Source: Acidobacteriota bacterium
GTDB lineage: Bacteria > Acidobacteriota > Thermoanaerobaculia > Gp7-AA8 > JAHWKK01
Assembly: GCA_019347945.1 (NCBI GenBank)
Contig: JAHWKK010000022.1
Span: forward strand, 1-64,000
Direction of reading: 5' to 3'
DNA length: 64,000 bases
Part shown: piece by piece, positions 1 through 64,000 of the stretch
Layout: every line of letters begins with the position of its first letter
Position numbering within the stretch: the first letter of the stretch is position 1
Position numbers and translations under genes: made by a program
The notes under the pieces: generated by a model
Database searches by the model: none
What the model was told of the DNA's origin: nothing
What the model saw: only the letters and a program-made list of their open reading frames with translations

Positions 1-194
1 CTCCCTCCCCCACCCCCCCCCCCCCCCCTCTTCCCCCCCGCTCCCCCCCCCCGCCCGGGCCACCCCCCCGCCGGTCCGCCGGGGGCGCTGCGTTCGTCGC
101 CCGCACCCCCCCCCTCTTACCCCCCCTCCACACCCCCCCCCCCATCCTACTCCCCCCCCACCCCCCCCGACCCCGCCCTCTTCGCGGGTCATGT
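1..194. other. C-rich low-complexity contig end
   Basis: This stretch consists almost entirely of C runs with scattered A, T and G, unlike the balanced high-GC coding sequence that follows. No gene, terminator or ordered tandem unit can be recognised in it. The downstream antitoxin frame loses its normal N-terminus exactly here, which suggests that the bases are wrong and not that this is a natural element. The likely origin is a homopolymer sequencing or assembly artefact at a contig edge. Confidence 0.75.
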
Positions 195-452
195 ACGAAG
201 CTGAGCGAGTACATTCGGCTCGCTGCCCGAGGAGAGACGATTCTCGTGACCGACCGGGACCGGGTCGTCGCCGAGATCACCCAACCCGGAGCCTCGCGAG
301 CGGACACGGTATCTGACGCGGTTCTCGCGGAGGCGGTTCGGAAAGGATGGGTCACGCCTCCGGTGTTGAAGCGCCCGCCGTCGGCGCGGAAACCGCTCGC
401 TCCGCTCGCCGAGATCCTCGATGAACTGGACCGGCAGAGGAACGATCGGTGA
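195..452 (+). CDS. Phd/YefM-VapB-like antitoxin, 5' end damaged
   Basis: This is a probable antitoxin of the PIN-toxin pair that follows. Read upstream of the first possible start (GTG at 246), the same frame gives K-L-S-E-Y-I-R-L-A-A-R-G-E-T-I-L-V-T-D-R-D, the typical N-terminal DNA-binding and dimerisation segment of Phd/YefM-type antitoxins. The true start must therefore lie further upstream, in the corrupt C-rich end, and I give 195 only as the limit of readable homology. The C-terminal part is charged and probably unstructured (it ends E-I-L-D-E-L-D-R-Q-R-N-D-R), as expected for the toxin-neutralising tail. Its TGA stop overlaps the toxin GTG start by four bases (GTGA), the usual coupled arrangement. 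Such pairs are normally autoregulated, but the operator region is lost. Confidence 0.7.
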   Translation, partial: TKLSEYIRLAARGETILVTDRDRVVAEITQPGASRADTVSDAVLAEAVRKGWVTPPVLKRPPSARKPLAPLAEILDELDRQRNDR

Positions 453-835
453 TCTACGTCGATACCTCGATCGTTCTGGCCGAGCTTTTCGCGGAGGACC
501 AGCATCCTCCGGCGAAGCTGTGGGACGAGGAGCTCATCTCGAGCCGGCTTCTGGAGTACGAGATATGGAACGCGATCCACCGCAGAGCGAAGGCTGATTC
601 GCACGGGGAAGCGGCGCGTCAGCTTCTCGAGTCATTCGCGATCGCGGAGCTTTCCCGGGATGTTTTGAGACGAGCGATCGAACGCTTCCCCGTTCCGGTT
701 CGGACCCTCGACGCTTTGCATCTCTCCACGATTCTCTTTCTCGGCGAACAGGGTCTCGATCTCGAGCTCGCCAGCTACGATGTGAGAATGATCGAGGGCG
801 CACAGAAGCTCGCGATTCCGCTCGCGGCAATGTGA
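449..835 (+). CDS. VapC-like PIN-domain ribonuclease toxin
   Basis: A 128-residue single-domain PIN protein, the normal size for VapC toxins, which are Mg2+-dependent RNases that often cleave tRNA or rRNA. The four acidic positions of the PIN active site are visible: D5 in the opening I-Y-V-D-T-S, E36 in L-L-E-Y-E, D88 in T-L-D-A-L-H-L and D111 in A-S-Y-D. The GTG start overlaps the antitoxin stop by four bases, which supports a co-translated toxin-antitoxin module. Nothing in the toxin looks broken, so the missing antitoxin N-terminus is more likely a sequence error than real decay. The RNA target cannot be inferred. Confidence 0.88.
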   Translation: MIYVDTSIVLAELFAEDQHPPAKLWDEELISSRLLEYEIWNAIHRRAKADSHGEAARQLLESFAIAELSRDVLRRAIERFPVPVRTLDALHLSTILFLGEQGLDLELASYDVRMIEGAQKLAIPLAAM

Positions 836-853
836 TCCGGTGAAGACCGTGCG

Positions 854-2893
854 TTGATCGATCTGACCGAATCGGTTTCTGCGCGGGTTGGGAAAGGGGG
901 AGGTCCCGTTCTATTCTCCCGTTTCGAAATGTGTGCTGCCGGCAATGAGCCGAGTCCGGAGTCTGCCGGGACGTCGGACGAAGGATCGCGAACGACGGAC
1001 CAGGGGCTCTCGCGCTCATTTTCCGCGGCTCTGCTCGACCGGTTCCGGCACTCCTCAGTCGGCGGCATCGTCGCCGGGTCCGTCGCTTCACTGATCCTGC
1101 TGATCTCCATTCTTCCGTCGCTGAGGGAACACTTCACGGTTCCCGACGGCGGCATCGGATTCGTCACGGTCAACGGGTATCCGAAGGGATTCGATTACTT
1201 CGTCGTCGCGGCGATCGTCGCCGCGGTCTTTCTCGGCGGCGTGATTGGGGGGATGCTCTTCCGGAGGAAATCCTCGGTTTTCAAAGCCGAGCCCGCGCCG
1301 GTCTCGCCACTCTCCGGAACGTCACTCGTGTTGATGGCAGTCACCGCGGTCCTGATGTTCCTGCTGCACTTTCATCCCCAGCAGTTCATGGAGATGTTTC
1401 ACGAGGGGGAGCACCTCTCTCCCGCCACGGTGCTCGATCTGGGAGGTGAGCCGTACGGCGATGTCGCATTTCTCCACGGGCTGTTCGCCGACGGCTTTCT
1501 CGATCTGCTGGCGTGGGCCGGCGAGCCCTCGGTGTGGCGGTCGAGACTCGTTCGTTCGCTGCTCGACTCGCTGACACTCGCGCTCCTGGTTCCACTCGCC
1601 TTCGCGGTCTGTCGGACGCGCGCTGGAGCCGTGCTCGGGGCGTTTCTAGCCCTCTGCGGGACCGCAGCGGGGGTTATGAGCGTCTTTCCGTGGTTTCGGC
1701 TGCTCCCGGGCTTTCTGATGCTCCTCTGCATCGGGGGGTACGCCCGGACGTCGAAGCTTCGGTGGCTCGTCGCAGCGATGGCATCGGCGTGGTTCGGTCT
1801 TCTCTGGAGCTTCGAGGTTGGCGTCTACAGTGTGGCGACGATGATTCCCGCGCTCGCCTTCGGGATTTTCCGGGAGCGGAATCGCCGGGGAGTTTTGCTG
1901 GCGGGTGCATCCGCGGCGATCATCTTTCCGGTGGTGATTCTTCTGATCGTCCGGGCGGACATCGGACGGTTCATTCACGATTCGTTCGTCCTCATTCCTT
2001 CTTCGATCGATGCGATCTGGGCGCTCCCTGCTCCCCCGCTCCCGACGTTCTCCCGCCTCGTCGACCTCCATCGCGACGGGACGCTCTGGACGGCACCCTG
2101 GCTTCGCTACTACACGCCGCTTCTCGTTTACGGAATCGCACTCGTGATCGTGTTGCGGCGGCTCGCGCGCGAAGCGACGCCTCGCGCGATGACCCTCCTC
2201 TTCACGATCGTTTTCGCCGTGTTTCTGTTCAGAAGCGCTGCGGGCCGAACGGGCTGGGGACACACCCGGTTCGCCGCGATTCTGGTAGGGCTCATCGTCA
2301 CCGCCGTCCTGCTCGAGCCGTTGTGGATCGCGCTCACCGAACGTACCCGAGCGAGAGCCGGAAGGGCGGCGGCCGCGCTCGGGCTGACCGTTGCGGGCTG
2401 GCTGTCCTGGCACTACTTCGAGGTGCCGCTGAACTTCGAGTACGGAGGGAAGATGCTCTCCGAGCTCGATACCCGTTTCGAGGTTCCGGGACTGGTTCCG
2501 TACCCGACGGATCGTGGAGGCGGAACGATGACCTGGGCGGGGAACGCCGAGGACCTCGGTGCGCTCATCGCGTTCTCGCGCGAGCACTCCGAGCCGGACG
2601 ATCCGATACTCGATCTGTCGGGCGAGTTTGCGCTGTACTTTTTTCTCGAGCGGCGGCCGGCGATCCGAATGGCGAATCTTCCGATGCTGGGAAACCCGCG
2701 GCTGAGAGCGGAGGCGATGGATCAGGTGCGTCTGCATCCGCCCGCGTATGTGATTCTCCGGAGCACGCCGGAAGTTGGTCAATACGACGGTGTACCGAAT
2801 CGCAGCCGGGCTCCGGAGCTGTTCGAATGGGCCGAGGAGAACTACACGGACCGGCGGCAGGTGGGTCGTTACGAGGTCGGGTTGCGGCGATGA
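854..2893 (+). CDS. Polytopic membrane protein, possible GT-C-like glycosyltransferase
   Basis: A 679-residue protein with roughly ten or more hydrophobic helices, from about residue 75 to residue 525, followed by a soluble C-terminal part of about 150 residues. The overall plan (many helices, an acidic first loop, a C-terminal periplasmic tail containing P-P-A-Y-V-I-L-R) resembles lipid-linked-sugar GT-C glycosyltransferases and related membrane proteins of unknown function, but I see no decisive catalytic motif. The start is a TTG at 854 with a GGTGAAGA sequence just upstream. An ATG at 932 would remove only 26 residues outside the membrane domain. It stands alone downstream of the toxin gene and converges on the metalloprotease gene. 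Confidence 0.7.
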   Translation: MIDLTESVSARVGKGGGPVLFSRFEMCAAGNEPSPESAGTSDEGSRTTDQGLSRSFSAALLDRFRHSSVGGIVAGSVASLILLISILPSLREHFTVPDGGIGFVTVNGYPKGFDYFVVAAIVAAVFLGGVIGGMLFRRKSSVFKAEPAPVSPLSGTSLVLMAVTAVLMFLLHFHPQQFMEMFHEGEHLSPATVLDLGGEPYGDVAFLHGLFADGFLDLLAWAGEPSVWRSRLVRSLLDSLTLALLVPLAFAVCRTRAGAVLGAFLALCGTAAGVMSVFPWFRLLPGFLMLLCIGGYARTSKLRWLVAAMASAWFGLLWSFEVGVYSVATMIPALAFGIFRERNRRGVLLAGASAAIIFPVVILLIVRADIGRFIHDSFVLIPSSIDAIWALPAPPLPTFSRLVDLHRDGTLWTAPWLRYYTPLLVYGIALVIVLRRLAREATPRAMTLLFTIVFAVFLFRSAAGRTGWGHTRFAAILVGLIVTAVLLEPLWIALTERTRARAGRAAAALGLTVAGWLSWHYFEVPLNFEYGGKMLSELDTRFEVPGLVPYPTDRGGGTMTWAGNAEDLGALIAFSREHSEPDDPILDLSGEFALYFFLERRPAIRMANLPMLGNPRLRAEAMDQVRLHPPAYVILRSTPEVGQYDGVPNRSRAPELFEWAEENYTDRRQVGRYEVGLRR

Positions 2894-2917
2894 ACGGGGC
2901 GAAACGAACTTCGCCAG

Positions 2918-2952
2918 AAAAAAAAGGGCCGCCCTTGATCCGGGCGGCCCTT
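2918..2952 (-). terminator. Intrinsic terminator of the metalloprotease operon
   Basis: A perfect 11-bp stem (AAGGGCCGCCC at 2924-2934 pairing with GGGCGGCCCTT at 2942-2952) with a 7-base loop. On the plus strand it is preceded by eight A residues, so the minus-strand transcript has a stem followed by a U run. It sits between two convergent genes, 22 bases beyond the stop of the minus-strand gene. Confidence 0.92.
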
Positions 2953-2973
2953 CGGTTCATCGATGAAATGAGA

Positions 2974-5253
2974 TCAGCGGTGGCGGATGCCCCGGCGCCT
3001 CTCGAGTGCGAACCCGAGCTCGGTCGGATCACTCGTGGGCACCGTCGCCGGATCATCCGACAACGTCGGGGGAAATCCGTTTCCCGTCACCACGGCCTGA
3101 TTGGAGATGACGAAGACGGAATCGGGTGTCGCGTCGTTCACGCGAGCTTCAAACGTGACGGTCACGGCGGCGCCGGGGGCCATGTTCCCGATCGATACGA
3201 CGACCGTCGAATCTCCGGAGCTGTTTCCGCTCGTCACCGTTCCCAGCGTTGTGGTGACCGAGCCGGCCACGATCGTCGTATTCGGGTCGGGATCGTCGGT
3301 GAGAACCACTCCGCTGAGCGATGTGAGGCGTTCGTTGGTGACGATGATCGAGTAACGGATCGTCTCGCCTCTGCTGATTGACCCATCTTCATCGAGATCG
3401 TTGACGATCGACGCGCTCTTCCTCGCCGCAACGGGCGAAGGATCGATCTGAATCACCGTCGCATCAGCGGCCTGAACGGTGGACGGATCATCCGTGACGA
3501 GCGAGTCGATGTTGGTTCCGGTGATCTGGCCCTGAATCGCGATCGAGGCAGGCGGGGTTGGGTTCAGCGGCTCGATGAGTATGTCGAAAATGATCGTCAC
3601 CTCGGACCCGACGTCGAGATCGCCGACCTGCACCGTCGCGATCCCGTTCGTGTCGCTCGTGGTGCCCGCCGTCGATTTGACGGAGCCTCTCACGAGTTGG
3701 GCGCCCGCTGGCACCGACGAGGTGAACCTCACGCCTCGAGCATCGGTGCCGCCGTTGTTCTGGATGGTCACGAGAAGACGGACGACGTCCCCGGGATCGG
3801 CTTTTCCGTCGCTGTCGTTATCGACGGCCATTTCATCTCGCATCGTCGATTCGACGACCGCCGCGGAGAACCAGCCCATGTCCGAGAAAGCGTCCCGGGA
3901 GAGGTCGATGCCGTGACCGAGGGTCGCGGTGACGTTCGGCTCCATCAGGAGGTTCGGTGAGGCTCTGGTATCCCAGTGAGAGATCGATGAGCCGGCCTGG
4001 AGCGGGTTCGGCGCGTAGATCAAGGGACGGTCCTGGTCATCGGTTCCCGCAAGTGAGCTCGGATCGGCGCGCAGCGTGACGCTGATCCCGCTTTCGAGCG
4101 CCGTTCGAATCTCGGCTCCGTCCTCGAGGCTCACACTCAGAACCGGTATCGTGATCGACTCATCGTCGCCCGCCATCTCGACCACGCCATCACCAGCGAC
4201 ATTGTTGACGATGATGACTCCGACGGCTCCCGCGGCCTGGGCGTTGAGGACTTTCTGAACGAATGTACATTTGCCGCGATCGATGATCGCGATATTGCCC
4301 GCCACCTCGTTCGCGTTGGAGAAAGCCGTGCACCCATCCGTGGTCGAAGGTCCCGACGCATTCGCGGCATCGAGCGCCTGGACCAGCGTGCCTGTGACAC
4401 CGGCGTCGTCGACCAGGGGACCGAAGCTTGCCGTTCCGGCCTCGTAGTCGCCCGCAACGGAAGCGGGAGAGTTGACGGTGACGGTTGGCTCACCCTCGAG
4501 GAACGACGGGGCCGCCGCCACGGCATTGCGGCCCACCCATGCGATCTCGCCGTCTTTAACCGACGCGGCCTGGCGCTCGGCTTTGGTCATGTCGGTGAAG
4601 AGGGTCTCGGTGCTGCCGTCGATCAGATGCGCGGTGTAGATGTCGGGGAAGCCCTCGAAGAGCGCGCCGGTGTCGCGGTTGTAGAGCGCGATGAAACCGA
4701 GTCCATGACCGAGCTCGTGCAGCACGACGACCACGAGATCGATGTGACCGGGCGGGGGGTTGTTGTCGAGTCCGTAGTACCAGGGAGAGTTGTTGAAACA
4801 GCCCTCCGTTCCGATGTCGCTGTTGAACGTCGCTCGGACCTCGGCGGTGCCGCCGTTGAGATCCTGGCGGGCGAGCCGGTTGGCCAGCGCCACCACGTAG
4901 TACATCCCCGGAATCGGAGCTCCTGGAAAGTCCCGGATGGCATTGAGCGGTCCGGCCGAGCCGAGCACCGCGCTCGTCGAGGTGCACTCCTGCGGATCGA
5001 AGTTGGCCCTGACGACGACCTCGTCGTCCCCATTCAGGAGTCCGGCCCAGAGGTCGGCCGCGAACTGAAAGGCGATCAGGCGCTGCGCTCCCACCGTCGT
5101 TCCGGGATTTCCGCCGACGGGGTCCGCCTCCGTCGGATCGTTGAATCCTTCGTTGGCGCCATCGTTGTTGGCGATCCGGACACTGGCCGCCGAGACTTGA
5201 AGCGAGCAGACCGCCACCACCAGTGCGACGAAGCTCAGGGCCGCCCGCTTCAT
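2974..5253 (-). CDS. Secreted zinc-metalloprotease-like protein with PA and DUF11-like domains
   Basis: A 759-residue exported protein. Residues 1-23 form a signal peptide (M-K-R-A-A-L-S-F-V-A ending in V-S-A-A). H-E-L-G-H-G-L-G-F at 179-187 is an HExxH zinc motif on a hydrophobic helix. The third metzincin histidine six residues after H183 is absent, but a later S-H-W-D segment followed by L-L-M-E-P could supply the third ligand and Met-turn, as in leishmanolysin-type peptidases (inference). A protease-associated (PA) domain is inserted between these parts (I-I-D-R-G-K-C-T-F-V and G-V-I-I-V-N-N). Two DUF11-like beta repeats follow. The C-terminus has no PEP-CTERM or LPxTG sorting signal. Its ATG overlaps the stop of the upstream small secreted gene (ATGA), so the two form an operon. 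Confidence 0.8.
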   Translation of the reverse strand: MKRAALSFVALVVAVCSLQVSAASVRIANNDGANEGFNDPTEADPVGGNPGTTVGAQRLIAFQFAADLWAGLLNGDDEVVVRANFDPQECTSTSAVLGSAGPLNAIRDFPGAPIPGMYYVVALANRLARQDLNGGTAEVRATFNSDIGTEGCFNNSPWYYGLDNNPPPGHIDLVVVVLHELGHGLGFIALYNRDTGALFEGFPDIYTAHLIDGSTETLFTDMTKAERQAASVKDGEIAWVGRNAVAAAPSFLEGEPTVTVNSPASVAGDYEAGTASFGPLVDDAGVTGTLVQALDAANASGPSTTDGCTAFSNANEVAGNIAIIDRGKCTFVQKVLNAQAAGAVGVIIVNNVAGDGVVEMAGDDESITIPVLSVSLEDGAEIRTALESGISVTLRADPSSLAGTDDQDRPLIYAPNPLQAGSSISHWDTRASPNLLMEPNVTATLGHGIDLSRDAFSDMGWFSAAVVESTMRDEMAVDNDSDGKADPGDVVRLLVTIQNNGGTDARGVRFTSSVPAGAQLVRGSVKSTAGTTSDTNGIATVQVGDLDVGSEVTIIFDILIEPLNPTPPASIAIQGQITGTNIDSLVTDDPSTVQAADATVIQIDPSPVAARKSASIVNDLDEDGSISRGETIRYSIIVTNERLTSLSGVVLTDDPDPNTTIVAGSVTTTLGTVTSGNSSGDSTVVVSIGNMAPGAAVTVTFEARVNDATPDSVFVISNQAVVTGNGFPPTLSDDPATVPTSDPTELGFALERRRGIRHR

Positions 5254-5621
5254 CGATTCTTCTCCGCTTCAGACGCGGAGACCTTTGCATCCTGGCTCAG
5301 CACTTTCGCAACCGTCTCGTGGGAGTCGGTGCAGGCATACGTGATCGTGCCGTCCGGAGAGACGTGCGCGACGAGCGCATGGCCGAATCTTCCATCGAGA
5401 TCGACCTCGACGCCGCCGTCCGGCCGTCGAATGGCGGTGAGGTCGGAGCTCTTCAGGTTGTCCGCACCGATCGTAGCGATCTCGGTCTTGTGCTCGACTT
5501 TCACGGACTGGTCCGCGGCATCCTGCGCCACGATCTCAGTCGATTCCATGACCGATGGGTCGAGGGCCGTGAGCGGCATGGCCATGATCGCCAGAAGCGA
5601 AAGGAAGATCTTTGTTTTCAT
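5250..5621 (-). CDS. Small secreted protein, partner of the PA-domain metalloprotease
   Basis: A protein of about 123 residues starting at M-K-T-K-I-F-L, with a clear signal peptide ending near A-L-D. An in-frame ATG nine codons further upstream is possible, but the later start gives the canonical signal sequence. The mature part is acidic and contains a segment V-S-P-D-G-T-I-T-Y-A-C-T-D-S-H with one cysteine. I do not recognise a family. The gene overlaps the following metalloprotease by four bases (ATGA), so translation is coupled. The product may be a chaperone, inhibitor or propeptide-like partner of that protein, but this rests only on adjacency. Confidence 0.7.
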   Translation of the reverse strand: MKTKIFLSLLAIMAMPLTALDPSVMESTEIVAQDAADQSVKVEHKTEIATIGADNLKSSDLTAIRRPDGGVEVDLDGRFGHALVAHVSPDGTITYACTDSHETVAKVLSQDAKVSASEAEKNR

Positions 5622-5730
5622 CGGGTGGCCTCCGGAGTTCTGAAACATCGTCGACTGTGGTTCAAAATTTCGTCTGTTTTGAGGGGACGCCGCACGGAAG
5701 AGAGCCGACGACCCTGATGTTCACGAAAAC

Positions 5731-5750
5731 AGGACCGTTCCGGTACCCTT
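5731..5750 (+). promoter_or_regulatory. Candidate Rrf2 operator before its own gene
   Basis: The sequence GACCGTTCCGGTAC (5733-5746) contains the interrupted palindrome ACC-N5-GGT and lies 14 bases before the rrf2 start codon. A closely matching block stands at nearly the same distance before sufB, sharing ACCGTTC-N-GGTAC plus an upstream AAA and a downstream TTT. A motif shared between the regulator gene and an Fe-S assembly gene is what an autoregulating Rrf2 repressor would produce. Confidence 0.6.
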
Positions 5751-5760
5751 TCGACATCCC

Positions 5761-6252
5761 ATGCTCAAGCTCTCCAAAATCACGGACTACGGGTTGCTCG
5801 TTGCCGTCTACCTCGCCCGGCAGGAAGGAAAGACCTCCTCGGCGCGTGAGATTGCAGAATTCTATTCTCTTCCAGTCCCGATGATTTCGAAAGTGCTCAA
5901 GATTCTGCATGACAGCGGGATCGTCGATTCGAAGAGGGGGGCGAGGGGAGGCTATCTGTTCGAGGGCGAGCCGGGGAGTGTGTCGCTCAGAGGGCTTGTC
6001 GAAGCTCTCGAGGGTCCGTCCGATCTCGTCGATTGCAATACGTTCGACGAAGAGGGCCATGCGATCTGCACCATTCGGTCGAACTGCCCCTCGCGGGCGT
6101 TCATGAGCGGGATCAACCGGGCGATCAAGACCGCTTTCGACGAGGTGACGCTCCAGGACCTTCTCGACGGAGTGGATCAGAAAACCTGGGAGGAGACGGG
6201 GGCGAAGATCGCCGGTTCGCTCCGGCACTCCGAGTCACTGGAAACCGCCTGA
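5761..6252 (+). CDS. Rrf2-family Fe-S-sensing transcriptional regulator
   Basis: A 163-residue Rrf2 protein. The N-terminal winged helix shows the family sequence S-K-I-T-D-Y-G-L-L-V-A-V-Y-L-A and the recognition helix V-P-M-I-S-K-V-L-K-I-L. Three cysteines, C92, C103 and C109, match the spacing of the [2Fe-2S] ligand loop in IscR-like members. The gene lies directly upstream of sufB, 51 bases apart. Both genes carry a similar palindromic block 13-14 bases before the start, so the protein probably represses its own gene and sufB when the cluster is occupied. The tail beyond residue 130 is longer than in IscR. A NsrR-type NO sensor is possible from sequence alone, but the sufB neighbour favours control of Fe-S biogenesis. 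Confidence 0.88.
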   Translation: MLKLSKITDYGLLVAVYLARQEGKTSSAREIAEFYSLPVPMISKVLKILHDSGIVDSKRGARGGYLFEGEPGSVSLRGLVEALEGPSDLVDCNTFDEEGHAICTIRSNCPSRAFMSGINRAIKTAFDEVTLQDLLDGVDQKTWEETGAKIAGSLRHSESLETA

Positions 6253-6270
6253 TCTACGGGGAGTTTCGTG

Positions 6271-6293
6271 AAATAGTACCGTTCTGGTACGGT
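6271..6293 (+). promoter_or_regulatory. Candidate Rrf2 operator before sufB
   Basis: The block GTACCGTTCTGGTAC (6276-6290) is a perfect GTACC-N5-GGTAC palindrome ending 13 bases before the sufB ATG. It overlaps a second possible inverted repeat, ACCGT-N6-ACGGT (6278-6293). It matches the block before the rrf2 gene at most positions. Its placement over the likely core promoter and leader fits repression by the adjacent Fe-S regulator. Confidence 0.62.
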
Positions 6294-6303
6294 TTACAAA
6301 GAT

Positions 6304-7773
<1,470 letters not shown>

Positions 7774-8003
7774 AAGCAGGGGGTCAGGGATCAGGGATCA
7801 GGGGTCAGCGCATATCCGGCACGGCCGGCTCGGCCAATCCAGTACGTAGGTTCGATTTCCGGGACAGGCGCGTGGTCCAACGTCGTGCCCGACCGCGACG
7901 GCGTCATTGCCCGCGTTGCGCGTGGAGAAACAGGCCCACGTAAAAGACGCTCCTAGGTTGTCATCCCGGGCGTGCGCTGATCCCTGATCCCTGATCCCTC
8001 TGA
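7774..8003. repeat. Repeat-bounded cassette A (GGGATCA heptamers)
   Basis: Between sufB and the symporter, the left side (7784-7811) carries about four heptamers of the type GGGATCA, ending in CAGCGC. The right side (7974-8003) carries the reverse complement (GCGCTGATCCC, then TGATCCC units). The two arms match over about 26 bases with one or two mismatches and enclose about 160 bases with no evident gene. The left arm starts right after the sufB stop codon (TAG then AAGCAGG). The interior contains GTCATCCCGGGCG next to the right arm, reminiscent of the GTCATCCTGAGC box in cassette B. Confidence 0.85.
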
Positions 8004-8017
8004 TAAAGTCTGCCCGC

Positions 8018-9424
8018 GTGAGCACGAGTGCAACGATCTTCGCGACGCTGGTGGCGTATCAGCTCGCGCTCATCGCGATCGGACTCTGGGCGAGCCGGCG
8101 GACGCACGACGAAGGGGATTTCTTCCTTGGTGGACGACAGCTCGGGGGGTGGGTCGCTGCGCTGAGCGCGTCGGCGAGCTCGTCATCCGCCTGGACTCTG
8201 CTGGGTGTGAGCGGCGCGGCGTACGCCTGGGGATTGTCGGCGATCTGGCTTTTTCCTGCGACGGTCGGGGGATTTCTGCTCAACTGGTTCGTCATCGCGC
8301 CCCGTCTGATGAAAGCGAGCCGGGCTGATGGCAGCCTCACTCTGACGCAATTTGTGGCCGGATCGGGCAGCTGGAGCCGGAGGATCCGTCTCCTCAGCTC
8401 GTTCGTGATCGTTTTCTCGTTCCTCTTCTACATCGCGGCCCAGTTCCAGGCTGCCGGTCTGGCGTTCGCGGCGAGCTTCGGGCTATCCGCGCACATCAGC
8501 ATCGCGATCGGCGTCGCGGTCGTCGTTGCATACACTCTCCTCGGTGGGTTCTGGGCGGTGAGTGTCACGGATAGTCTCCAGGGTCTGCTCATGGTGTCGA
8601 CTGCCGTGATCCTTCCGATTGCGGCGTTGATCGCGGTGGGAGGTCCGGGGGCGCTGGCGGAATCGTTCGCGGAAGGCGGCGGCGTATTCGGTCCGCGCGC
8701 CGGAATCGTCGCGCTCGGCTTCGTCATGGGAACGCTCGGAATCGGTCTCGGCTATCCGGGTCAGCCGCATGTGGTCAACCGTTTCATGGCGCTCCGGGAC
8801 GAAGCCAGCCTTCGCGGCGGGAGAGCGATCTCGATTACCTGGGCGGTACTGATCTACGCCGGCATGCTGGTCACGGGATGGTGTGGAAGGATCCTGCTCG
8901 AGGCTGGTCCGGATGGAGAGGAGATCCTCTTCACCGTTGCAGCCGCGGTACTTCCCGCGATTCTCGCCGGAATCATGACGGCAGCGGTGCTCTCGGCGAT
9001 CATGTCGACGGCCGACAGCCAGCTTCTGGTGGCCTCCTCTTCGATCATCATCGACATTCGCCGGGAAAGGCCCGCCGATGGCGCCCGAGGAACTGCGAGC
9101 TCGCGGTCGGTCGTCCTGGCCGTCAGTGTCGTCGCCATGCTGGTGGCGATGTTCGCTCCGGCAACGATTTTCAGCCGGGTGCTTTTCGCGTGGCACGCGA
9201 TCGGGTCCGCCTTCGGGCCGATTCTGATTCTGAAGCTGTTCGGACGGAGGATCGAGGGCGCCGTGGCGTTCGCGTCGATGGCGATCGGATTCGGACTGAC
9301 CGTGATCTTCTACCTCCTTCCGAACACTCCTGGTGACTGGCTGGAGCGGCTGGTTCCGCTCGCCGCCGCAATGCTCGTCGGCCTCGCCGGCAGCGGTCGC
9401 GGCAACCTTGAAAATAGTCATTGA
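8018..9424 (+). CDS. Sodium:solute symporter, PutP-like
   Basis: A 468-residue SSS-family transporter with about 12-13 hydrophobic helices. The N-terminal third closely follows the proline symporter pattern: F-F-L-G-G-R-Q-L-G-G-W-V-A-A-L-S-A-S-A-S-S-S-S-A-type Na+-site helix, then Y-A-W-G-L-S-A-I-W. A later segment with Y-P-G-Q-P-H-V-V-N-R-F-M corresponds to the conserved helix after the fifth or sixth membrane span. It probably imports an amino acid such as proline with Na+, although the substrate is an inference. The start is the GTG at 8018, 14 bases after the right arm of cassette A, so its promoter must lie in or near that cassette. No metabolic neighbour reveals the substrate. Confidence 0.88.
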   Translation: MSTSATIFATLVAYQLALIAIGLWASRRTHDEGDFFLGGRQLGGWVAALSASASSSSAWTLLGVSGAAYAWGLSAIWLFPATVGGFLLNWFVIAPRLMKASRADGSLTLTQFVAGSGSWSRRIRLLSSFVIVFSFLFYIAAQFQAAGLAFAASFGLSAHISIAIGVAVVVAYTLLGGFWAVSVTDSLQGLLMVSTAVILPIAALIAVGGPGALAESFAEGGGVFGPRAGIVALGFVMGTLGIGLGYPGQPHVVNRFMALRDEASLRGGRAISITWAVLIYAGMLVTGWCGRILLEAGPDGEEILFTVAAAVLPAILAGIMTAAVLSAIMSTADSQLLVASSSIIIDIRRERPADGARGTASSRSVVLAVSVVAMLVAMFAPATIFSRVLFAWHAIGSAFGPILILKLFGRRIEGAVAFASMAIGFGLTVIFYLLPNTPGDWLERLVPLAAAMLVGLAGSGRGNLENSH

Positions 9425-9526
9425 TTATGGTTGAAATCTGCCGCATATTATTGCCGCAGTCAGGGCGTCTCCGGCGTCCGGCCTCGACCACCGGCGACCG
9501 GGGTCCCGTTCGAAAGGATCTAACGC

Positions 9527-9925
9527 ATGTTGCTGGTGAAGACGAAACTCGGTGTGAGCTCCATTCATGGCATCGGACTCTTTGCAGATCAGTTCATCCC
9601 GAAAAACACGGTGATCTGGAGGTACGACCCGGCCGTCGACCTCAAGCTGACCCCAGGCCAGATCGAATCTCTGGCCGAATCCTGCCGGGAGCAGATCCGA
9701 AAGTACACTTATCGCGAGTTTCACTCCGATATGTATGTACTTTGCGGTGACGACGCGCGGTTTTTCAATCACGCGCCCGCGATCGCGAACTGCATCGACG
9801 TTCAGAACGGGTCACTCGAAGGGGACGTGACCCTCGCGCTTCGGGATATCGAGGAGGGTGAAGAGCTCACCTGCGATTACGCGATGTTCGACATGGACCT
9901 GATCGAGGGGCGATACAGGATCTGA
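9527..9925 (+). CDS. Small SET-domain protein
   Basis: A 132-residue protein made almost entirely of a SET methyltransferase domain. It has H-G-I-G-L-F-A near the N-terminus (SAM-binding side), F-F-N-H-A with N-C downstream (the pseudoknot N-H-x-x-x-N-C region) and the terminal E-E-L-T-C-D-Y-A containing the catalytic tyrosine. Bacterial SET proteins of this length occur scattered in genomes and are thought to methylate protein lysines, but substrates are mostly unknown. The ATG at 9527 follows AAAGGATC, an acceptable ribosome site. The gene is alone: a symporter lies upstream and cassette B starts right after its TGA. No companion gene suggests the target protein. Confidence 0.85.
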   Translation: MLLVKTKLGVSSIHGIGLFADQFIPKNTVIWRYDPAVDLKLTPGQIESLAESCREQIRKYTYREFHSDMYVLCGDDARFFNHAPAIANCIDVQNGSLEGDVTLALRDIEEGEELTCDYAMFDMDLIEGRYRI

Positions 9926-10523
9926 GGGCGGGTTGGAGGTTGGAGGTTGGAGGTACACGACTCGCGAGATCAAACACTCGTCATCCTGAGCAAGTACACC
10001 GGGGCCAAAAGGCCTCGTGGGATCGGAGATGAACCCCGGAAATGTGACCCTGGCGCGGAGCGCTGGTTCCGTGAGGCCGGGCACGGGCGCGGGCACGGGC
10101 ACGGGAAAGACCTCGCGAACGGATGTTTCATTAGGCGCAAGTGACCGGTGCCTTGCGCCGGTGAAACGGAAATGACACCCGTGAGTGCAGAAACAACCGC
10201 ACTCGCGTACTCAAACCGACGTCATCCTGAGCGGGCGGTCGGGCGGGCAGGCGAAGGACCTCGCAGGTTGGGACATCAGCCCAAGCGAGGCGCTGCAAGT
10301 GGGTCGAAATCCAACAATTCGTGGTCGTTTCATCCTGAGCCGCCGAAGGACGTCGAAGGATCTGGGGGAGGGTCCGTGAGTCAACGTGCCCGCGCCTGAA
10401 GCTTTGATTCATGATCCCCGCCCAGATTCTTCGCCCGTGCTGCGCCGGGCTCAGAATGACGTGGGTTAGTATCCCGAGCCCCGAGCCCCAAACCTCCAAC
10501 TTCAAACCTCCAACCTCCAACCT
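9926..10523. repeat. Repeat-bounded cassette B (GGTTGGA heptamers)
   Basis: This fills the 600 bases between the convergent SET-domain and enolase genes. The left array (9931-9954) is three GGTTGGA units plus GGT. The right array (10490-10523) is the reverse complement (ACCTCCA type) and begins eight bases past the enolase stop. Inside are several GTCATCCTGAGC-like boxes (about 9979, 10221 and 10330, and one inverted near 10450), a palindrome around GACCGGTGCCTTGCGCCGGT (10143-10162), a short GGGCAC tandem (about 10078-10103) and the 90-bp module also found in cassettes E and G. No convincing coding sequence is present. Confidence 0.88.
10210..10298 (+). repeat. Dispersed 90-bp module, copy 1
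   Basis: This block runs from ACTCAAACCGACGTCATCC through GGTTGGGACATCAGCCCAAG to GCGCTGCAA. It recurs inverted at 52915-53005 and directly at 62570-62660 with about 85-90 percent identity by eye. It contains the C-G-G-G-C-G-G-T-C-G-G-G-C-G-G-G-C-A tract shared by all three copies. It is always inside a heptamer-bounded cassette. Confidence 0.85.
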
Positions 10524-10528
10524 GTTTT

Positions 10529-11824
<1,296 letters not shown>

Positions 11825-11830
11825 CTAACT

Positions 11831-12026
11831 GAAGAGTGAAGGGTGAAGAGTGAAGAGTGAAAGAGAAGAGTGAAGAGTGAAGGGTGAAGAGTGAAGGGGT
11901 GGAAAAAGGCGATGCCTGCCTCCTCTCATCCTTTTTCTTTTCACACTTCGGTCTTACTTCTTAACTGGAAAAGGATCAACCTTGGTTGAGCCGTTTTCAC
12001 TCTTCACTCTTCACCCTTCACTCTTC
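11831..12026. repeat. Repeat-bounded cassette C (GAAGAGT heptamers)
   Basis: It lies between the divergent enolase and MATE genes. The left array (11831-11897) has about nine GAAGAGT/GAAGGGT heptamers interrupted by an AAGA insertion. The right array (11994-12026) holds the reverse complement (TTCACTC/TTCACCC units). The enclosed 95 bases are AT-richer than the surroundings and contain AACCTTGGTT and runs of T, so promoter elements for either gene could sit here. Unlike the other cassettes, both arrays face start codons, not stop codons. Confidence 0.85.
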
Positions 12027-12046
12027 TCCCGTAGAATGCGCGGCTC

Positions 12047-13423
12047 ATGTCGACCGAGATCCGATCCGAGGCGCGGCGTCTGATGAAGCTTGCACTTCCG
12101 CTTGCTGCGGCGCAGGCGGGATCACAGCTGATGGGTCTGGTGGATGTCGCCGTGCTCGGCCGCTACGGCGCGGTCGAGCTCGCGGCATCCGGACTCGGAA
12201 ACGCGATCTTCTTTTCGCTGTCGGTGATCGGACTCGGCCTGATCATGGGGATCGATCCGATGATCGCTCAGGCGGTCGGGGCCGGAAAACCCGATCGCGC
12301 GCGGATGATCGGATGGCAGGGGGCATGGCTCTCGATTCCGATCACGATCGTCCTGATGCTGCTGATGATGGCGGGAGCCGCGCTGCTTCCGCGGATCGGT
12401 ATCGAGGACGAACTGATCGGCCCGTCTCGTACGTATCTGCTCCTGCGATCTCTGAGTCTTTTTCCCTTCCTGGCCTATTACGTCGTCCGGGCGTGGCTGC
12501 AGGCAGTCGACATCACCCGGCCGCTGGTGACGGCCGTCGTGGTGGCGAACGTGGTGAACCTCGTGTCGGACATTCTGCTGATATTCGGGGGTGCCGGGCT
12601 TCCTGCCTGGACGGGTCCGTTGCGATCGATTCCCGAGATGGGCATCGCCGGAGCGGGTCTGACGACGGTCGTCAGCGCGCTGGTCCAGCTGGCGATCGTC
12701 GTCCGGGGGGCGAGGGTATCCGTCGAGCCGGAGGGTGCGAGGAGATTGAGGCGAGATGAGATCGCGACGGCTATGAAAGTCGGCGTTCCGGTCTCGCTGC
12801 AGATGACCGCCGAGGTTGGAGTGTTTGCGTTCGTCGGCATTCTGGCAGCCCGGCTGGGGACGATCGACCTCGCGACTCACCAGGTCGTCATCCAGCTGGC
12901 GGCCTTCACCTACACGGTCGCATTCGGGATCGCGATGGCCGCCTCCGTGCGGGTCGGCGCGGCGATCGGTGCGGCAGATCATGCGCTCACGAGGCTCGCC
13001 GGCCGGCTTTCATTCATCCTCGGCGGCGGAGTGATGGGAGTGATGGCGGCTTTTTTCGCGACGACTCCGGGACCGCTGGCGCGGCTCATGACCAACCAGC
13101 CGGCGATTCTCGTTCCGGCAACGACTCTTCTCGTCGTGGCCGCGTGGTTCCAGCTCTCCGACGGGATCCAGGCGGTCGGGGCGGGCGCGCTTCGAGGCGC
13201 GGGCGACACCAAGTTCACGTTCTACGCGAATGTCGTGGGGCACTGGATGATCGGAATGCCGATCGCGTTCTGGCTCGGGTTTCGTCAGGGGATGGGGATC
13301 CACGGGCTGTGGTGGGGACTCTGCGCCGGACTGACCGTGGTTGCGGTGGTGCTGTTCGTACGGTTCGAGTGGCTGGCGAGGGTACGGATTGATCCGATCG
13401 AGGGTTTGCGGAGGGAGCGCTGA
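12047..13423 (+). CDS. MATE-family multidrug/cation antiporter
   Basis: A 458-residue transporter with about 12 hydrophobic helices arranged as two similar halves, each a MatE domain. The first begins M-K-L-A-L-P-L-A-A-A-Q-A-G-S-Q-L-M-G-L-V-D, and the second begins about residue 240 with M-K-V-G-V-P-V-S-L-Q-M-T-A-E. Members export drugs or metabolites in exchange for Na+ or H+. The conserved G-A-G-D-T-K-F-T near the end of the protein corresponds to the R-G-A-G-D-T region of the family. The ATG at 12047 follows a TAGAATGCG leader right after cassette C. The substrate cannot be deduced, and no regulator gene is adjacent. Confidence 0.93.
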   Translation: MSTEIRSEARRLMKLALPLAAAQAGSQLMGLVDVAVLGRYGAVELAASGLGNAIFFSLSVIGLGLIMGIDPMIAQAVGAGKPDRARMIGWQGAWLSIPITIVLMLLMMAGAALLPRIGIEDELIGPSRTYLLLRSLSLFPFLAYYVVRAWLQAVDITRPLVTAVVVANVVNLVSDILLIFGGAGLPAWTGPLRSIPEMGIAGAGLTTVVSALVQLAIVVRGARVSVEPEGARRLRRDEIATAMKVGVPVSLQMTAEVGVFAFVGILAARLGTIDLATHQVVIQLAAFTYTVAFGIAMAASVRVGAAIGAADHALTRLAGRLSFILGGGVMGVMAAFFATTPGPLARLMTNQPAILVPATTLLVVAAWFQLSDGIQAVGAGALRGAGDTKFTFYANVVGHWMIGMPIAFWLGFRQGMGIHGLWWGLCAGLTVVAVVLFVRFEWLARVRIDPIEGLRRER

Positions 13424-13436
13424 GGGCCGAGAGAGC

Positions 13437-13512
13437 TGGCCTGCCCGGCTGGACTCGAACCAGCGACCTACGGTTTAGAAGACCGTTGCTCTATCCGCTG
13501 AGCTACGGGCAG
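13437..13512 (-). tRNA. tRNA-Arg (anticodon TCT)
   Basis: Read on the minus strand, the acceptor CTGCCCG pairs with CGGGCAG. The D arm is GCTC..GAGC, the anticodon arm ACGGT-CTTCTAA-ACCGT gives TCT, and the T arm is GCTGG-TTCGAGT-CCAGC. The discriminator base G is followed by an encoded CCA (13437-13439). It is the 3'-most of three tRNA genes in the same orientation. Confidence 0.96.
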
Positions 13513-13517
13513 GTGAA

Positions 13518-13595
13518 TGGGGTGGGTAATGGGACTCGAACCCACGACCTTCGGAGCCACAATCCGACGTTCTAACCACCTGAACTATACCCACC
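13518..13595 (-). tRNA. tRNA-His (anticodon GTG)
   Basis: The minus-strand acceptor GTGGGTA pairs with TACCCAC, and there is an extra G at -1 (13595) facing C73 (13521), the identity pair for histidine. The anticodon loop ATTGTGG gives GTG, and the T arm GTGGG-TTCGAGT-CCCAT closes with one mismatch. CCA is encoded at 13518-13520. It lies five bases upstream of the Arg tRNA, so the three tRNAs are probably processed from one transcript. Confidence 0.96.
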
Positions 13596-13620
13596 GCAAG
13601 ATGATCGTCTCAAAGCTAAG

Positions 13621-13698
<78 letters not shown>

Positions 13699-13750
13699 AT
13701 CCCTGTGGCGCCACCCTCAACACGACCCCGCTGCCGACCATTCCGATCGG

Positions 13751-14194
13751 TCAGGTGGCGTGGACGCTTCCCGGCTCGTCCAGATGATGAGGGGGAAGGT
13801 GCTCCATCCACTCCTTCGCCTCGGCGTTCGTGATGACGAACTCGAAAACATGACCGTGGCTGCGGAGACGCAAAATTTTGCATCCTTCCTGCGACAGGCC
13901 GGTCGTGGTCTCCTCGTCGTACTCGACTTCGTCGATGCGATCGAGGTCGAGGCTGGCCTCCAGGTCGGTGTTCTCGTAGTAAATCGTGGAACTGGTCAGA
14001 GCGAGGGCGACGGGAAGCCGCTCCCGCCCTTCCATGTAGAGCGCGCGATGGGCAATGATGGAGTCTGCCGATCGCTTCTTGACCATTTCGTCGATTCGCC
14101 CCTTGGCCCGCTGCTGGTTGACGAACCAGATGATGACCGCCAACAGGATAATGACCACGATGATCGTGGAGACGAGTGCGACAGCGTCGTGCAT
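13751..14194 (-). CDS. Membrane-anchored protein of unknown function
   Basis: A 147-residue protein of no family I recognise. The start chosen is the ATG at 14194 because GGAGG stands 5 bases upstream; an upstream in-frame GTG is less likely. Residues 1-25 form one hydrophobic helix ([14 protein letters not shown]), with the rest on the cytoplasmic side. The soluble part has a beta-rich pattern ([22 protein letters not shown]) reminiscent of small PH-like membrane-associated domains, but this is weak. The gene lies upstream of the tRNA cluster, 53 bases from the first tRNA, and may share its transcript. Confidence 0.72.
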
Positions 14195-14310
14195 GAGTCC
14201 TCCGTATTCAATCGATGATCCGAGAGCGTATCCGGGTGCAATTCTACTGACCATGATAACGCATCAGGCCCGGGTTCGATGTCGGCGGGGATCTTCGCTA
14301 CAATCGAGAA

Positions 14311-14784
14311 ATGGGGCACGGCCGCAAACCGATGCGAATGCACCACTCTGCCGGGGGAGTCGTCGTGGGTCGTCGGGGCACAGAGGCGCTGGTGGCCCTG
14401 ATCCAGACGCACGGAAAGACCCGATTTGGATTGCCGAAGGGAACCATCGACGATGGCGAGACCTCTGAGCAGGCGGCGGTGAGAGAGGTCAGGGAGGAAA
14501 CCGGTCTCGAAGCATCGATCCTCTGTCATCTCGACGAGATCGATTACATCTTCCGGGCGCACCAGATACTCGTTCACAAATTCGTCGACTATTACCTGAT
14601 GAGATACGTCGACGGCGAGCTCGTTCCCCAGCTCGAAGAGGTCGACGACGTCAGCTGGCTCCCCCTTCATGCGGCCGCCGGCGTCCTCAGCTTCGACTCG
14701 GAACGACGGGTCGTCGAAAGGGCCAGGATGATCTGGTCCGAGATGTCGGAGCGGGAGCGATCCGGCTTTTCGTGTGTAGGATGA
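14311..14784 (+). CDS. NUDIX hydrolase
   Basis: A 157-residue NUDIX pyrophosphohydrolase. The NUDIX box spans 44-66 and is intact (G44, E50, R58-E59, E62-E63, G65), so Mg2+ binding and hydrolysis of an X-linked nucleoside diphosphate are expected. The N-terminal S-A-G-G-V-V-V-G and the flanking G-K-T-R-F-G-L-P-K-G are like those of diadenosine polyphosphate or nucleoside-diphosphate-cleaving members. The substrate is not certain. The ATG at 14311 is chosen because the strand begins immediately after it; internal ATGs at residues 8 and 10 are also possible. The downstream sensor kinase gene runs in the same direction but is about 100 bases away. Confidence 0.9.
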   Translation: MGHGRKPMRMHHSAGGVVVGRRGTEALVALIQTHGKTRFGLPKGTIDDGETSEQAAVREVREETGLEASILCHLDEIDYIFRAHQILVHKFVDYYLMRYVDGELVPQLEEVDDVSWLPLHAAAGVLSFDSERRVVERARMIWSEMSERERSGFSCVG

Positions 14785-14881
14785 TCACAGGAATGCAGCC
14801 CGGCGGTGGCGGGAGCACCCTTCTTGCAGTGCTGCCTGAGCTTCGCAGGTGACCGATGCTCGCGGTCGACGACAGGACTCG

Positions 14882-17164
14882 ATGAACTCGCAGATCAGAA
14901 GGATTTTGTGGACGGCGTTCGGTGTGCTGTTTCTGCTGACGATCATTTCGACGTCGGTCAACGTCATGGTGCTGCAGAACGAACGGCAGAACCAATATCG
15001 CGCGTCCGAGGTCTATGAACCGCTGCTCAAGGCTCTGATGTCGATGGATGCCTCGATCAGCGCGATGCTCGCTGCTTCCCGGGGCTATTCACTGACCCAG
15101 GGTCGAACCGAATTCCTCGAGCAGTACACTCAGGCGATCAGGGAGTTCGAGACGACGGCCGCCGAGGCGAGGGAACTGGCGGTCGAAGAGAGGGACAGCC
15201 AGCTCGTCAGCGACATGACGCTCCATTTTCAGGAGTTGCGGCGCATATCGGACGAGCAGATCGACGCAACCGATCGCGGTGGCCCTGCCGTCGAGCGAAT
15301 GCTCGACGCCATGAGAGTCAGGCGAACGGCGGCCGACTTTGCCGGAACCTTCGTCGTCAACGAGGCCACGCGTCGCGCCGCATACCGTCAGCGGCTGGAC
15401 GATCTTCGCCTGTTTCAGACGGTGACCCTGGTCGCGTCGGTCATTCTCATCGGTGCTCTGGGAGTTTTTCTCATATTTCGGGTCGAACGGAGCATCCATG
15501 AGGCAGTCGAAGGCCAATTGAGAAAGACTCGCGCAATGATCGGGAGCATGTCGGAAGGCATCATGCTCGTCGATTCCCGCGGCCGGAGTGAGTACATCAA
15601 CCCCGCGGGCGAAAGGATGCTCGGAACCCGGGAGACGGGTGTACCGATCGAAGAGCACTCCCGGGTCTACGGGTTTCGGGATGTCGAGGGCGATTTGATG
15701 GATGAAGGTGGATTGCCCGCGGTCGAGGCTCTGACCACCGGCCAGGAGGTTCGCGACGTTCCTGTGTCGATCCAGAAGGGAAGCGAACCGCTGCGAATGG
15801 TCTCGATGAGTGCGACGCCGATCGTCGAGGATGGAGCCCGGGGTGCACTCGTAACGTTCCGCGACATCACCGAGCGCTACAAGCTCGAGGCCGAGATGCA
15901 GGTGCAGGCGGAACGGGCACAGACCCTCGCCGACGCAGGAGCTTTCTTCTCGAGCAACATCGACCTCGACTGGGTGACCCAGGCCATCGCCGAACGCGTA
16001 GCCGAAGTCCTCGGAGACTGGGCCGCGGTCATTCTGAAGGTTCCGGGGACGAACGAAATGCGGGTCGCGGCGATTCATCACTGCGACATGTCGTCGCTCG
16101 GCCTGGCCTGGGCTTTCATCTACCGACAACCCCTGGTGGTCGGCGAAGGGACGTTCGGACAGCCAGTCGCGACGGGCGTTCCGTCGCTGGTCACCAGCAT
16201 GGACAGCGGATCCCGCTCCCGGCAGGAGGGTCCGTATCACCCCTCCGGCTCGCTCGCGTCGCTGCTGGTCATGCCGCTCCGGACGCGAGGCGAGATCATC
16301 GGGGCTCTCGCGATCGCCGCAACGAACCCCGAAAACCAGATGAATGAGCAGAAGCTGCCTCTGACCGAGGTGCTGGCCGAGCGTGCGGCGGTGGCGATCG
16401 AGAACGCGCGGCTCTACATCGAACAGGTCGATGCCAGAAAGAAGGTCGAGGATCTTTCGCGGCTCAAGGATGAATTTCTGTCGATCGCATCTCACGAGCT
16501 TCGCACGCCGGTCACCTCCATCAAGGGGTATACGCAGCTCGCGAAGACGATGATAAACGAGAAGGACGTCGAAAACTCGGTCGAATATCTCGATGTCGCC
16601 CTCGATCAGATCGACCGGATGTCCCGGCTGATTCTCGAACTTCTCGACGTCTCACGCATCGAGACAGGGCGACTCGACATCAGCCGTCGTGAGCTCAACT
16701 GGAATGAGTTCGTCGAAGAAGTCGTCGAGCGACAGCGGATGACCAAGCCCGACCGCCAGATCAACCTCGAGGTTCCCGATACCGAAGTCATGATCCGCGG
16801 CGACGTGGATCGTCTCGAGCAGGTGCTCGGTAACCTGATCGAAAATGCCGTGAAGTACTCCGATCAGTCCAAACCGGTACACGTGACCGTCGAAAACGAT
16901 CAAGACGGCGTCCTGACCACGGTCAGGGATGAAGGGATGGGCATTCCCGCCGACGAGATCAATAACGTTTTCGAGCGATTCCACCGTGGCCGCCAGGTGT
17001 CGTCGACCAACTACGGAGGTCTCGGTCTCGGGCTCTACATCACCAAACAGATCATCGACCGCCATGATGGAACGATCTGGGTCGAAAGCGAGGAGGGGAA
17101 GGGGACGATTTTCGGCTTCAGGATTCCCGCCAGCGAAGTTTCAGCGGAGGCCTCGACCGCCTGA
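14882..17164 (+). CDS. Orphan membrane sensor histidine kinase (CHASE3-like, PAS, GAF)
   Basis: A 760-residue hybrid-free sensor kinase. It has a first transmembrane helix at about 10-30, a helical extracytoplasmic sensor of about 150 residues resembling CHASE3, a second helix near 180-200, a PAS domain (M-S-E-G-I-M-L-V-D-S-R-G), a GAF domain (about 350-500) and a coiled linker. HisKA follows, with the phospho-accepting histidine in S-H-E-L-R-T-P, and then an HATPase with N, G1 (D-E-G-M-G-I-P) and G2 (G-L-G-L-G-L-Y) boxes. I start at ATG 14882 because the hydrophobic helix begins soon after; a GTG at 14849 would add 11 residues. No response-regulator gene adjoins it: the next gene is trmFO on the opposite strand, one base away. 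Confidence 0.9.
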   Translation: MNSQIRRILWTAFGVLFLLTIISTSVNVMVLQNERQNQYRASEVYEPLLKALMSMDASISAMLAASRGYSLTQGRTEFLEQYTQAIREFETTAAEARELAVEERDSQLVSDMTLHFQELRRISDEQIDATDRGGPAVERMLDAMRVRRTAADFAGTFVVNEATRRAAYRQRLDDLRLFQTVTLVASVILIGALGVFLIFRVERSIHEAVEGQLRKTRAMIGSMSEGIMLVDSRGRSEYINPAGERMLGTRETGVPIEEHSRVYGFRDVEGDLMDEGGLPAVEALTTGQEVRDVPVSIQKGSEPLRMVSMSATPIVEDGARGALVTFRDITERYKLEAEMQVQAERAQTLADAGAFFSSNIDLDWVTQAIAERVAEVLGDWAAVILKVPGTNEMRVAAIHHCDMSSLGLAWAFIYRQPLVVGEGTFGQPVATGVPSLVTSMDSGSRSRQEGPYHPSGSLASLLVMPLRTRGEIIGALAIAATNPENQMNEQKLPLTEVLAERAAVAIENARLYIEQVDARKKVEDLSRLKDEFLSIASHELRTPVTSIKGYTQLAKTMINEKDVENSVEYLDVALDQIDRMSRLILELLDVSRIETGRLDISRRELNWNEFVEEVVERQRMTKPDRQINLEVPDTEVMIRGDVDRLEQVLGNLIENAVKYSDQSKPVHVTVENDQDGVLTTVRDEGMGIPADEINNVFERFHRGRQVSSTNYGGLGLGLYITKQIIDRHDGTIWVESEEGKGTIFGFRIPASEVSAEASTA

Positions 17165-17165
17165 A

Positions 17166-18491
17166 TCAGCTCGTCACGGCGTCGAGGGATCGTTCCGCCA
17201 GTTCCCTCACGCTCTGCAAAGCGAGCCGAACCTGATCCTCCCGGCGATCTTTCTTCCGACGAATATCCGAGATGTTGCGAATCAGAGCCCAGTTGATGTT
17301 CGAGGGCTGGTATCTGTCGGGGTTCGATTCGGAAACATGACGGCCGAGGGCTCCCAGCGCCGTGTGATCCGGACACGGCTGTGGCTCCTCTCCATTGCCA
17401 ACCGCGCCAATATAGCGCGCGACCAGCAGACCCGTAGCGGCGGACTCGACGTAGCCTTCGACACCGGTGATCTGTCCCGCAAACCAGATCCGCGGATCGG
17501 ATTTCAAGCGAAACGTGGAGTCGAGGTGCCGAGGCCCGTTGATGAAAGTGTTCCGGTGCATCGAGCCCCATCGCGCGAACACCGCGTTCTCGAGCCCCGG
17601 AAGCATGCGAAGAACTTTCTGTTGCGACGGGATTTTCATCTTTGTCTGGAAACCGACCAGATTGAAATACTCGTCGGAGAAATCTTCGCGGCGCAGCTGA
17701 ACCACGGCCCATGGACGCTCGCCCGTTGCAGGATTCTCGAGCCCGACCGGCTTCATCGGTCCGTACCGAAGCGTTTCGACACCGCGTGCGGCCATCTCTT
17801 CGATCGGAAGGCATCCTTCGAAATGGGCGGCATCGTCGAAGTCGTGAATCGCGTGGAGGTCCGCCTCTCCGAGCGCCGCGAGAAAAGACTCGTATTCGGA
17901 TTTCGTCAGCGGCGAGTTGAGATAGTCGGCGCCGTCGCCCTTGTCGTACCGTGATTTCCAGTAGAGCTTCGACATATCCAGCGAGTCGGCGGCCACGATC
18001 GGAGCAATTGCGTCGTAGAAGTAGAGGTTGTCCGAGCCGAGGCGTCGCCCGATCGCGTCGTAGAGCTCCGAGCTGGTCAGCGGCCCGGTGGCGATCACGA
18101 GATGGTCGGCGTCTCCGATCTCCAGATCGTGAACTTCTCCGCGGACCAGCTCGATGCGAGACTCGCCCTCGACCATCCCCGTCACTGTGTCGGCGAACTT
18201 GCCGCGATCGACCGCGAAGGCGTCGCCCGCCGGAATCCGCGCGCGCTCGCCGCACTCCATGATCACCGAATCGAGCAGCGCCATCTCCGCCTTAAGGAGC
18301 CCGACGGCGTTCAGCGGCGACGAGCTTCGAAACGAGTTCGAGCAGACCAGCTCACCGAGCCGGTCGGTCTGATGGGCCTCGGTGGTGCGGAGCGGTCGCA
18401 TCTCATGGAGGGTTACGCGATGCCCGAGCCTCGCGAGCTGCAGTGCGCACTCCGAGCCGGCGAGACCAGCTCCGATGATACGAATTTTCAT
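17166..18491 (-). CDS. trmFO: Folate/FAD-dependent tRNA uridine-54 methyltransferase TrmFO
   Basis: A 441-residue TrmFO, which makes ribothymidine at position 54 of tRNA using methylenetetrahydrofolate and FAD. The dinucleotide-binding motif G7-x-G9-x-x-G12-x-E14 is at the N-terminus. The catalytic cysteines are in place: C50 in C-S-N-S-F-R-S and C227 in F-E-G-C-L-P-I-E-E. The late F-A-G-Q-I-T-G-V-E-G-Y and N-I-N-W segments are also family markers. I use the ATG at 18491, which gives the normal M-K-I-R-I-I-G start; a TTG at 18500 would overlap the previous stop as TTGA. It is downstream of a DUF3467 gene and convergent with the kinase gene. Presence of TrmFO in place of TrmA suggests a non-proteobacterial-type lineage. 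Confidence 0.97.
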   Translation of the reverse strand: MKIRIIGAGLAGSECALQLARLGHRVTLHEMRPLRTTEAHQTDRLGELVCSNSFRSSSPLNAVGLLKAEMALLDSVIMECGERARIPAGDAFAVDRGKFADTVTGMVEGESRIELVRGEVHDLEIGDADHLVIATGPLTSSELYDAIGRRLGSDNLYFYDAIAPIVAADSLDMSKLYWKSRYDKGDGADYLNSPLTKSEYESFLAALGEADLHAIHDFDDAAHFEGCLPIEEMAARGVETLRYGPMKPVGLENPATGERPWAVVQLRREDFSDEYFNLVGFQTKMKIPSQQKVLRMLPGLENAVFARWGSMHRNTFINGPRHLDSTFRLKSDPRIWFAGQITGVEGYVESAATGLLVARYIGAVGNGEEPQPCPDHTALGALGRHVSESNPDRYQPSNINWALIRNISDIRRKKDRREDQVRLALQSVRELAERSLDAVTS

Positions 18492-18496
18492 CGATG

Positions 18497-18805
18497 TCAA
18501 TTCGACGGTTCGTCGCTGCTGAATCCCTGGGGCGCACGGGACGCATCGAGCCGGATCTCGCCGAATTTCTGCTCGAACATGCCGATGTTGCGGCTCAGTG
18601 CGTCGAGAAACTGCTTTGCGTGGAGCGGCGTCATGATGATCCGTTCGTGGATGCGAACCTCGGTTTTGCCGGGAACGATCCGCCCGAGATCGATGACGAA
18701 CTCACTCGGAGAATGGATGATATTGGCGAAGTTGATGTACTTCCCCTGGGATGTTTCGTCGTCGATGACGATCTGAAGTTGCGCCTGTTGCGGCTGCTGA
18801 GTCAC
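18497..18805 (-). CDS. DUF3467 family protein
   Basis: A 102-residue protein matching the DUF3467 pattern: Y-I-N-F-A-N-I-I-H-S-P-S-E-F-V-I-D-L-G, then V-R-I-H-E-R-I-I-M-T-P-L-H-A-K-Q-F-L and E-x-x-F-G-E-I-R near the end. Function is unknown; members are small soluble proteins found widely in diderm bacteria. The start is the GTG at 18805, preceded by GGGAGG at the right distance. A longer open frame reaching upstream runs into the tRNA-Pro gene and is not real. The stop lies five bases before the trmFO ATG, so the two are probably co-transcribed. Confidence 0.88.
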   Translation of the reverse strand: MTQQPQQAQLQIVIDDETSQGKYINFANIIHSPSEFVIDLGRIVPGKTEVRIHERIIMTPLHAKQFLDALSRNIGMFEQKFGEIRLDASRAPQGFSSDEPSN

Positions 18806-18880
18806 GGGATCCTCCCTGATCCGATGGCGGGGTCCGTAGTTTGAGAGGTCGCGGCCGGAGTTCTGCCGCGGGATCGGAAC

Positions 18881-18957
18881 TGGTCGGGCAGGGGGGATTT
18901 GAACCCCCGACCACCTGAACCCCATTCAGGTACGCTACCAGGCTGCGCCACTGCCCG
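18881..18957 (-). tRNA. tRNA-Pro (anticodon GGG)
   Basis: The minus-strand acceptor CGGGCAG pairs with CTGCCCG. The anticodon arm CCTGA-ATGGGGT-TCAGG gives GGG, and the T arm is GGGGG-TTCAAAT-CCCCC. Discriminator A and an encoded CCA (18881-18883) follow. It stands 75 bases upstream of the DUF3467 gene. It decodes CCC/CCT, complementing the tRNA-Pro(TGG) at 13.6 kb. Confidence 0.96.
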
Positions 18958-19043
18958 ACTCCCCGCCTAACACCCCGGCCGGAATTTTAGTTCCCTCCGT
19001 TGGCGGGACTCGTGCTACGCCTGCGGGACAAGGAGGGCGCACC

Positions 19044-19286
19044 GTGTCACTCATATGGTTTCTTCTGATCGGATTGGCCGCCGGGTTCCTCGCGAACCTC
19101 GTCATGAAATCGGGCCTCGGGCTCCTCGGCGATCTGATCGTCGGGGTCGTCGGAGCCATTCTCGGAGGATGGCTCTTCGGCCAGCTCGGCATCAGCGCGG
19201 GAGGAGGGTTGTTCGGCGCGCTCGTCACGGCGTTCGTCGGCGCCGTCGTCCTGCTTCTCATCATCCGGGTGATCAAGCGAGCGTAG
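19044..19286 (+). CDS. GlsB/YeaQ/YmgE-family small membrane protein
   Basis: An 80-residue, glycine-rich hydrophobic protein with three membrane helices, matching the YeaQ/YmgE (transglycosylase-associated) family: M-S-L-I-W-F-L-L-I-G-L-A-A-G-F-L-A, then G-D-L-I-V-G-V-V-G-A-I-L-G-G-W-L-F and a C-terminal V-L-L-L-I-I-R-V-I-K-R. Members are stress-associated inner-membrane proteins of unknown mechanism. The GTG start follows AAGGAGGGC eight bases upstream, a strong ribosome site. The TAG stop is followed, without a single spacer base, by the heptamer array of cassette D. It converges on polA. Confidence 0.9.
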   Translation: MSLIWFLLIGLAAGFLANLVMKSGLGLLGDLIVGVVGAILGGWLFGQLGISAGGGLFGALVTAFVGAVVLLLIIRVIKRA

Positions 19287-19655
19287 AGGCAGGAATCAGG
19301 ATCCAGGAGGCAGGATCCAGGAGGCAGGATCCAGGAGACAGGATCCAGGAGACAGGATCCAAGAGGCAGGAACCAGGATCCAGGAGCCTCAGTGTTCCGT
19401 GGCTTCCGACCCGGATGTTTGCTCGCTCCGTAATGAGCTTGGATCCGAACGCCAGTAGTGATTCCGGGTGACCGCCGGAATCCTGCTTCGTCGGTCGATT
19501 GTGAGAGTGTCTGGATCCGCGCATCCAAGAACCAAATCGCCGACTCCTCGATCCACTTGCGGCTGGTGTTTGCTGGCTCCTGATTCATGATTCCTGATTC
19601 CTGGCTCCTGGCTCCTGGCTCCTGATTCCTGGCTCCTGGCTCCTGGATCCTGATT
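19287..19655. repeat. Repeat-bounded cassette D (CAGGANN heptamers)
   Basis: It fills the whole 369 bases between the stop codons of the convergent YeaQ-like and polA genes. The left array (19287-19387) holds fourteen heptamers of consensus CAGGANN (CAGGATC alternating with CAGGAGG or CAGGAGA). The right array (about 19575-19655) holds eleven or twelve reverse-complement units (GCTCCTG, ATTCCTG). Both arrays abut their neighbouring stop codons with no spacer. The central ~190 bases contain no clear gene or hairpin and differ from the interiors of B, E and G. Confidence 0.9.
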
Positions 19656-22274
19656 CTACTGCTTGGCCTCGAACCAGCTTCGGCCCCAGCGCGCCTCCAC
19701 CGAGAGGGGAACCGAGAGCGTCGCGACCGATTCCATCACCCTTGTGATGTCTTTCTCGATCGCGCCGAGCTCCTCTTCCGGGACCTCGAAGACGATTTCG
19801 TCGTGGACGGTCAGCAGCATCCGGGTTCTGCTCGATGATTTTTGAAGGTGCTCGTCGAGACGGATCATTGCAATTTTGAGGATGTCGGCCGCACTTCCCT
19901 GAATCGGCGCGTTGGTCGCCATTCGCTCGGCGTTGGAGCGGACGGTGAATGAGCGATTCCGGATTTCCGGAATGTAGCGAACGCGTCCGAACATCGTCGT
20001 GACCTTCCCGGTACTGCGCGCCTCCTCGAGAGTCGCGTCGAGCATCGTTCTGATTTTCGGATAGCGGTCGAAATAGGCCTGGACGAATGCCTTCGCTTCG
20101 CTCGTCGGGATTCCGAGCTCGTTTCCGACGCGGAATGCCGACATGCCGTAAAGAACGCCGAAGTTGATCGTCTTAGCCGCTCTTCGCTGGTCGGAATTCA
20201 CGAGCCGTTCGTCGATTCCGAACATTCTCGCCGCGGTACGCCTGTGGATGTCGATGTCTCCACGGAAGGCGTCGATCATGTCCTCGTCGCCCGACATGTG
20301 GGCGGCCAGCCGGAGCTCGATCTGCGAGTAGTCGGCTGACATGATCACGTGACCCTCTTCCGCGACGAAAGCCTTTCGAATCTCGCGGCCGAGCTCGGTA
20401 CGTATCGGAATGTTCTGCAGGTTCGGCTCGGAAGAAGAGAGGCGTCCGGTCGCGGCTACGGCCTGATTGAAGGTCGTCCGCAGGCGACCATCGGGTCCGA
20501 TCATGCCGGGAAAGGCTTCGATGTAAGTCGACTTCAGCTTGTGAAGCTCCCGATGCTCGAGGATAAGGGCCGGAATCGGATAGCCACGCGCGGCGAGCTC
20601 CTCGAGGACTTCGACCGCAGTCGAATATCCCTTGGTCTTCCTCGTCTTCCTGATGATCGGGTAACCGAGTTTTTCGAACAGGATGGAGCCGAGCTGCGAG
20701 GGACTGTTGATGTTGAATTCCTCACCGGCCTCTCCGTAAATGCGTTCCTCGAGCTCGTCGAGGCGTTTTGAAAACCGCTTCGACATCTCCGAAAGAAAGT
20801 CGACGTCGACCCGGATACCAGCGGTTTCCATCCGTTGAAGTACCGGCACGAGAGGTTTCTCGATTGTTTCGTAGACGGATCGGAGGCTCGGGTCGTTTTC
20901 GAGGTCGCCATTTAGAGAACGGAAGAGCTCGAGCGTCGATTCGGCACGATCCGCAGCTGCCCGGACTCCGGACTCGGAGCCGTCCCCACCGAGCTCGAGC
21001 TGCGGCGAATCGGCGGGGATCTCGATCAGGTCGCGAACCAGCTTTTCGCGGACGATCGATTCCAGCTCATGACCGTATTGCCCCGGTCGGAGAACGTAGG
21101 AGATGAGCATCGTGTCCTCGAAATCGGCTGGAAGGCTCCAGCCGGCTTTGGCCATCAGATGGAACGCCGATTTGATGTTGTGTGCGATGAAACGCTTCCC
21201 GGATTCGAAAAGTGAGGAAAGCGCTTTTCCCATCCCCTCAGCGCCGGCATTCACCACGAGCGCCTGGTCCCGATCGGAGGAGAAGGCGACGATCCGCGGT
21301 TCTCCCGTCGGACTGCCCGAGACATGAATGGCGAGCTCTTTCTCTCCGGCCGTCCGCTCTCCCAGTTCCTCGGGTGACTCGATGATCACTGGCGTCCAGT
21401 CGAGCGTCCGGTCGGGCATGGTCTCCTGCATGAGCGACTGGAACTCGCAGCGACGAAACAGCTCGTGAAGTTTCCGATTGTCCGGCTCCGTGAGAGCCAG
21501 CGAGTCGAGATCGATGGAGGGCTCGAGGTCACAACGGAGCGTCACGAGATCCTTCGAGAGTAAAGCGATCTCCCGGTGCTCCTCGAGTTTCTTCCGATGA
21601 GACTTTTTTCCGACGGCGTCGAGGTTGGCGTAGATCGCCTCGAGCGAGCCGTGTTCGCGGATGAGATCCTTTGCCCCCTTTTCCCCGATGCCGGGAATTC
21701 CGGGCACGCCGTCGATCGAATCTCCCTGGATCGCCATCACGTCGACGACTTTCTCAGGGGGAAGCCCGAACGACTCCTCGACTGCGTCGGCATCGAGCAT
21801 TTTTTCCCGGCCGGTGTGGTAAACGGAGATCCCGTCGCCGACGAGCTGAAAGAAGTCCTTGTCTGATGTCGCGATGACGACCTCATAGCCGGAGTCACGG
21901 GCTCTGCAGGCGAGCGAGCCGAGAAGATCATCGGCCTCCACTCCGTCCTGCGAAACGACCCTGATGCGGTAGCCCTCGAGGAGCTCGAGCACGAGCGGCA
22001 GCTGAATGCTGAGGTCATCCGGCATCGGCTTGCGATCCGCCTTGTACTCCGGATAGATCTCGTGACGGAAGGTGCGGGCCGGCCGGTCGAACGACACCGC
22101 TATGGCATCCGGCTTGTGCTCCCGAAGGAGTTTCCTCAACATCTGGATGAAGCCATAGAGCGCGTTGGTGGCGAGCCCGTCCGAGGTCGTGAGGCCTCGG
22201 ATTGCGTAGTACGACCGGTAGAAATTGTTCGAGCCGTCGATCAGGTAGAGCTTCTTTCGTTTCTTTTTCACCAT
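19656..22274 (-). CDS. polA: DNA polymerase I, proofreading residues not visible
   Basis: An 872-residue PolA for Okazaki-fragment processing and repair. Domains in order: 5'-3' exonuclease (Y-L-I-D-G-S-N-N-F-Y-R-S, helix-hairpin-helix V-P-G-I-P-G-I-G), a degenerate 3'-5' exonuclease region (about 310-500) and the family A polymerase with motif A S-A-D-Y-S-Q-I-E-L-R, motif B R-R-A-A-K-T-I-N-F-G-V-L-Y-G and motif C V-H-D-E-I-V-F-E. In the middle domain the usual D-x-E of Exo I is replaced by A-I-H-V-S-G, and the Exo II aspartate position reads H-N-I-K-S-A-F. Proofreading is therefore probably lost, as in Thermus and Bacillus Pol I. The start at 22274 (M-V-K-K-K-R-K-K) gives the normal N-terminus. 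The CoA transferase gene ends 5 bases upstream. Confidence 0.96.
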   Translation of the reverse strand: MVKKKRKKLYLIDGSNNFYRSYYAIRGLTTSDGLATNALYGFIQMLRKLLREHKPDAIAVSFDRPARTFRHEIYPEYKADRKPMPDDLSIQLPLVLELLEGYRIRVVSQDGVEADDLLGSLACRARDSGYEVVIATSDKDFFQLVGDGISVYHTGREKMLDADAVEESFGLPPEKVVDVMAIQGDSIDGVPGIPGIGEKGAKDLIREHGSLEAIYANLDAVGKKSHRKKLEEHREIALLSKDLVTLRCDLEPSIDLDSLALTEPDNRKLHELFRRCEFQSLMQETMPDRTLDWTPVIIESPEELGERTAGEKELAIHVSGSPTGEPRIVAFSSDRDQALVVNAGAEGMGKALSSLFESGKRFIAHNIKSAFHLMAKAGWSLPADFEDTMLISYVLRPGQYGHELESIVREKLVRDLIEIPADSPQLELGGDGSESGVRAAADRAESTLELFRSLNGDLENDPSLRSVYETIEKPLVPVLQRMETAGIRVDVDFLSEMSKRFSKRLDELEERIYGEAGEEFNINSPSQLGSILFEKLGYPIIRKTRKTKGYSTAVEVLEELAARGYPIPALILEHRELHKLKSTYIEAFPGMIGPDGRLRTTFNQAVAATGRLSSSEPNLQNIPIRTELGREIRKAFVAEEGHVIMSADYSQIELRLAAHMSGDEDMIDAFRGDIDIHRRTAARMFGIDERLVNSDQRRAAKTINFGVLYGMSAFRVGNELGIPTSEAKAFVQAYFDRYPKIRTMLDATLEEARSTGKVTTMFGRVRYIPEIRNRSFTVRSNAERMATNAPIQGSAADILKIAMIRLDEHLQKSSSRTRMLLTVHDEIVFEVPEEELGAIEKDITRVMESVATLSVPLSVEARWGRSWFEAKQ

Positions 22275-22279
22275 CGAAT

Positions 22280-23398
22280 TCAATCCTGATTGTCCGCCCC
22301 CAGAAGCGGGGGCGCCGAGGCGGTCTCTTGATAGTAACCATTCCGGCGGATCGGATTGCGCACCATGCTCAGCGGTCCGAGCGTCGGGTGATCGACGGTG
22401 ATCACCGGAGCGTCCGGCCGGATGAGCACTTCCCGGACTCCCCGAACCTTCGAAGCGGGAACGCCCGCGCTCCTGCAGCGATCGACCCACTCCTGCGACG
22501 AAGCGGTGATCAGTTTCCGGGCGAGCTCCGGAACCAGCTGATCGCGGTTCCGAACCCGGTCCGCGTTGGTCCGGTATCGATGGTCCAGTGCGAGCTCCGG
22601 CCGCTCCAACACCTCGTTGCAGAGGCGAACATATTGTTCATTCGTGGCGGCGGCAACGGCGATCCAGCCGTCGGTCGTTTCGAACGACTGATAGGGGACG
22701 ATCGAAGGGTGTGCGTTACCGTGGCGGCGCGCTTCTTCGTTTGTGGCGAGCGCGGCCTGCGCTACGTTGACGAGCGAAGCCGCCATTGCTCCCGCGAGCG
22801 AGACCTCAAGATGCTGGCCGAGCCCGCTTTTTTCCCGCTGATACAGCGCCGACAGGATCGCGCCGTGCGCCCAGTGCGCCGTGAGAACGTCGGCGAGAGC
22901 GACGCCAGCCTTCATTGGCGGACCTTCGGAGGGCCCCGTGATCCACATCAGCCCCGATCCGGCCTGCGCGAGCAGATCGTATCCCGGGAGTCCGGCTTCA
23001 TCGGAGTCGGAATCGTAACCGAGGATCGAACAGTGGATGGCGGCCGGGTTCATCGTCCGGATCGCTTGCGGGTCGATACCGAGCCTGCTCCGTGTCGCCG
23101 GGAGGAAGTTGTCGATCACGATGTCGGCTCGCTCGACGAGTCGCATCGCCTGCTCCCGACCTTCATCGGAACGAAGGTCGAGGGTCAGAGACGACTTGTT
23201 GCGATTGACCGACAGATAGTAGGTGGACTCGGACCCGAGAAAGGGCGGGCCCCACTGCCGGGTCTCGTCGCCGCGGCCGGGTTGCTCGACCTTGATCACC
23301 CTGGCGCCGGCATCTCCGAGCATCATCGTGCAGAGCGGGCCTGCGAGGACCCGAGTGAAATCGGCGACGAGGACTCCATCGAGGGGTGGCACATTCAT
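22280..23398 (-). CDS. CaiB/BaiF-type class III CoA transferase
   Basis: A 372-residue family III acyl-CoA transferase. It begins with L-x-G-V-L-V-A-D-F-T-R-V-L-A-G-P and contains E-Q-P-G-R-G-D, the characteristic V-x-R-N-K segment, N-F-L-P-A-T, and G-Y-D-L-L-A-Q-A-x-S-G-L-M, all family hallmarks. The catalytic aspartate is expected in the G-Y-D region. Members move CoA between organic acids by a ternary-complex mechanism; the acids used here cannot be told. I start at M-N-V-P-P-L-D-G-V because the family sequence begins there. It is followed five bases later by polA on the same strand, an arrangement with no obvious metabolic logic. Confidence 0.93.
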   Translation of the reverse strand: MNVPPLDGVLVADFTRVLAGPLCTMMLGDAGARVIKVEQPGRGDETRQWGPPFLGSESTYYLSVNRNKSSLTLDLRSDEGREQAMRLVERADIVIDNFLPATRSRLGIDPQAIRTMNPAAIHCSILGYDSDSDEAGLPGYDLLAQAGSGLMWITGPSEGPPMKAGVALADVLTAHWAHGAILSALYQREKSGLGQHLEVSLAGAMAASLVNVAQAALATNEEARRHGNAHPSIVPYQSFETTDGWIAVAAATNEQYVRLCNEVLERPELALDHRYRTNADRVRNRDQLVPELARKLITASSQEWVDRCRSAGVPASKVRGVREVLIRPDAPVITVDHPTLGPLSMVRNPIRRNGYYQETASAPPLLGADNQD

Positions 23399-23428
23399 CA
23401 GGGCGGTCGAGCATAACACCGCGCCGGT

Positions 23429-23932
23429 TCAGGGCTGGGGGGTCGTCTCGGGACGTTCTTCGCCGGCCGTGCGCCCTGCGAGCCCCGGCGGAGGGAGATG
23501 CTGAGCGCGACGGGTCAGCGAGGCGATTCGCTCGAAGACCCTGCGCGCTCTCCCCTTCATAAAAATGAACTCCATGACGGCTTTGGTGCGGAGCCCGCGG
23601 ACCGTCACGACATCGATCCCGTTGATGAGCAGGATGGCGGAGATGACGATGAAAGGCGTCGACATGAGGAGCAGAACACCCCGCGGCTCTCCGTCGGTGA
23701 GAAGGCCGCTGATGAGAAAGGGAAGCGCCAGGAGCAGCGCGATGATGGAACGCCAGGACTTGTGATGACGGTGCAGGGCGATCGAATGGATGTCCTCGAA
23801 AAACACGCGGGTCCGGCGGATCGTTGCAAAGTCGACGTCGTCGATCTCGAGACCCTCGGCGATCAGAAACACCTTCTCCCTCTGAAACAGCCCGGAGCGG
23901 CGCCCGAGTGGCTTTCGTCTCCCCTCAGCCAC
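23429..23932 (-). CDS. Two-helix membrane protein, last gene of the MoxR cluster
   Basis: A 167-residue protein with a soluble N-terminal part (K-V-F-L-I-A-E-G-L-E-I-D-D-V-D-F, then V-F-F-E-D-I-H-S-I-A-L-H-R-H-H), two membrane helices at about 62-80 and 87-106, and a basic, proline-rich tail. The beta pattern around the helices hints at a membrane PH-like domain, but I do not recognise a named family. The GTG start overlaps the stop of the upstream gene by eight bases (GTGGCTGA), so it is translationally coupled to the B-box protein and belongs to the operon. Its role is unknown. Confidence 0.75.
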   Translation of the reverse strand: MAEGRRKPLGRRSGLFQREKVFLIAEGLEIDDVDFATIRRTRVFFEDIHSIALHRHHKSWRSIIALLLALPFLISGLLTDGEPRGVLLLMSTPFIVISAILLINGIDVVTVRGLRTKAVMEFIFMKGRARRVFERIASLTRRAQHLPPPGLAGRTAGEERPETTPQP

Positions 23933-24539
23933 TGATCAGTCCAATCACTATTGTACCGATGAGGAAGAGGACGGCACCCGTTCCGACCAGTCCGAGGATC
24001 ATCGAAAGTGCAATGGCGAGACGTCCGTCGGTCTCGTTCATTTGCTTCTTCTGACGAAATGCCTTGATCGAGTAATAGACCGCGAGTGGGCCGAGGATGA
24101 TGGAAAAGTACGGAATGAGGCATCCGAACACCGCCGATGATGCCGCGATCGAACCATAATCCCTGAACTCGCTGATGGTGGTCTCGAGCTTGTTCTCGCT
24201 GCGCAGGCGATCGAAGCAGCTGACGCACAACCGACGACCTTCCAGAGTCACTTCGCAGAGACCGCAGATGAAGGTGCCGCAGTGCTGACAGTTCGTCGTG
24301 GCGACGTTGCCGGGGTGGTATCCGCAGGGAGTGGCGCCGTCCGGTCCGGCCGCAGCGACGGGCACGGTCGAGGATGTGGCGATCCGGGGGCGGAAAACAT
24401 GAATCTCGAACTTGGAATGACAGGCAGGACACGTTACCTGACGGGTCGACGGACCCTGAGGAGTGAAAGGCCTGTTACACCGCGGACACTGCGGCTGTAG
24501 CTCGAGCTCCGTTGAAGGGTCCGCAGGAAGTTCAGACAC
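23925..24539 (-). CDS. Zinc-ribbon/B-box membrane protein
   Basis: A 204-residue protein. It starts with a zinc-ribbon-like segment (C-P-R-C, then C-P-A-C) at about 18-40. A B-box-type zinc finger follows: C-G-Y-H-P, C-Q-H-C, C-G-L-C, C-V-S-C, with the ligands evenly spaced. Two membrane helices at the C-terminus (about 130-200) carry a DUF4190-like pattern with an ISxF-like loop between them. The GTG at 24539 is the start; it overlaps the upstream stop by eight bases (GTGTCTGA), the same geometry as the junction downstream. It is part of the nine-gene MoxR operon, where two other genes carry related B-box fingers. Function unknown. Confidence 0.82.
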   Translation of the reverse strand: MSELPADPSTELELQPQCPRCNRPFTPQGPSTRQVTCPACHSKFEIHVFRPRIATSSTVPVAAAGPDGATPCGYHPGNVATTNCQHCGTFICGLCEVTLEGRRLCVSCFDRLRSENKLETTISEFRDYGSIAASSAVFGCLIPYFSIILGPLAVYYSIKAFRQKKQMNETDGRLAIALSMILGLVGTGAVLFLIGTIVIGLISG

Positions 24540-25128
24540 GAACGACCCTGGTTCTCGCGGCCATGTCGTGGATACACGTCTTCTCGGCGGTGAAAAAGGC
24601 CGCCAGATAATTGATGATCGCAAGGCAGCTGAAGAACACCTGTCGAAGTGCCGCTCGGCCCCATGCCTGACCGGTCGAGATCTGTGCTCCGGCCGGGGTG
24701 ACGACTCGGATTCCGAGAGCCTTCTTCCCGATGGTCTGGCCATCCCTTGCGAGCATGAGGGCTTCGTAGACGATGTAGATCGGGATCATGATGAGGTTCA
24801 GGATGTTGATCTGATCATCGAAGGCAGAATCGGGGTCGACGCCGCTCGTCGCAGCTGAAAAGCCGAGGAACATGGCGATCAGGAAGATCGGGAAGAAGAG
24901 GATCAGGCCATCGATGAAAATGGCGCCGAACCGGCGAAGGATCGACGCGTACTCGATTCGATCCGAGGCTACGCCGGAACGGATCTCGGAAATCTGGCGA
25001 TCCTTGCAGTTTGCGCAGTAGGCCTTGTCGCCAATTTTGACTCGGCAGTCCCCGCAGACCGCCGTCATACAGCTCCAGCATCGCTGGACGTTTTCGTGAA
25101 CGTTCGGGTGATTTCTACAGATGAGCAT
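24532..25128 (-). CDS. RDD-family membrane protein with N-terminal B-box zinc finger
   Basis: A 198-residue protein. The first 45 residues hold a B-box-like zinc finger (C-R-N-H, C-W-S-C, C-G-D-C, C-A-N-C). The RDD domain follows, with the arginine-aspartate pair in R-R-F-G-A-I-F-I-D-G, the second block G-Q-T-I-G-K-K-A-L-G-I-R-V and the terminal C-I-H-D-M-A-A-R-T-R. Four membrane helices are evident. Some RDD proteins take part in ion or Na+/H+ transport, but the role here is unknown. It is separated by about 110 bases from the second RDD gene of the same cluster. Confidence 0.88.
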   Translation of the reverse strand: MLICRNHPNVHENVQRCWSCMTAVCGDCRVKIGDKAYCANCKDRQISEIRSGVASDRIEYASILRRFGAIFIDGLILFFPIFLIAMFLGFSAATSGVDPDSAFDDQINILNLIMIPIYIVYEALMLARDGQTIGKKALGIRVVTPAGAQISTGQAWGRAALRQVFFSCLAIINYLAAFFTAEKTCIHDMAARTRVVRV

Positions 25129-25240
25129 GATGTCTCCTTCAGTTTTGCCAACTCTACCTTCGAGCGTCCGCGAAATCCAGAACCGAATTGATCGGGTGGG
25201 CGGAGGGTTGTGGAGGCGTCCGCCGGAGGGCCTTTGCCGT

Positions 25241-25984
25241 TCAGATTCTCCGCGACGAAATGAGCCAGGCGACGCCTCTCACGAGATTTTCCTCGCTCAA
25301 TTCCGGGAGATCCAGCTGGAGCAGCCGGCGAAGCTCGGCGCCGGTCCGATCCATCAGAGAGGTTCGTGCCGCGGTGTCCAGCTCTTCCGCTCGGATGACC
25401 AGATCGACGATCAATTGCCTCTGTCGGAGATCGAGTCGATTCCGGGCCAGTCGAACCGTGCGAGGGTCGCGGACGCTGGCGAACTCTCGGGACGCGGGAA
25501 ATGGCGTCATGGCGGGGGTATGCCTGCGGTCGTCGACGACGAGCGTTCGGGCAGCGATGTCGCCGAGCCTTCGGTTCTTCCGGTCGATCAGCGCCGACGT
25601 GATGCCGACACCGTAAAGTATGGGCGCGAGATCGAGTACGCGCACGACGTTGCGGATCATCGCCTGCTGAAAAGTGATCGGAAGTCCCCGGTCGTCGATG
25701 ACTCGTATCCCCGCCATCCGCTTTCCGGGCGTTTGTCCGTCGCGGGTCTCGAACCAGACGTAGTAACCCCATGAAAGGAGAAATGCGATCGTGACGCGCA
25801 CCGCGAAGGCGAGACCTCCGCCGATCAACGGAACCAGCAGGACGAAAACCGTGACCGGAAGAGCGAACACGAGAAGGCTGTCGACGAAGAGAGCGAAGAA
25901 ACGACTGCCCGGGCCCGCGGGATGAAGGGTGATCTCGACGTGCTCGGGCGTGACGATCGTATGTTCGTTCTCGGCGGAGGTCAT
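25241..25984 (-). CDS. RDD-family membrane protein
   Basis: A 247-residue RDD protein with no zinc finger. The blocks are P-G-S-R-F-F-A-L-F-V-D-S, then D-G-Q-T-P-G-K-R-M-A-G-I-R-V and R-R-L-G-D-I-A-A-R-T-L-V-V-D-D. A soluble charged tail of about 90 residues follows the membrane part. The ATG overlaps the stop of the SpoIIM-like gene by four bases (ATGA). In many bacteria an RDD gene, a SpoIIM-like gene, a DUF58 gene and MoxR are adjacent, so this is a conserved partner of unknown role. The longer upstream frame continues inside the SpoIIM gene and is not used. Confidence 0.9.
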   Translation of the reverse strand: MTSAENEHTIVTPEHVEITLHPAGPGSRFFALFVDSLLVFALPVTVFVLLVPLIGGGLAFAVRVTIAFLLSWGYYVWFETRDGQTPGKRMAGIRVIDDRGLPITFQQAMIRNVVRVLDLAPILYGVGITSALIDRKNRRLGDIAARTLVVDDRRHTPAMTPFPASREFASVRDPRTVRLARNRLDLRQRQLIVDLVIRAEELDTAARTSLMDRTGAELRRLLQLDLPELSEENLVRGVAWLISSRRI

Positions 25985-26985
25985 CGAGCTCCTCCATCGG
26001 GGAGATCGACGTGTCGCGAGAAGAGGTAGACCATCAGGAGGAGGAAAAGCGCGCCCGAGACTCCGATCTTGAATGCGTACGGGATCGATTTTGCGGAGAA
26101 CTGCGAGAAGCCTCCTTCGATCAGGCCGGCCAGGACGAGAATCATTGCGGCTCCCGCGAGCATCCGGACGACGTTGGGGGCGGCCCGGCGGACCGCAGTG
26201 CCGGTGTCGGCCTCCCCCGGCGTCAGCAGTGCGCGCCCGAGACGGAGGCCCGCCGCCGCGCCAAAGAGGATCGCCGGCAGCTCCAGAGCGCCGTGTGGAC
26301 CGACCCAGGCGATGAAGAAGATCTGGACGCCGTCGAGAAAATACATCGCGCAAACCGCTCCGAGAAGCACCCCGTTGTAGAAGAGAATCCACAGCCCGAG
26401 CACGATTGTGAGGGCTCCCAGACTGAACGCCAGGAACGCGACCCTGATGTTGTGAGTGTAGAGCGATGCGCCGAACCCCGCGGCGCTCGAGATCGTCGAG
26501 ATCCGTTCGTCGCCGGCCTCGATACTCTCGACGCGCTCCCGAGGGCTTTCGGAGAAAAACTGGGGAGGGATGAGCTTCGGCGCGTTGGATGGGTCGATGA
26601 TGACCGCGAGCGCGCCGACCGCCGCGCCGGAGATCAGAGCGACGGCTGCGAGTGCCACCGAGGACCTTTCCGCGCGGAATGCAGCCGGGATCTCCACGAC
26701 GATGAGGCTTCGAAGTGATTCGAGTATCCCGCGCATTCGCGAGCCTCTGTAGATGTAGCGATATGCCCTGGAGACCAGCGAATTGAGTGGCTGAATCGTT
26801 TCGGGGTTCGCGGTGAGGCCGCGGAGCCGGTTCAGATCGCTGCTCGCGAGGCGATAGAGCTGCACCAGACGCATCACGGCTGTGTGTCCGATCCGCGAAT
26901 CACTCGTGTTGTCGAGCGCGTGCAGCATCCTGTCGAGCTCGGCCCAGTGAGCACGGCGCGCTTTGACGAAGGTTTCCGCGTCCAT
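25981..26985 (-). CDS. SpoIIM-like (stage II sporulation protein M family) membrane protein
   Basis: A 334-residue member of the SpoIIM family (COG1300), related to the membrane component of the spore engulfment machinery but widespread in non-spore-formers. An N-terminal cytoplasmic helical part (about 1-95) contains the L-Y-R-L-A-S-S-D-L-N motif. It is followed by about six membrane helices with N-G-V-L-L-G-A and the conserved G-P-H-G-x-L-E-L-P-A-I motif. Function outside sporulation is unknown. The start M-D-A-E-T-F sits in TGATG, sharing one base with the DUF58 stop, and the stop overlaps the RDD gene (ATGA). No sporulation gene is seen in this window. Confidence 0.92.
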   Translation of the reverse strand: MDAETFVKARRAHWAELDRMLHALDNTSDSRIGHTAVMRLVQLYRLASSDLNRLRGLTANPETIQPLNSLVSRAYRYIYRGSRMRGILESLRSLIVVEIPAAFRAERSSVALAAVALISGAAVGALAVIIDPSNAPKLIPPQFFSESPRERVESIEAGDERISTISSAAGFGASLYTHNIRVAFLAFSLGALTIVLGLWILFYNGVLLGAVCAMYFLDGVQIFFIAWVGPHGALELPAILFGAAAGLRLGRALLTPGEADTGTAVRRAAPNVVRMLAGAAMILVLAGLIEGGFSQFSAKSIPYAFKIGVSGALFLLLMVYLFSRHVDLPDGGAR

Positions 26986-28289
26986 CAGAGGATCTGCCTT
27001 CGCTTCACGTCGAGGTATGCATTGATGGAGTCGGTCGCGAGCTCGCCGGGCCTGCTGTCGACTACCAGCGCGCCTCGACTCTGGAGATCTTTGATCAGCC
27101 CTGTCCGGGCTTCCCACAAATCGCGCGCGACGAGAAACTTCGAGAGCTCCCGGCTCGAGCGCGGCGGCGTGTGAGCGATCGCATCGAGCGTCGGATCGAA
27201 CTGTACCGCGATCAGAACCAGGTGGTTTGGATGAAGCACGCTCACCGCTTTGACGAGCTCGTCACCGATCTCGAGATGGGGCAGCATCGTGAATACGACG
27301 ATGAGACTTCTCTTTCGGAGGGTTCGGCGAAGCCCGTGAGCCAGGGCCGGATAATCGGTGTGTGCGTAGCCGGGCTCGAGCGCGGTCACGAACCGGGTCA
27401 GGCTTCGGAGATGAGTTGCACCTCCGCCGGAGGCGACGCCGCCGTCGACCTTCGATGAGAAGGACTGAATCCCGATCCTGTCCTCGATGCGATTCGCGAC
27501 GTAGGCGAGGAGCAATGCAGTGTTCACCGCATGGTCGAGACGGCTGAGCCAGCCGACCCTTTGGGCCATTCTGTGGCCGCGGTCGACGCAGATGACGATG
27601 TTCTGTGAACGCTCGACCCTGAACTCTCGAACGATGAGCTTTCCGTGGCGCGCGGTGGCCTTCCAGGCGACGTCACGGAGATCGTCTCCGTCGACGAGGT
27701 CCCGCAATCTCTCGAAATCCCGCCCCTTTCCGAGCCGCGGCGAATTGCGGCTGCCGTGACCGCGCAGGATGAACTGATTGAGCAGCCGGTGGAGCCGGCC
27801 GACCGCGGCGATGTTGGGAATCACCGAGAGCTCGGCGGCGGATCCGACGTCGGTCACCCGCTCGATCAGCCCGCGGCGCGTGAGCGCGATCGTGGGGGGA
27901 CGAAGCGCAGTCGACCCCCGCGCAATTGCGCGAATGTCGAGGTTGAATGTCGCACGTTCATTCGGATTCAGTGTCGCCGAATAGACGGTCTGCTGCCGGT
28001 CGAGAAGAGAGGGCCATACCTGGCGAAACTGAATCTCGAGAGGCTTCCGATTATCGGCGGTCAGCGCCATCGGCACCGTCGCAACATCGCCGAGACTCAT
28101 CGCGAACGATCCCTTGCGATCGAGCTGGAATGTGATTGCCCGGAGCTCGACCAGCTCCGAAATGCTGACGGCGAGAACGATCAGAGCGCCCGCACCGATC
28201 AACCATACAGCCCAGTCCACCAGAGCGATCGCAATGCTCGCCACGGCGAGGATTCCGACGACGCGCGGGAGAAGAGGCCCCGGTCTCAT
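26985..28289 (-). CDS. DUF58 family protein (vWA-like)
   Basis: A 434-residue DUF58 protein: two membrane helices at the N-terminus, an Ig-like region, then the DUF58 core (R-D-F-E-R-L-R-D-L-V-D-G-D-D-L-R-D-V-A-W-K-A-T-A-R). A von Willebrand A-like fold with V-I-C-V-D-R-G-H-R-M follows; the D-x-S-x-S MIDAS motif is altered here, with S replaced by R/H. DUF58 proteins are usual partners of MoxR AAA+ ATPases and are thought to present substrate proteins to them. The ATG and stop share one base with the neighbours on each side (TGATG), which shows tight coupling with MoxR and the SpoIIM-like gene. Confidence 0.92.
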   Translation of the reverse strand: MRPGPLLPRVVGILAVASIAIALVDWAVWLIGAGALIVLAVSISELVELRAITFQLDRKGSFAMSLGDVATVPMALTADNRKPLEIQFRQVWPSLLDRQQTVYSATLNPNERATFNLDIRAIARGSTALRPPTIALTRRGLIERVTDVGSAAELSVIPNIAAVGRLHRLLNQFILRGHGSRNSPRLGKGRDFERLRDLVDGDDLRDVAWKATARHGKLIVREFRVERSQNIVICVDRGHRMAQRVGWLSRLDHAVNTALLLAYVANRIEDRIGIQSFSSKVDGGVASGGGATHLRSLTRFVTALEPGYAHTDYPALAHGLRRTLRKRSLIVVFTMLPHLEIGDELVKAVSVLHPNHLVLIAVQFDPTLDAIAHTPPRSSRELSKFLVARDLWEARTGLIKDLQSRGALVVDSRPGELATDSINAYLDVKRRQIL

Positions 28290-29251
28290 CAGCGGGGTAC
28301 CTCGATCTGACCGAAGATCGTGTCGATGATGTCGGTGATCTCGATCCCTTCCATCTCGGCCTCGGGTGTGAGGACGATCCGGTGAGCCATGACTGGAGAA
28401 CCGACAGCCTTGACGTCGTCCGGGGTGACGAAATCACGGCCTTCGATTGCGGCCCGGGCGCGACTCGCTTCGAGCAGCGCGAGCGACGCGCGCGGCCCGG
28501 CGGCGATCTCGATCGATGGATGATCCCGGGTTGAGCGTACGACGTCGAGAATGTATTTCCGCACACCCGGCTCGATGTTGATCGATCCCGAGATCAGGCG
28601 TCTGGCCTCGAGCAGCTCGTGACCTTCGAACACCGGCTCGAGCAGGGCGACCTCGCGATCGTGAAGAATCCTTCCTTCGGCATATGCATCGAGCATCGCC
28701 CCTTCCGCGGCCGGGTCCGGATACCCGATCCCGATCTTCATCAGAAAGCGGTCCCGCTGAGCTTCCGGTAACGGGTACGTTCCTTCGAACTCGATCGGAT
28801 TCTGCGTGGCGAAAACGGTGAAGACCGGAGAGGTCTGCCGGCGAAAGCCATCGAGAGTCACTGCGCGCTCCTGCATCGATTCGAGCAGGGCGGCCTGAGT
28901 TCTCGGAGGAGTCCTGTTGATCTCGTCCGCGAGAAGGATGTCGGTGAAGATCGGACCCTGGCGAAACTCGAAATCCTGGGTCTTCTGGTTGAAGACGTTC
29001 GATCCGAGAAGATCCGCCGGCATCAGATCGGGGGTGAACTGGATACGCCGGAACGTGCAGCCGAGAAGACGGGAGAGGGCGAGTACCATCAGCGTCTTCG
29101 CCGTCCCGGGGACACCCTCGAGAAGGCCGTGGCCGCCGGCGAACAGACAGCTGAGGAGGTGCTTCTTGACCTCGTCCTGTCCGAGCACTACGCGGTCGAC
29201 CTGCTCGATGATCCTTGCGGACTTCTCAGCGATTTGAGCGATGTTCTGCAT
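28289..29251 (-). CDS. MoxR-family AAA+ ATPase
   Basis: A 320-residue MoxR ATPase. Walker A is G-V-P-G-T-A-K-T (46-53), Walker B includes L-L-A-D-E-I-N-R, and sensor 1 is in V-F-A-T-Q-N-P-I-E. The helix-2 insert and the arginine finger region follow in the usual order. MoxR ATPases act as chaperone-like remodelling factors for vWA-domain partners, here presumably the DUF58 and DUF4129/DUF4350 products of the same operon. The ATG lies inside the end of the DUF4350 gene (26-base overlap). Nothing is missing in the catalytic motifs. Confidence 0.95.
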   Translation of the reverse strand: MQNIAQIAEKSARIIEQVDRVVLGQDEVKKHLLSCLFAGGHGLLEGVPGTAKTLMVLALSRLLGCTFRRIQFTPDLMPADLLGSNVFNQKTQDFEFRQGPIFTDILLADEINRTPPRTQAALLESMQERAVTLDGFRRQTSPVFTVFATQNPIEFEGTYPLPEAQRDRFLMKIGIGYPDPAAEGAMLDAYAEGRILHDREVALLEPVFEGHELLEARRLISGSINIEPGVRKYILDVVRSTRDHPSIEIAAGPRASLALLEASRARAAIEGRDFVTPDDVKAVGSPVMAHRIVLTPEAEMEGIEITDIIDTIFGQIEVPR

Positions 29252-30410
29252 CGAGAATCCTCCTGAAAATTGAATTCAGATGTTCCAGTCTCGCGTCGAA
29301 ACTGCCGGGAGGCATGACGATGTCGGCGATGTCGACGGAGCGGCCTTTTCGGCGGAGCCATGCCTCTTCCCGCTCCAGGGTCTTCCGGTAGAGCCTCAGA
29401 GCTTCGGGCTCGGAAACTGTCCGGCTGAACAATGTTCCGAGCGAATCGACCAGATCGACCGCTTCCGATCGTTCGATCTGATCCGCTCGCATCCGTGGCC
29501 CGATCGAACTTCTGCCGCGGGCCATCCAGAGCGCGAAGGCGAGCGCTCCGAGCACGAGCGAGGGGCCGAGGCGCCACTCGCTGATCAGCAGATGGGTCAG
29601 TCCTGGGCTCGCTCCGAGACCGTGAATCCGCTCGTCGATGAAGACCCGTGTGCGATCCCGTATCAGAGATTCGACCAGCAGGAGGTGATCGCCTTCTCCG
29701 ATGCCGCTGTTGAGAAAGATCTCGGGACTGGCGACGCGGATGATCTCGCCGCGGCCGATCACCTCACGACAGATTTGAGAGCGTGTGCCGGTGTTGAGGA
29801 TCGAGTGGCACCTCCCCATGGTCTCCGGCATGAAAGCCTTCGGGTCGGAGAGCACGACCGCATCGACGCCCGGCCAGATCGGGAAGACCTTCGTCGATTC
29901 CTCCTGCTGGACGCGCTCGGTGCAGGTGACGCCCCGGGCGCAACCGGGGGAGAGAACGAGCCGGCCTCCCGCGCGAACGAAATCCTCCTCCTCCGGAGCG
30001 ACTGGCGACGTCGCTTCGCGGTCGCTCGGATCTTCGTCATTGGTTTCGTCGGATCCGTCCGTCTTCGGGTCGGAGGCTTCCCGTTCATTCGAGCTTTTGT
30101 CGACTTTGCGGGAGGGACGGTATTCGGCCGCTTCCTGCAGGAAGACGTCCCCGGACTCGATGCGGAACACGACGGTCTGGTCCGGCGACGTCGACGGGAT
30201 GAGCGTTTCCAGCAGTCTCACCGAGTCGCTTCCGAGTCGTCGTGACAGATAGCCGTACAGAAGTGAAGTTCCAGTGTCGTCGGTATCGAAAACCGAGCCG
30301 GCGGGGGCGGATTCGGAGCTGGAGCGAAGATCGGTTGCGATCCAGGTCGAGATGATGGCGACCCAGGCGAGAAGGGCGACGATGGGAAAGATGTACCGCG
30401 GTTTTTTCAT
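29226..30410 (-). CDS. DUF4350-like membrane protein
   Basis: A 394-residue protein with one N-terminal helix (about 6-25), a long extracytoplasmic part and a C-terminal helix at about 280-300 followed by a cytoplasmic tail. An S-x-x-x-T-G-T-S-L-L-Y-G-Y-L segment after the first helix matches the DUF4350 family opening. An acidic, low-complexity insertion (about 105-140, D-E-T-N-D-E-D-P-S-D) is unusual. A cysteine pair in G-C-A-R-G-V-T-C could form a disulfide. The start at 30410 overlaps the DUF4129 stop (ATGA). It is a constant neighbour of MoxR/DUF58/DUF4129 in many genomes, function unknown. Confidence 0.85.
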   Translation of the reverse strand: MKKPRYIFPIVALLAWVAIISTWIATDLRSSSESAPAGSVFDTDDTGTSLLYGYLSRRLGSDSVRLLETLIPSTSPDQTVVFRIESGDVFLQEAAEYRPSRKVDKSSNEREASDPKTDGSDETNDEDPSDREATSPVAPEEEDFVRAGGRLVLSPGCARGVTCTERVQQEESTKVFPIWPGVDAVVLSDPKAFMPETMGRCHSILNTGTRSQICREVIGRGEIIRVASPEIFLNSGIGEGDHLLLVESLIRDRTRVFIDERIHGLGASPGLTHLLISEWRLGPSLVLGALAFALWMARGRSSIGPRMRADQIERSEAVDLVDSLGTLFSRTVSEPEALRLYRKTLEREEAWLRRKGRSVDIADIVMPPGSFDARLEHLNSIFRRILDAEHRSNR

Positions 30411-32224
30411 GCGGCGCCTTCCCGCTGGTCGTCGATCGAATCGAGAATCATGGCTGCCGTTTCTGCGAAAGACGCGTACGCGGTGCTGTCGACCTCGTGA
30501 TTTCCGTACCATTCTCGATCGAACTCGGCTGTCAGCCGGACGAGGTCTCCCTTCCACCGAGAGGAAGCCGCTACGGCTTCCACGTACTCCCAGTTGGTTC
30601 GCCCTCGAATCCACGCGACTCGTCTCGTGCGGATCAGCGTCGAAAGAATCGCGTTGTACCAGGCTCGAATCGCCTCCCGATGCCTCCCGGCAGCGGCAAG
30701 GCTCCGTGCGAGGCCCACCCATTCGCTCTCCTCTCTCGATCGTGGATCGTGATCGGCGACCGACGCGATCCGCTCCACGATGACCGGGGCCGCCTCCGGC
30801 CGTCGCCGCGACCGTCTGATCACCATGAGGACGAGCGCGAGCAGGCAGGCAGCGATCAGAATCGTGGTCATCATGACGGTCAGAGTGACCCCGCCTTCGG
30901 GATCGCGGGCATCGGTCTGCGGCCAGAGGGTGATCAGCCAGTCCCACAGCCACTCGAGTTTCTCGGAAATCCAGGCGAAGGCTTTCGTGAGCCATCCGGT
31001 GACGTCATCCCAGACCCCGCGATCGATCGTCAGATCGGCCGCCGCTCCTCCCCCGGGCAAAGCGGGCAGCTCCTGGCTCCGCCGCTCGGCATCGAGAATC
31101 TCGTAACCTCCCCTGACCGCCTCAACATCCCGCTCCGCCGACCTAAGAGCAGCGACCGTCGCATCGATTCGAGCGAGCAGGGCGGGGAGATCGACTTCCT
31201 CCGAGCCGGCCGTGGCGAAGAGGGATTCGTCGGGCACGAAAGTCAGCTCGCCGAACCGGACGCGATCGGAACGAAGCTGATTCATTCGATCGAGAGCACT
31301 CCCGTGTCGCTCGTTCCGGATGTCGGCGGAGATTGCCTCGAGGGTCTCCCGATAGCCGTCGAGCGAGATTTCGGCGGCGCTGATCGACGGAGCCAGGAGA
31401 CAAACAAGCGCGGCAGCGAGCGTCCCTTTTCGATTGAAAGCCCGCTCGAGCCTGGCAGCGAGATCGGCTCCGGTCTTTCTGCGCCGCCCCGTTTGAACCA
31501 GTGCCGTCATGGTTCCGAGCCAGAAAGGCTCCATGATGAGCAGGGAGGTCCACAGGATCGAAATCTGGAAAAGACGACCCATCATCAGCGCTCGGACGCC
31601 CACCAGATCGAGGCCCGGAACTGCATCGGCGAGCCAGAATAGAATCGCGACCGCGGCGCCGAGATTGATCATCACGGCGACGAAAGCGATGCAGAAGGCG
31701 AACGTGATGCCGACCAGGGGGGTCAGTTCGACCCCTGCGAGTTTGCGGAGTCCTTCACCGATGCCAGGACCGCTGACCGACCACGCGGTGACCGCCGAGA
31801 GCCCGCCCAGGGCGACGAATGCAACGAGGCCCACGCCCGAAAGGCTCGTCACGAAGAGTCCTGCCAGAATCAACAGTTTCACGGCGAGATGCGAAATGAA
31901 GACGTGTGGCGGCACGCGCAGAGCGTGGGACAAAGAGATCTCTTTGCCTTCTGATCGGGCGATGCATGCACGGACGTAAACCAGCCGTGCCCACGAGGCT
32001 GGCAGGAGTGTAAGGAGCATCGCCGCGGCGATCGACCCGAGGTAGGTACCGTACGACGACGCCGAGTCGCCGAGTCCGAGAGTCCGATTCCAGAAGTGGA
32101 TTTCGACCGCCCTCCACGGAAGCATTCCCAGCCAGAGTATGCCCCACCATGGAGACGCGGTTCCGCGAGCGAGCTTCCATCCTTCGTCGAGCACTTCCGT
32201 GGTGCGAGTCGACTCGCTTTTCAT
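30407..32224 (-). CDS. Membrane protein with C-terminal DUF4129
   Basis: A 605-residue protein. The N-terminal half has about six membrane helices (W-W-G-I-L-W-L-G-M-L-P-W-R-A-V-E onwards), and a long extracytoplasmic segment follows at about 300-440. After a further helix (about 455-475) the last 110 residues form the DUF4129 domain, with A-W-Y-N-A-I-L-S-T-L and the W-E-Y-V-E-A-V segment. DUF4129 occurs at the end of bacterial transglutaminase-like membrane proteins and in MoxR clusters. The protein lacks a transglutaminase core. The start is M-K-S-E-S-T-R-T at 32224, which overlaps the upstream stop as ATGA. Confidence 0.85.
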   Translation of the reverse strand: MKSESTRTTEVLDEGWKLARGTASPWWGILWLGMLPWRAVEIHFWNRTLGLGDSASSYGTYLGSIAAAMLLTLLPASWARLVYVRACIARSEGKEISLSHALRVPPHVFISHLAVKLLILAGLFVTSLSGVGLVAFVALGGLSAVTAWSVSGPGIGEGLRKLAGVELTPLVGITFAFCIAFVAVMINLGAAVAILFWLADAVPGLDLVGVRALMMGRLFQISILWTSLLIMEPFWLGTMTALVQTGRRRKTGADLAARLERAFNRKGTLAAALVCLLAPSISAAEISLDGYRETLEAISADIRNERHGSALDRMNQLRSDRVRFGELTFVPDESLFATAGSEEVDLPALLARIDATVAALRSAERDVEAVRGGYEILDAERRSQELPALPGGGAAADLTIDRGVWDDVTGWLTKAFAWISEKLEWLWDWLITLWPQTDARDPEGGVTLTVMMTTILIAACLLALVLMVIRRSRRRPEAAPVIVERIASVADHDPRSREESEWVGLARSLAAAGRHREAIRAWYNAILSTLIRTRRVAWIRGRTNWEYVEAVAASSRWKGDLVRLTAEFDREWYGNHEVDSTAYASFAETAAMILDSIDDQREGAA

Positions 32225-32562
32225 AGGCTGAAGAGTTTTGCGAGGACTGCCGCGATACTGACGATCAATCGCGGGAGGAGCCAGATGAGAATGACGATCG
32301 TGGCGAGCGACGTGATCCAGCCGGCCGGCGATGATCCCCGGGCGACCGCGATCTCCGTCCGCTTTCGCAGACAGGAAACGCAGAGATTCATCCCCTCCCA
32401 GGGAGTCGCGCACTCGGAACAGATCCGCTTTTCGCATCCTACGCAGAGGGCGAGTGCATGAACTGCCGGATGGTTGGTGCAAAAGATCGCTTGCGCGCGA
32501 GGCATGAGTGTCAGATTCTGCTGGCTGAGGAATCCGGCGTCAATGGAGGGGGTTTGAAGCAT
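32221..32562 (-). CDS. Small B-box zinc-finger membrane protein
   Basis: A 113-residue protein and the first gene of the MoxR operon. It has a B-box-type finger at about 27-66 with C-T-N-H, C-V-G-C, C-S-E-C and C-V-S-C, and one C-terminal membrane helix (I-T-S-L-A-T-I-V-I-L-I-W-L-L). It is preceded by GGAGGG ten bases from the ATG at 32562, which supports this start over an internal ATG at residue 20. The finger resembles those in the other B-box genes of this cluster, so all three may share a partner. The stop overlaps the DUF4129 start (ATGA). Confidence 0.8.
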   Translation of the reverse strand: MLQTPSIDAGFLSQQNLTLMPRAQAIFCTNHPAVHALALCVGCEKRICSECATPWEGMNLCVSCLRKRTEIAVARGSSPAGWITSLATIVILIWLLPRLIVSIAAVLAKLFSL

Positions 32563-32657
32563 TGGCTGTTCTCCCTCCGTGGAATGATCCGGCGAACCCG
32601 GCTATCATGAGTACACCGGATTGGGGCGAAACGTCAGAGAGGCCGGAAGGAGACGGG

Positions 32658-33278
32658 ATGAACGATCGACCGCGAAATGACGCCAAGATGGCTGCGATCC
32701 CAGGGGGCGTCGCAGGGATCCCGGTCGTTGTCTTCGCATTCGCCCTTTCAGGTCTCTTCAGCAGCCCGGCTTCAGCGCAGACGAGACCGACGAACGAGCA
32801 CCCGCTCGTCCAGCGGCAGGTTCTCGAGAGCTCCCCCTCTCGGGATGACTCCCGAAGACGGCCGACCGCCCCGAAGGCCCCTCCCTCGGAGGCACCCGCG
32901 AAGCAGTCCTGGTACGTGGTCGAAAAAGCGAGCGCAGATTTCGGGCTGGTCAGCCCGGGGCAGACCGCAGTGATCGACGGCGCGCTCCTGATTCGCGTAT
33001 TCAGCGAAGATGCCTGGATACTCAGGCTTGCGCCGAGGGTCGCCAGTGTCAGTTCCGGATCGGTCACCGAGCGAATTTCCTCGTCGAGACTTGCTCTGAA
33101 GACGGGAGCGGCTGGCTGGCAGGTACTCCGGGACGGCGTACCGAGTGTGGTCGCGCGGGGCAAGGCGACCTCTGGCGCGGGTGAGCTGGTCATCCTCGAT
33201 CTGAAGCTCGCTCTGGAGAACCGGGATCCGGTCGGGTACTTCGGCGCGGAGCTCGAGCTCCGCCTCGATCCGAGGTAG
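32658..33278 (+). CDS. Secreted beta-rich protein, possible tip component of a pilus-like system
   Basis: A 206-residue exported protein. After a basic N-terminal region a hydrophobic stretch (V-V-V-F-A-F-A-L-S-G-L-F) ends in P-A-S-A-Q, a good signal peptidase site. The mature part begins with a charged low-complexity linker and continues as a beta-rich domain containing A-D-F-G-L-V-S-P-G-Q-T. It ends with G-Y-F-G-A-E-L-E-L-R-L-D-P-R, a terminal-strand pattern like that of fimbrial subunits. The ATG at 32658 follows AAGGAG. It runs towards the two subunit genes, 261 bases ahead, but whether it belongs to that locus is an inference. Confidence 0.65.
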   Translation: MNDRPRNDAKMAAIPGGVAGIPVVVFAFALSGLFSSPASAQTRPTNEHPLVQRQVLESSPSRDDSRRRPTAPKAPPSEAPAKQSWYVVEKASADFGLVSPGQTAVIDGALLIRVFSEDAWILRLAPRVASVSSGSVTERISSSRLALKTGAAGWQVLRDGVPSVVARGKATSGAGELVILDLKLALENRDPVGYFGAELELRLDPR

Positions 33279-33539
33279 GACGAGCGGTGGCATCCGGGGG
33301 CGCCTTACCTTCGATAGGTGAAATTGAGTACTGAAGATAACTTCCGCAACCAGCGAAGTTGGCCTATCTTTGAGAGCGTGACGAAGAAAACCCAGCTCGT
33401 TATGAATTATTTGAAATAACCGGAACTGAAGACTGTTAACATGGGTGCTTTCCAAAAAACGTAGCAAATCGGTGAGACTCCCAGAGTCGACAGGCTTGTG
33501 GATCCAAGGAAAATTGACAAAGTTTCAGGAGGAATTCGG

Positions 33540-34142
33540 ATGAGAAAGATACTGGCAGTAGCAGCAATTTCAGGGGCGGCCATCTTCATGGCAGGCAACG
33601 CCGAGGCCCAGGCAACCGACAGCAACTGGGTGCAGGTCACGGCGACCGTTCAGGGCGTCTTCGACTTTAAGATCGATGGCAACGACTATCCGGCGGGATC
33701 TCCTGCGCTTCATGATTTCGGGTCTGTGACCGTCACGGGTGTGCAGACGGGCGGCACGGCCGCGACCTCGATCGTAACCGCGGCAGATGGAAGCACCGCG
33801 CATTACCGAGCGGAGCCCGCATTCGGATGGACGGTCGTGAGTGCGCCGAGGCGTACGGTCGACATTTCCTATCAGAATGCGACGATCGACGCTGCCAACA
33901 CGATGACCATCGATCAGCTGGCGATCGAGATGTCGGTGACCCAGCAGGCGGACGGTGGGGCGGGAACCTCGACAGCGTGGAACCAGCTTTCGGGCGCCAA
34001 GACGCTTCTGGTCGATGATGCTCTCGCTGGTAACGGCACCAACACCGCGGCCGGGAACATCAACCTCGAGCTGAGAGTCGACGAGAACGATGCTGAGGGA
34101 GCCAACACGTTCACGTTCGAGCTGTACGCGGAAGGCATCTGA
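33540..34142 (+). CDS. Putative major fimbrial-like subunit (paralogue 1)
   Basis: A 200-residue secreted protein: signal peptide M-R-K-I-L-A-V-A-A-I-S-G to A-E-A-Q, then an all-beta domain without cysteines. Motifs shared with the next gene are D-S-N-W-V at the mature N-terminus, F-D-F-K-I-D-G, S-A-P-R-R-T-V-D-I-S, Q-L-A-I-E-M-S-V-T, L-L-V-D-D and a terminal F-E-L-Y-A-E-G-I. The layout (N-terminal strand, then a C-terminal alternating strand before a chaperone and an usher-like gene) is what donor-strand-assembled pilins show. No known pilin family name is certain. GGAGG stands 7 bases before the ATG. A strong terminator follows 30 bases after the stop, so this gene should be the most expressed of the set. 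Confidence 0.72.
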   Translation: MRKILAVAAISGAAIFMAGNAEAQATDSNWVQVTATVQGVFDFKIDGNDYPAGSPALHDFGSVTVTGVQTGGTAATSIVTAADGSTAHYRAEPAFGWTVVSAPRRTVDISYQNATIDAANTMTIDQLAIEMSVTQQADGGAGTSTAWNQLSGAKTLLVDDALAGNGTNTAAGNINLELRVDENDAEGANTFTFELYAEGI

Positions 34143-34171
34143 CCGAGCGGTCAGGAGAGGCAAACTTGTCA

Positions 34172-34204
34172 GGGCGAGGTCGCTTAGCGGCCTCGCCCTT
34201 TTTT
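34172..34204 (+). terminator. Intrinsic terminator between the two subunit genes
   Basis: GGGCGAGG (34172-34179) pairs with CCTCGCCC (34191-34198). The stem continues through CGC/GCG to a three-base loop (11 Watson-Crick pairs plus one T-G pair) and is followed by six T. It lies after the first subunit gene and 12 bases before the second subunit ATG, so downstream genes would be read only by partial readthrough or from another promoter. Confidence 0.93.
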
Positions 34205-34216
34205 AGGGTCCGCCAC

Positions 34217-34810
34217 ATGTTCAAATTCAAGATAGTCGGAAGAGCTCTGGCCACGGTCGCGACGATCGCGGTGCTGGCCTCTCCGGAAGCTGCAGCTCAG
34301 ACCGACAGCAACTGGGTCAGCGCCACCGCGACGGTATCGAGCGTGTTCGATTTCCGAATCGACGGCGCCGACTGGTCACGGCTCGACCCGGCGGTCTACG
34401 ACTTCGGATCAGTCTCCCACACCGGAATGAACGGCGGGGTCATCATAGCGGGACGGGCGTACTACACAGCGAACGGCGCCTTCACGTGGTCCGTCGAGAG
34501 TGCACCACGGCGGACGGTGGACGTCTCATTTCAGAATGCGACCAAGCTCGTCGAGCCTGCAGCCGGGGCGATGGACCTCGATCAGCTGGCGATTCGGCTG
34601 ACGATCACGGCCCAGGCATCGGGCGGTGTGGGGACGTCGACCGGACTGACCGCGCTTTCGACCGGGAAGGAAGTTCTGGTCGACGATGTACTTTGTGGAG
34701 TGGGGAGCTCGACCGGGAGCGGTAACATTGACCTGGAACTGTATGTCGACGGAAACGACAGGCAGGGTGTCAACACATGGGAAATCGAGCTCGTGGCGGA
34801 AGGCATATGA
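34217..34810 (+). CDS. Putative minor fimbrial-like subunit (paralogue 2)
   Basis: A 197-residue secreted protein, paralogous to the preceding subunit along its whole length. The signal peptide ends in A-A-A-Q, the mature N-terminus reads T-D-S-N-W-V, and the sequence continues with F-D-F-R-I-D-G, S-A-P-R-R-T-V-D-V-S, L-D-Q-L-A-I-R-L, L-V-D-D and a terminal I-E-L-V-A-E-G-I. A single cysteine (V-L-C-G-V) differs from paralogue 1. The ATG at 34217 follows the terminator closely, and longer frames starting within the hairpin are unlikely. The stop overlaps the chaperone ATG (ATGA), so this subunit is coupled to the chaperone and usher, as expected for a minor or initiating subunit. Confidence 0.72.
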   Translation: MFKFKIVGRALATVATIAVLASPEAAAQTDSNWVSATATVSSVFDFRIDGADWSRLDPAVYDFGSVSHTGMNGGVIIAGRAYYTANGAFTWSVESAPRRTVDVSFQNATKLVEPAAGAMDLDQLAIRLTITAQASGGVGTSTGLTALSTGKEVLVDDVLCGVGSSTGSGNIDLELYVDGNDRQGVNTWEIELVAEGI

Positions 34811-35634
34811 AGATCGAAATGACTAAAAGAGGGTTTGTTTTGTCGCTGTTCCTCGTCATGGTGATCGGCTTGGTTGCGGATGCCGGCGCCCAGCTTCACA
34901 TTCAGATCACGCCGCAGATTTTCGAACGGGTGATCTCGCCGGGCGGGACGCTCAACGACCGGCTGACCTTCCACAACGCGGGATCGGTGCCGCTCGAGGT
35001 TTCTCTCGAGCTCGCGGACTTCGATGCAGATGAACAGGGTAATTCCGTGAAGTTTCCGCCCGCCACGCAGGAATATTCGCTCGCGCCGTATCTTCGAGTG
35101 ACGCCGATCCGGGCTCGGATCGGGCCGGGGCAATCGCTCGATTACCGGCTTGTGGCAAAGCTTTCCCCGGATTTCGATCACCGGCGCGTGATGCTCTACT
35201 TCCTTTCGAAGCCGGTGTTCGAGGATGCGGGAGAAGGATCCAGGACGATCGTGGTGCCGAAAATCGGGATACCGGTTTACGTGGAGTCCCGGACGGCTTC
35301 GGCTGCCGTTCTCGGGGTGGAAAATGTAGAATGGAAACGGCTCGACGATTCGCGTCTGGGGCTGACGCTAACGACGACGAATGCCGGGCAGAGAATCATT
35401 CGACCGCCGGTGTCGCTGGAGATCAGCAGTGCAGACGGCTCTTTCTATGAAGTCTTCAATCTGAATGGTGGGGCGGATCCGGTACTGCCGGGTCGTCTTC
35501 GCCACTGGGCCTTCGCGGTTGGCCCTGTGCCGGGAGGGGAGCTATCCGCGCGACTCAACTTCGCCACGTCGCTTCGCGACTCATTCGTCCGGGAATACGA
35601 GATTCCGGCAGCGGTCGTGACAGAGGCGCAGTGA
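34807..35634 (+). CDS. PapD-like periplasmic pilus chaperone (probable)
   Basis: A 275-residue exported protein with a signal peptide (F-V-L-S-L-F-L-V-M-V-I-G ending in A-G-A-Q). Two Ig-like domains follow. The first has the chaperone pattern I-S-P-G-G-T-L, then R-L-T-F-H-N-A-G-S-V-P-L-E-V, L-A-P-Y-L-R-V-T-P and I-G-P-G-Q-S-L-D-Y-R, matching the donor-strand region of COG3121 chaperones. The second follows V-E-W-K-R-L-D and is long. It is somewhat larger than E. coli PapD (about 220), and similarity is moderate, so a related Ig-like secreted protein remains possible. It overlaps both neighbours by four bases, between the minor subunit and the usher-like gene. Confidence 0.68.
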   Translation: MKIEMTKRGFVLSLFLVMVIGLVADAGAQLHIQITPQIFERVISPGGTLNDRLTFHNAGSVPLEVSLELADFDADEQGNSVKFPPATQEYSLAPYLRVTPIRARIGPGQSLDYRLVAKLSPDFDHRRVMLYFLSKPVFEDAGEGSRTIVVPKIGIPVYVESRTASAAVLGVENVEWKRLDDSRLGLTLTTTNAGQRIIRPPVSLEISSADGSFYEVFNLNGGADPVLPGRLRHWAFAVGPVPGGELSARLNFATSLRDSFVREYEIPAAVVTEAQ

Positions 35635-37670
35635 TTCGGGTGGCACGACCCGCCCTGGGTTGTGCCCTGCTGATCTCTCTCGGACTTCCCGCGTCCGCAC
35701 AGTTTTCCGAGCCTGTCGATGGCGCGATCTATTTCAGCCTGGGAACCAATGCCATCGACGCGCCTCTTTTCGGAGTCGATGCGACGTATGCCTACAACAT
35801 CTATCTTCGACAGCGATTCGCGAGCGGTGAGCAGCTGTCGCTGTTCGGCTCGGGAGGGTTCCCGTCGAGCCGTCAATTTCTGACGCTCGAAGCGTCGGAT
35901 CTCCGATTCCGGGAGGGGATCGCCACGGTCCGGGGAGGCGACATCGGTCTCAAGCCGCTCCGACCGGCCCGTTTCTCAGGGATCGCGGGTGAAAGTACGT
36001 TGCCGCTACTGGGTCTCGGGGCGGAATGGGTGAAAAGCGATCGCCAGCTGCAGCTATTCACCGGCGTCAACCGGTTCGCCATCAGACTCCCCGACTCCTC
36101 GGAGATCGGGCGATCGTATGTCGCGGATCTCCGCTGGCTGGAGCGATTCGCGAGGACTCACCTCGGTGCCGGAGTGACGTTGATCGCTGACCCTCACTAT
36201 CTCGGGGACCGGACCGAGCGAAGTGTGGATGCGGTCGTCAGCGGACGATACATCCGCGAGCTCCGGCCATATGTGCACGCGTTCTCCGAAGCCTCGGTGT
36301 CGCTCTCCGGCTCGGGGGCGGCCCGGGCGGGTCTCGCCGGGGACTTCCGGAACGGCGACATTTCCACCTCGGTCTATGCATTCGGAGACGACATGCCGTT
36401 TCTCTATCCTCTGTTCCGTCCGGGAGAGATCGGCGCCGAAGCGGGAGGTTCCTATCGTTTCAGCGAGTTCGGTTCCATCGGTGGAAACGTGAACTACCTT
36501 CAGGATGATCCGCTGGCCCGAGGCTCTGCGTTCATCGCTTCTGCCCAGCTCGGTTACAGCTTCGGCTACGATCGTCCTTTCCTGACCTTGAGCGCGTCGC
36601 ACAACGAGCTCGTCTACGACAATTTCGAAGAAGAGTCGGAGGCGAGATTCGGCGATCGGTTCGCACTCGGGATCTCGCGGTCGACTCTCACGCGTCGCTA
36701 CAACCTTCGACTGGAGCACGCCGAGGACACGCTGGTCACCCGGACTCAACTGTATGGCGGGTTCGGGAGGGAGGTCGGGCGGGAAGGATTCGTCGACTCC
36801 TACGTCGTCCTCCAGGCGGCCGACGAAGAGCTCGGAGCGTTGGCGGAAGTCACCGTCCAGAATCGAATTCGTCGCAACATCTGGTACGTCGCGGGAGTCG
36901 GTGGAGCCTGGCAGCGTACCGATGTCGAGCGCGCGGAAGGGTTCGTCACGGCAGGTCTGTCGTGGAGAAGTCCCCGTAACGGATGGATCGGTCGAGTCGA
37001 TCTGCTCGCCCCGTTCGGGGTCGGTATGCCCCGGGCGAACCGCGTGAGTCGGAGCATTCGGGCACAGGTTGGCCTTCGCTACGACTGGGACGAAGTCTCC
37101 GAGCTTCGGAGGGTTTTCAGCGGGGTGTTCTTCAGAAACGACTTCGGACGAATCGAGGGGCGCGTGATCTCGGGCGGTGAGCCGGTGGCCGATGCGGTCA
37201 TTCTGGTCGGAGGGATCCCGATGGCGTCGAGCGGGAGTGACGGACGATTCTCCGCCTCGGGAGTTCCCGTAGGACAGGTGAGAGTCGAGGTCGATCCGTT
37301 CTCGGTGGATCCGAGCCTGGTTCAGAGAGCGGGTGCCGTCATCGTCAATGTTCTGCCGCGTGAGACCACCACAATCGAGATCGAGCTCGCGCGATCCGTC
37401 GCATTTTTCGGATCACTCGTCAGGTGCGACGGGGAGGAGCTCATCGGAATCGGCGGCGCGACAATCGGGCTCGTCGGCGATGTCGGCATCTACGAGCTCT
37501 CGACGACGGTCGAAGGCGGCTTCGCGGCATCGGACGTGACGCCAGGGGTCTACTCGATCATCATCGATCCCGCGACGATCGGCGACATTCCGCCGGATCA
37601 GATACCCGCGATCGAGATCGATCTCACCGAAGACGTTCTCGGTTACGTCATTCGACTCGGTTGTCCGTGA
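35631..37670 (+). CDS. Usher-like outer-membrane beta-barrel protein
   Basis: A 679-residue outer-membrane protein with a GTG start overlapping the chaperone stop as GTGA. A short signal peptide (A-L-G-C-A-L-L-I-S-L-G-L-P-A-S-A-Q) precedes a large region of alternating hydrophobic strands typical of a barrel (to about 505). It is followed by two small beta domains (G-R-I-E-G-R-V-I-S-G-G-E-P-V-A-D-A-V and a second one beginning F-F-G-S-L-V-R-C) of the carboxypeptidase-regulatory type. Canonical FimD/PapC ushers have about 800 residues, an N-terminal chaperone-binding domain and a plug; these are not evident here. Its position after subunits and chaperone strongly suggests a secretion pore. A noncanonical usher is the best reading. 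Confidence 0.66.
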   Translation: MIRVARPALGCALLISLGLPASAQFSEPVDGAIYFSLGTNAIDAPLFGVDATYAYNIYLRQRFASGEQLSLFGSGGFPSSRQFLTLEASDLRFREGIATVRGGDIGLKPLRPARFSGIAGESTLPLLGLGAEWVKSDRQLQLFTGVNRFAIRLPDSSEIGRSYVADLRWLERFARTHLGAGVTLIADPHYLGDRTERSVDAVVSGRYIRELRPYVHAFSEASVSLSGSGAARAGLAGDFRNGDISTSVYAFGDDMPFLYPLFRPGEIGAEAGGSYRFSEFGSIGGNVNYLQDDPLARGSAFIASAQLGYSFGYDRPFLTLSASHNELVYDNFEEESEARFGDRFALGISRSTLTRRYNLRLEHAEDTLVTRTQLYGGFGREVGREGFVDSYVVLQAADEELGALAEVTVQNRIRRNIWYVAGVGGAWQRTDVERAEGFVTAGLSWRSPRNGWIGRVDLLAPFGVGMPRANRVSRSIRAQVGLRYDWDEVSELRRVFSGVFFRNDFGRIEGRVISGGEPVADAVILVGGIPMASSGSDGRFSASGVPVGQVRVEVDPFSVDPSLVQRAGAVIVNVLPRETTTIEIELARSVAFFGSLVRCDGEELIGIGGATIGLVGDVGIYELSTTVEGGFAASDVTPGVYSIIIDPATIGDIPPDQIPAIEIDLTEDVLGYVIRLGCP

Positions 37671-37673
37671 CAC

Positions 37674-39197
37674 TCACGCTGCTGGAAGCGACGCCACGAG
37701 CTCGGCTCCACCGTCCGGATGATTCTGCAGCGTGACGCGCCCGCCGTACCCTTCCACGATCGCCTTGACGATCGCGAGTCCGAGGCCGGCGTGGTAGCCG
37801 TTCGACGAATCCCGCCAGCTGAAAAAGCGATCGAATACCCTCGAAAGGTTTCCCTTGGGGATTCCGGGCCCCGAGTCCCGCACGGCGGTGCGGATCATCT
37901 GGCCATCCCGCTTGATCGAAACGGTGACCGAGCCACCGGCCGGGGTGAAGCTGAGGGCGTTCTCGAGAACATTCTCGAACACCTGAACGAGGCGTTCTTC
38001 CGATGCCCGAACTTCCAGCGGTCGCGATTCGGCGGCTTCGATCACGATCGGGACGTTTGCGCCTCTCACCCTGAACCCGTCGGCGACGCTCCGAACGACG
38101 GCCGCCACGTCGGTGGGGTGAAGAGGCTCGTTGTCGAGCCGCGCATCGATCCGGGTGATCTCGCGGAGAGAGCCGAGCAGGTTTTCCATCCGATTGATCT
38201 CGTCATTGGCCATCGAAAGAAAGCGGTCTCGTTCGTGCGGGTCGCTCGTCGACGCCATCATCTCCACAGCGTTTCGAATCGATGCGAGCGGGTTTCTGAA
38301 CTCGTGGGAGACGTCGGCGGCGAAGTGCTCACTGAAGTCCTGATGGCTTTCGAGACGAGATGTGAGACGTTCGAGCGCGCGCGACAGGTCCCCGATCTCA
38401 TCGCGCTTTTCCGATGCGGTGAACCCGCCCCGCAACCTTCCCCGTCGATCGAGGATCGCCTCGGATTCCCGCTGAAGCCGCCCGAGCGGTCTGACGATCG
38501 TCGCACCGATCCACAGGCTGAGAACGATCGCTGCGAGCAGGGAGCCGAGAAAGATCCGGAAGATTCCGAGTCGAACGGCATAGAGATCGTGGAGGATCGC
38601 GTGAGTCGTCCGCGAGACGAGCACCGCTCCTCTTCCTCCCGCGAGGTGGACCGGCCGCGCTTCGTAAAGGATCACGGAGGGAGACGATTCGGCCCGGGCG
38701 ATACGTTTGGCGCTTCCGCTCCGCCCGGCGAGCGCGTTCTCGATCTCGATGCCGTCGAGAACAGCCGCCGCCTCATACTCATCGCCTTCGAGCGAGACCG
38801 GCTCGGGCCCGCGGAACCACTGCATCGGCTTCCGAAGCAGCAGCGTACCGATTCGGTAGAGGAGATCACTTCTTATCTCCTCGTAGTGGTACGGGTAGCT
38901 CTCTTCTCCGCTCCGTGCGGAATCGGCGATCACGGTTCCATCTCCGGATACGATCCGGATGCGTTCATCATTTCGGAGCTCGAGGTTCTCGATCGTGGAA
39001 GCGGGAAGTCCGTTCCGATCGATGATCTCGGCGATCAGCCGGGCCCGTTCGTGCATCGACTGCCGCTGCGCCTCGACCAGATGCTCTTCGTAAACATCGA
39101 CGTAGAGAACACCCGCAAGAGGAAGAAAGAGAAGAAGGAGATTGAACGCGAGTATCCTGAGGCCGATTCGCGAGAAGAATCTCCGCCACCTCGTCAC
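37674..39197 (-). CDS. Dedicated-sortase-system sensor histidine kinase
   Basis: A 507-residue sensor kinase. It has a first helix at about 10-30, an extracytoplasmic sensor of about 200 residues containing N-D-E-R-I-R-I-V-S-G-D-G-T-V-I-A-D-S, and a second helix at about 235-255, then HAMP (R-P-L-G-R-L). A HisKA domain with the phospho-accepting histidine in S-H-E-F-R-N-P-L and an HATPase with D-S-G-P-G-I-P and G-L-G-L-A-I-V follow. The layout and company (class GN sortase, VIT/vWA target, response regulator) match the kinase of the proteobacterial dedicated sortase system. The start is the GTG at 39197, giving V-T-R-W-R-R-F-F. The gene follows the sortase, separated by only 5 bases. Confidence 0.9.
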   Translation of the reverse strand: MTRWRRFFSRIGLRILAFNLLLLFLPLAGVLYVDVYEEHLVEAQRQSMHERARLIAEIIDRNGLPASTIENLELRNDERIRIVSGDGTVIADSARSGEESYPYHYEEIRSDLLYRIGTLLLRKPMQWFRGPEPVSLEGDEYEAAAVLDGIEIENALAGRSGSAKRIARAESSPSVILYEARPVHLAGGRGAVLVSRTTHAILHDLYAVRLGIFRIFLGSLLAAIVLSLWIGATIVRPLGRLQRESEAILDRRGRLRGGFTASEKRDEIGDLSRALERLTSRLESHQDFSEHFAADVSHEFRNPLASIRNAVEMMASTSDPHERDRFLSMANDEINRMENLLGSLREITRIDARLDNEPLHPTDVAAVVRSVADGFRVRGANVPIVIEAAESRPLEVRASEERLVQVFENVLENALSFTPAGGSVTVSIKRDGQMIRTAVRDSGPGIPKGNLSRVFDRFFSWRDSSNGYHAGLGLAIVKAIVEGYGGRVTLQNHPDGGAELVASLPAA

Positions 39198-39202
39198 GCC
39201 CC

Positions 39203-39850
39203 TTATCTTCCCCCATTCCAGGCAGGGTCGCGAGCCGTGCGGTCTAGCGCAAGCGTTGCGGGCTTCTCCTCCACTGCCGTCACGACCCATCGTTGTGAGC
39301 CTCCCGGGCTCACCGCGTCGAAGGGATAGCAGGTCACCAGGGAGATGCGGCGGTCTCCCTGATCGCGAAGGCGGTGACCATCATGCTCATCGATGATCCG
39401 CGTCGCGGTCACTCTGTAAGGGACGACTTCGCCGTCGACGCGTTCCACCGCGATCCGCTGTCCGACCCTCAGATTCCGGAGTGCGGCGAAGTGGGTGTCG
39501 CGGTGCGCGGCGACGATCGAGTGGCCGTGGTGACCGGGAAGGGCGCTTCCCTCGAGATGGCCCGGCCCGAAAGCGAGTGCGTGACCGCTCGTTCCCGACA
39601 GAACGATCAACTCGATCCGTCCCTCGTCGAGCATCAGCTTCGCAACCGGCCAGGTGTCGGCCCAGGTCCACGGTTTCGGCGCTTGCTCGCCGGCGCGCGC
39701 CCGATGCCAGGCATGATCGAGGAGAACCTGCGCCAGCGCCGCCTTCGCGGGGATCCACCAGCCGACGGCCGTCGCGATGAGACCAGTCGTCAGAAGACAG
39801 AGCGTCAACACGCGGGACACTCGTGAGCGGATGACGGTGTGGCTCATCAT
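39203..39850 (-). CDS. Class GN sortase
   Basis: A 215-residue sortase with one N-terminal signal-anchor helix (about 12-32). The catalytic triad is visible: H116 in A-A-H-R-D-T-H, C174 in L-V-T-C-Y and R187 in S-Q-R-W. The size and the single-target neighbourhood fit the class GN (proteobacterial dedicated) sortases, which process one partner at an LPxTG-like site in the inner membrane or periplasm. The partner is encoded directly upstream and overlaps it (ATGA). ATG codons at both 39850 and 39847 are possible starts. Confidence 0.94.
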   Translation of the reverse strand: MMSHTVIRSRVSRVLTLCLLTTGLIATAVGWWIPAKAALAQVLLDHAWHRARAGEQAPKPWTWADTWPVAKLMLDEGRIELIVLSGTSGHALAFGPGHLEGSALPGHHGHSIVAAHRDTHFAALRNLRVGQRIAVERVDGEVVPYRVTATRIIDEHDGHRLRDQGDRRISLVTCYPFDAVSPGGSQRWVVTAVEEKPATLALDRTARDPAWNGGR

Positions 39851-41862
39851 TCAGCTCCCTGCCGGCGGAATCGTGCGGTCCAGACAGCAGCCGCGGAGAT
39901 CAGGAGAATCAGACCCAGAAGCCGAGCAAGCGGAGCGAGCGAACCGGTTCGAGGCAGCAACATCTTCATCCCCTCCGGCACGCGCAGCGGTATCGGAACG
40001 GCGATACAGCTCGTGGCATCGATACCCGCGGGCGTCCGGTCCACTGCCACGAGGCTCGTATGCGCCGAGACGAGATGATGTGCGATCGCAACCTCGATGA
40101 TTTCCTTCCGCGCTTCTTCGCGAGGCAGTCCGTCGAGCTCGCGATCGGAGATTTCATCGATTTTCCGTCTGGCCCAGAGGCGTGAAAGGCCACCATCCGA
40201 GACGACGTGACGATCCGGTTCTACCTGGTGCCAGAGACGCTTTCCCGCGACTCCTTTCGCTGCAATCGCAGCGTTCGGATCGAAGTGACGAATGATCGTG
40301 ACCAATGGCTCCCCGAGGTATAGATCGGGTGTGGCGCGGGGATAAATCTCCGCGGTCCGGTCCGAGACTTCGATTCCGACCCCCGTGAGAGCCGGCGAGT
40401 CGATTTTGTCGAGGAGCTCGCTCATCCGCTGTTCCACCTGATCCGCCTGAGGAATCCACGTGAAGGTTCCTCTTCCATGGCGGGCAATCGAGGTCATGAA
40501 ATGGCCGTTCGGTGCTGAGCCGATTCCGACGGTGAACAGCCGGCTTCGACCGAGCTGTGATCGGACCAGCGTGGCGAGCTCATTCTCGTTGCTGATGAGC
40601 CCGTCGGTGATGAAGATGATCTGACGAAGCTCGCCGGACACCGTCTGCACGTCGCTGAGCGCGCTCGCCAGCGCCGGAACCATATTCGTTCCCCCCTCGG
40701 CTCGTAGCGAATCGACCCACCCCTTCGCGTCGGCAATCGCTTGCGCGGTTGCACGCCTCGATTCGGAGGCCCAGAGACGGTGGTTCGTATTGAATTCGAT
40801 GATGTTGAAGCGGTCGGAGCCGCGCAGCCGTTCGAGAGCTCGGGCGAGCGCTGCTTTCGCCTGAACGATCGACTGTCCCTCCATCGATCCCGACGTGTCG
40901 AGGATGAATATCTGCTCGCGAGGCTGGACGGAGCCCGAGGCGAGATGGGATGGGGGAAACATCATCACCATCGAATACGACGGAGACCCCGATCCCGGAT
41001 CGCCCGGGCGCTCGTTGAAGACGACCGCTTTCGGCTCGCGGCCCGCCTGAACGCGCCATTCGAGGTGGAAATCACGATCTGCAGGCGTCTCCGCGAGCGT
41101 GATTCGAGCGGTCGACCCTCCCGTTCTCACGACCTCGACCGGATGCGAGATGCTCGATACGGTGTCGAGATCCGCGCCGGCATCCAGCTCGATGTCGAAG
41201 GTCACGAGAAGACCACGGAAAGACGCAGAGTGCGCCGTCGCGGGAAGCGGCGATGCGCCGGAGGCCTCGCCGGGCTCGTATCTCGGAGCGACGACCAGCG
41301 GGACTCTCATCCTGAACGTACCACTGTCGTAATGGGCGATGTCGTCATATCCGATCGTCACCTCCATGACCTCGCCGGGTCCGAGGGAGGAGACCGAAAG
41401 GGTGAAGACGTCGGGCCGTTGTTGTTCGAGCAGCGACGACTTCCTCCCCTCGGATCTCGCCTGCTCGAAGATCTCCCGCGCCTGCTGCCGTTCATGAATC
41501 TCTCCCTCGATCGTTCTGTGGCCGATCCGCATCACCAGTCGGTCGACGGCAGAGCTCTCCGGCAGCGGGAAGACGTAGACTCCGTTGACGCAGTTCTCCG
41601 TGGAATTACGAAACTTCTGAGTGATCGATGTACGGATCAGCATCCCGGTCACTCGAACCTCGGCGTGGCTCGAGAGGATGGGCGCCTCGACGTACCGACC
41701 CGGGACGATGGTTTCGAGCAGCAGCCCGCCGTGCTCGAGCTCGCCCAGTGTGACCGTCTCTTCCAGAGTGCGTTCGTCGCAGTTCTCCCCGGGACAGTCC
41801 TCTCCGAGCGCGGGGGAGCTCAGAGCGAGTACGGCGGTGGCGATCGTGATGAGTTTTTTCAT
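39847..41862 (-). CDS. VIT/vWA sortase target protein with LPRTG signal
   Basis: A 671-residue secreted protein and the dedicated substrate of the adjacent sortase. A signal peptide (M-K-K-L-I-T-I-A-T-A-V-L-A-L) precedes the VIT domain (about 55-210), with R-T-I-E-G-E-I-H-E-R-Q-Q-A-R-E-I-F-E. It is followed by a von Willebrand A domain with the intact D-T-S-G-S MIDAS motif, then a C-terminal L-P-R-T-G at 636-640, a membrane helix and the basic tail R-F-R-R. This is the full sorting signal. Such proteins are thought to be cleaved after the threonine, but their role is poorly known. The cysteine-rich N-terminus of the mature part (C-P-G-E-N-C) is notable. Confidence 0.94.
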   Translation of the reverse strand: MKKLITIATAVLALSSPALGEDCPGENCDERTLEETVTLGELEHGGLLLETIVPGRYVEAPILSSHAEVRVTGMLIRTSITQKFRNSTENCVNGVYVFPLPESSAVDRLVMRIGHRTIEGEIHERQQAREIFEQARSEGRKSSLLEQQRPDVFTLSVSSLGPGEVMEVTIGYDDIAHYDSGTFRMRVPLVVAPRYEPGEASGASPLPATAHSASFRGLLVTFDIELDAGADLDTVSSISHPVEVVRTGGSTARITLAETPADRDFHLEWRVQAGREPKAVVFNERPGDPGSGSPSYSMVMMFPPSHLASGSVQPREQIFILDTSGSMEGQSIVQAKAALARALERLRGSDRFNIIEFNTNHRLWASESRRATAQAIADAKGWVDSLRAEGGTNMVPALASALSDVQTVSGELRQIIFITDGLISNENELATLVRSQLGRSRLFTVGIGSAPNGHFMTSIARHGRGTFTWIPQADQVEQRMSELLDKIDSPALTGVGIEVSDRTAEIYPRATPDLYLGEPLVTIIRHFDPNAAIAAKGVAGKRLWHQVEPDRHVVSDGGLSRLWARRKIDEISDRELDGLPREEARKEIIEVAIAHHLVSAHTSLVAVDRTPAGIDATSCIAVPIPLRVPEGMKMLLPRTGSLAPLARLLGLILLISAAAVWTARFRRQGAE

Positions 41863-41999
41863 GGTTGCTCTCCTCTCCTTTCAATAGAAGGTCGAAACGC
41901 GCAGCGGGAATGAAGGGCCGGTGGCGAAGTCGCGAAAAGTTCGTGGCGAAAATGAGGCGAGCGCGAATCACTCGCTGGTTCGCCGATACAATTGTGGCG

Positions 42000-42707
42000 A
42001 TGGAGAGCGGCAATGTGATTGCGGTCGTCGACGACGAGGAGAACATTCGCGAGACGATCGGATGGGCTCTGGAGAGAGAGGGCTTCCGGACTCTGAGGTT
42101 TCGAGACGGACAGGAAGCGTGGGAAGCGCTGGAGCGCGAGCTTCCCGATCTGGCAATTCTCGACATCCTGATGCCTCGCATGGATGGGCTCGATCTCTGC
42201 CGCCGGTTGCGCGGCGTCTCTCCGGAACTTCCGATCATCTTCCTCACATCGAAGGACGACGAGATCGATCGCGTCGTCGGTCTCGAGCTGGGAGCGGACG
42301 ACTATCTCGGCAAACCGTTCTCGATGCGCGAGCTGATCGCGCGGATCAGGGTGCTCTTTCGCCGCGTCGCCCTCTCGAAGGCGCCCGATGACTCCGAGGA
42401 GGAACGGCTCGAGATCGGCGATCTGATCCTCGATCTCCGGAGGTACGAAGTGACATGGAAGGATGAGCCGGTCCAACTGACGGTGACCGAGTTCATGCTT
42501 CTTCACGCGCTCGCACGGCACCCGGGGTTCGTCAAGACGCGGGAACAACTCACTCGCGAGGCGTATCGGTTCGACAACTACGTGAGTGAACGAACCATCG
42601 ACAGCCACATTAAACGTCTCAGGAGAAAAATGGAGCAGACTGATCCGAAGTTCGACCGGATCGTGACCGTTTACGGTGTCGGTTACAAGTACCGCGAGGG
42701 CGAATGA
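42000..42707 (+). CDS. OmpR/PhoB-type response regulator of the sortase system
   Basis: A 235-residue response regulator: an N-terminal receiver with D11/D12, the phosphorylated D55 in A-I-L-D-I-L-M-P, T83 and K105, then a winged-helix DNA-binding domain with L-T-x-x-E-F-x-L-L and T-R-E-Q-L-T-R-E. It faces away from the sortase target gene, so the 137-base gap between the two (41863-41999) should contain divergent promoters and its binding sites. The ATG at 42000 starts M-E-S-G-N-V. The cognate kinase is at 37.7-39.2 kb, on the other side of the target and sortase genes. Confidence 0.93.
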   Translation: MESGNVIAVVDDEENIRETIGWALEREGFRTLRFRDGQEAWEALERELPDLAILDILMPRMDGLDLCRRLRGVSPELPIIFLTSKDDEIDRVVGLELGADDYLGKPFSMRELIARIRVLFRRVALSKAPDDSEEERLEIGDLILDLRRYEVTWKDEPVQLTVTEFMLLHALARHPGFVKTREQLTREAYRFDNYVSERTIDSHIKRLRRKMEQTDPKFDRIVTVYGVGYKYREGE

Positions 42708-43435
42708 CGACGACCCGGCTTCGCTATCTCGATGAGATGAACGTGCTGACGGGATCCTCGAGGGTCGAGAGGGTCGGCGAGGATCACACGTGGATCGAGC
42801 TCGAGAGCTCGCACTTCCATCCGCAGGGTGGCGGTCAGCCGGCCGACCACGGCATGATCGGAAGCTTTCCCGGTCCGCGTTTCTCGGTCGACGATGTTCG
42901 GATCGTGGACGGAGTGACTCGGCATTACGGGAGCTGGGCGACGGAAGATCGCTTCGGTCCGGGCGCCGTCGTCGACTATCAGATCGACGCTGAGCGCCGC
43001 CGTCTCCTTACCCGCGTCCATTCGGCAGGGCACATCATCGACATGGCGGTTCGCGAGCTCGAGCTCGGTTGGAGACCGGGGAAGGGTTACCATTTTCCCG
43101 ATGGTCCCTACGTGGAGTACGAGGGGGCGCTCTCGGGCGAGAGGGAGGAGATTGCCCGAGCGATCGAGGCATCTGCCGCGTCGATCGTCGGCCGCGCCGC
43201 TCCGACCACCGTTCGAACCGTCCGCGGCGAGGAACTTGAAAGCGTCGTCGGGGAGGTCCCCGTGGGCGCTCCGACCGAAGGTCCTGTCCGGGTCGTGATG
43301 TACGGTGAGCTCGGTGTCCCCTGCGGAGGGACGCACGTGCCGAGTCTCGATCAGGCTGGAAACATCATTGTGCGGAAGATCAAGGCGAAGAAAGGTTTGA
43401 TCCGGGTTTCCTACGATGTCGAACGCGAATCCTGA
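42704..43435 (+). CDS. AlaX-type alanyl-tRNA editing protein
   Basis: A 243-residue free-standing editing domain related to the alanyl-tRNA synthetase editing module, which removes wrongly attached serine or glycine from tRNA-Ala. The zinc-binding motifs are intact: H106-x-x-x-H110 (H-S-A-G-H) and C207-G-G-T-H211. An N-terminal F-H-P-Q-G-G-G-Q-P-A-D-H-G matches the AlaX conserved region. The ATG overlaps the response-regulator stop (ATGA), so it is translated from the same message, an unexpected coupling between sortase signalling and translation fidelity. Length is that of AlaX-M/L members. Confidence 0.93.
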   Translation: MTTTRLRYLDEMNVLTGSSRVERVGEDHTWIELESSHFHPQGGGQPADHGMIGSFPGPRFSVDDVRIVDGVTRHYGSWATEDRFGPGAVVDYQIDAERRRLLTRVHSAGHIIDMAVRELELGWRPGKGYHFPDGPYVEYEGALSGEREEIARAIEASAASIVGRAAPTTVRTVRGEELESVVGEVPVGAPTEGPVRVVMYGELGVPCGGTHVPSLDQAGNIIVRKIKAKKGLIRVSYDVERES

Positions 43436-43510
43436 GTTTCGGTCACGCGACGGCCATCCGTCCTCGAGCGCTTCTCCGGTTCCACGTCAGAACTGCGAGG
43501 GCGGCGTCGA

Positions 43511-44080
43511 GTGAGAGCCGAGCCGTTGGAGGAGTATTACAGGACTCTCGAGATCGAAAGGGGAGCTTCGGCCGAAGAGATCCGTGAGGCCTGGAAGGAA
43601 CTGAGCCGCGTATGGCATCCCGACCGGTTTCAGAATGATCCAACGCTTCGCGCAAAGGCAGAGGAGCGCCTCAAGCGGATCAACGAGGCATACCAGGTCC
43701 TGTCGAGGCATTCGGGGCCCCGGACCCGGCCGGCGAGCGAGAGATCTCACGATGCAGGTGCACCTTCGACCGCCTGGGGAGTCCGTGATCAGAACGAGGT
43801 TCGCCATGCACGAGATCTCGCGCAGCTCCGCGACTGGATCCGTGCGGGCTACCTCGATCCGGGGGACGAGGTGAGCCCGCCCGGCTCGGAAGAGTGGGTT
43901 CCGATCACGACGGTTCCGGATCTGGCCACTGCGCTTCGGATCGCCCGGATCGTGAGAATCGGACGCTGGGTCGTCCTGACCCTTTTTCTCGTTGCACTGG
44001 CGACTCGGCGGCCGCAGCTGATCCTCGCAGGACTCGGCCTCGTGGTCCTGCTCGGATTGCTGAGGCGCCGTTACCTCTGA
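43511..44080 (+). CDS. J-domain membrane protein with GYF-like middle domain
   Basis: A 189-residue protein with a J-domain at about 8-66 carrying the H36-P37-D38 tripeptide that stimulates DnaK ATPase activity. A variable linker (66-90) follows, then a small domain at about 95-135 (L-A-Q-L-R-D-W-I-R-A-G-Y-L-D-P-G-D-E-V, W-V-P-I) resembling a GYF_2/DUF4339-like module. Two C-terminal hydrophobic helices (about 145-185) end in R-R-R. It probably tethers DnaK to a membrane or a specific client. The start GTG at 43511 is uncertain. The DnaJ zinc and client-binding domains are absent. Confidence 0.82.
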   Translation: MRAEPLEEYYRTLEIERGASAEEIREAWKELSRVWHPDRFQNDPTLRAKAEERLKRINEAYQVLSRHSGPRTRPASERSHDAGAPSTAWGVRDQNEVRHARDLAQLRDWIRAGYLDPGDEVSPPGSEEWVPITTVPDLATALRIARIVRIGRWVVLTLFLVALATRRPQLILAGLGLVVLLGLLRRRYL

Positions 44081-44094
44081 TGTAGACTCGAGCT

Positions 44095-44568
44095 GTGGCG
44101 GTCCTGATCGATCCCGTGCGCAAATCCGTCGAGGTCCCCCTCGAACCGAGGAGCGCTTTCGAGCTCTTCACGGCGCATCTCAGCCGTTGGTGGCCTCTCG
44201 AGCGACACTCGATCTCCGGGGAACGGGCCGAGACCTGCGTCTTCGAGCTCGTCGCGGGTGGAGACGTATTCGAGCTCGCCGAGAACAGTGTGCGGATCAA
44301 GTGGGGACGCGTCGATGAATTCGAGCCTCCGCGCCGGTTTCTGCTCTCCTGGCATCCGGGCCGGCCCCCCGAAACGGCACAGGAGATCGAAGTGACCTTT
44401 TCGGAGTCGGGCGAGATGACGCTGGTCGACCTGAGCCATCGAGGGTGGGAGGCAGCGGGCGAAGAGGCGGACGTTCTGAGGGAGTCCTACGAGACGGGGT
44501 GGGATCACGTGCTCGATCGATACGTCGAGCTCGCGCGTGCCCGCGCCCGGAATCAGAGCGTCGTCTGA
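44095..44568 (+). CDS. SRPBCC/AHSA1-like protein
   Basis: A 157-residue protein with the AHSA1/START-like fold of the SRPBCC superfamily: V-R-K-S-V-E-V-P, a F-E-L-F-T and W-W-P-L-E segment, then [21 protein letters not shown] and L-V-D-L-S-H-R-G-W near the end. It probably binds a small hydrophobic ligand or protein; the function is not known. The GTG start at 44095 lies 14 bases after the J-domain gene, without an obvious ribosome site. Its 3' end overlaps by 16 bases the convergent small membrane protein gene. Confidence 0.85.
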
Positions 44569-44828
44569 ACCGCGGCGGGCGGACTGCCGCCTCCCCGGCG
44601 CATCAGTCTGGCGATCCCGACGATGCTGACGAGTGTCCAGGCAGCTTCCAGCAGGATGAATCCGACCTGATTCTCGACCACGGCGACCACCAGCAATGCG
44701 GCTCCTCCGAAGAGATTGAGCACCTGGTAGGTCCAGCTCTGACTCCGCACCTTGCCTGTCTGTAGAAATGCGAATGCGGCGAGGATGCAGACCGCTCCTG
44801 CGATCGACAGGATTTGTATCGGATTCAT
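44553..44828 (-). CDS. Small membrane protein, CBU_0592-like
   Basis: A 91-residue protein with three hydrophobic segments ([28 protein letters not shown], and [17 protein letters not shown]). It resembles the CBU_0592-type family of unknown function. The ATG at 44828 is preceded by AAGGAG and overlaps the stop of the adenosine deaminase gene by four bases (ATGA). Thus it is the third gene of an operon with the RDD protein and adenosine deaminase. Confidence 0.8.
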
Positions 44829-45814
44829 GTAAGACTCCTTTCTATCCGGTCGGCGCTCGTCTTCATTGCGTCTTTGAGCCGGGGCGGTGCAAAGCTGCAT
44901 TCGATGCCGTTTCTCACGAGCTGGTCGACGTCGGCTTTTCCGAGTCGTCCCGCTCGGATTGCTCGCCGTAGTTCGACCGTCGGATTCGTGCGGAAGAGAG
45001 TGGGATCGTCGGTGCCCAGCGTCACCTTCACACCGGCGTCGAGAAGTTGGCGGATGGGGTGAATTCCACTCACGACGCGGGTCAGGTAGTTGCTCGACAC
45101 GGCGAGATCGAGCGGAGTTCCGCTTCGCCGCACGAGGCCGAGAACCGAAGGGTCGTCGAGGCACCGGATGCCATGGGCGATCCGGTCGACCTGCAGGACC
45201 TCGATGGCGTACGCAACGTCCGATGCAGGACCCGTTTCGCCGGCGTGAACCGTCGTACGGAGTCCTGATGAACGTGTCCGCTCGTAAACGGGGACGAACT
45301 GGGAGAGCTCCACCGACTCCTCACCGCCGAGACCGAAACCGATCACCCGAGCCATGGGATGCCGTGAATGCAGGTCGAGTACCTCCATCGCTGCCGACGC
45401 ACCCCACTGGCGCACCGAGTCGAGTAGGATCGCGGTCGTTGCCCCACCGGACCGCTCACCTTCCTCGAATCCTTTTTCCAGTGCGTCCATGACCTCATTC
45501 CACGGAACGCCCCAGCGGTGATAGATCAGCGGAGATGCATAGACTTCTGCGTAAGCGACTCCGTGCGCGCCGAGCATCATTGAAAGTGCTCGAGACGTCC
45601 GCATGAGCGCTTCGGGGGAACAGAGGAGCCGGCACATTGACCGGACGGCGGCGAGAAACTCCGGGAAGTCCGGATATCGGAACCGGCGCTGGATGGATCG
45701 AGGGGTCTCTCGTCCCCAGTCATGGTTTTGCTCTCGCGAGCTCGCCAGCAGATCCTCGACGGGCATCGACCCCTCGATATGGACGTGAAGATCGGTGAGG
45801 AGATGGGCGTTCAC
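44825..45814 (-). CDS. Adenosine deaminase family protein
   Basis: A 329-residue zinc hydrolase that probably deaminates adenosine or a related purine to inosine. The zinc ligands and catalytic residues are present: H10-x-H12 in [20 protein letters not shown] and L-G-T-D-D-P-T. The E of H-A-G-E is the proton donor. The GTG at 45814 is the start; it overlaps the upstream RDD stop by four bases (GTGA). Alternative substrates such as adenine or aminodeoxyfutalosine are possible; the sequence does not separate them. Members of the ADD family all share these motifs. Confidence 0.88.
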
Positions 45815-46254
45815 TCCTCGGTTACCGTCGTTCGAGCGATCAGGTCTCCGAGCCTTCGCGACTTCGACGTCGAGACCACCAGAAGTATCTCGATCAGAAT
45901 GACGCCTGGGACCAGCAGCGGAACATTCCGAACGATGCTCCGAAGAAAACTGCATGGTCGGCCGGAGGAGGTGTGGAGGGAAAGACCGAGAAGGCGTTTC
46001 CCGGGCGAGCGTCCCCGCCAGCCGTCTCGAATCAGGAGTATGAGGACGAGAACCCCGACGGTCGACCACCAGATTGCAGTGAGGACTTTCGGCTCGGACC
46101 CGAGAAGGAGAGCGACCAGGCTGCCGATCGAACCGGGGATGATCATCAGAAGGCTTCCCCCCAGCGCATCCCCCAGGAGCGCGCCTGCACGAAGCAGCAG
46201 GTAGTGCGATCGTTGGATCCGGGGGGTCGTAATGGAAGCTTCGCGGACGGTCAC
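45811..46254 (-). CDS. Short RDD-family membrane protein
   Basis: A 147-residue RDD-like protein with three membrane helices. The blocks are L-R-A-G-A-L-L-G-D-A, then D-G-W-R-G-R-S-P-G-K-R-L-L-G-L and S-R-R-L-G-D-L-I-A-R-T-T-V-T. The R-D pair of the first block is R-A-G-A-L-L-G-D, as in other members. It precedes and overlaps the adenosine deaminase gene (GTGA). An ATG start is used. Function unknown. It reads away from bamA with 243 bases between, presumably containing two promoters. Confidence 0.82.
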   Translation of the reverse strand: MTVREASITTPRIQRSHYLLLRAGALLGDALGGSLLMIIPGSIGSLVALLLGSEPKVLTAIWWSTVGVLVLILLIRDGWRGRSPGKRLLGLSLHTSSGRPCSFLRSIVRNVPLLVPGVILIEILLVVSTSKSRRLGDLIARTTVTEE

Positions 46255-46497
46255 GGGCTTAGTCTAGCGGGTTGGAGGCGGAGGGTTGGCTAAGGAAAAG
46301 GGGGTCCGGGGCCGCATCCGGGATCTCGAGCGCTTCGGGCGAGGCGAACGAGGGGGAGGGAGCCCGGAATCGGATGCGACCGGCGATCGTTTGCAACGGA
46401 GCCGGTGATACGAAACCCCGACTGGTGCTGATTCGTCCCAGAAGTTACCGGGGGCCATCCCTGCGGCAGATCGCCCCTCGTTTCCGGAAAACTCCAA

Positions 46498-48885
46498 ATG
46501 ATCAAGAGACTCGTCCTACTCGCCTTCGTCCTTCTCGTCGCCGTAGAGGCTTTGCCGCAGACATCGCTCGACGAGCTCAAGGGGCTGCCAATCGATTCCG
46601 TCGAAGTCGTTGGAAACGATGGCGTTGCCACGGACACCATCCGAGTCTACCTCTCGGCCTATCCCGGTGACCCGTTCATGCCGGAGATGATTCAGGACAA
46701 CTTCACCAACCTCTGGCAGACCGGCCTTTTCGACGACATCCGCGTGGAAGCGGAAAAGGGGCCGGGGGGCGGAGTGATTCTTCGGATCCATGTGGTGGAG
46801 CGTCCGCGGATTGGAGGCGTCGAATTCAGAGGCAACAAGGACATCAAGACGTCCGATCTGCAGGAGGCGCTCGATCGCGATCGGGTCAGCATTCACGTTG
46901 GAAGTACCGTCGAGCAGACTCTGATCCGGCGGGCCGAGGAGACGATCCGTTCGATTTACGCGCAGGCGGGACAGGAAGGAATCGAGGTCACCGCGGAGCT
47001 CGAGGAGATGACGCTTCCCGGCGAGCGCCGCCTGGTCTTCAACATCAACGAGGGGCTCAAGGCTCGCGTCGCGAGGATCGAGTTCGAGGGCAACGATCGG
47101 TTTTCGGACCGAAGGCTCCGTCGGGCGATGGAAGAGGTGAAAAAGCACAACCTCTACACCTGGATCCGGAAAAAGAATCTTTACACTCCCTCACGGCTCG
47201 AAGCCGACCTCGAGAACATCCGGAACTTCTATCGGGACTACGGCTACAAGGACGTCCAGCTCGGCGAGCCTCAGATCGTCACGCTGCCGGGTCGGAAACC
47301 GCGAGTTCGCATCACGATCCCGGTGACGGAGGGCGAAGTTCACACATTCGGATCCGTTTCGATGGAGGGTGAGACGGTGTTCGAGGAAGATACCCTTCTC
47401 GGGACGTGGCCCCTTCAGGAGGGTGACGTTCTGCAGCGCCGGCCGATAGAGGCGAGGATCGATTTCATCGAGGAGCTCTATCAGCGACGGGGCTACATCT
47501 ACTCATACGTCGATACCGAGTACATCGAGCTCGACGACAACGTCGTCGACGTGAAGCTGAATGTGTTCGAAGGCGAGCAGTTCCGTCTCGGACGTCTCGA
47601 ATTTCGCGGCAACAACGTGACCAAGGACAAGGTCCTTCGCCGGGAGATCTACCTCGACGAGGGAGACGTCATGGACATGGAGACGTTCAAGCTCAGCCTC
47701 TACAAGCTCGGCCAGCTCGGTTACTTCAAGGTGACCGACAACCCGGAGTTCCAGGTGAACCCGGAGGACAAGACGGTCGACGTCGTCGTTCGCGGCAAGG
47801 AAGAGGGAAAGAACGACATCCAGTTCGGTGGCGGATACTCCGAACAGTACGGTTTCTTCTACCAGCTCCAGTATGCGACCAGAAATTTTCTCGGTGAGGG
47901 GGAATCGGTCGGCGTGAGCATGCAGCAGGGTGCCAGGCGGGATTACTTCAGCCTCTCCTACGCCGATCCGTGGTTCCTCGATCGTCCGCAGTCGTTCGGC
48001 GTTTCGCTCTTCAACAGCCAGAGCAACTATCCGCAGATCGTCGGCATCGACGCCGAATCGGTTGGTGGCTCGGTGGTCTACGGTTTCCGTCTCGACCGGT
48101 TCGAGAGCGTCAGCCTTCTCTACGGATATCAGGACACCGAGCAGATCGTCACGCTGCAGGCGATTCCCGATCGAGAAGGCAATGTTCCGGTCGCGTCGGT
48201 TCTGGACCGCCAGTTCACCACATCCGCGATCGTTCCACAGTATCGATACGACTCCCGGAACGATCCCTACGACAGCACGCGGGGCTCGAAGATCTCACTT
48301 TCGCTCGCATACAACGGTGGGCCGCTCGGTGGAACCATCGACATGATCAAGCCGGTGCTCAACACATCCCGGTTCCATCCTCTGACCCCAAAGAGCTCGC
48401 TCAGTGGCAACTTCGAGATCGGCCAGATTTTCCCGTTTGACGACGATACCTGTCTGCATGACTTCAGCAACCTGACGTCCTCGACCGAGCTCTGCGTTCC
48501 TCAGACCGAGCGCTTCTTCCTCGGGGGCGAGCAGTCGATTCGGGGCTTCAGGTCCTACTCCATCGGACCGAGAGAAGACGTGGACGGCGACGGAGACCTC
48601 GACGCGGCCGGCGGATACAAGTACACGAGCATGAATGTCGAATACGTGTACAAGGTCAATGATCCGATCCGGTTCGTATTGTGGGCGGATGCGGGACAGG
48701 CATACGGCCACGAGCAGGATTGGGATCTCGATCAGCTGCGTTACTCCACGGGTCTGGAGCTGCGAGTCTTCCTCCCCGTGTTCCAGTTCCCCCTCAGGTT
48801 CATCTACGCGTTCAATCCCGATGAGCGGCCCGGCGACGACGACATCTTCGAGTCGTTCCGGTTCACGTTGGGGAATACGTTCTGA
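46498..48885 (+). CDS. bamA: Outer-membrane protein assembly factor BamA
   Basis: A 795-residue Omp85 protein that inserts beta-barrel proteins into the outer membrane. A signal peptide (about 1-20) is followed by five POTRA repeats (about 24-420; e.g. I-D-S-V-E-V-V-G-N-D, I-G-G-V-E-F-R-G-N, V-A-R-I-E-F-E-G-N, F-G-S-V-S-M-E-G-E, L-G-R-L-E-F-R-G-N). The C-terminal 16-strand barrel has the lock motif F-F-L-G-G-E-Q-S-I-R-G-F and the closing strand F-R-F-T-L-G-N-T-F. Length is normal. It leads the lipid A gene set (ompH, lpxD, fabZ, lpxA), an arrangement common in many diderms. The presence of this operon shows that the organism has an outer membrane with LPS-type lipid. Confidence 0.97.
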   Translation: MIKRLVLLAFVLLVAVEALPQTSLDELKGLPIDSVEVVGNDGVATDTIRVYLSAYPGDPFMPEMIQDNFTNLWQTGLFDDIRVEAEKGPGGGVILRIHVVERPRIGGVEFRGNKDIKTSDLQEALDRDRVSIHVGSTVEQTLIRRAEETIRSIYAQAGQEGIEVTAELEEMTLPGERRLVFNINEGLKARVARIEFEGNDRFSDRRLRRAMEEVKKHNLYTWIRKKNLYTPSRLEADLENIRNFYRDYGYKDVQLGEPQIVTLPGRKPRVRITIPVTEGEVHTFGSVSMEGETVFEEDTLLGTWPLQEGDVLQRRPIEARIDFIEELYQRRGYIYSYVDTEYIELDDNVVDVKLNVFEGEQFRLGRLEFRGNNVTKDKVLRREIYLDEGDVMDMETFKLSLYKLGQLGYFKVTDNPEFQVNPEDKTVDVVVRGKEEGKNDIQFGGGYSEQYGFFYQLQYATRNFLGEGESVGVSMQQGARRDYFSLSYADPWFLDRPQSFGVSLFNSQSNYPQIVGIDAESVGGSVVYGFRLDRFESVSLLYGYQDTEQIVTLQAIPDREGNVPVASVLDRQFTTSAIVPQYRYDSRNDPYDSTRGSKISLSLAYNGGPLGGTIDMIKPVLNTSRFHPLTPKSSLSGNFEIGQIFPFDDDTCLHDFSNLTSSTELCVPQTERFFLGGEQSIRGFRSYSIGPREDVDGDGDLDAAGGYKYTSMNVEYVYKVNDPIRFVLWADAGQAYGHEQDWDLDQLRYSTGLELRVFLPVFQFPLRFIYAFNPDERPGDDDIFESFRFTLGNTF

Positions 48886-48939
48886 TTGACTGGCACTTTC
48901 GAAAATTTGCTTCACTCCGGTGAAGCGTAAGGAGATCAC

Positions 48940-49458
48940 ATGAAGAAACTCACATTAGCGTTTTTTGTATTGATGCTGGCGATTCCGGCAATCGCCCAGG
49001 CTCCCTCTCGCATCGCGGTCATCGACGTCAATCGGGTGCTTGCGGAATCGGCGGCTGGCAAGGCCGCGTATGCCGCCCTGCAGAACGTCCAGAAGGGGCA
49101 TGTCGCGAAGATCCAGGCAATGGAAGAGGAAATCACGAGACTCGAGGCGGACTATCAGCAGAAACGTCTTTCACTGAGCGAGGACAATCTCGCGGCCGTC
49201 GAGAAGCAGATCGCCGACAAGAGAGTCGCGCTCCAGCGCTATGGTCAGGACGCCGAGCGGGACCTGCAGGCTCAGCGCGCCCAGACCCTGAAAACCCTCA
49301 ACGACAGGATCATGCCTCTGGTCGAGGAGGTCGGCAAGGAGATGGGCTTTGCCGTGATCTTCAACAAATACGAGTCGGGACTCGTCTATGCGTCCGACGC
49401 GGTCGACATCACCAATGTGATCGTTCAGCGAGTGGACCAGATGGGCCAGGCGAACTGA
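48940..49458 (+). CDS. OmpH/Skp-like periplasmic chaperone
   Basis: A 172-residue periplasmic chaperone of the Skp/OmpH family, which holds unfolded outer-membrane proteins on the way to BamA. A signal peptide ends in A-I-A-Q-A, the opening I-A-V-I-D-V-N-R-V-L-A-E-S is the family signature, and a long charged helical region (about 45-130) forms the tentacle coiled coil. Its position after bamA is standard. A hairpin followed by a T-rich stretch lies 26 bases after the stop, before lpxD, and may reduce expression of the downstream lipid A genes. Confidence 0.93.
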   Translation: MKKLTLAFFVLMLAIPAIAQAPSRIAVIDVNRVLAESAAGKAAYAALQNVQKGHVAKIQAMEEEITRLEADYQQKRLSLSEDNLAAVEKQIADKRVALQRYGQDAERDLQAQRAQTLKTLNDRIMPLVEEVGKEMGFAVIFNKYESGLVYASDAVDITNVIVQRVDQMGQAN

Positions 49459-49484
49459 CGCGAAACAGCAGATGATCCATCGAG

Positions 49485-49515
49485 CGCCCCGGTATTTCCG
49501 GGGCGTTCTCATTTG
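49485..49515 (+). terminator. Hairpin/terminator-like element between ompH and lpxD
   Basis: CGCCCCGG (49485-49492) pairs with CCGGGGCG (49498-49505), with a five-base loop TATTT, followed by TTCTCATTT. The stem is strong but the T tract is interrupted, so it probably works as a partial terminator or an RNA-stability element inside the operon. Confidence 0.75.
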
Positions 49516-49558
49516 TATGTGCCGTCGCTGAGCGCTCACCCGATAGAATGCCGCAGTG

Positions 49559-50575
49559 ATGGGTCTTCCGACAGTCAGAATGATCTGCGAGCTCGTCGGG
49601 GGCGAGTCGAGGATCGACCCTGCAATGGAGATCCGATCCGTCCGCTCTCTCGAGACTGCCGACACGAACGATCTTTCGTTCCTCGGTAGCGGCGTAAACG
49701 TGAAGAGAGCCGAGAGCTCGCGTGCGGGTGCGATCCTGGTGGATCGGAGCCTCGACGGGGACGACTCCCGCTGGATCAAAGTCGACGAGCCCGGGTACGC
49801 GCTTGCCCGGGTTCTTCAGGAATGGTTCGTCACCGATTACGCACCAACGGGTCGCTCCGATCTCGCGTCGGTGGCGGCCTCCGCGGACATCGGGCGAGGT
49901 GCACGAATCGGAGCGTGGGTCCGGATCGGCGAGGATGCCGTGATCGGCGAGGACGTGATCATTCATGAGCGGTGCAGCGTCGGACGGGGAAGTGCCGTCG
50001 GCGCGGGATCGGTCCTCCATCCCGGAGTCACGATCTATCCGGGTGTGACGATCGGCCAGAAGTGCGTCATCCATTCGGGCGCCGTCATCGGTGCCGACGG
50101 CTTCGGTTTCGTCACCCACAAGGGAACGCATCACAAGATTCCGCAGATCGGCGCCGTCATCATCGGCAACGACGTCGAGATCGGGGCGAATACGACCATC
50201 GACCGGGGCGCTCTCGAAGATACCGTCGTCGGTGATGGAACCAAGATCGACAACCTCGTCATGATCGCGCACAACGTGAAAATCGGGAAACATTGCTTTC
50301 TCGCCGCGGAAGTCGGAATCGCCGGCTCGACCGAGATCGGCGACTACTGTGCATTCGGCGGGCGGGCTGGCGCTTACGGGCATCTGAAGATCGGCTCCCG
50401 CGTTCAGGTTGCCGCCGTATCGGTCGTGACCAGGGATGTGGATGGCCCGATCACGCTGTCGGGGACTCCGGCAAGACCGTTGCGGGAGTACCTGCGGAAG
50501 GAGGCGCTCACGTGGCGGCTCACGAGTCTGTTCGACAGAGTCCGCAAGCTGGAGGGAGGAGGCGAAAGTGACTGA
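49559..50575 (+). CDS. lpxD: UDP-3-O-acylglucosamine N-acyltransferase LpxD
   Basis: A 338-residue LpxD, third enzyme of lipid A synthesis, adding the N-linked hydroxyacyl chain from acyl-ACP. The N-terminal uridine-binding domain (about 1-100) is followed by the left-handed beta-helix of hexapeptide repeats ([19 protein letters not shown]) and the active-site G-A-D-G-F-G-F-V and I-A-H-N-V segments. The C-terminal helix E-Y-L-R-K-E-A is normal. GTG at 49556 or ATG at 49559 are both possible; I chose the ATG. The stop overlaps the fabZ GTG by eight bases. Confidence 0.96.
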
Positions 50576-51038
50576 GAAGACCGAGTTTTCCGACAAGCCG
50601 ACGTTGAACATTCAGGACATCCTGAAGCTGCTCCCCCACCGATATCCATTCCTCCTGGTCGACCGAATCGTCGAATGGGAACAGGACACGAGGATCGTGG
50701 GGCTGAAAAACGTAACGGCGAACGAGCCCTACTTCACCGGACATTTCCCCGGTGCTCCGGTGATGCCCGGCGTTCTGATTGTCGAGGCGATGGCACAGGT
50801 AGGCGCACTGTTGTTTCTCAAGGACATGCCGGACAGAGGGAGCAAGCTCTTCTATTTCGGCGGCATCGACCGGGCGCGGTTCCGGAAGCCCGTCGTTCCG
50901 GGAGACCAGCTGATCCTCGAGCTTACCGTGTTGAAGCGCCGATCGAACATGTGCAAGTACAGCGGTGTAGCAAAGGTCGGAGACGCAGTGGTCGCCGAGG
51001 CGGAGATCATGTCGGTGATGGCCGACAGACCGGAGTAG
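50568..51038 (+). CDS. fabZ: 3-hydroxyacyl-ACP dehydratase FabZ
   Basis: A 156-residue hot-dog dehydratase of fatty acid synthesis. Catalytic H59 in G-H-F-P-G-x-P-V-M-P-G-V-L and E73 in E-A-M-A-Q are present, after [12 protein letters not shown]. It uses hydroxyacyl-ACP in competition with LpxD and LpxA, so its placement between them is typical. The GTG at 50568 overlaps the lpxD stop by eight bases (GTGACTGA), which suggests coupled translation. The lpxA ATG follows five bases after its stop. Confidence 0.96.
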
Positions 51039-51043
51039 ATCGG

Positions 51044-51820
51044 ATGCCGGACATTCACCAGACCGCCTGGGTCGATTCGGGAGCGACGCTCGCAGACGAC
51101 GTCGTCGTAGGGGCATTTTCCGTCATCGGAAGCGGAGTCGCCATCGGCGAAGGAACGGAGATCGGACCGCATACCCGCATCCAGGGAAACACGACTATCG
51201 GAAAGCGCAACCGGATCTACGGCCAGAGCTCGATCGGTACGGACCCGCAGGATCTGAAGTTCGGCGGTGCGCCGACTCGACTCGAGATCGGCGATGAAAA
51301 CGTCATCCGCGAGTTCGTCACGATCAACCGAGGGACCGAGCACGGGGGCGGCCTCACCCGAGTCGGCAACTCGAACTTTCTGATGGCTTACGCTCACATC
51401 GCTCACGACTGTTTCATCGGGAATCATGTGATCTTCGCGAACGCGGGAACGCTCGCTGGGCATGTGACGGTCGAGGACCATGCCCTCGTCGGCGCATTCA
51501 CGATGATTCATCAGTTCTGCAGGATCGGAAAGTATGCGTTTACCGGCGGTGGAACGATCGCAACCCAGGATGTCCTTCCATTCGTCAAGACGGTCGGAGC
51601 CCGGCCCCCCAAAACTTACGGCGTGAACACGATCGGACTCGAGAGAAAGGGTTTCTCGAAGGACGTCATCGCGGCGATCCGACGCGCCTACAACATCATT
51701 CGAACGAGCGCGACCCTTCGCGAAGGAGTCGACAAAATTCATCAGGAGCTTCCGGACGTCGAGGAGGCTCGCTATCTGGCAGATTTCGCGACTGACGCGA
51801 AGCGAGGATTCATACGATGA
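51044..51820 (+). CDS. lpxA: UDP-N-acetylglucosamine acyltransferase LpxA
   Basis: A 258-residue LpxA, first enzyme of lipid A synthesis. The beta-helix repeats (I-H-Q-T-A-W-V-D-S-G-A and later) and the catalytic histidine in A-Y-A-H-I-A-H-D-C are visible, followed by G-N-H-V-I-F-A-N. The C-terminal helical region after residue 190 is normal. The start is M-P-D-I-H-Q-T-A. The following oxidoreductase overlaps the stop (ATGA), as in many lipid A operons, where it may act on the sugar of lipid A. The genes lpxB, lpxC and lpxI are not in the window. Confidence 0.96.
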   Translation: MPDIHQTAWVDSGATLADDVVVGAFSVIGSGVAIGEGTEIGPHTRIQGNTTIGKRNRIYGQSSIGTDPQDLKFGGAPTRLEIGDENVIREFVTINRGTEHGGGLTRVGNSNFLMAYAHIAHDCFIGNHVIFANAGTLAGHVTVEDHALVGAFTMIHQFCRIGKYAFTGGGTIATQDVLPFVKTVGARPPKTYGVNTIGLERKGFSKDVIAAIRRAYNIIRTSATLREGVDKIHQELPDVEEARYLADFATDAKRGFIR

Positions 51821-52758
51821 CCGAAAGGGTGCGGACCGGTGTGGTCGGAGTCGGCTACCTCGGAGGGCTTCATACACGCGTTCTCACGGAGATACCGGAG
51901 GTCGAGCTCGTCGGGTTCGTCGAACCGGATGATCGGCGCGCCGGGGAGATCGGGGAGAAGTTCGGCCTGCAGCGATTCGATTCGGTTGCGGCGATTGCCC
52001 CCGAGATCGAGGCATGCGTCGTCGCGACTCCGACGGTCGAACATCACCGCGTTTCGGTCGAGCTGCTCGAGGCGGGCGTCGACGTGATGATCGAAAAACC
52101 GATCACCGCAAGCCTCGAGGAGGCGAACGAGCTGATCGGAATCGCCGAATCGAACGGCCGGCTCATTCAGGTCGGTCACGTCGAGCGATACAACCCGGCG
52201 ATCGTTGCCGCCGCACCCGCCGTCAGCGAGCCCCGATACGTCGAAGCGCAGCGGATCGGCGTTTTTTCGGCACGCTCTCTCGACATCGACGTCCTTCTCG
52301 ATCTGATGATCCACGACATCCATCTCGTCTATTCGCTCATCGGCAAGCCGGTCGTCGAGATCAGGGCGATCGGGATCCCGGTTCTGACCGACAGAGTCGA
52401 CATGGCGAACGTCCGGCTCGAAATGGAGGGAGGCGCGGTCGCCAACCTCGTCGCCAGCCGTGTCGCCAACGACAAGATGAGGAAGTTCAGAATCTTCGGC
52501 AAGGATTCCTATGTGTCGGTCGACACGAAGGACCAGGACGCTCGCGGTTACAGGCTCCTGCGCGATGGGGACTCGAAAACGGTCGAGGTTCTCAACCTCG
52601 AGGTCGAGCGGAAGGAGCCGCTCAGGGCAGAGCTGGATGCGTTCATCGACTGCGTGCGCTCGCGCGAGAAGCCGCTCGTCGACGGACGGGATGGGATGGC
52701 CGCCCTCGAGCTCGCGCTCAGAATCGGTGAGGAGATCGAGCGTACGACGCCTGTTTAG
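51817..52758 (+). CDS. Gfo/Idh/MocA-family oxidoreductase, lipid A operon
   Basis: A 313-residue NAD(P)-dependent sugar dehydrogenase. The Rossmann motif is G-V-V-G-V-G-Y-L-G near the N-terminus, followed by E-K-P-I-T-A in the conserved active-site loop and a beta-rich C-terminal half with G-H-V-E-R-Y-N-P-A and D-L-M-I-H-D-I-H. Such genes are often found after lpxA. In some bacteria a related enzyme (GnnA) oxidises UDP-GlcNAc so that an aminotransferase can make the 2,3-diamino sugar of lipid A; no such aminotransferase gene adjoins it, so the substrate is open. The ATG overlaps the lpxA stop (ATGA), and the TAG stop is immediately followed by the heptamer array of cassette E. Confidence 0.88.
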   Translation: MTERVRTGVVGVGYLGGLHTRVLTEIPEVELVGFVEPDDRRAGEIGEKFGLQRFDSVAAIAPEIEACVVATPTVEHHRVSVELLEAGVDVMIEKPITASLEEANELIGIAESNGRLIQVGHVERYNPAIVAAAPAVSEPRYVEAQRIGVFSARSLDIDVLLDLMIHDIHLVYSLIGKPVVEIRAIGIPVLTDRVDMANVRLEMEGGAVANLVASRVANDKMRKFRIFGKDSYVSVDTKDQDARGYRLLRDGDSKTVEVLNLEVERKEPLRAELDAFIDCVRSREKPLVDGRDGMAALELALRIGEEIERTTPV

Positions 52759-53179
52759 AAGCAGGAATCAGGAATCAGGAGTCAGGAATCAGGGATCATG
52801 AATCAACTCTCAGCGATGGCGAAACCCTGATTCACGAGCCTGCCGCCAGATCCTTCGCCGTCCTCCGGCGGCTCCTAATGAAACGGCCACGAAATTTTTT
52901 GGACTTTGACCCTTTTGCGGCGCTTCGCTTGGGCTGATGTCCCAACCTGCAAGGTCCCTCGCTTGCCCACCCGACCGCCCGCTCGGGACGACGTCGGTTT
53001 GAGTATGGGGTGCGGAGTTTTGCGGGATCCGGTTTTCATTCCCGCTTCACCGGCGCAACGCGCCGGTCAATTGCTCAGGATGACGAGTGATCCATCTCCC
53101 ACGTTTTCACATTCTAAAATTTCTGGTTCCTGCTTCCTGGTTCCTGCCCCCTGATCCCTGATCCCTAATCCCTGCTTCT
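52759..53179. repeat. Repeat-bounded cassette E (CAGGAAT / TGATCCC heptamers)
   Basis: It lies between the convergent oxidoreductase and YbdG-like genes. The left array (52759-52806) starts at the base after the TAG stop: AAGCAGG, then CAGGAAT-type heptamers. The right array (about 53122-53179) holds reverse-complement units (TGGTTCC, TGATCCC) and ends in CCTGCTTCT. The interior is homologous, in reverse orientation, to the interior of cassette B over several hundred bases, including the 90-bp module (52915-53005), the GCGCCGG palindrome near 53050-53068 and an inverted GTCATCCTGAGC box near 53071-53083. Confidence 0.9.
52915..53005 (-). repeat. Dispersed 90-bp module, copy 2 (inverted)
   Basis: This is the reverse complement of the block at 10210-10298: ATACTCAAACCGACGTCGTC, then the G-rich tract, GGTTGGGACATCAGCCCAAG and GCGCCGCAA on the minus strand. 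Flanking sequence on both sides also matches cassette B, so the shared element in these two cassettes is longer than in cassette G. Confidence 0.85.
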
Positions 53180-54405
53180 CTCATCCTCTCGAAATCGTGA
53201 CCCGTCGGATTCTGGAAAACGCGGAGGCCGAATTCGGGCAGGATCGCGAGAAGGTGATCGAAGACGTCCGCCTGGATCGCTTCGTACTCCGCCCACGCGG
53301 TGGTCTTCGTGAAGACGTAGATCTCGAGAGGCAGACCATCGGAGCCCGGCTCGAGATGCCGGACCAGAAAGGTCATCGCGGAATGAACGTCGGGACGCTG
53401 CTGAAGATACTTGACGACATACGCGCGGAAAGTGCCGACATTCGTGAGGCGCCGCGCATTGGCGACGAGATCGGACTCGGTCAGGACCTTTTTATTGTAC
53501 TCCTCGAGCTCCGATCGCTTTCCTGCGATGTAGTCGCGCAGGAGGACGAAGCGTTCGAATCGCTCGATCTCGGCCTGATCGAGGAACCGGATCGAGCGCA
53601 TGTCGATGTGGATCGGACGCTTGATCCGCCGGCCGCCCGACTCCTGCATGCCGCGCCAGTTGCGGAACGACTCGTCGATCAGCTTGTAAGTCGGGATCGT
53701 CGTGATCGTCTTGTCCCAGTTCTGAACCTTGACCGTGTGGAGCGCGATGTCGATGACGTCGCCATCCGCGCCGTACTTCGGCATCTCGATCCAGTCGCCG
53801 ATCCGGACCATGTCGTTCGATGCGATCTGGATGCTGGCGACCAGTGAAAGGATCGTGTCGCGGAAGATCAGAAGAACGACCGCCGTCATCGCTCCGATTC
53901 CGGTGAGCAGATAGAGCGGCGAGCGATCGAGCACCAGCGCAATCGCGAACACGACTGCCATGATGAAGAGAAAGATCTTGGCGATCTGAAGGTAACCTTT
54001 GATTGGCCGCCCTCGTGACACCGGATACGACGAGTAGACCTCGTTGGTGGCGGTCAGGATCGCGCTGATCAGCATGACCACGACGAAGACCATCGCCGCC
54101 AGCATGACGTTGAGCAGACGGTCGATGGCCTCCGGGTCGATGCCCGGAAGCAACGGCAGTCCGAAGTGCAGAACGACCAGCGGCATCAGAGCTGCCGCAC
54201 GCCGCAGGACCTTCGGCTGGAGGAGCACGTCGTCCCAGCTGAATCGAGAGTTCCGGACCATGCTGGTCACGGCGCGGGTCAGGTACCTCCGGACGACGAA
54301 GTAACTGAGAGCCGCGGCGAGCAGCAGACTCGAGGTTCCGAGGAGCGTCGCCAGCGCAGGATGAGCCTCCAGCCACGCTGCGATGCGAGTCAGCGACTCA
54401 TTCAT
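53107..54405 (-). CDS. YbdG-like mechanosensitive channel (MscS family)
   Basis: A 432-residue MscS-superfamily protein with about five N-terminal helices, then the pore-like helix (L-T-G-I-G-A-M-T-A-V-V-L-L-I-F-R-D-T-I-L-S-L-V) and the beta domain V-R-I-G-D-W-I-E-M-P. The sequence pattern and the ending F-Q-N-P-T-G-H-D fit the YbdG group, osmotic-shock channels of the inner membrane. After E-R-M the reading frame runs into cassette E: the last ~25 residues (R-E-A-G-I-R-D-Q-G onward) are encoded by the heptamer array. The start at 54405 overlaps the metX stop by eight bases. Confidence 0.9.
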   Translation of the reverse strand: MNESLTRIAAWLEAHPALATLLGTSSLLLAAALSYFVVRRYLTRAVTSMVRNSRFSWDDVLLQPKVLRRAAALMPLVVLHFGLPLLPGIDPEAIDRLLNVMLAAMVFVVVMLISAILTATNEVYSSYPVSRGRPIKGYLQIAKIFLFIMAVVFAIALVLDRSPLYLLTGIGAMTAVVLLIFRDTILSLVASIQIASNDMVRIGDWIEMPKYGADGDVIDIALHTVKVQNWDKTITTIPTYKLIDESFRNWRGMQESGGRRIKRPIHIDMRSIRFLDQAEIERFERFVLLRDYIAGKRSELEEYNKKVLTESDLVANARRLTNVGTFRAYVVKYLQQRPDVHSAMTFLVRHLEPGSDGLPLEIYVFTKTTAWAEYEAIQADVFDHLLAILPEFGLRVFQNPTGHDFERMREAGIRDQGSGGRNQEAGTRNFRM

Positions 54406-55510
54406 CGGAGGCCTCCAGAAAGTCGCGCGTCGGGCCACCGGTCAGATCGAAGTCGATGAGAAAGGCGTCGTGACCTCGAGGAGTGTCGATCTCGAGAAGC
54501 TGGGCGGGCCTTCCCAGCGACACGAGGGCCTCGTGAACTTTCGCGACTTCATCCGGCGGAAAAAGCCAGTCGGTCGTGAATGAAATCAGAAGCGAAGGCC
54601 CGGTCCAGTTTCGAAAGGCGTCCTGGAGCGACCCGTACTGTTCCTCGAGATCCATCTCGTCCATGGCCGCCTGAACCCGGATGTAGGAGTTGGCATCATA
54701 GGAATCGGCGAACTTCCGTCCCTGGTGCTCGAAGTAGGAGTCGATCTCGAATTGTCGCGTTCCATGCCGTCGTCTGCGGCCGAATTTCTCTTCGAGCGCC
54801 TCGAGCGAGAGATAGGTCATGTGGCCGACCATGCGGGCGACCTCGAGTCCCCTCAGCGGGGCGGGGTTGTCGTAGTAGTCGCCGCCGTTGAAATCCTCAT
54901 CGGCCTCGATGATCTTCCGACCGATCACGTGCCATCCGATTCCCTCGACCGGAACCGCCGCGGCCGCCGCCATCGCGACGATTCGCCTGATCATCTCGGG
55001 GTGAAGCGCCGCCCACATGAGCACCTGCATCCCGCCGAGCGATCCTCCCACGACGGCATGGAGACGGTTGATTCCGAGATGTTCCACGACAAGACGTTCG
55101 GCGCGGACCATGTCGTCGATCGAGATCCAGGGGTAGCTCGAGCCGTACGGTTTTCCGGTCGTCGGGTCGATCGACGAGGGTCCCGTGGTTCCCCAGCAGG
55201 ATCCGGGAAAGTTCACGCAGATCACGAACCAGCGCTCCAGATCGATCGGCTTGTCGTACCCGATCATCCCGTCCCACCAACCCGGCCGCTCGTCATCGCT
55301 GGAGTAGACACCCGCGGCGTGCGCACTCGGTGAGAGCGCGTGGCAGACGAGGATCGCATTCGACCGGTCTTCGGCCAGCGCGCCGTAGGTCTCGTAGACG
55401 ATCTGAAAGGGCGAGATCCGCTCGCCGCTCGCGAACTCGAACTCGTCGAGCGTGAGCGTCCTCGGTGGATCGCTGATGAATGTGTCGTCGATTCGCTGAT
55501 GAACCGCCAT
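54398..55510 (-). CDS. metX: Homoserine O-acetyltransferase MetX
   Basis: A 370-residue alpha/beta hydrolase of the MetX family, catalysing acylation of homoserine in methionine synthesis. The nucleophile S157 is in V-G-G-S-L-G-G-M-Q, the acid in T-T-D-W-L-F-P-P and the histidine in G-H-D-A-F-L. The oxyanion region G-S-C-W-G-T-T-G-P and D-P-T-T-G-K-P-Y-G are typical. Some family members use succinyl-CoA, which cannot be excluded. The ATG at 55510 gives M-A-V-H-Q-R. It is divergent from the MglA-like GTPase gene, and the next gene downstream is the YbdG-like channel. Confidence 0.92.
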   Translation of the reverse strand: MAVHQRIDDTFISDPPRTLTLDEFEFASGERISPFQIVYETYGALAEDRSNAILVCHALSPSAHAAGVYSSDDERPGWWDGMIGYDKPIDLERWFVICVNFPGSCWGTTGPSSIDPTTGKPYGSSYPWISIDDMVRAERLVVEHLGINRLHAVVGGSLGGMQVLMWAALHPEMIRRIVAMAAAAAVPVEGIGWHVIGRKIIEADEDFNGGDYYDNPAPLRGLEVARMVGHMTYLSLEALEEKFGRRRRHGTRQFEIDSYFEHQGRKFADSYDANSYIRVQAAMDEMDLEEQYGSLQDAFRNWTGPSLLISFTTDWLFPPDEVAKVHEALVSLGRPAQLLEIDTPRGHDAFLIDFDLTGGPTRDFLEASDE

Positions 55511-55594
55511 GCGGATGCGGAGTGTAACAGCCGGGCAAGGGTCTCGCCCTCCGCGGCGGCCAAGCTGGTAAGCTTCCGCCTCAGGAGGGCGTGG

Positions 55595-56434
55595 ATGGTA
55601 CTCGTCAACAAGGCGACCAACGAGATCACGGTCAAGCTCGTCTATTACGGGCCCGGTCTGTGCGGAAAGACGACCAATCTCGAGAAGATTTACGGCAACG
55701 ACAAGATCGGGAACAAGGGGAAGATGATCTCGATGGCGACCGAGACCGATCGCACCCTCTTCTTCGACTTCATGCCGATGGACCTCGGCACCGTCGGGGG
55801 ACAGAAGATCAAGGTCACCCTCTACACGGTGCCCGGCCAGGTCTTCTACGACGCGACGCGAAAGCTCGTCCTTCGGGGCGCGGACGGCGTCGTCTTCGTC
55901 GCCGATTCGCAGAAGTCGATGAAAGACTCGAACATCCAGAGTCTCGACAACCTCTACGAGAATCTGCGGATCAACCGGCTCGACCCGGAAAAGATCGCTC
56001 TCGTCTTTCAGCTCAACAAGAGAGATCTTTCCGAGGTTTCTTCTCCGGACGAGATGAAAGCCTATCTCGGCGTCGGCGATCATCCCGTGGTCGAGGCATC
56101 GGCACTTCAGGGGCAGGGCGTCAGCGAGACGCTGCGGAAGGCCGTTGCGAAGATTCTCGAGAACCTGAAGAACAATGTCGACTACAAGCTCTCGGAGGAG
56201 GATCACGCGACCGCGATGCAGGCGTCGGCCGAGAGCTCGCCGGCGAACGCCTCGCCGGAACCAGTGCCGGCGCCGTTCGAAGCCGCGTCGGTGTCCCCGG
56301 AAGCGTCGGGCCCTCAACGGGAGGAGCTCCAGGCAATTCGTCAGCAAACCGAGGAGCTCATCGGACGGCTCGAGAGCGCGCTCCAGACGGCGAAAATGCA
56401 GAGCCAGCGTCTGGGCGAGCTGCTTCGAGAGTGA
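55595..56434 (+). CDS. MglA-like small GTPase with C-terminal extension
   Basis: A 279-residue Ras-like GTPase of the MglA group, known in Myxococcus to define the leading pole for motility and cell polarity. The P-loop is G19-P-G-L-C-G-K-T-T, the switch II region is L-Y-T-V-P-G-Q, and the guanine-specificity motif is Q-L-N-K-R-D-L. Beyond residue 195 there is an extra tail of about 85 residues, proline/alanine-rich and then coiled coil (L-Q-A-I-R-Q-Q-T-E-E-L-I-G-R-L). This tail is absent from canonical MglA (about 195 residues). No MglB (Roadblock) gene adjoins. The ATG follows AGGAGGG. Confidence 0.92.
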   Translation: MVLVNKATNEITVKLVYYGPGLCGKTTNLEKIYGNDKIGNKGKMISMATETDRTLFFDFMPMDLGTVGGQKIKVTLYTVPGQVFYDATRKLVLRGADGVVFVADSQKSMKDSNIQSLDNLYENLRINRLDPEKIALVFQLNKRDLSEVSSPDEMKAYLGVGDHPVVEASALQGQGVSETLRKAVAKILENLKNNVDYKLSEEDHATAMQASAESSPANASPEPVPAPFEAASVSPEASGPQREELQAIRQQTEELIGRLESALQTAKMQSQRLGELLRE

Positions 56435-56444
56435 GTGACGAAGC

Positions 56445-57155
56445 TTGACCTGGTATCAGGAGTGGTTCGGCGAGGACTATCTCGAGCTTTATGCTCATCG
56501 AGGCGAAGACGAAGCACGAATGCATGCCCGCTTCGTCCATGAGCGATTCGACCGGATCGATGGCCTGCTGCTCGATCTCGCCTGCGGTTCGGGACGCCAC
56601 CAGCGGGAGCTCGAAGCACTTGGTTACGACGTCCTCGGTCTCGACCTTTCCCCCTATCTTCTCGCCCGGGCCCGGATGTCGGACAGCGGTGCGAGCCTCG
56701 TTCGCGCAGATATGAGAATGCTGCCGCTGGGGATTGGCACGGTCGCGGGTCTGGTCAATTTCTTCACGAGCTTCGGCTACTTCGAGGACGATGAGGACAA
56801 CGAAGACGTCGTCCGTGAGATGGCCCGGGTTCTTCGTCCGGGCGCCCCCTTTCTTTTCGACTACATGAACGTTCCGCTCGAGCGCGAGCGACTCGTTTCC
56901 CACGAGGAGCAGATCGTCGGGGACCGAGAGGTTCGAATCGAGCGGTGGTTCGATACCGGCTCGCGTACGTTCAACAAGAGGATCTTCATCGGGAACCGGT
57001 CATTTCTCGAGCGTGTACGCGCCTACGAGCCGGAGGAGATCCGGAAGCTCTTCGAGGATGCCGGTCTGGTCATCGAGGCGGTCTGCGGGGATTTCGAGAG
57101 TTGCGACTGGACGCCGGAGAGTCCGCGGCTCGTTCTGATCGGAAGGCGTGGATGA
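56445..57155 (+). CDS. Class I SAM-dependent methyltransferase
   Basis: A 236-residue Rossmann-fold methyltransferase: motif I L-L-D-L-A-C-G-S-G-R-H, motif II at V-L-G-L-D-L-S, and an acidic motif ending F-D-Y-M-N-V. The substrate is unknown; the neighbouring bacillithiol genes suggest a small-molecule thiol or sugar but prove nothing. The TTG start at 56445 lies 10 bases after the GTPase stop. The stop overlaps bshC by four bases (ATGA), so it is part of the same transcript as the bacillithiol genes. Confidence 0.88.
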   Translation: MTWYQEWFGEDYLELYAHRGEDEARMHARFVHERFDRIDGLLLDLACGSGRHQRELEALGYDVLGLDLSPYLLARARMSDSGASLVRADMRMLPLGIGTVAGLVNFFTSFGYFEDDEDNEDVVREMARVLRPGAPFLFDYMNVPLERERLVSHEEQIVGDREVRIERWFDTGSRTFNKRIFIGNRSFLERVRAYEPEEIRKLFEDAGLVIEAVCGDFESCDWTPESPRLVLIGRRG

Positions 57156-58669
57156 GCAAGAAAAAGTCCGCTGTCGAGACGCTGGAGCTGCCTCTGGAGG
57201 ACTATCCGGGCTTCAATCCGCTCGCTCTGGACCTCGTGCGAGGGGAATCGAAGGCGCGGAAGTTCTTCGACTCGGCCGACGAGGACTTCCGCCGCCCTTC
57301 GCCAGATCTGGCGGCGGCGCTGGTTCGCTACAACCACCAGGTCGGCAACGATGCCGCGACGCTGGTGAGTCGATGGAGGGCCGGCGCGGTCACGATCGTC
57401 GCGGGACAGCAGGCCGGCTTTGCAGGCGGTCCTCTCTATACGCTCGCGAAGATCGCATCCCTGCTCGACCTTCAACGATCCCTTTCCGAGAAGGGAATCG
57501 ACGCCATTCCCGTCTTCTGGATCGCCACCGAGGACCATGATTTCGACGAGGTCGCCCGGGCGGAGCTCAGGATCGGCCGCGAGACGGTGCTGGTGAAGTC
57601 GGCCGAGCACCCCGGCGAACGCTTCTGCGTCGGGCCTCTCCCGATTCCGCGGGATCTCGTCGAGGCATTTCTCGAGGCAACCGGAGCGAAGAGGCCGCAC
57701 TGGCTCGCGGAGGGGATCACCTTCGGGGAATCGTTCGCACGGCTGATCGCCTCGACCGTTCCCGGCAAACTGATTCTGGTCGACTCGCTGCTCCCCGATC
57801 TCCGCAGCGAAGCGGGAGGCTTTCTCAGCCGTATCCAGGAAGAGCGGCAGGCGATCCTCGCGAGGATGGACGAAACCTCGCGGGCACTCGCAGCGGCAGG
57901 TTATCGCCCTCAGGTCGAAGCGAGATCGGGCGACGAAGAGATACCGCTCCTCTACGAGCTCGACGAGAGGATGGTCCGCCGGCCGTTTCCCGAGGAAGCC
58001 GACGTGTCGCCCGAGCGAATCTCGACGGCGGCGCTCGCACGTCCTCTTCTTCAGGACGCCGCCTTCACACCGTGGGCTTTCATCGGAGGGCCGGCGGAGG
58101 TCGCGTATTACGCGCAGCTTCGAGGGGTTCACGAGTATCTCGGAATCCACAGGCCGCGAGTGATGCTGCGAGGCCATGCGTTCGTCGCGCCGGCGAAGGA
58201 GCTGCGCGCGGCGTTCGAGTACGGGCTCGAGCCCTACGAGATGTTCTTCGACCCCGACACGACCATCATGGAGCGGGAGCAGCCGCTGAGGGCGACCCTC
58301 GAGGAGGAGCTCGCTGCGCTCAGGGAATCGCTTTCCTCGAGGTTCGGCGCGCTCGCCGAAGCGATCGGAAACGTCGACTCCACCATGAAGCGGCCATTCG
58401 AAAGATCGCGGAAGAGCATCGAGTACCATCTCGATCAGGCCCGGCGCCGCGGAACCCGTGCGATCGCGCGGCGCCACGCGGAGCGGTTCGCGGCTTTCGA
58501 ACGTCTTCACGACACCCTGATGCCGCGAGGCGTTCCACAGGATCGGATCATGAGCTGGCTCAGCTATCAGTGGTATTCACACACCGACCTCCTCTCTGCC
58601 TTCGAGGGGCGCCTCGCTCCGCAGAAATCGACCTTCAAAGTGATTCCAATCGGAGGAGATGCGTCATGA
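57152..58669 (+). CDS. bshC: Bacillithiol biosynthesis cysteine-adding enzyme BshC
   Basis: A 505-residue BshC, thought to add cysteine to GlcN-malate to finish bacillithiol. It shows the family features: V-A-G-Q-Q-A-G-F-A-G-G-P-L-Y-T near residue 88, W-I-A-T-E-D-H-D-F-D-E-V, I-G-G-P-A-E-V-A-Y-Y-A-Q-L and R-V-M-L-R-G-H. The length is close to that of Bacillus BshC (about 540). It overlaps the methyltransferase (ATGA) and bshB1 (ATGA). Bacillithiol is a low-molecular-weight thiol in Firmicutes and some other groups, so this set predicts the thiol used by this organism. Confidence 0.95.
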   Translation: MSKKKSAVETLELPLEDYPGFNPLALDLVRGESKARKFFDSADEDFRRPSPDLAAALVRYNHQVGNDAATLVSRWRAGAVTIVAGQQAGFAGGPLYTLAKIASLLDLQRSLSEKGIDAIPVFWIATEDHDFDEVARAELRIGRETVLVKSAEHPGERFCVGPLPIPRDLVEAFLEATGAKRPHWLAEGITFGESFARLIASTVPGKLILVDSLLPDLRSEAGGFLSRIQEERQAILARMDETSRALAAAGYRPQVEARSGDEEIPLLYELDERMVRRPFPEEADVSPERISTAALARPLLQDAAFTPWAFIGGPAEVAYYAQLRGVHEYLGIHRPRVMLRGHAFVAPAKELRAAFEYGLEPYEMFFDPDTTIMEREQPLRATLEEELAALRESLSSRFGALAEAIGNVDSTMKRPFERSRKSIEYHLDQARRRGTRAIARRHAERFAAFERLHDTLMPRGVPQDRIMSWLSYQWYSHTDLLSAFEGRLAPQKSTFKVIPIGGDAS

Positions 58670-59397
58670 GCGAGCTCGCGAAAGTCGACCTTCTCGTTTT
58701 CGGCGCGCACGCCGACGACATCGAGCTCGCCTGCGGGGGAACCATCCTGAAAACGGTGCGATCGGGCGGCCGGGCCGGCATCGTCGACCTGACGCGGGGC
58801 GAGATGGGGACACGAGGCGACGTCGAGACCCGACTGAAGGAGAGCCTCGCTTCCGCCGAAGTCCTCGGAGCCACGTTCCGCGAGCGCGTCGACTTCGGGG
58901 ACGGCGGGATGCGCACCGGCCCCGAGGAAGAGGACCGGCTGATCGAGATCATCCGCGCGTGCAGACCTCGAATCATCATCGGGCCATGGCCGGATGAACG
59001 CCATCCGGATCACGTGCGGGCGGGACGGCTGATCACCGACGCCTGGTTCTACGCCGGGCTGGAAAAGCGGATGCCGCATCTTCCGTCCCACCGGGCGGAC
59101 GCCGTCGTTTACTACCAGCAGAACTACATTCAGCATCCGAGCTTCGTCGTCGACGTCACCGACGTCTGGGAGGATCGGATGAAGGCGGTCCGCTGCTATG
59201 AGTCGCAGTTCTGGAAGGCGGACTCGAAAGAGCCGGAGACGTTCATCTCGAGGAAACCGTTCATCGAGATGATCGAGGCGCGGGCGCGGCACTTCGGTGC
59301 TCTGATCGGGCGCGACAAGGGGGAGGGATTCCTCACGCGGCAACCGCCGATGATCGAAGACATCGCCGCGGCCTACGCGGGAAGGGAAATCCATTGA
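58666..59397 (+). CDS. bshB1: Bacillithiol biosynthesis deacetylase BshB1
   Basis: A 243-residue LmbE/PIG-L zinc deacetylase that removes acetyl from GlcNAc-malate. The zinc motif is H15-A-D-D-I-E, and the distal metal-binding motif is H-P-D-H. The catalytic aspartate is in D17/D18. The family sequence D-L-T-R-G-E-M-G-T-R-G is also clear. The ATG overlaps the bshC stop (ATGA), and the stop overlaps the bshA TTG (TTGA). Confidence 0.95.
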   Translation: MSELAKVDLLVFGAHADDIELACGGTILKTVRSGGRAGIVDLTRGEMGTRGDVETRLKESLASAEVLGATFRERVDFGDGGMRTGPEEEDRLIEIIRACRPRIIIGPWPDERHPDHVRAGRLITDAWFYAGLEKRMPHLPSHRADAVVYYQQNYIQHPSFVVDVTDVWEDRMKAVRCYESQFWKADSKEPETFISRKPFIEMIEARARHFGALIGRDKGEGFLTRQPPMIEDIAAAYAGREIH

Positions 59398-60506
59398 AAG
59401 TCGGAATCACCTGCTATCCCACCTACGGGGGTTCGGGTGTCGTCGCCACCGAGCTCGGCATCGCCCTCGGGGACCTCGGGCACGAGGTCCACTTCATCAG
59501 CTATGCGTGGCCGTCGCGCCTGAGCGTGCTTCACGAACATGTGCGATTTCACGAGGTCACGGTGACGCCGTATCCGCTGTTCGACAGCTACCCGCCGTAT
59601 ACGCTGGCGCTTGCCACGAAAATGGCGGAGGTCGCCCGCTACGAGGGACTCGACGTTCTCCATGTTCACTACGCGATTCCTCACGCGATCAGCGGCTTTC
59701 TCGCCAAGCAGATTCTCGGAAACGACGATCTCAAGCTGGTGACGACGCTGCACGGGACCGACATCACGCTGGTCGGACGAGACGCGAGCTACCTCCCGAT
59801 CACTGAATTCGGGATCAACGCCTCCGACGGAGTCACGGCCGTGTCGAACTGGCTCCGCGATGAGACGAACGCGTATTTCGATATCAGGAAGGAGATCGCG
59901 GTGATCCCGAACTTCGTGGACCCGAAGCGTTTTCAGAATGGAGGCGACTGCGCCGTCCGCAGCTGGATTACCGAGGGGGAGCGGCTGATCGGCCACGCTT
60001 CGAACTTCCGTCCCGTCAAACGCGTCCTCGACATCCTCGAGGCTTTCGAGATCATCCTGAAGCGGGTTCCTTCGCGACTGCTCATGATCGGGGATGGTCC
60101 CGACCGCTCCCGTGCTGAATCATTTGCACGCGAGCATGGCCTTGGCGACCACGTGATCTTTCTCGGGAATGTCCCCAACATCGAAGAGCTCATCGGGGGG
60201 TGCGACGTTTTTCTCCTTCCCTCGGAGACCGAGTCGTTCGGCATGGCGGCTCTCGAGGCGCTGGCCTCGGAGGTTCCGGTCGTCGCGACCCGGACCGGAG
60301 GGCTCCCCGAGGTGATCATCGAGGGAGAGGTCGGCTATCTGGTGGAGGTCGGCGATACGAAGGAGCTCGCGGAGCGGGCGATCTCGATTCTCGCCGACCC
60401 GGAGAAACGGAAAAAGATGGGCCGGGCAGCGCGCGATCACGCGATCACGACTTTCCACGTCGACCGAATCGTCCCGAAGTACCTCGACTTCTACGAGAAC
60501 GTGTAG
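59394..60506 (+). CDS. bshA: N-acetylglucosaminyl-malate synthase BshA
   Basis: A 370-residue GT4 glycosyltransferase joining UDP-GlcNAc and malate, the first step of bacillithiol synthesis. Family features are I-T-C-Y-P-T-Y-G-G-S-G-V-V-A-T-E-L, T-L-H-G-T-D-I-T, H-A-S-N-F-R-P-V-K and the nucleotide-sugar site E-S-F-G-M-A-A-L-E-A-L-A. A TTG start overlaps the bshB1 stop (TTGA). The TAG stop is followed at once by AAGCAGG and the heptamers of cassette F, so no further gene of the operon follows. All three bsh genes of the core pathway are present, in the order C-B1-A. Confidence 0.95.
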   Translation: MKVGITCYPTYGGSGVVATELGIALGDLGHEVHFISYAWPSRLSVLHEHVRFHEVTVTPYPLFDSYPPYTLALATKMAEVARYEGLDVLHVHYAIPHAISGFLAKQILGNDDLKLVTTLHGTDITLVGRDASYLPITEFGINASDGVTAVSNWLRDETNAYFDIRKEIAVIPNFVDPKRFQNGGDCAVRSWITEGERLIGHASNFRPVKRVLDILEAFEIILKRVPSRLLMIGDGPDRSRAESFAREHGLGDHVIFLGNVPNIEELIGGCDVFLLPSETESFGMAALEALASEVPVVATRTGGLPEVIIEGEVGYLVEVGDTKELAERAISILADPEKRKKMGRAARDHAITTFHVDRIVPKYLDFYENV

Positions 60507-60664
60507 AAGCAGGTTGGAGGTTGGAGGTTGGAGGTCGAAAGGGCTCGGACGGTCGCGAGTGACGACGTCGTGAGGTTCTGTTTCGTCTCTCAGTCCACGA
60601 CGTCCACATCGTCCACGACGTCCACATCGTCCACAACCTCAAACCTCCAACCTCCAACCTTCCA
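60507..60664. repeat. Repeat-bounded cassette F (TTGGAGG heptamers, plus a 9-bp tandem)
   Basis: The left array (60507-60534) begins after the bshA stop as AAGCAGG and three TTGGAGG units. The right array (60635-60664) is ACCTCAA/ACCTCCA reverse-complement units. Just before the right array is a second tandem repeat, five 9-base units CGTCCACGA/CGTCCACAT (about 60592-60635). The left-right unit is the same family as cassette B (GGTTGGA). The interior is only about 100 bases and lacks the module seen in B, E and G. Confidence 0.87.
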
Positions 60665-60784
60665 GCATGTTCACGATCTCCTGACCGCCGGGACCGGCAA
60701 ACATTGCAACCTTCGCTGCCGCCATGCGTCTCTATTGGTAGCACCAACGTCCGACGGCGAGAAATCCGAAAGGGGAGCAATGTG

Positions 60785-61171
60785 ATGATCCGGGAAGCGA
60801 GTTCCAGTGCAGCCGAGCGAATCGAGGGGGGAAGCGTGGACGTGGTGATCGGAATGGCGGCAGTGAAACCGGAGATCGAGGTCGCCAGGGAAATCCTCTC
60901 CTTTCTGCCGGAAGAGATCATCCTCTCCGAAGAGTCGGATCGAGGAGTGGTCCGCTACCATGTTTCCGATTCGATGGACGGATGGAAGCTGAGGGAGATC
61001 GTATTCAGCAGGAAGAGCCTTCTCAGGCTGATCGACGACCCGAACCGGGACGTCAAGATCTCCTACATGCGTCGCGAGATCGAGCGCGCGGCGCCCTCGC
61101 GCACGCAGTGGCTGTTCCCCAGACTTCCGATGTCGGAGATGCTCGGCGCTCAGCTTCCCGCTTCGAGGTAA
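60785..61171 (+). CDS. Hypothetical protein of 128 residues
   Basis: A 128-residue soluble protein with no family I recognise. It has an alternating alpha/beta pattern (V-D-V-V-I-G-M-A-A-V-K-P-E-I-E-V-A-R-E-I-L, E-E-I-I-L-S-E-E-S) and a basic C-terminal third (R-E-I-E-R-A-A-P-S-R). The ATG at 60785, preceded by GGGGAGCAATGTG, is used; a GTG three bases earlier is possible. Its last 22 bases overlap, tail to tail, the amidohydrolase gene on the other strand. No neighbouring operon partner. Confidence 0.62.
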   Translation: MIREASSSAAERIEGGSVDVVIGMAAVKPEIEVAREILSFLPEEIILSEESDRGVVRYHVSDSMDGWKLREIVFSRKSLLRLIDDPNRDVKISYMRREIERAAPSRTQWLFPRLPMSEMLGAQLPASR

Positions 61172-62424
61172 TCGAGGACGAGGTTCGTCATTGCCTTTGC
61201 GCCGACGGTCAGCGCGCTCTCATCGATGTCGAACTCCGCGGTGTGCAGGTTCGCCGTGATGCCTCGTTCCGGATTGCCGACGCCCAGCACGTAATAGAAC
61301 CCCGGAATTGCCTCGGCAAAGTGCGCAAAGTCCTCGGCCACCATCTGCTGGCCGGCCATGACGACGTTCTCGCTGCCGAGTGTCGAACGGAGCGAGGCGA
61401 TTGCCATCTCCGAGAGCTCCGGATCGTTCACCGTTGGGGGATTCGAAGAGTCCGCGAACGACACCGAGGCCGATGCTCCGACGGCTTTCGCAGTGTCCTC
61501 CACGATCTGATGGATCGAGTCGCGGGCGAGGTCGCGCACCGCCGGTGACAGCGTCCGGAGGGTTCCCTCCATTTCCACGAGCGGCGGAATGACGTTGAAG
61601 CGCGTTCCGCCCCGAATGATCCCGATCGAGACGACGACCGGCTCGGTGGGATCGACGCGGCGGGCATCGATCGTCTGGAGCGCCGTGACGATCTGCGCGG
61701 ACGCGACGATCGGGTCGACGCCGAGATGCGGCTGCGCGCCGTGGCTCTGCTTTCCTTCGACGCGGATCGAGAAGGTGTCCGACGAGGCGAAGAATGGTCC
61801 CGGCCGAACGCCGACGGTTCCGGCTTTGAGCGCCGGCCACGCGTGGAGCGCGAAGATCGCTTCCGGCTCATACTTTTCGAAGATCCCCTCCTCGAGCATC
61901 AGCGGCGCCCCTCCCTTCTCGCCCGGCGGCGGCCCCTCCTCGGCGGGCTGGAAGATCATGATCACCCGTCCCGGGAGCGTCTCCCGGTTCTTCCAGAGGA
62001 CCTCCGCCACGGTCAGCCCGATCGCGATGTGCGAGTCGTGTCCGCACGCGTGCTTCACGCCCGGATTACGCGACTTGTACGGAACGTCGATCGTCTCCTC
62101 GATCGGAAGAGCATCGATGTCGGCGCGGACCGCGACGGTTGGTCCCGGCAGTCCGCCTCGAATGTCTCCGACGATTCCGGTGCGCGCGATGCCGGTCTCG
62201 ATCGGGATGCCGATGTGTCGGAGCTGATCTGCGATCCGCCTGGATGTTTCGACCTCGCGGTTGGAGAGCTCGGGGTACTGATGAAATGTGCGGCGGAGCG
62301 CGATGCATTGCTGCGCGAGCGCTTCAATCTGGGCATCGATTTCGGGACGGGGCGCGGCGTTGAGCTCAACCGCGGCGAGCCCGGCAACCATCAGAACGAG
62401 TGGGACGACGATCACGTTTCGCAT
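61150..62424 (-). CDS. Secreted M20-type amidohydrolase
   Basis: A 424-residue M20D-type metallohydrolase of the IAA-amino-acid/hippurate hydrolase group. An N-terminal signal peptide (V-I-V-V-P-L-V-L-M-V-A-G ending in L-N-A-A) indicates export. Conserved zinc-site elements include H-A-C-G-H-D-S-H, P-A-E-E-G, the H-A-W-P-A segment and the terminal N-L-H-T-A-E-F-D. They predict cleavage of an N-acyl amino acid or similar amide in the periplasm. The ATG at 62424 is used; a TTG two codons upstream is less likely. Cassette G lies directly upstream of its start. Confidence 0.9.
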   Translation of the reverse strand: MRNVIVVPLVLMVAGLAAVELNAAPRPEIDAQIEALAQQCIALRRTFHQYPELSNREVETSRRIADQLRHIGIPIETGIARTGIVGDIRGGLPGPTVAVRADIDALPIEETIDVPYKSRNPGVKHACGHDSHIAIGLTVAEVLWKNRETLPGRVIMIFQPAEEGPPPGEKGGAPLMLEEGIFEKYEPEAIFALHAWPALKAGTVGVRPGPFFASSDTFSIRVEGKQSHGAQPHLGVDPIVASAQIVTALQTIDARRVDPTEPVVVSIGIIRGGTRFNVIPPLVEMEGTLRTLSPAVRDLARDSIHQIVEDTAKAVGASASVSFADSSNPPTVNDPELSEMAIASLRSTLGSENVVMAGQQMVAEDFAHFAEAIPGFYYVLGVGNPERGITANLHTAEFDIDESALTVGAKAMTNLVLDYLEAGS

Positions 62425-62440
62425 GGACAAAGCCTATAAG

Positions 62441-62735
62441 AAAAGAGTGAAGAGTGAAGGGTGAAGGGTGAAAAAAAGAGTGAAGAGTGAAGAGTGAAGA
62501 GTGAAAAAGAGAGACTCACCCCGCCCAGATTTCTTCGCCCGCGCTTCGCCGGGCCCGGACCGCTCGCGCATACTCACCTGACGTCATCCCGAGCGGGCGG
62601 TCGGGCGGGCAAGCGAGGGACCTCTCAGGTTGGGACATCAGGCCAAGCGAAGCGCTGGAAGGCGTCGCGTGCAAAGAACGAAGCTCGTGAGTCGACGGTG
62701 CCGGTGCCTCTCTTTCACTCTTCACTCTTCTTTTC
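62441..62735. repeat. Repeat-bounded cassette G (GAAGAGT heptamers)
   Basis: The left array (62441-62508) is a run of GAAGAGT/GAAGGGT units with A-rich interruptions; the right array (62710-62735) is the reverse complement (TTCACTC). The interior carries the third copy of the 90-bp module (62570-62660) and a second shared block, CCGCCCAGATTTCTTCGCCC (62521-62540), which also occurs near 10420 in cassette B. The left array lies just upstream of the amidohydrolase start. The right array overlaps the final codons of the DUF418 gene. Confidence 0.88.
62570..62660 (+). repeat. Dispersed 90-bp module, copy 3
   Basis: A third copy, in the same orientation as at 10210-10298: ATACTCACCTGACGTCATCC through GGTTGGGACATCAGGCCAAG to GCGCTGGAA. 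It is shorter on its flanks than copies 1 and 2, so the 90-bp module is the unit common to all. Confidence 0.83.
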
Positions 62736-64000
62736 TCACCATCGGCTGGAAACGCATATAGGTGAGCGAGCGCCAGATCCACTCGAGAGGTCCGAATCGG
62801 AACCGCCGCAACCACAGCGAGCTCAGCCACGCTTCGAGCGCAAAGATGGCGATCGTCATCGGGAGAAACCAAGCGGGTCCGAGCGTTCCGTAAAGCCCGA
62901 GGCCCCAGCTGTAGAAGATCGCCGTGCCGATGACCGCCTGACCGATGTAGTTGCTCAGCGCGGTCCTGCCGATTGCCGCTCCGGACGCGAAACGACGCCG
63001 CCAGACCCGGGACTGGCAGAGAAGGATGATCGCAATGATGTAACCCGCGCTGAGAAGGGGAACGCTGAAGTACTGGATTACGAACGCGACGAGACCGAGT
63101 GGCGATGGAGGAAAGGGAGGGGCGGGATCGAACCATCGGATCAGCGTGGCCGCGACGTTTCCCGCAACGCCGAGCACGAGACACCAGATCATGACGGTCC
63201 GGTAGCGTCCGAGCTTTTCCGGAGGCGGTGTGAGCAGCCGCTTTCTCCATGTCCACATACCAGCGAGAAACAGTGCGAGCAACTGTGAGAAAAGGATCGG
63301 CAGGTAGTTCCAGTTCTGCCCGAAGACCTCACTGACGCGCTGCGCCTGGATCTCACCGAGGCTTCCGAGGGCATAGGCATTCATGGCCTGGGCGATGACT
63401 TCGGGGTCGCCCGCGGGATCGGGGACCTCGAACCCGGTTGCGATGATGAAGATCCCGCCGAGCAGGGTGATGAGGAGCGGCACGAAGTAGAGCGGCACGG
63501 CCCAGAAGAAAATCGTCCGGTCCTTCGCGTTCCGAAAGAAGAGAAGAAAGAGGCCCGTCAGCGCGTAGGGAACCAGGATGTCGCCCCACCAGATGAAGAG
63601 CCCGTGAACGAGCCCGAAGCCGATGAGGATCAGCAGCCGTCGAATGTAGCGGCCGCCGAACCGCGCGCCGCGGGCTCGGCTCCGCTCGAGCTGAACCGCG
63701 AAGCCGATTCCGAAGAGGAGAGCGAAAATCGTGATGAATTTCCCCTGGATGAACGTATCGATGAACGCCTGCGCCAGCCGGTCCGGCATTGCCGTCCAGA
63801 AGCGGCGCGGGTCGAAGTAGACGACGGCGGGAGCGGCGAATCCGCGCATGTTCGCGGCGAGTATGCCGAAAAGCGCGAGTCCGCGAAGGACGTCGATCGT
63901 CAGAACCCGCTCGGTGAGCGAGATCGGAGCGATCGGATCGGTCAGCGGAGCGCTCGACTCCTCGGGAAGCTCGAGGGCGGGTTGCGGGACGGCAGCTGGA
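62722..64000 (-). CDS. DUF418 membrane protein, 5' end beyond the window
   Basis: The C-terminal 425 codons of a DUF418 family membrane protein, with about ten helices. Beyond an internal ATG at 63849 the frame stays open to the window end with L-T-E-R-V-L-T-I-D-V-L-R-G-L-A-L-F-G-I-L, the N-terminal motif of DUF418, so the gene begins near or beyond 64000. Other markers are G-K-F-I-T-I-F-A-L-L-F-G and G-R-T-A-L-S-N-Y-I-G-Q. The family is related to membrane acyltransferases, function unproven. The stop codon and last residues (R-K-E-E) lie inside the right array of cassette G. Confidence 0.92.
   Translation of the reverse strand, partial: PAAVPQPALELPEESSAPLTDPIAPISLTERVLTIDVLRGLALFGILAANMRGFAAPAVVYFDPRRFWTAMPDRLAQAFIDTFIQGKFITIFALLFGIGFAVQLERSRARGARFGGRYIRRLLILIGFGLVHGLFIWWGDILVPYALTGLFLLFFRNAKDRTIFFWAVPLYFVPLLITLLGGIFIIATGFEVPDPAGDPEVIAQAMNAYALGSLGEIQAQRVSEVFGQNWNYLPILFSQLLALFLAGMWTWRKRLLTPPPEKLGRYRTVMIWCLVLGVAGNVAATLIRWFDPAPPFPPSPLGLVAFVIQYFSVPLLSAGYIIAIILLCQSRVWRRRFASGAAIGRTALSNYIGQAVIGTAIFYSWGLGLYGTLGPAWFLPMTIAIFALEAWLSSLWLRRFRFGPLEWIWRSLTYMRFQPMVRKEE

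Follow-up and report, generated by a model that had tools for sequence, protein, structure and literature searches.

Facing pairs of tandem heptamers are known from Xanthomonas: in two genomes Rehm et al. (2015; PMC4692102) counted 70 and 75 convergent pairs of GGGAATC repeats, whose mean distance was 28 nt to the 5′ neighbouring gene and 160 nt to the following one. As far as the available sections of that report describe them, these repeats and the GGGGA(T/C)T repeats of Nostoc resemble the elements analysed here in their period of 7, intergenic position, convergent pairing and greater proximity to one gene, and also in overlapping stop codons and in occupying sites conserved between species with a change in length. 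The STRR of filamentous cyanobacteria are likewise tandem heptamers (three in Calothrix, cited in PMC4692102), though the same sections give few inverted pairs for Nostoc. Heptanucleotide elements of Geobacter metallireducens (PMC2700814) and the TAACTGA repeats of Beggiatoaceae (PMC4679880) are also short tandem heptamers in many, mostly intergenic copies, but the former are four- or five-unit blocks that occur inside genes as well, and the latter are mainly direct, sit before start codons and include just one inverted case; a facing, gene-flush geometry is not reported for either in the sections available. REP/BIME, ERIC and MITE share the form of an intergenic inverted repeat without its own transposase, but here there is no fixed sequence, the arms being tandem heptamers of changing word. 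An earlier note on the DNA studied here had held that paired, inverted arrays were not a described element, which the Xanthomonas pairs contradict. What seems to be new is that several words coexist and are apparently rewritten together as species diverge. Xanthomonas, in the available text of PMC4692102, has one G-tract word per genome, whereas several coexist here, including GAAGAGT without G-tracts; nothing is reported there on arm matching, on turnover of the word in both arms, on empty sites or on dispersed interiors.

The window, the whole 64,000-nucleotide stretch analysed (Acidobacteriota bacterium, GCA_019347945.1, contig JAHWKK010000022.1, positions 1–64,000, forward strand), holds seven facing pairs, all at the places where they had first been noticed, each with a left arm on the plus strand, an interior, and a right arm on the minus strand. 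Cassette 1 begins with GGGATCA/GGGGTCA units (7780–7808) 6 nt past the stop of a SufBD-domain gene (6304–7773) and, after a 168-bp interior (7809–7976), closes with a right arm (7977–7999; CTGATCC on the plus strand) 18 nt before the GTG of a symporter gene (8018–9424). Cassette 2 has a GGTTGGA left arm (9931–9954) 5 nt past a SET-domain gene (9527–9925), an interior (9955–10490) with a dispersed repeat of about 250–350 bp, GTCATCCTGAGC palindromes and a short CCCGAGC array (10473–10489) adjoining the right arm, and a right arm (10491–10523; CCAACCT on the plus strand) 5 nt before the enolase stop (10529–11815, minus strand). The left arm of cassette 3 (11830–11896), two sub-arrays of GAAGAGT that adjoin a TAGAAT, lies upstream of enolase, 14 nt from its start; after a 99-bp interior (11897–11995), the right arm (11996–12026), upstream of a MATE gene (12047 or 12083 to 13423, plus strand), repeats the outermost 31 nt of the left arm as a reverse complement without a mismatch. 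Cassette 4 carries CAGGANN units (19290–19385) 3 nt past a small predicted gene (19044–19286), a 192-bp interior (19386–19577) and a right arm (19578–19652; CTGGCTC/CTGATTC on the plus strand) 3 nt before the DNA polymerase I stop (19656–22274, minus strand).

Cassette 5, again of CAGGANN units (52758–52805), shares its first base with the final G of the TAG that ends an oxidoreductase gene (51817–52758), and its 314-bp interior (52806–53119) holds the dispersed repeat. Its right arm (53120–53173), of mixed CAGGANN/GGGATCA units, codes the tail (the predicted 3′ end) of an MscS-like gene (53107–54405, minus strand), for which an orthologue check in relatives gave weak partial matches only. Cassette 6 consists of GGTTGGA units (60511–60535) 4 nt past a glycosyltransferase gene (59394–60506), a 99-bp interior (60536–60634) with an 18-bp tandem repeat at 60593–60634, and a right arm (60635–60660) reading CCAACCT on the plus strand. 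In cassette 7, two sub-arrays of GAAGAGT (62443–62505) upstream of a peptidase M20 gene (61150–62424, minus strand) and an interior holding a portion of the dispersed repeat (62506–62713) precede a right arm of only 2.4 units (62714–62730; TTCACTC on the plus strand) that overlaps the 3′ end of a DUF418 gene (62722–63849, minus strand). The ten flanking proteins scanned were ordinary (SufBD, sodium:solute symporter, SET domain, MATE, DNA polymerase I, MscS-like and others) and included no transposase, so that the description of the cassettes as paired, inverted, intergenic and without an adjacent transposase was upheld. An Rfam search of the window returned four tRNAs and no known RNA element.

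The period of 7 is not a chance property of the window, with 16 period-7 segments (one of them the C-rich contig end) where 20 first-order-Markov samples averaged 0.05, and 0–2 segments for each other period except 14, a multiple of 7. Array counts for the genome cover 2.04 of its 3.72 Mb, fetched in pieces, in which 205 period-7 arrays were found compared to 2–35 for each other period tested. Most of these arrays (179/205) are intergenic. Arrays were present in 94 of the 406 intergenic regions (IGRs) of at least 200 bp, and thus do not surround most long intergenic gaps, as had been supposed. An assembly artefact is unlikely because isolate genomes, such as that of Neorhodopirellula pilleata, carry the same structures.

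Wherever an IGR held arrays on both strands, the left array was G/purine-rich and the right C/pyrimidine-rich (46/46, reverse order 0). The search of the 2.04 Mb for inverted pairs bore out the purine-rich left arm, but pairing only in part, as 68 of the 114 array-bearing IGRs had arrays of a single strand at the threshold used. Arrays in the one-strand IGRs are nevertheless directed away from whichever gene is closer (59:9). Overall, the gene-side end of an array is the nearer to a gene (163:16), at a median distance of 18 nt compared to 257 nt for the other end, so that intergenic position, convergence and asymmetric spacing agree with the Xanthomonas repeats. The same rules of polarity and placement are obeyed in genomes of many phyla (order, 18:0; 94:31). 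Inverted repeats of other kinds, in IGRs free of arrays, have a G-left bias too (70:30), and the polarity may therefore be partly general.

Inward polarity is strict and independent of gene direction. Convergent IGRs were enriched in arrays (OR 3.3), and their residual outer flanks total 8 nt compared to 62 nt in native IGRs (p = 1e-4); TAG was overrepresented among the stop codons adjoining arrays (p = 5e-9). The convergent enrichment, the covariation-like joint change of both arms between congeners and, in the available part of the Xanthomonas report, an excess over controls of transcripts that start or stop at heptamer repeats (PMC4692102) would suit a device acting in RNA, whether a bidirectional terminator, an mRNA-stabilising stem or a UTR regulator, selected for its hairpin. 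Such a device is nonetheless very unlikely to account for the cassettes: gene 5′ ends carry nearly as many of the 179 intergenic arrays as 3′ ends (74 compared to 105), where an intrinsic terminator belongs at 3′ ends only, unmatched arms exist, and the element is absent from orthologous IGRs. Termination as a general role, one of the functions first proposed, is rejected because divergent IGRs, which lack a gene 3′ end, match co-directional IGRs in occupancy (OR 1.04). Plain selection for a hairpin was also discarded, as it does not cover the unmatched arms.

The commonest word is GAAGAGT (49 arrays in the 2.04 Mb), which has no G-tract, and only the GGGATCA family resembles the G-quadruplex-capable GGGANTN of the Xanthomonas type. 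The families had appeared specific to their sites but are genome-wide, because one word recurs at dozens of loci. Among 119 genomes of the phylum GGTTGGA was found in this one only, though the reversed-word control says nothing here, since reversing GGTTGGA yields a rotation of the same word. On viral contigs, three successive GAAGAGT units occurred in 36 stretches compared to 12 for the reversed word, a weak support for directionality.

Both arms came from one family in 20 of 26 pairs, compared to 4.5 by shuffling, and the match between partners was strongest at the outer, gene-proximal end (p = 7e-6; outer greater than inner, p = 0.0095), inner array ends being less sharply defined than outer ends. 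At 11830/11996 and at C3:121507, identical variant units follow in the same order in both arms. Such site-by-site matching, the short loops of several relatives and a 7-nt polymerase footprint proposed earlier for heptamer repeats (as cited in the available part of PMC4679880) are what would be expected if a palindrome expanded by 7-nt slippage on a purine-rich nascent strand and fold-back template switching (quasi-palindrome correction) matched the arms. Replication slippage in stem-loops, also among the origins first suggested, is decidedly unlikely on its own. Local slippage does not produce words common to dozens of loci and different between genomes, nor does it account for arms that fail to match or for so strict a polarity; loops here reach 100–1000 bp; fold-back copying predicts the best match on the loop side rather than at the outer end; and unrelated arms retain their polarity, as in pairs of Neorhodopirellula. 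A mixed pair occurs in this genome as well, with GAAGAGT on the left and GGGATCA on the right (C1:299600/299750).

Comparison of orthologous IGRs in relatives, a check proposed at the outset, did reveal empty sites. In a congener, two sites measured −17 and 36 bp compared to 187 and 251 bp here, the former being overlapping genes where this genome has a 187-bp cassette; the direction of these changes is unpolarised. In three orthologous IGRs of two congeners the word differs in both arms, the older word not being polarised. The word sets of this genome and of four genomes of its order were disjoint, with a probability of drawing the same word of 0 compared to 0.11 within genomes, based on small numbers (3–20 arrays in each of the four). 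Words are common to many loci within a genome and not shared between genera.

Dispersed repeats were found in 33 of 50 cassette interiors compared to 117 of 568 controls, and some cassettes have both their interior and one arm in common across more than 350 bp, as do C5:45635–45987 and C11:1570–1923 at 82% identity. Together with presence and absence between relatives, as in MITEs, these interiors would fit mobile elements (MITE-, ERIC- or REP-like) with the heptamer arrays as terminal inverted repeats, moved in trans by a putative transposase. We regard this as somewhat unlikely. The same interior was found enclosed by different words, and the cassettes are therefore not one conventional element with the fixed terminal repeats of a MITE; arms vary in both length and word, and the one comparable empty-site junction (~78% identity) had no clear target-site duplication. 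Thus, of the suggestion that the cassettes are mobile-element remnants, empty sites and dispersed interiors stand and fixed termini do not. REP-like palindromes occur inside some cassettes and flank one Y1_Tnp gene, but an origin from RAYT/REP was rejected, no arrays being present around any of the eight Y1_Tnp genes of the genome (0/8).

Chi sites offer another source of polarity, as Chi is read directionally by a nuclease coming from a break, and the orientation of the arrays is that which a Chi-type site would present to a break between the arms. By analogy, polar arrays might act as fences that stop RecBCD/AddAB from interior breaks and shield the flanking genes, while recombination at the protected 3′ ends would expand and spread them. 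Several unrelated words coexist here, whereas Chi is, to our knowledge, one sequence per species, and this idea is most improbable.

The reading that we favour, tentatively, is that the cassettes are intergenic inverted-repeat insertions with arms matched at birth, subsequent change on the inner side and homogenisation between loci within a genome. They could quite plausibly represent a widespread kind of intergenic element composed of G/purine-rich heptamer arrays, often in facing pairs, and their site is perhaps the dispensable stretch from a stop codon or promoter to the next gene. A pair would be born at a permissive site, either by inverted duplication or by copying of the pair of another locus. 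Its arrays would then lengthen, switch word and absorb other repeats on the inner side, the 3′ end of the G-rich strand, a direction of growth suggested by the pattern of arm similarity, and ectopic conversion or re-insertion between loci would spread prevalent words through the genome. Counter to this reading, neither a reverse transcriptase (PF00078) nor the Y1_Tnp genes supplied an enzyme, and the unrelated arms of Neorhodopirellula and the mixed pairs here require a second event. The elements are probably neutral or selfish DNA, and the arrays could still affect nearby transcription.

The simplest picture of the polarity would be two 3′ ends facing a break or gap, both extended, in the geometry of a telomere-telomere fusion. 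It is possible, though unlikely, that 3′ ends at intergenic breaks or gaps receive G-rich 7-nt units from an unrecognised, bacteria-wide DNA synthesis, which would leave this fused-telomere geometry and also rewrite the arrays of one genome jointly, each lineage with its own vocabulary. The telomerase-like reverse transcriptase DRT10 also yields tandem-repeat DNA, made from an RNA template, but its main example is protein-primed with 9-nt repeats, and genomic arrays are not described in the available sections of that report (PMC12632851). An origin from a reverse transcriptase was rejected, with no match to PF00078 (RVT_1) in a genome 99.65% complete.

The Xanthomonas report, in its available sections, treats facing heptamers as a G-quadruplex feature (PMC4692102). 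The present results suggest a general bacterial rule, in which period, polarity and gene-flush placement are alike in many phyla, and words differ between genera and are common within a genome. Since short arrays change in parallel at many loci, a copying mechanism that has no name is needed. By providing stop codons and C-terminal tails the arrays also mould gene ends, and they indicate where intergenic DNA is gained.

Array detection in the window by Tandem Repeats Finder and a separate period scan upheld the seven facing heptamer pairs of the earlier note, with 16 period-7 segments compared to 0.05 expected and, in the period scan, at most two segments at any other period except 14 (a multiple of 7). 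Across a 2.04 Mb sample (~55%) of the source genome (3.72 Mb in 49 contigs, the window opening contig C22), period-7 arrays numbered 205 at thresholds chosen by the analyst, compared to 2–35 for each of the other periods tested. The top words, read as 7-base units on the G-rich strand, were GAAGAGT (49), GGGATCA (30), GGTTGGA (27), and CCGGTTG (15), and the CAGGANN family was also among the commonest. Gene calls were our own, from a dicodon model trained on the source genome; as arrays occur in only 94 of 406 intergenic regions (IGRs) ≥200 bp, the claim that most long gaps carry them was overstated. The contig opens with ~180 C-rich low-complexity bases (window 1–180), which may be an artefact of assembly at its terminus. 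On contig C4 (29628–42997), a series of predicted genes alike in size each has, close to where its frame is predicted to start, facing GGCTCGR or GAGAGGC arrays with a short loop, though the start codons may be mispredicted.

In IGRs with arrays on both strands, the G-rich strand was always on the plus strand at the left and on the minus strand at the right (46:0; 2.04 Mb), and the same rule held 59:9 in IGRs with arrays on one strand only (68 of the 114 array-bearing IGRs). The outer (gene-side) end was nearer the gene in 163 of 179 arrays, the end behind the G-rich strand lying a median of 18 nt from a gene and the opposite end 257 nt, with median array–gene gaps of 5 nt at gene 3′ ends and 50 nt at 5′ ends. 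Since inverted repeats of other kinds, in IGRs that carry no arrays, lean towards G at the left as well (70:30), part of this polarity may be general or may come from sub-threshold arrays. A reading of the oriented arrays as Chi-like fences is very unlikely.

TAG stops were found in 31 of 83 array-abutting genes compared to 223 of 1732 overall (p = 5e-9), often in the form TAGAAGCAGG, and some stop codons and C-terminal tails are encoded by the array itself. At the enolase and MATE genes of the window, the array ends just upstream of a -10-like TAGAAT near the start codon. TANAAT-type -10 boxes (window sites 11810–11830 and 12026–12060) lie 6–10 nt before the enolase start codon in many relatives (eno loci L050–L059), a proximity that suggests leaderless transcripts. 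Array occupancy was enriched in convergent IGRs (40/215); divergent IGRs (17/250), which have no gene 3′ end, were occupied as often as co-directional IGRs (57/873; OR 1.04), and the arrays are therefore not terminators in general, a role that the earlier note had suggested among others. The same parity tells against RNA devices, a distinctly improbable explanation.

Within an initial 864-kb sample, both arms belonged to a single word family in 20 of 26 pairs, compared to 4.5 by shuffling. At the gene-proximal end partner arms matched at 21.4/24, compared to 18.6/24 for same-family arms elsewhere (p = 7e-6), with a weaker partner match at the inner (interior-side) end (p = 0.010; outer greater than inner, p = 0.0095). 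For the GAAGAGT arms at 11830 and 11996, between enolase and MATE, the outermost 31 nt of one arm match the reverse complement of the other exactly, variant unit included, and in two right arms (C9:67292 and C11:75752) CAGGANN gives way to GAAGAGT toward the inner side. We infer that pairs begin with matched arms, then change or grow at the inner side. Unrelated words can make up the two arms in Neorhodopirellula with inward polarity kept, thus arm complementarity is not required.

Among cassette interiors >60 bp, 33 of 50 contain repeats present elsewhere in the sampled genome, compared to 117 of 568 control IGRs. A single dispersed family (~250–350 bp, about 80–94% identical), composed of GTCATCCTGAGC...GAAGGATCT palindromes, occurs in either orientation inside cassettes of different words, with window copies at 9955–10490, 52806–53119, and 62506–62713 and others including C2:169843–170195 and C5:95304–95807. 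Some cassettes have the interior and one arm in common as a unit, so cassettes or parts of them have been copied around. That they are conventional mobile elements is possible, if unlikely; heptamer arrays are absent at the Y1_Tnp genes of the source genome. One such Y1_Tnp (RAYT-like) gene (C5:111137–114472) lies between REP-like palindromes (GCCCGCTGAAGCGGGC, CCCCCGGCTGAAGCCGGGGG) in the usual RAYT layout, and similar palindromes occur in a CCGGTTG cassette at C2:163400. Within cassette 6, an 18-bp tandem repeat, GTCCACGACGTCCACATC, sits beside the right arm at window 60593–60637.

No same-family genome was among the relatives found, the 18 others being of the same order. The rhodanese-enolase IGR is ~36 bp and array-free in G008, holds GAGTCCT-type pairs in G013 and G010, a left arm only in G001 (a congener of G010), and a GAGTGAC/GAAGAGT pair in G002. 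In G005, a 187-bp cassette, with GAAGGCA arms around a GTCATCCTGAGC palindrome and the array providing the stop codon, occupies the position at which, in the congener G008, a biotin-carrier-like gene overlaps its neighbour, and a second site measures 251 vs 36 bp; such congener differences are unpolarised and may be gain or loss. In G005 (C29:332420–332787 and 347700–347950), heptamer pairs are nested in a longer inverted repeat whose ends are of GCGCGTGTGC type, a further intergenic element that is missing from G008. At three orthologous IGRs of the congeners G001 and G010, facing pairs are retained with a different word in both arms (GTGCTGA/GTACTGA vs GTCCTGA at two, GCGGGTA vs GGGGTCG at one); at a fourth, one of the two species has a heptamer pair and the other a different inverted repeat. 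The word set of the source genome, in which two arrays share a word with a probability of 0.11, is disjoint from those of four sampled order-level relatives. Words common within a genome and disjoint between relatives point to inter-locus copying; local slippage in hairpins would not give this pattern and is an improbable origin.

The arrangement is of the same kind as the convergent GGGAATC pairs of two Xanthomonas species (70 and 75 pairs; Rehm et al. 2015, PMC4692102), whereas the earlier note had taken the element to be undescribed. On average, those repeats are 28 nt away from the 5′ gene and 160 nt away from the following one; they overlap stop codons, keep their position while varying in length, and have no known function (PMC4692102). 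Relative to the part of that report drawn on here, the new features are multiple words within one genome, words that lack G-tracts, matched arms, both-arm word turnover, empty sites, dispersed interiors, and spread across phyla. Among the matches listed, genomes with a 29-nt GAAGAGT array belong to Bacteroidota, Planctomycetota, Campylobacterota, Chloroflexota, Acidobacteriota, Clostridia, Proteobacteria, and other groups, and across 80 of these loci the IGR order (18:0) and the nearer gene-side end (94:31) follow the rules of the source genome. In contigs predicted to be viral (L316–L363), which may be true virus or host DNA, three-unit GAAGAGT runs occur in 36 stretches compared to 12 for the reversed word.

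The reading tentatively favoured, at somewhat below even chances, is that matched arms would be inserted at permissive intergenic sites and would then change at the inner side of their G-rich strand, with inter-locus copying homogenising the arrays. No enzyme was identified, the source genome holding no match to RVT_1 and no arrays at its Y1_Tnp genes, but the telomere-fusion-like geometry suggests extension of 3′ ends.

Follow-up and report, generated by a model that had tools for sequence, protein, structure and literature searches.

Background

Intergenic heptameric repeats have been described in Xanthomonas (GGGAATC) and Nostoc (GGGGA(C/T)T), and the excess of heptamers in the intergenic DNA of bacteria is a long-standing observation that lacks an explanation (Rehm et al. 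2015, PMC4692102). Two Xanthomonas genomes contain 70 and 75 convergent cases in which two sites lie on opposite strands, and 83% of the repeats of Xcc and Xac are common to both in context (PMC4692102). The TAACTGA repeats of the Beggiatoaceae comprise 169 direct-repeat sets and one indirect repeat, and they lie mostly just upstream of start codons (MacGregor 2015, PMC4679880). REP and REPIN elements are linked to TnpA-REP/RAYT (PMC3116915, PMC8266576). Convergent heptamer pairs are thus already known from Xanthomonas, the nearest described system that we found. The STRR heptamers of cyanobacteria, which Elhai et al. are said to have described in 2008, reportedly contain embedded small dispersed repeats of 21-27 nt. 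A literature search, largely confined to papers outside subscription, found no description of acidobacterial heptamers or of the box string introduced below.

The window analyzed here is a stretch of 64,000 nucleotides (contig JAHWKK010000022.1) from an Acidobacteriota genome of 3.72 Mb (49 contigs, 99.65% complete). Among named genomes, the best matches to its enolase are in gp7/Thermoanaerobaculia Acidobacteriota (73-80%). The heptamer-bounded cassettes of the window, A to G, are listed in Table 1. An Rfam search of the window returned tRNAs only. The C-rich, low-complexity start of the window (1-180) is possibly an assembly artefact.

Table 1. Positions of the heptamer-bounded cassettes in the window and of their parts
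Feature	Position	Strand	Remark
B left arm	9931-9954	+	Purine-rich heptamer array GGTTGGA
B first GTCATCCTGAGC box	9980-9991	+	Start of box stem-loop; matches E box on other strand
B-only segment	9999-10136	+	Second dispersed repeat; 84% over 146 bp in L030
Interior common to B, E and at least 40 genome places	10137-10418	+	Alignment, genome search, shuffles
Most conserved interior module	10208-10317	+	88% to E
Box GTCATCCTGAGC and partner GCGAAGGACCT within this module of B	10221-10232, 10251-10261	+	
B third box stem-loop	10327-10365	+	GTTTCATCCTGAGC...GGATCTGG
B closing box	10424-10461	-	Reverse orientation; AGATTCTTCGCCC...GCTCAGAATGAC
B right arm	10473-10523	-	Pyrimidine-rich array with end TCCAACCTCCAACCT
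E left arm	52758-52805	+	Heptamer array CAGGAAT; overlaps interior end at GATTCATGATCCC (reverse complement)
E interior	52790-53092	-	Reverse complement of B interior; box GCTCAGGATGAC at 53073-53084
E right arm	53120-53173	-	Pyrimidine-rich array; CTGATCC / TGGTTCC units
Cassette A	7780-7999		CAGGGAT arms; interior without repeat in own-genome sequence searched
Cassette C	11830-12026		GAAGAGT arms; between divergent enolase and MatE genes
Cassette D	19290-19655		CAGGATC/CAGGAGN arms; interior without repeat in own-genome sequence searched
Cassette F	60511-60660		GGTTGGA arms flanking 9-base tandem array (GTCCACGAC)
Cassette G	62443-62739		GAAGAGT arms; truncated interior 62580-62661, 91% to B

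Cassettes B and E contain the same interior

The interior of cassette B was originally predicted to align with the reverse complement of the interior of cassette E, and pairwise alignment bears this out, with roughly 80% identity across some 280 bp (B approximately 10137-10418, E 52790-53074 reverse-complemented). The genome-wide search returned the same pair at 242 bits, with 80% identity over query positions 2-283. Each piece of the alignment was judged against 200 dinucleotide shuffles. The central module (88% over 110 columns) scores 155 against a best shuffle of 28, the piece to its left (84% over 45 columns) 55 against 23, the piece to its right (79% over 106 columns) 93 against 25, and the left end of B including the first box (89% over 28 columns) 41 against 22. 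The scores of these pieces in the same orientation are at background level. The similarity is therefore not confined to a 90-bp module surrounded by background identity, since identity in the pieces outside the 110-bp module is 79-89% and their scores exceed the best shuffle by a factor of about two to four.

Every feature that the original prediction named was found in B and E, and the bounding heptamers differ as it described (GGTTGGA in B, CAGGAAT/CAGGGAT in E). A segment of about 138 bp in B (9999-10136) has no counterpart in E and joins the main interior at the common string GCAAGT. The right end of B (10419-10470) is missing from E because the heptamer arm of E begins there, at a short string, TGATTCATGATCCC, similar in its own right to the heptamer TGATCCC. 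On the minus strand, the mechanosensitive-channel gene reads through the E array (53107-53180), and heptamers encode the C-terminal tail predicted for its product (EAGIRDQGSGGRNQEAGTRNFRM).

The interior is a dispersed repeat

The genome-wide search placed the interior in at least 40 locations of about 160 bp or more in the source genome, which is a lower bound based on scoring 40 of 177 candidates. Genomes of the same order and of the same class match it over the box only, so the 300-bp interior is limited to the source lineage among the genomes searched. The GTCATCCTGAGC boxes had been likened to dispersed repeats of other acidobacterial genomes, and the search supports this: 17 of 41 related Acidobacteriota genomes were matched, although matches beyond the source genome span no more than the box. 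No copy of the interior was found in a plasmid collection, and the lone match in a viral contig (L308) was rejected as an 18-base chance match. Arms elsewhere enclose other dispersed repeats or, in cassettes A, C, D and F, sequence without a repeat in the material searched. A further dispersed repeat, around GAGGGYGAGGCKCCTGCCGAGCCGCACC, also lies within heptamer arms (L048 17655-17775, L050 6573-6854 and L020).

Boxes form stem-loops

Boxes of the form GTCATNNNGAG...CGANNNAYC occur 78 times in the Acidobacteriota sequence examined. Their triplets are complementary in 71 cases, compared with 31.8 expected from the margins, and five pair types are represented. This covariation in GTCATNNNGAG...CGAN'N'N'AYC indicates that the boxes are stem-loops. 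The GA adjoining the stem is constant on both sides, which would allow tandem G-A pairs, and the conserved string 5' of the stem is GTCAT. Within the interior, TCCT/AGGA and TCCC/GGGA switch jointly, and this change may represent one event inherited by a subfamily. Among 28 interiors, RNAalifold detected no pair in which both partners change, and the box stem emerges only when it is named, not from RNAalifold on the full interior. A short-loop form of the box is present in 8 of 60 sampled genomes of the phylum. A 1.19-Mb sample of other phyla yielded no instance of the box pattern, although these phyla may still carry it beyond that sample.

Heptamer arms have a fixed period and polarity

Tandem arrays of period 7 occur 51 times in 464 kb of the source genome, compared with at most three arrays for each other period that is not a multiple of 7; this sample was partly chosen, with 8 of 20 extra stretches picked for holding interiors, so the density of arrays is biased and their period is not. 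The arm classes in this genome are GGTTGGA, GAAGAGT, CAGGGAT, CAGGAGN, GCCGGTT and some rarer ones. Searching the genome with a heptamer 20-mer gave 235 + 267 matches with no more than one mismatch (control, 0). Mirror arms are often anchored at their outer ends. Array lengths differ between loci, and the arms of cassette C mirror each other at 100% over the outer 32 nt, one variant unit included. Short heptamer hairpins with both arms of one class in the Acidobacteriota sequence examined fall into about 20 classes, and 53 of them are purine-first, 2 are pyrimidine-first and 4 are ambiguous. Quadruplex-capable GGG tracts are present in CAGGGAT and absent from GAAGAGT, GGTTGGA, GAAGGCA, GGATGGC and others.

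Arrays in the source genome appear to be unevenly spread between contigs (C1-C4 compared with C5, C8, C9, C11, C14 and C22), with none in 10 of 12 unselected 20-kb stretches. Among the places listed, no exact GAAGAGT array falls on such long contigs as C3 and C4. Three genomes of the class have arrays upstream of enolase, of GAAGAGT type in the window genome (11816-12046) and in L073 (9820-9975) and of CTGAGTG type in L071 (9892-9920). Nine-base tandem arrays that resemble heptamers are found at 60593-60637 of the window (GTCCACGAC) and at 88100-88190 of contig C29 of a genome of the same order, G005 (L173 8100-8190, NNATAGGAC), where the array forms an inverted hairpin. Exact GAAGAGT arrays also occur in 46 IMG/VR viral-contig stretches (L309-L354), some of which have several other heptamer arrays (e.g., L330).

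Interiors are nested inside inverted arms

When 30 copies of the interior are brought into one orientation, the nearest array to the left is purine-rich in all 24 cases and the nearest to the right is pyrimidine-rich in all 18; the half-purine class GCCGGTT was assigned its orientation from the GGTT/AACC strings. Of the 30 copies, 16 have both arms, compared with 3 of 4800 random intergenic positions, and 26 have one or more arms, compared with 164 of the 4800. The random positions were taken from 12 stretches that had not been picked for interiors. Since the polarity of the arms is fixed by side, the interiors lie inside inverted arms, whereas mere adjacency to hairpins would give both kinds of arm on each side. 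Among the 16 two-armed copies, about half carry matching classes left and right and the remainder are mixed. In many cases, 100-500 bp of unrelated interior sits between the arms. General fold-back of the interior was rejected, as the palindromy of the segments connecting arm to interior is similar within cassettes (median score 14) and between them (12).

The proposal that interiors and boundary arrays are independent modules stands in part. The same interior is combined with GGTTGGA, GAAGAGT, CAGGGAT, CAGGAGN and GCCGGTT arms, but its location between purine-left and pyrimidine-right arms is far above chance. Interiors and arm classes are consequently independent in combination and not in location. 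Several GAAGAGT-armed copies also have a common inner segment adjoining the arm (AAGAGACGCCGCGAAGGTAACC), which suggests that copying events sometimes include an arm together with part of the interior. The opposite arms of such copies differ (e.g., L015 and L027). Two layers of short repeats thus assemble non-randomly.

Hairpins are present or absent between congeners

The evidence for insertion comes from two genomes of one genus, G005 and G008, in another family of the order; the relatives compared are all from outside the genus and the family of the organism that carries B and E. In 540 kb, G005 contains 101 period-7 arrays as well as 36 compact hairpins, every one of them purine-first, and its heptamers differ from those of the window genome. 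A 56-kb block of G005 (C29, 69-125 kb) is syntenic with contig C8 of G008, mostly at 75-90% identity. Heptamer arrays occur at seven loci of the G005 block, whereas none was found in the 58.8-kb G008 contig, and the box palindromes and the 9-base-unit hairpin of the block are also missing from G008. At three junctions, neighboring genes of G008 overlap or are almost contiguous, whereas the G005 junction is about 90-105 nt longer and includes a hairpin. One such junction reads TGA-GTT-ATG in G008 and TAG-(hairpin)-ATC-ATG in G005, and in another example GTATGAAGCTC is interrupted by about 98 bp. Because the G008 junctions are compact, gain in G005 is likelier than loss in G008, although the direction is not formally polarized. 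An early reading in which G008 had no heptamer hairpins at all was dropped, as about 10 of its loci match one G005 class, GAAGGCA, which has tens of loci in G005.

No clear target duplication was seen at the syntenic G005/G008 junctions, which are compared at only about 80% identity. By eye, only AT adjoins the GAAGGCA arms, and the outer flanks have extra inverted symmetry in a few cases only. Hairpin loops of the same class look mutually unrelated despite their near-identical arms, and no convincing match to G005 loops was found elsewhere within the 540 kb.

Origin of the cassettes

Interiors lie inside arms of any class, hairpins are present or absent between congeners, and the box stem is constrained. 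One reading of these observations, to which we give an even chance, is that each cassette is a stack of small hairpin elements, non-coding and inserted into intergenic DNA, with heptamer hairpins outermost and box elements inside. The outer layer would be a hairpin with two tandem-heptamer arms, purine-rich on the inward-reading strand, with many different sequences but a fixed period and polarity. The inner layer would be a family of box elements made from the GTCATNNNGAG...CGAN'N'N'AYC stem-loops, to which the 300-bp interior of B and E would belong. Hairpin elements would insert into short intergenic junctions, box elements would then enter the hairpin loop or be captured in it, and arms might be swapped by recombination or template switching in common interiors and at short common strings. 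B and E may be two such copies with the box element oppositely oriented within different arms. The unrelated loops of same-class hairpins count against nested insertion, as they would be unexpected under simple copying of whole hairpins. It also counts against this reading that neither a target duplication nor a transposase linked to the elements was found.

The most plausible candidate for the agent is a Y1/HUH transposase of the host that would act in trans on hairpins in single-stranded form, although copy number and linkage give no support. The number of Y1 genes was rejected as a driver, since two genomes with 7 and 10 of them (G002 and G036) have no arrays in the sampled stretches, whereas G005 has one and many arrays. 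No box was found within the 2-5 kb around the Y1 genes examined, which were those of the source genome and some relatives. Loss of SbcCD was also considered as a reason for the survival of palindromes; SbcD is absent over the cut-off in the source genome and nearly all relatives, array-rich and array-poor alike, and so does not discriminate between them.

Tandem slippage with template switching between arms (quasi-palindrome repair) could build or homogenize arms in place, without mobility. Mirror arms with variant units in register, such as the 32 nt of cassette C, and the variation of array length from locus to locus are what this process would produce. It is nevertheless unlikely, as a single genome repeats a small set of heptamers at numerous unrelated loci (235 + 267 matches), arrays are missing at the syntenic sites of a congener, and slippage offers no reason for the strong preference for period 7 (51 arrays versus at most 3). 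The hairpins might instead be retained as RNA devices, whether bidirectional terminators, mRNA stabilizers or attenuators, that spread by selection and conversion. Symmetric purine-first stems read alike from either strand and some hairpins are near start codons, but rough gene calls reveal no enrichment at convergent ends (27 tandem, 10 divergent and 5 convergent in G005; 16, 9 and 9 in the source genome). The absence of hairpins from the syntenic sites of the congener and the 100-500 bp of unrelated sequence that arms often enclose also argue against such a role, which we regard as quite improbable.

In healing of a telomere type, a templated process would extend the two 3' ends of a broken or single-stranded site by the same purine heptamer, and the ends would then be joined head to head, leaving interiors as filler or captured DNA. 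This process accounts for constant polarity across many heptamer classes, mirror arms anchored at their outer ends, regular outer and ragged inner units, unrelated loops, mixed-class arms and the lack of a visible target duplication. However, fixed heptamers at dozens of loci would require a dedicated template, and no RVT_1 reverse transcriptase was found in the source genome or in two other heptamer-bearing genomes (G012 and G007). Several units of arm plus inner segment are also common to different loci, which de novo addition does not predict, and there is little probability that the cassettes arose in this way.

Comparison with known systems

The arrays described here are arms of presence/absence hairpins, and their strand polarity is nearly fixed across about 20 unrelated heptamers. 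These elements could belong to a mobile class of bacterial hairpins that is recognized by architecture (period 7, inverted, purine-first arms) with any heptamer, expands in bursts in single lineages, provides landing or capture sites for dispersed repeats and depends on a single-strand DNA mechanism. We put this generalization forward tentatively and with considerable doubt. The questions of why the unit is seven and how it spreads can now be tested, because congeneric genomes supply both filled and empty sites.

Like the Xanthomonas repeats, these are intergenic tandem heptamers with paired convergent arrays, a G/purine-first polarity and inverted pairs that could form stem-loops. Xanthomonas and Nostoc have one G-quadruplex-forming heptamer per group, whereas many heptamers occur per genome here and most are without GGG. 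Unlike in Xanthomonas, the arms are often 100-600 bp apart and enclose other sequence, including dispersed repeats. G005 and G008 also have no repeats in common in the block compared, in contrast to the 83% for Xcc and Xac. The TAACTGA repeats of the Beggiatoaceae are likewise abundant intergenic heptamers, but they are a single heptamer in nearly all direct repeats.

The boxes resemble REP/REPIN elements in being short intergenic stem-loops in many copies, often as inverted doublets, with conserved unpaired positions in the stem region and compensatory stem changes (71 of 78 versus 31.8 expected). They differ from them in having GTCAT rather than a GTAG/GGAG-type tetranucleotide 5' of the stem, and none lies beside the Y1 genes examined as it would with a repeat-flanked cognate RAYT. 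The cyanobacterial STRR repeats reportedly likewise combine small structured dispersed repeats with heptamer arrays in nested insertions. By these reported features rather than by sequence, the present cassettes differ in that their interior is about 300 bp long and lies between inverted arms.

Follow-up and report, generated by a model that had tools for sequence, protein, structure and literature searches.

Arrays of heptamers close to genes have been on record for decades, with no explanation of their origin or function. The short tandemly repeated repetitive (STRR) heptamers of cyanobacteria are dispersed intergenic heptamer arrays and are alike by description to the repeats analyzed here, and eukaryotic foldback elements have long inverted repeats with arms of short tandem subrepeats. 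Closest to the present repeats among known systems are inverted pairs of GGGAATC heptamers, described from Xanthomonas and Nostoc (Rehm 2015, PMC4692102). In these genomes, GGGAATC or GGGGA(C/T)T heptamers are intergenic and often form convergent inverted pairs, the G-rich strand of the arrays lies downstream of stop codons on the coding strand and upstream of start codons on the non-coding strand, and the arrays are found within ~50 nt of an ORF, some of them overlapping stop codons (PMC4692102). Each of these genomes has one unit family, four G-tracts being preferred, and three heptanucleotides are mentioned for Calothrix (PMC4692102). In Beggiatoaceae, some TAACTGA arrays overlap upstream stop codons, which that study explains by the stops that the unit has in all frames (MacGregor 2015, PMC4679880). 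These sets are direct repeats of one unit (1 inverted of 170) located mostly near start codons, and both mobility and tolerance at protein ends were raised in that study (PMC4679880).

Heptamer cassettes of the window and its genome

The stretch of DNA analyzed here comprises 64 kb and is referred to as the window. It contains seven hairpin cassettes (A to G) with differing units. Cassette D takes up the entire gap between a GlsB-like gene and polA, which converge and both stop at TAG, and was predicted to be foldable as a single long hairpin (z=-8.0). Its parts and the adjoining genes are as follows.

19044..19286, + strand: GlsB/YeaQ-like gene on the left side of cassette D (80 aa); the stop is probably the native end
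19287..19385, + strand: cassette D left array, AGG followed by CAGGANN units (CAGGATC/CAGGAGG/CAGGAGA)
19386..19577, no strand: cassette D loop, unique sequence, ~190 nt
19578..19655, - strand: cassette D right array, inverted, same CAGGANN unit family, running inward from the polA stop as AATCAGGATCCAGG
19656..22274, - strand: polA; position of the stop TAG native, with SWFEAKQ* where relatives have SWYDAKE*

The GlsB-like stop is located at 19284-19286 with AGGCAGGAATCAGGATCC directly 3' of it, and the polA stop at 19656-19658, again with its array sequence directly 3'. The first complete CAGG unit begins 3 nt past each stop. The preliminary description had both arrays touching the stops with no spacer, which holds only if the 3-nt lead-in is taken as array; the starts are 0-3 nt after the TAGs. 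Pfam PF04226 aligns to residues 32-79 of the 80 residues of the GlsB-like protein, reaching the profile end, and the model thus ending within one residue of the protein end suggests that this TAG is probably native. The remaining six cassettes are located as follows.

7771..7808, + strand: cassette A left end, sufB stop TAG, AAGCAGG and CAGGGAT array; stop position native (LEGSVG*)
7977..7999, - strand: cassette A right array, ending just upstream of the -10-like GATAAAGT
9931..9954, + strand: cassette B left GGTTGGA array, with a TGA stop 5 nt before it
10473..10523, - strand: cassette B right array, GGTTGGA units that follow an enolase-type stop TGA and AAAACAGG
11830..11898, + strand: cassette C left GAGTGAA array in a divergent gap, abutting TAGAAT
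11996..12030, - strand: cassette C right GAGTGAA array, abutting GTAGAAT
52756..52805, + strand: cassette E left end, TAG, AAGCAGG and CAGGANN array, ending a GFO/IDH/MocA oxidoreductase; protein ~4-8 aa short
53123..53174, - strand: cassette E right array, lying within an MscS-type gene (53107-54405) at its 3' end; encodes ...EAGIRDQGSGGRNQEAG...
60504..60535, + strand: cassette F left end, TAG of a bshA-like glycosyltransferase, AAGCAGG and GGTTGGA array; orthologous proteins are longer by 2-10 aa
60635..60660, - strand: cassette F right array (AACCTCC)
62443..62505, + strand: cassette G left GAGTGAA array; lies upstream of a start codon and abuts a TATAGG box

The MscS-type gene converging on cassette E has a C-terminal extension encoded by the right arm of E, a feature absent from the preliminary description. 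An Rfam search of the window returned tRNAs only. Further dispersed repeats were observed in the loops, including a GTCATCCTGAGC...GGCTCAGAATGACG family (window 9926-10528, 52759-53106, 62425-62721, and many loci elsewhere in the genome) and, in CCGGTTG cassettes, GCCCGCTGAAGCGGGC / CCCCCGGCTTCAGCCGGGGG hairpins. The very start of the contig, C22 (window 1-170), is a C-rich low-complexity stretch, possibly an assembly-end artefact.

Approximately 1.17 of the 3.72 Mb (~31%) of the window genome (G000) was examined, and genes were called with a home-made, simple codon-usage caller. The best named SufB matches indicate that the phylum is probably Acidobacteriota. Period 7 accounted for 57 arrays in 789 kb, vs 0-5 for each other period from 3 to 13, and only 9/114 arrays lay well inside called genes, the heptamers thus being concentrated in intergenic DNA. 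The unit families included CAGGGAT, CAGGANN, GAGTGAA, GGTTGGA, CCGGTTG, and GAGCGAC. The purine- or G-rich strand runs inward from gene ends, the G-rich strand being the coding strand next to stops and the non-coding strand next to starts. Among neighboring pairs, 20/31 have a 7-mer in common with the reverse complement of the partner and 2/31 in direct orientation; in a second genome, G005, all 31 adjacent pairs were inverted and of the same unit family, and none were direct. The arms of the cassettes are family-specific and the loops are locus-specific; comparison of loops with other loci gave scattered 12-mer matches only and was uninformative as to copies. At L182-L183 (G000 C4:32042-42591), CGAG-type heptamer pairs occur at intervals of 2.1-2.9 kb with near-identical flanks next to them, as though cassettes separated a tandem family of paralogous genes.

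Occupied and empty junctions among relatives

G005 and G008 are syntenic and belong to the same genus. At the same threshold, 64 period-7 arrays were found in 400 kb of G005 vs 3 in 347 kb of G008, and of 109 syntenic junctions a cassette was present in 22 in G005 vs 4 in G008. Several of the G005 cassettes are located where G008 has an ATGA, GTGA, or TGATG overlap, and in G005 an intact stop and an intact start flank the cassette. Cassettes are therefore present or absent at the same gene junction between sister species, including junctions at which stop and start overlap, and a discrete non-coding insertion that is polymorphic between relatives, which is a trait of MITEs, is seen where G005 is occupied and G008 empty. 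At most sites the cassettes arose by insertion, not by local slippage.

The sufB-sufC gap is empty (2-20 nt) in seven relatives, and in G001, G007, G010, G015, and G017 it is filled by differing arrays of unrelated units, one of them an octamer. Since no heptamer cassette was found at the stop in the sufB junctions of 77 other bacteria, the trait at sufB looks clade-specific. In G005 and G006 (L083, L089), the same junction holds non-heptamer long hairpins (TGTCATTCCGAGCG... in G005). Octamer inverted arrays (GCTCATAG) are located beside heptamers at 175518, 214219, and 225942 of the concatenated G005 C41, and at 225942 the right arm ends in ATGAGCCT, which also begins the next gene.

Acquisition per junction at G005/G008 tandem junctions was 9/48 for gaps of <=10 nt vs 5/29 for longer gaps. 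With a per-junction rate independent of gap length, short gaps were occupied ~13 times more often per nucleotide (p=8e-6). This excess may mean that nearly all of each long gap is functional, or that insertion is attracted to junctions.

Array edges, the shared outer end, and the source of stops

The outer edges on the stop side were <=10 nt from a stop codon or overlapped it in 36/49 cases in G000, compared with 6% expected for length-weighted insertion (p=4e-34) and 27% if array-free gaps count equally (p=3e-11). The corresponding count in G005 was 31/51 vs 27% (p=5e-7). Enrichment at stop codons genome-wide, which the preliminary description had made a condition of its case, is present at either expectation. 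On the start side, only 2/31 edges were <=10 nt from the start codon; 16/35 adjoined a -10-like TANNNT, a loose pattern on which the promoter inference depends, vs 8% of control upstream segments (p=3e-9). The array edges are equally sharp at these boxes, and a stop codon is one functional boundary among others; on both sides, arrays therefore reach as far as such a boundary.

The explanation favored here, with moderate confidence, is that multi-copy insertion cassettes land in ORF junctions and are retained where neither gene is broken, so that contact with stops results from selection and needs no targeting. Each cassette would be a hairpin with inverted tandem arrays of one 7-mer family as arms and a locus-specific loop, and its retention only where both genes stay intact would leave the array ending at the nearest functional boundary, namely a stop codon at one edge and, at the opposite edge, a -10 box or start codon. 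This selection filter, combined with tiny gaps, would bring arrays into flush contact with stops. This contact is made sharper by two features. Cassettes of the CAGG type end in the common lead-in TAGAAGCAGG, whose TAG can coincide with or replace the native stop, and units containing TGA or TAG (GAGTGAA, TAGGGAT, GGATTGA) stop any frame entering the array; insertion in the last codons would therefore be tolerated, giving array-encoded ends such as KSEE*. A constant per-junction rate is not predicted by random insertion and selection unless most of each long gap is functional, and some attraction of insertion to junctions may be involved.

The ten bases TAGAAGCAGG, which the preliminary description had noted at the ends of cassettes A, E, and F, occur in exactly three copies in the window (7771, 52756, and 60504), all of them at stops of called genes. 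Their sharing is well beyond chance, with 0.05 copies expected in shuffles and 0/100 shuffles reaching 3. Genome-wide there are 12 copies vs 27 of the reversed control, so the 10-mer itself is not over-represented, and 10 of the 12 start a heptamer array, a significant count. In seven of these ten, the gene stops at the TAG; the other three are L001 (at a start codon), L009, and L012 (8 nt past TGA). Judged by position, TAGAAGCAGG is an outer end of CAGG- and GGTTGGA-type cassettes, because ten copies start arrays and three of them are located off stops. The proposed boundary motif containing TAG is consistent with these placements. The cassette end may join an existing TAG or may change a stop to TAG; conversion is possible because sufB and C2:47462 orthologues use all three stops.

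TAG made up 16/39 (41%) of array-followed stops vs 12% elsewhere, an enrichment of ~3-fold (p=6e-6, computed post hoc after the window pattern was seen). A count outside the window was made for that reason and gave 11/32 (p=0.001). This enrichment would be expected if insertion were site-directed by machinery that recognizes ORF junctions or stops, TAG especially, for example through microhomology between the cassette-end TAG and the stop. The constant per-junction rate whatever the gap length, and the independent, recurrent occupation of the sufB stop in several genera by differing units, are in line with such machinery as well. It is nevertheless unlikely, given that TGA and TAA stops are also array-flanked (23/39), that 3/10 array-bearing TAGAAGCAGG ends are off stops, that start-side edges are bounded as sharply at -10 boxes, and that among G005 gaps the divergent ones, with no stop present, are occupied in 5/14 cases and the convergent ones, with two stops, in 0/14. 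The suggestion that the element targets stop codons is not needed to explain these edges, and the cassettes probably do not specifically seek stop codons.

The comparison of C-termini proposed in the preliminary description was made with orthologues from the same order (proteins ~55-88% identical), sites in the window being compared at the protein level only. For polA, sufB, an acyl-CoA dehydrogenase, and the C2:47462 gene, the stop was where nearly all tested relatives have it; all of these genes but polA bear TAGAAGCAGG. The oxidoreductase at cassette E was ~4-8 residues short, and bshA at cassette F 2-10 residues short, vs 17 orthologues each. Unrelated genes flanked by GAGTGAA arrays have an array-encoded KSEE* end that replaces or follows the native end, and the G014 orthologue of the E oxidoreductase has a KSEG* end that is likewise array-encoded. 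With a stop triplet in the unit, the gene's stop was in phase with the unit in 8/19 cases in G000 and 4/13 in G005, vs 0/32 and 0/21 for units that have none. These mixed native and shifted C-termini show that stop supply by the cassette is real and confined to a minority of genes; the alternative in the preliminary description, that the element supplied the stop, is thus correct for E, F, and the KSEE* genes and incorrect for sufB, polA, acyl-CoA dehydrogenase, and C2:47462. The former genes show that a stop codon and the final residues can come from a repeat. As the general explanation, with genes that once ended elsewhere being cut or extended by the cassette end, stop supply would also account for the MscS extension at the right arm of E; the native ends just listed, and probably that of GlsB, make it distinctly improbable.

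Least probable is local growth, in which a small hairpin past the stop (e.g. an intrinsic terminator) expanded by 7-nt slippage with the arms templating each other: the position after stops, the unique loops, the resemblance of some empty sites to the unit (G008 GTGAGCTCATGAGC vs GCTCATAG arrays; TATAGCA vs TATAAAGCA), and, in G005, a slightly greater likeness between the two arms of one cassette than to those of other copies (p=0.015) agree with it, but unit families and the outer end TAGAAGCAGG recur at unrelated loci, the own-arm excess amounts to no more than 1-2 points and lacks significance in G000 (p=0.28), and nested cassettes of differing family exist (G005 275014). Concerted evolution of arms was set aside on the same own-arm values. 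The nested case (L214, G005 C41 concatenated 275014-275193) is a GAAGGCA hairpin in the loop of a GAACGCA hairpin, an insertion into an earlier cassette.

Spread of the cassettes and relation to known repeats

A profile search for reverse transcriptase (PF00078) gave no match in G000, and an RT-based origin was rejected for this genome in the absence of RVT_1. Y1 transposase (PF01797) matches numbered 8 in G000, 1 in G005, and 0 in G008. Three of the G000 matches were checked for flanking repeats, as in REP/RAYT, and had no adjacent array, and the Y1 transposase was set aside as mobilizer, its counts not clearly tracking the arrays and the three checked copies having no flanking array. No excess of direct repeats over shuffled pairs, as for a target-site duplication, was found at the edges of 35 cassettes in G005 and 25 in G000. 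ATGA occurs on both sides at three split ATGA/TGATG junctions, which could reflect selection for both codons. Spread by array copying, via template switching with microhomology at the ends, is suggested with low confidence.

Several features distinguish the cassettes from other repeats. They are unlike a simple MITE in that the loops are locus-specific while the arms are family-specific. Their resemblance to eukaryotic foldback elements lies in inverted tandem-repeat arms and would be one of working; no transposase was linked to the present cassettes. They resemble the TAACTGA arrays of Beggiatoaceae as intergenic heptamer arrays beside ORFs that overlap upstream stops, and are unlike them in being inverted and multi-unit. 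It is possible, though doubtful, that they represent junction-seeking insertion with no fixed terminal sequence and many unrelated heptamer families, which splits an overlapping stop and start while leaving both intact, each species having its own heptamer set. The clade offers occupied and empty junctions in sister species, several unit families, and cleanly separated overlapping codons, and the spread of the hairpins and their effects on coupled translation and protein C-termini become directly testable.

The likeness to the pairs of Xanthomonas and Nostoc covers intergenic heptamers, convergent inversion, the strand rule, closeness to an ORF, and overlap with some stops. The differences are that many unrelated units are present in one genome, most without GGG, that the outer end TAGAAGCAGG is shared, that the same site holds different units in different species, and that occupied and empty junctions are clean. 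By inspection of the sequences, the GGG of a GGGNATC unit able to form a G-quadruplex is absent from most units; CAGGATC, GAGTGAA, GGTTGGA, CCGGTTG, and GAGCGAC are without GGG, and only CAGGGAT/TAGGGAT has it. The present cassettes work like the pairs described by Rehm and vary from them in the number of unit families, the common end motif, and the clean empty sites.

Follow-up and report, generated by a model that had tools for sequence, protein, structure and literature searches.

Gene content and recurrence of the locus

The window, i.e. the entire 64,000-nucleotide stretch of DNA that was analysed, lies on contig C22 of a 3.7 Mb acidobacterial genome in 49 contigs. On its forward strand, between positions 32658 and 37670, it carries a chaperone-usher-like locus of five genes, all of whose open reading frames were confirmed to be present:

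32658..33278, forward strand: conserved minor secreted "FG" protein with a signal peptide, a ~50-residue Pro/Ala/Ser/Arg-rich linker and a beta domain with FGxVxPG
33540..34142, forward strand: subunit 1, putative major pilin of 200 residues with a signal peptide and no Cys; its N-terminal alternating-hydrophobic segment, WVQVTATVQGVFDFKI, lies ahead of a DFGSV core
34171..34199, forward strand: intrinsic-terminator-like hairpin of 13 pairs with a T6 tail, in the gap that separates the two subunit genes
34217..34810, forward strand: subunit 2, 197 residues, paralogue of subunit 1
34807..35634, forward strand: periplasmic two-domain chaperone of archaic/alternative type, with the invariant Pro100, Arg127 and the G1-strand Lys152
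35631..37670, forward strand: usher-like outer-membrane protein with a signal peptide, a barrel and two C-terminal beta-sandwiches (CTD1/CTD2-like, CarboxypepD_reg)

The best starts of the minor protein, subunits 1 and 2, the chaperone and the barrel protein are at 32658, 33540, 34217, 34807 and 35631, respectively; for subunit 1, the ATG at 33540, which is preceded by an AGGAGG ribosome site, is preferred to a spurious start at 33498. The chaperone gene overlaps by 4 bp both with the gene for subunit 2 (ATGA) and with the barrel gene (GTGA), and these junctions, together with the reading frames, bear out the initial annotation, which had described two paralogous subunits, a chaperone and a barrel protein in adjoining or overlapping order. 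Pfam and NCBIfam searches with all five proteins named no family except for a weak CarboxypepD_reg match in the barrel protein.

The hairpin at 34171..34199 (z −3.0) is by far the strongest terminator-like site in the region, in which the total count of such sites is not above chance; at a related locus, L017, a strong hairpin (z −4.9) is likewise found 3' of a subunit gene. In well-known pilus operons, a terminator-like hairpin after the major subunit gene results in more major subunit than assembly proteins. By analogy, the hairpin would favour an excess of subunit 1 over the products of the downstream genes. Upstream of the operon no good match to a sigma-54 promoter was found, the matches being fewer than the number expected by chance; NtrC regulators lie near the locus in some relatives. 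A search for a link to the neighbouring sortase island, a known island of its own, found none.

Four other Acidobacteriota genomes carry the same gene set, three of them (G055, G012 and G006) at 28–41% identity and the fourth (G267) in a more diverged form, a recurrence that argues against a chance assembly. Orthologues of the chaperone (36–41% identity in the first three genomes, and also present in G267) and of the barrel protein (28–34% in the first three) are found at the same places, and homologues of the subunits and of the 32658-type protein share clusters with them. Since the scan of the genome collection retrieved only G055, G012 and G006, this exact type of locus is rare. With a looser profile, 29 of the 396 Acidobacteriota genomes are found to have related chaperones. 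In 30 loci examined, the chaperone lies beside a barrel with C-terminal CarboxypepD-type domains, usually adjoining one to three secreted proteins of ~170–230 residues. A plasmid search with the window barrel gave no match.

Chaperone and subunits

The chaperone of the window has no PapD_N match in a Pfam search, and a PDB sequence search with the chaperone profile returned nothing above noise. The Pfam cut-off for PapD_N is passed by the distant chaperone relatives L018 and L003. Profile–profile alignment (hhalign) to a combined FimC/EcpB/archaic profile, i.e. the comparison with chaperone families that the initial annotation had proposed, yields a clear match for the wide chaperone family of 32 sequences (99.7%, E 5e-26), and also for the window group of four sequences alone (94.8%, E 5e-8).

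The Pro in strand D1 that is invariant in the PapD superfamily corresponds to Pro59 of CsuC, while Arg89, as found in CsuC and EcpB, is confined to the archaic and alternative chaperones and anchors the C-terminal carboxylate of the subunit in them; the classical Arg8 position is unused by archaic chaperones (PMC4654587). The invariant Pro is P100 in the window chaperone and is kept in 29 of the 32 family members and in all five window-type sequences. The equivalent of Arg89 is R127, which is kept in 5/5 window-type sequences and in 17 of 32 overall; four of the five window-type chaperones lack the classical Arg8. The G1 motif of the window type, [KR]xG[IV]P, is the archaic motif. In domain 2, a conserved residue, Arg232, aligns with an archaic Arg (compared with Tyr196/Arg174 of CsuC), the register being approximate and taken from sequence. 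The five window-type chaperones form a single group in the chaperone tree (100/100), in which the deep branching order is not settled. Because of these diagnostic residues and the profile matches, the protein can be assigned by sequence to the periplasmic chaperones of chaperone-usher systems (PapD superfamily), as a non-classical member below the detection level of Pfam.

The two subunits are 57% identical to each other. The first has no Cys, as the initial annotation had noted, and the second has a single one; the view that they stand outside the known pilin families also holds, since neither Pfam pilin models nor NCBIfam gave a convincing match. The shared A-E-G-I end is a feature of the two window paralogues and does not extend to the orthologues, which end in AAAP, ASSV or ASGA. 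What all window-type subunits do have in common is an alternating hydrophobic mature N-terminus, an FGxV-like core and an end just past the last strand, a pattern that would fit an N-terminal donor strand and an incomplete Ig fold without strand G. It is over this donor-strand/FG segment that the N-terminal part of the subunits can be aligned with spore-coat-U pilins (67%, E 5e-5); the subunit family also aligns to the subunits of locus L077 (94%, E 9e-8). In a fold search, nothing matched the subunit model (pLDDT 56) significantly; the best of the plausible hits was the archaeal cannula protein CanA (E 0.024, prob 0.92), which was set aside at this pLDDT.

The FG protein has no Pfam family match and has homologues inside the same cluster at L015, L016, L017 and L075. 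Putatively, it is a minor, tip or terminator subunit. The idea that it stands in for a missing usher N-domain was dropped: profile comparisons with the usher-type N-domain, the plug and the chaperone gave nothing.

The outer-membrane barrel and its missing domains

An usher is built of an N-domain, a 24-stranded barrel and two domains at the C-terminal end, with a plug inserted into the barrel after strand 6 and before strand 7 (PMC4356140, PMC11459180). An AlphaFold2 model of the window barrel, built on four sequences, folds into a barrel of 24 strands plus a helix and two sandwiches, at a mean pLDDT of 63, with parts below 50 and a pTM of 0.43; the two C-terminal sandwiches reach a pLDDT of ~80. 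The predicted barrel strands lie within mature residues 1–460. Mature residues 58–102 form a low-confidence segment, a candidate for another gate should the pore turn out to be closed. Concerning the two carboxypeptidase-regulatory-like domains that the initial annotation had placed at the end of the protein, the first is seen as a CarboxypepD_reg match at 508–561 (E 1.3e-6, under the Pfam cut-off), whereas the second appears as a sandwich in the model only.

In a Foldseek search of the PDB with the barrel model, the top 11 matches are all ushers of the FimD/PapC kind (E 1.8e-12 to 2.5e-8), and the first non-usher outer-membrane barrel follows at 1.5e-3. The superposition on ushers is poor (TM 0.3, rmsd 21 Å) and the generic C-terminal sandwiches add to the score, such that the preference for ushers is a topology-level signal from an imperfect barrel model. 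In the profile comparison with ushers, only the final strands and the C-terminal domains of the window-type protein give a match (E 6e-6), whereas the barrel alone does not match (E 0.18) and PF00577 finds neither the protein nor any other in the genome. A PDB sequence search with the barrel profile gave NOMO2 (CarboxypepD-like) as best match and otherwise nothing above noise. Plug-bearing barrels that are linked to related chaperones match archaic ushers over their full length (E 4e-20) and do not match TonB receptors, which served as control (four sound rows). By the formal definition of the usher family (PF00577, plug and N-domain), the barrel at 35631..37670 falls outside it; its identity as an usher is supported but not proved.

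HMMs for the plug and for the usher-type N-domain were run on the 30 chaperone-linked barrels. The plug HMM is positive in nine of them, seven of which also have an usher-type N-domain, while L003 and L091 bear a plug behind a different or unrecognised N-terminal region. Two barrels that were not seeds of these HMMs, L092 and L020, nevertheless scored for the plug (E 1.5e-9 and 2.9e-16). An N-domain without a plug was found in none of the 30, and neither domain in the remaining 21, including the window barrel. In the model of the latter, strands 6 and 7 are joined by a 2-residue turn, and the mature protein opens with a strand at residue 5. As the ~480 residues are filled by the barrel, there is no room for a plug of ~85 residues in the window type; in longer plug-less members the absence rests on the HMM, which a diverged plug could escape. 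The lack of an usher N-domain and plug that the initial annotation had suspected is hence confirmed for the window barrel by HMMs and model, and is common to 21/30 related loci. Some plug-less members have other N-domains (PF07833 in L086, PF13629 in L090).

A second system is encoded in the same genome on contig C3 (L003): a chaperone with PapD_N, a pair of DUF4402 proteins and a 1312-residue barrel protein with plug, CarboxypepD_reg and SPOR domains. Plasmids of Polaromonas, Sphingopyxis, Novosphingobium and Pseudoalteromonas carry relatives of the L003 barrel. In the two plasmids that were checked, the barrel gene has DUF4402 genes as neighbours, along with a gene of chaperone size, which in Polaromonas is annotated as "fimbria/pilus periplasmic chaperone". 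The barrels themselves bear the label "carboxypeptidase regulatory-like"; annotation thus overlooks the plug-bearing ushers of this superfamily too. A search of the literature available without subscription retrieved no paper on DUF4402, with or without ushers.

A putative chaperone-usher branch and its alternatives

The window locus resembles several known systems. With archaic (sigma) pili (Csu/CupE, spore-coat-U) it has in common the invariant Pro, the Arg89-type anchor and the G1 motif of the chaperone, the order subunit–chaperone–usher and a donor-strand-like N-terminus followed by an FG motif, and in relatives archaic loci lie next door or have a small upstream gene in common; in contrast to archaic pili, the window usher lacks N-domain and plug, is missed by PF00577 and has CarboxypepD_reg-type C-terminal domains, and its subunits are without the conserved disulfide and escape the Pfam pilin models. 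The chaperone EcpB of the alternative (alpha) pili (ECP, CFA/I) has the Pro and Arg89-type residues too, but in the window locus no EcpD-like tip gene was seen, and there is no alpha-usher Pfam match, no N-domain and no plug. The DUF4402 loci (L003, plasmids) agree with the window locus in gene order, in the PapD-like chaperone and in the CarboxypepD_reg domains at the C-terminal end of the barrel; they differ in their subunits, which are of the DUF4402 type, and in the plug, which is retained in the L003 barrel. The 24 strands and two C-terminal sandwiches of FimD/PapC are predicted for the window barrel as well, which differs in lacking NTD and plug and in a barrel sequence without detectable similarity.

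Given the non-classical residues of the chaperone, a barrel fold nearest to ushers and intermediate loci that connect it with bona fide ushers, the locus most probably encodes a divergent chaperone-usher system, the usher of which has neither the docking (N-) nor the plug domain; the initial proposal of a new branch of such systems draws support from the same three lines. The barrel might instead be an unrelated, large outer-membrane barrel with CarboxypepD_reg domains that was taken over for exporting or anchoring the beta proteins which the chaperone delivers: its barrel part has no sequence similarity to ushers, N-domain and plug are absent, and CarboxypepD_reg is common in unrelated proteins, the best PDB sequence match being NOMO2. 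The 24 predicted strands, the ~nine orders of magnitude by which Foldseek prefers ushers, and a genomic slot and chaperone family identical to those of plug-bearing usher relatives make this improbable.

A similarly small share of probability goes to a chaperone-usher-like system that makes a coat-like layer, or only displays single subunits at the surface without polymerisation, rather than a pilus. Archaic relatives include coat proteins such as spore coat protein U, no adhesin is recognisable, and the low-confidence subunit model matches no fold; however, all window-type subunits carry the alternating hydrophobic segment before their FG core, and the hairpins behind the subunit genes of the window and L017 fit a high-copy subunit. 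Very improbable, finally, is a decayed or ancillary locus whose usher uses the N-domain of another usher in trans. The plug-bearing usher-like protein on C3 could act as such a partner, and G012 also has one Pfam usher, but a PF00577 usher is absent from the genome of the window itself (G000) and from G006, and none is listed for G055, both domains are missing in the 21 loci across many families, and the overlapping reading frames are intact and kept at about 30–40% identity.

A divergent chaperone-usher system could operate in the following manner: Sec would take the subunits into the periplasm, where the non-classical chaperone may hold each of them by lending its G1 strand and anchoring the C-terminal carboxylate through the conserved Arg. 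Chaperone–subunit complexes would then dock on the two C-terminal domains of the 24-stranded usher, which has neither N-domain nor plug. The N-terminal strand of the incoming subunit may displace the chaperone strand in the previous subunit, and the fibre would be pushed out. Subunit 1, with the terminator behind its gene, is presumably the major subunit, and a minor role would fall to the 32658 protein. The exchange of donor strands, the docking at the C-terminal end of the usher and the formation of a fibre are all inferred.

The balance tips slightly towards a broader reading, in which the locus represents a further, phylum-wide class of chaperone-usher systems: the usher would consist of barrel and C-terminal domains only, recruitment and gating would be accomplished without N-domain and plug, and some lineages would substitute unrelated N-domains (copper-amine-oxidase-N, secretin-type pil_N). 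Relatives are spread across the phylum, with no database family naming them.

In the ushers of model systems, every chaperone–subunit complex is captured first by the N-domain, and the plug shuts the pore until the tip arrives. No paper on ushers without plug and N-domain was found in the non-subscription literature searched. Ushers that naturally lack both domains, apparently jointly, would offer a natural test case for which parts of an usher are indispensable. Chaperone-usher systems are also under-counted: PF00577 misses loci of this kind, the plug-bearing DUF4402 type among them, and annotation lists them as "carboxypeptidase regulatory-like" or hypothetical proteins.

Sortase island and second locus of the same genome

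The chaperone-usher-like locus is adjoined in the window by a sortase island. The island also encodes a histidine kinase and a response regulator, both of which are similar to the models of the dedicated system, with scores short of them. Two of its proteins score above the cut-off:

within 37674-42707: class GN sortase (TIGR03784, 203 bits)
within 37674-42707: marine-type sortase target protein (TIGR03788, 623 bits)

A second chaperone-usher-like locus, L003, resides on contig C3 of the same genome; its usher-like protein contains a plug and carries SPOR domains at its end, and members of the L003 family are found on proteobacterial plasmids, too.

3149-9461 (L003): two DUF4402 proteins, PapD_N chaperone, usher-like protein

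Plug-less barrels with other N-terminal regions

Among the chaperone-linked barrels without a plug, those of L083, L086, L087 and L090 possess N-terminal regions of other kinds: copper-amine-oxidase-N (PF07833) in L086, the same family with a weak match in L087, and secretin-type pil_N (PF13629) in L090. SPOR domains are located at the end of the L087 and L090 barrels.

Loci with archaic-type components

Loci of the window type share one family of small secreted proteins with true archaic chaperone-usher loci; no member of this family was seen in the window.

L016 3760-4206: window-type
L017 9195-9584: window-type
L075: window-type
L020, L021, L023: true archaic

A few kb downstream in L016 there is a true archaic locus, whose usher is recognised by Pfam. 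In a further locus, L091 (708-5912), a spore-coat-U-like subunit and an archaic-type chaperone adjoin a plug-bearing usher-like protein with CarboxypepD domains; L091 is a possible bridge between the archaic ushers and this new type.
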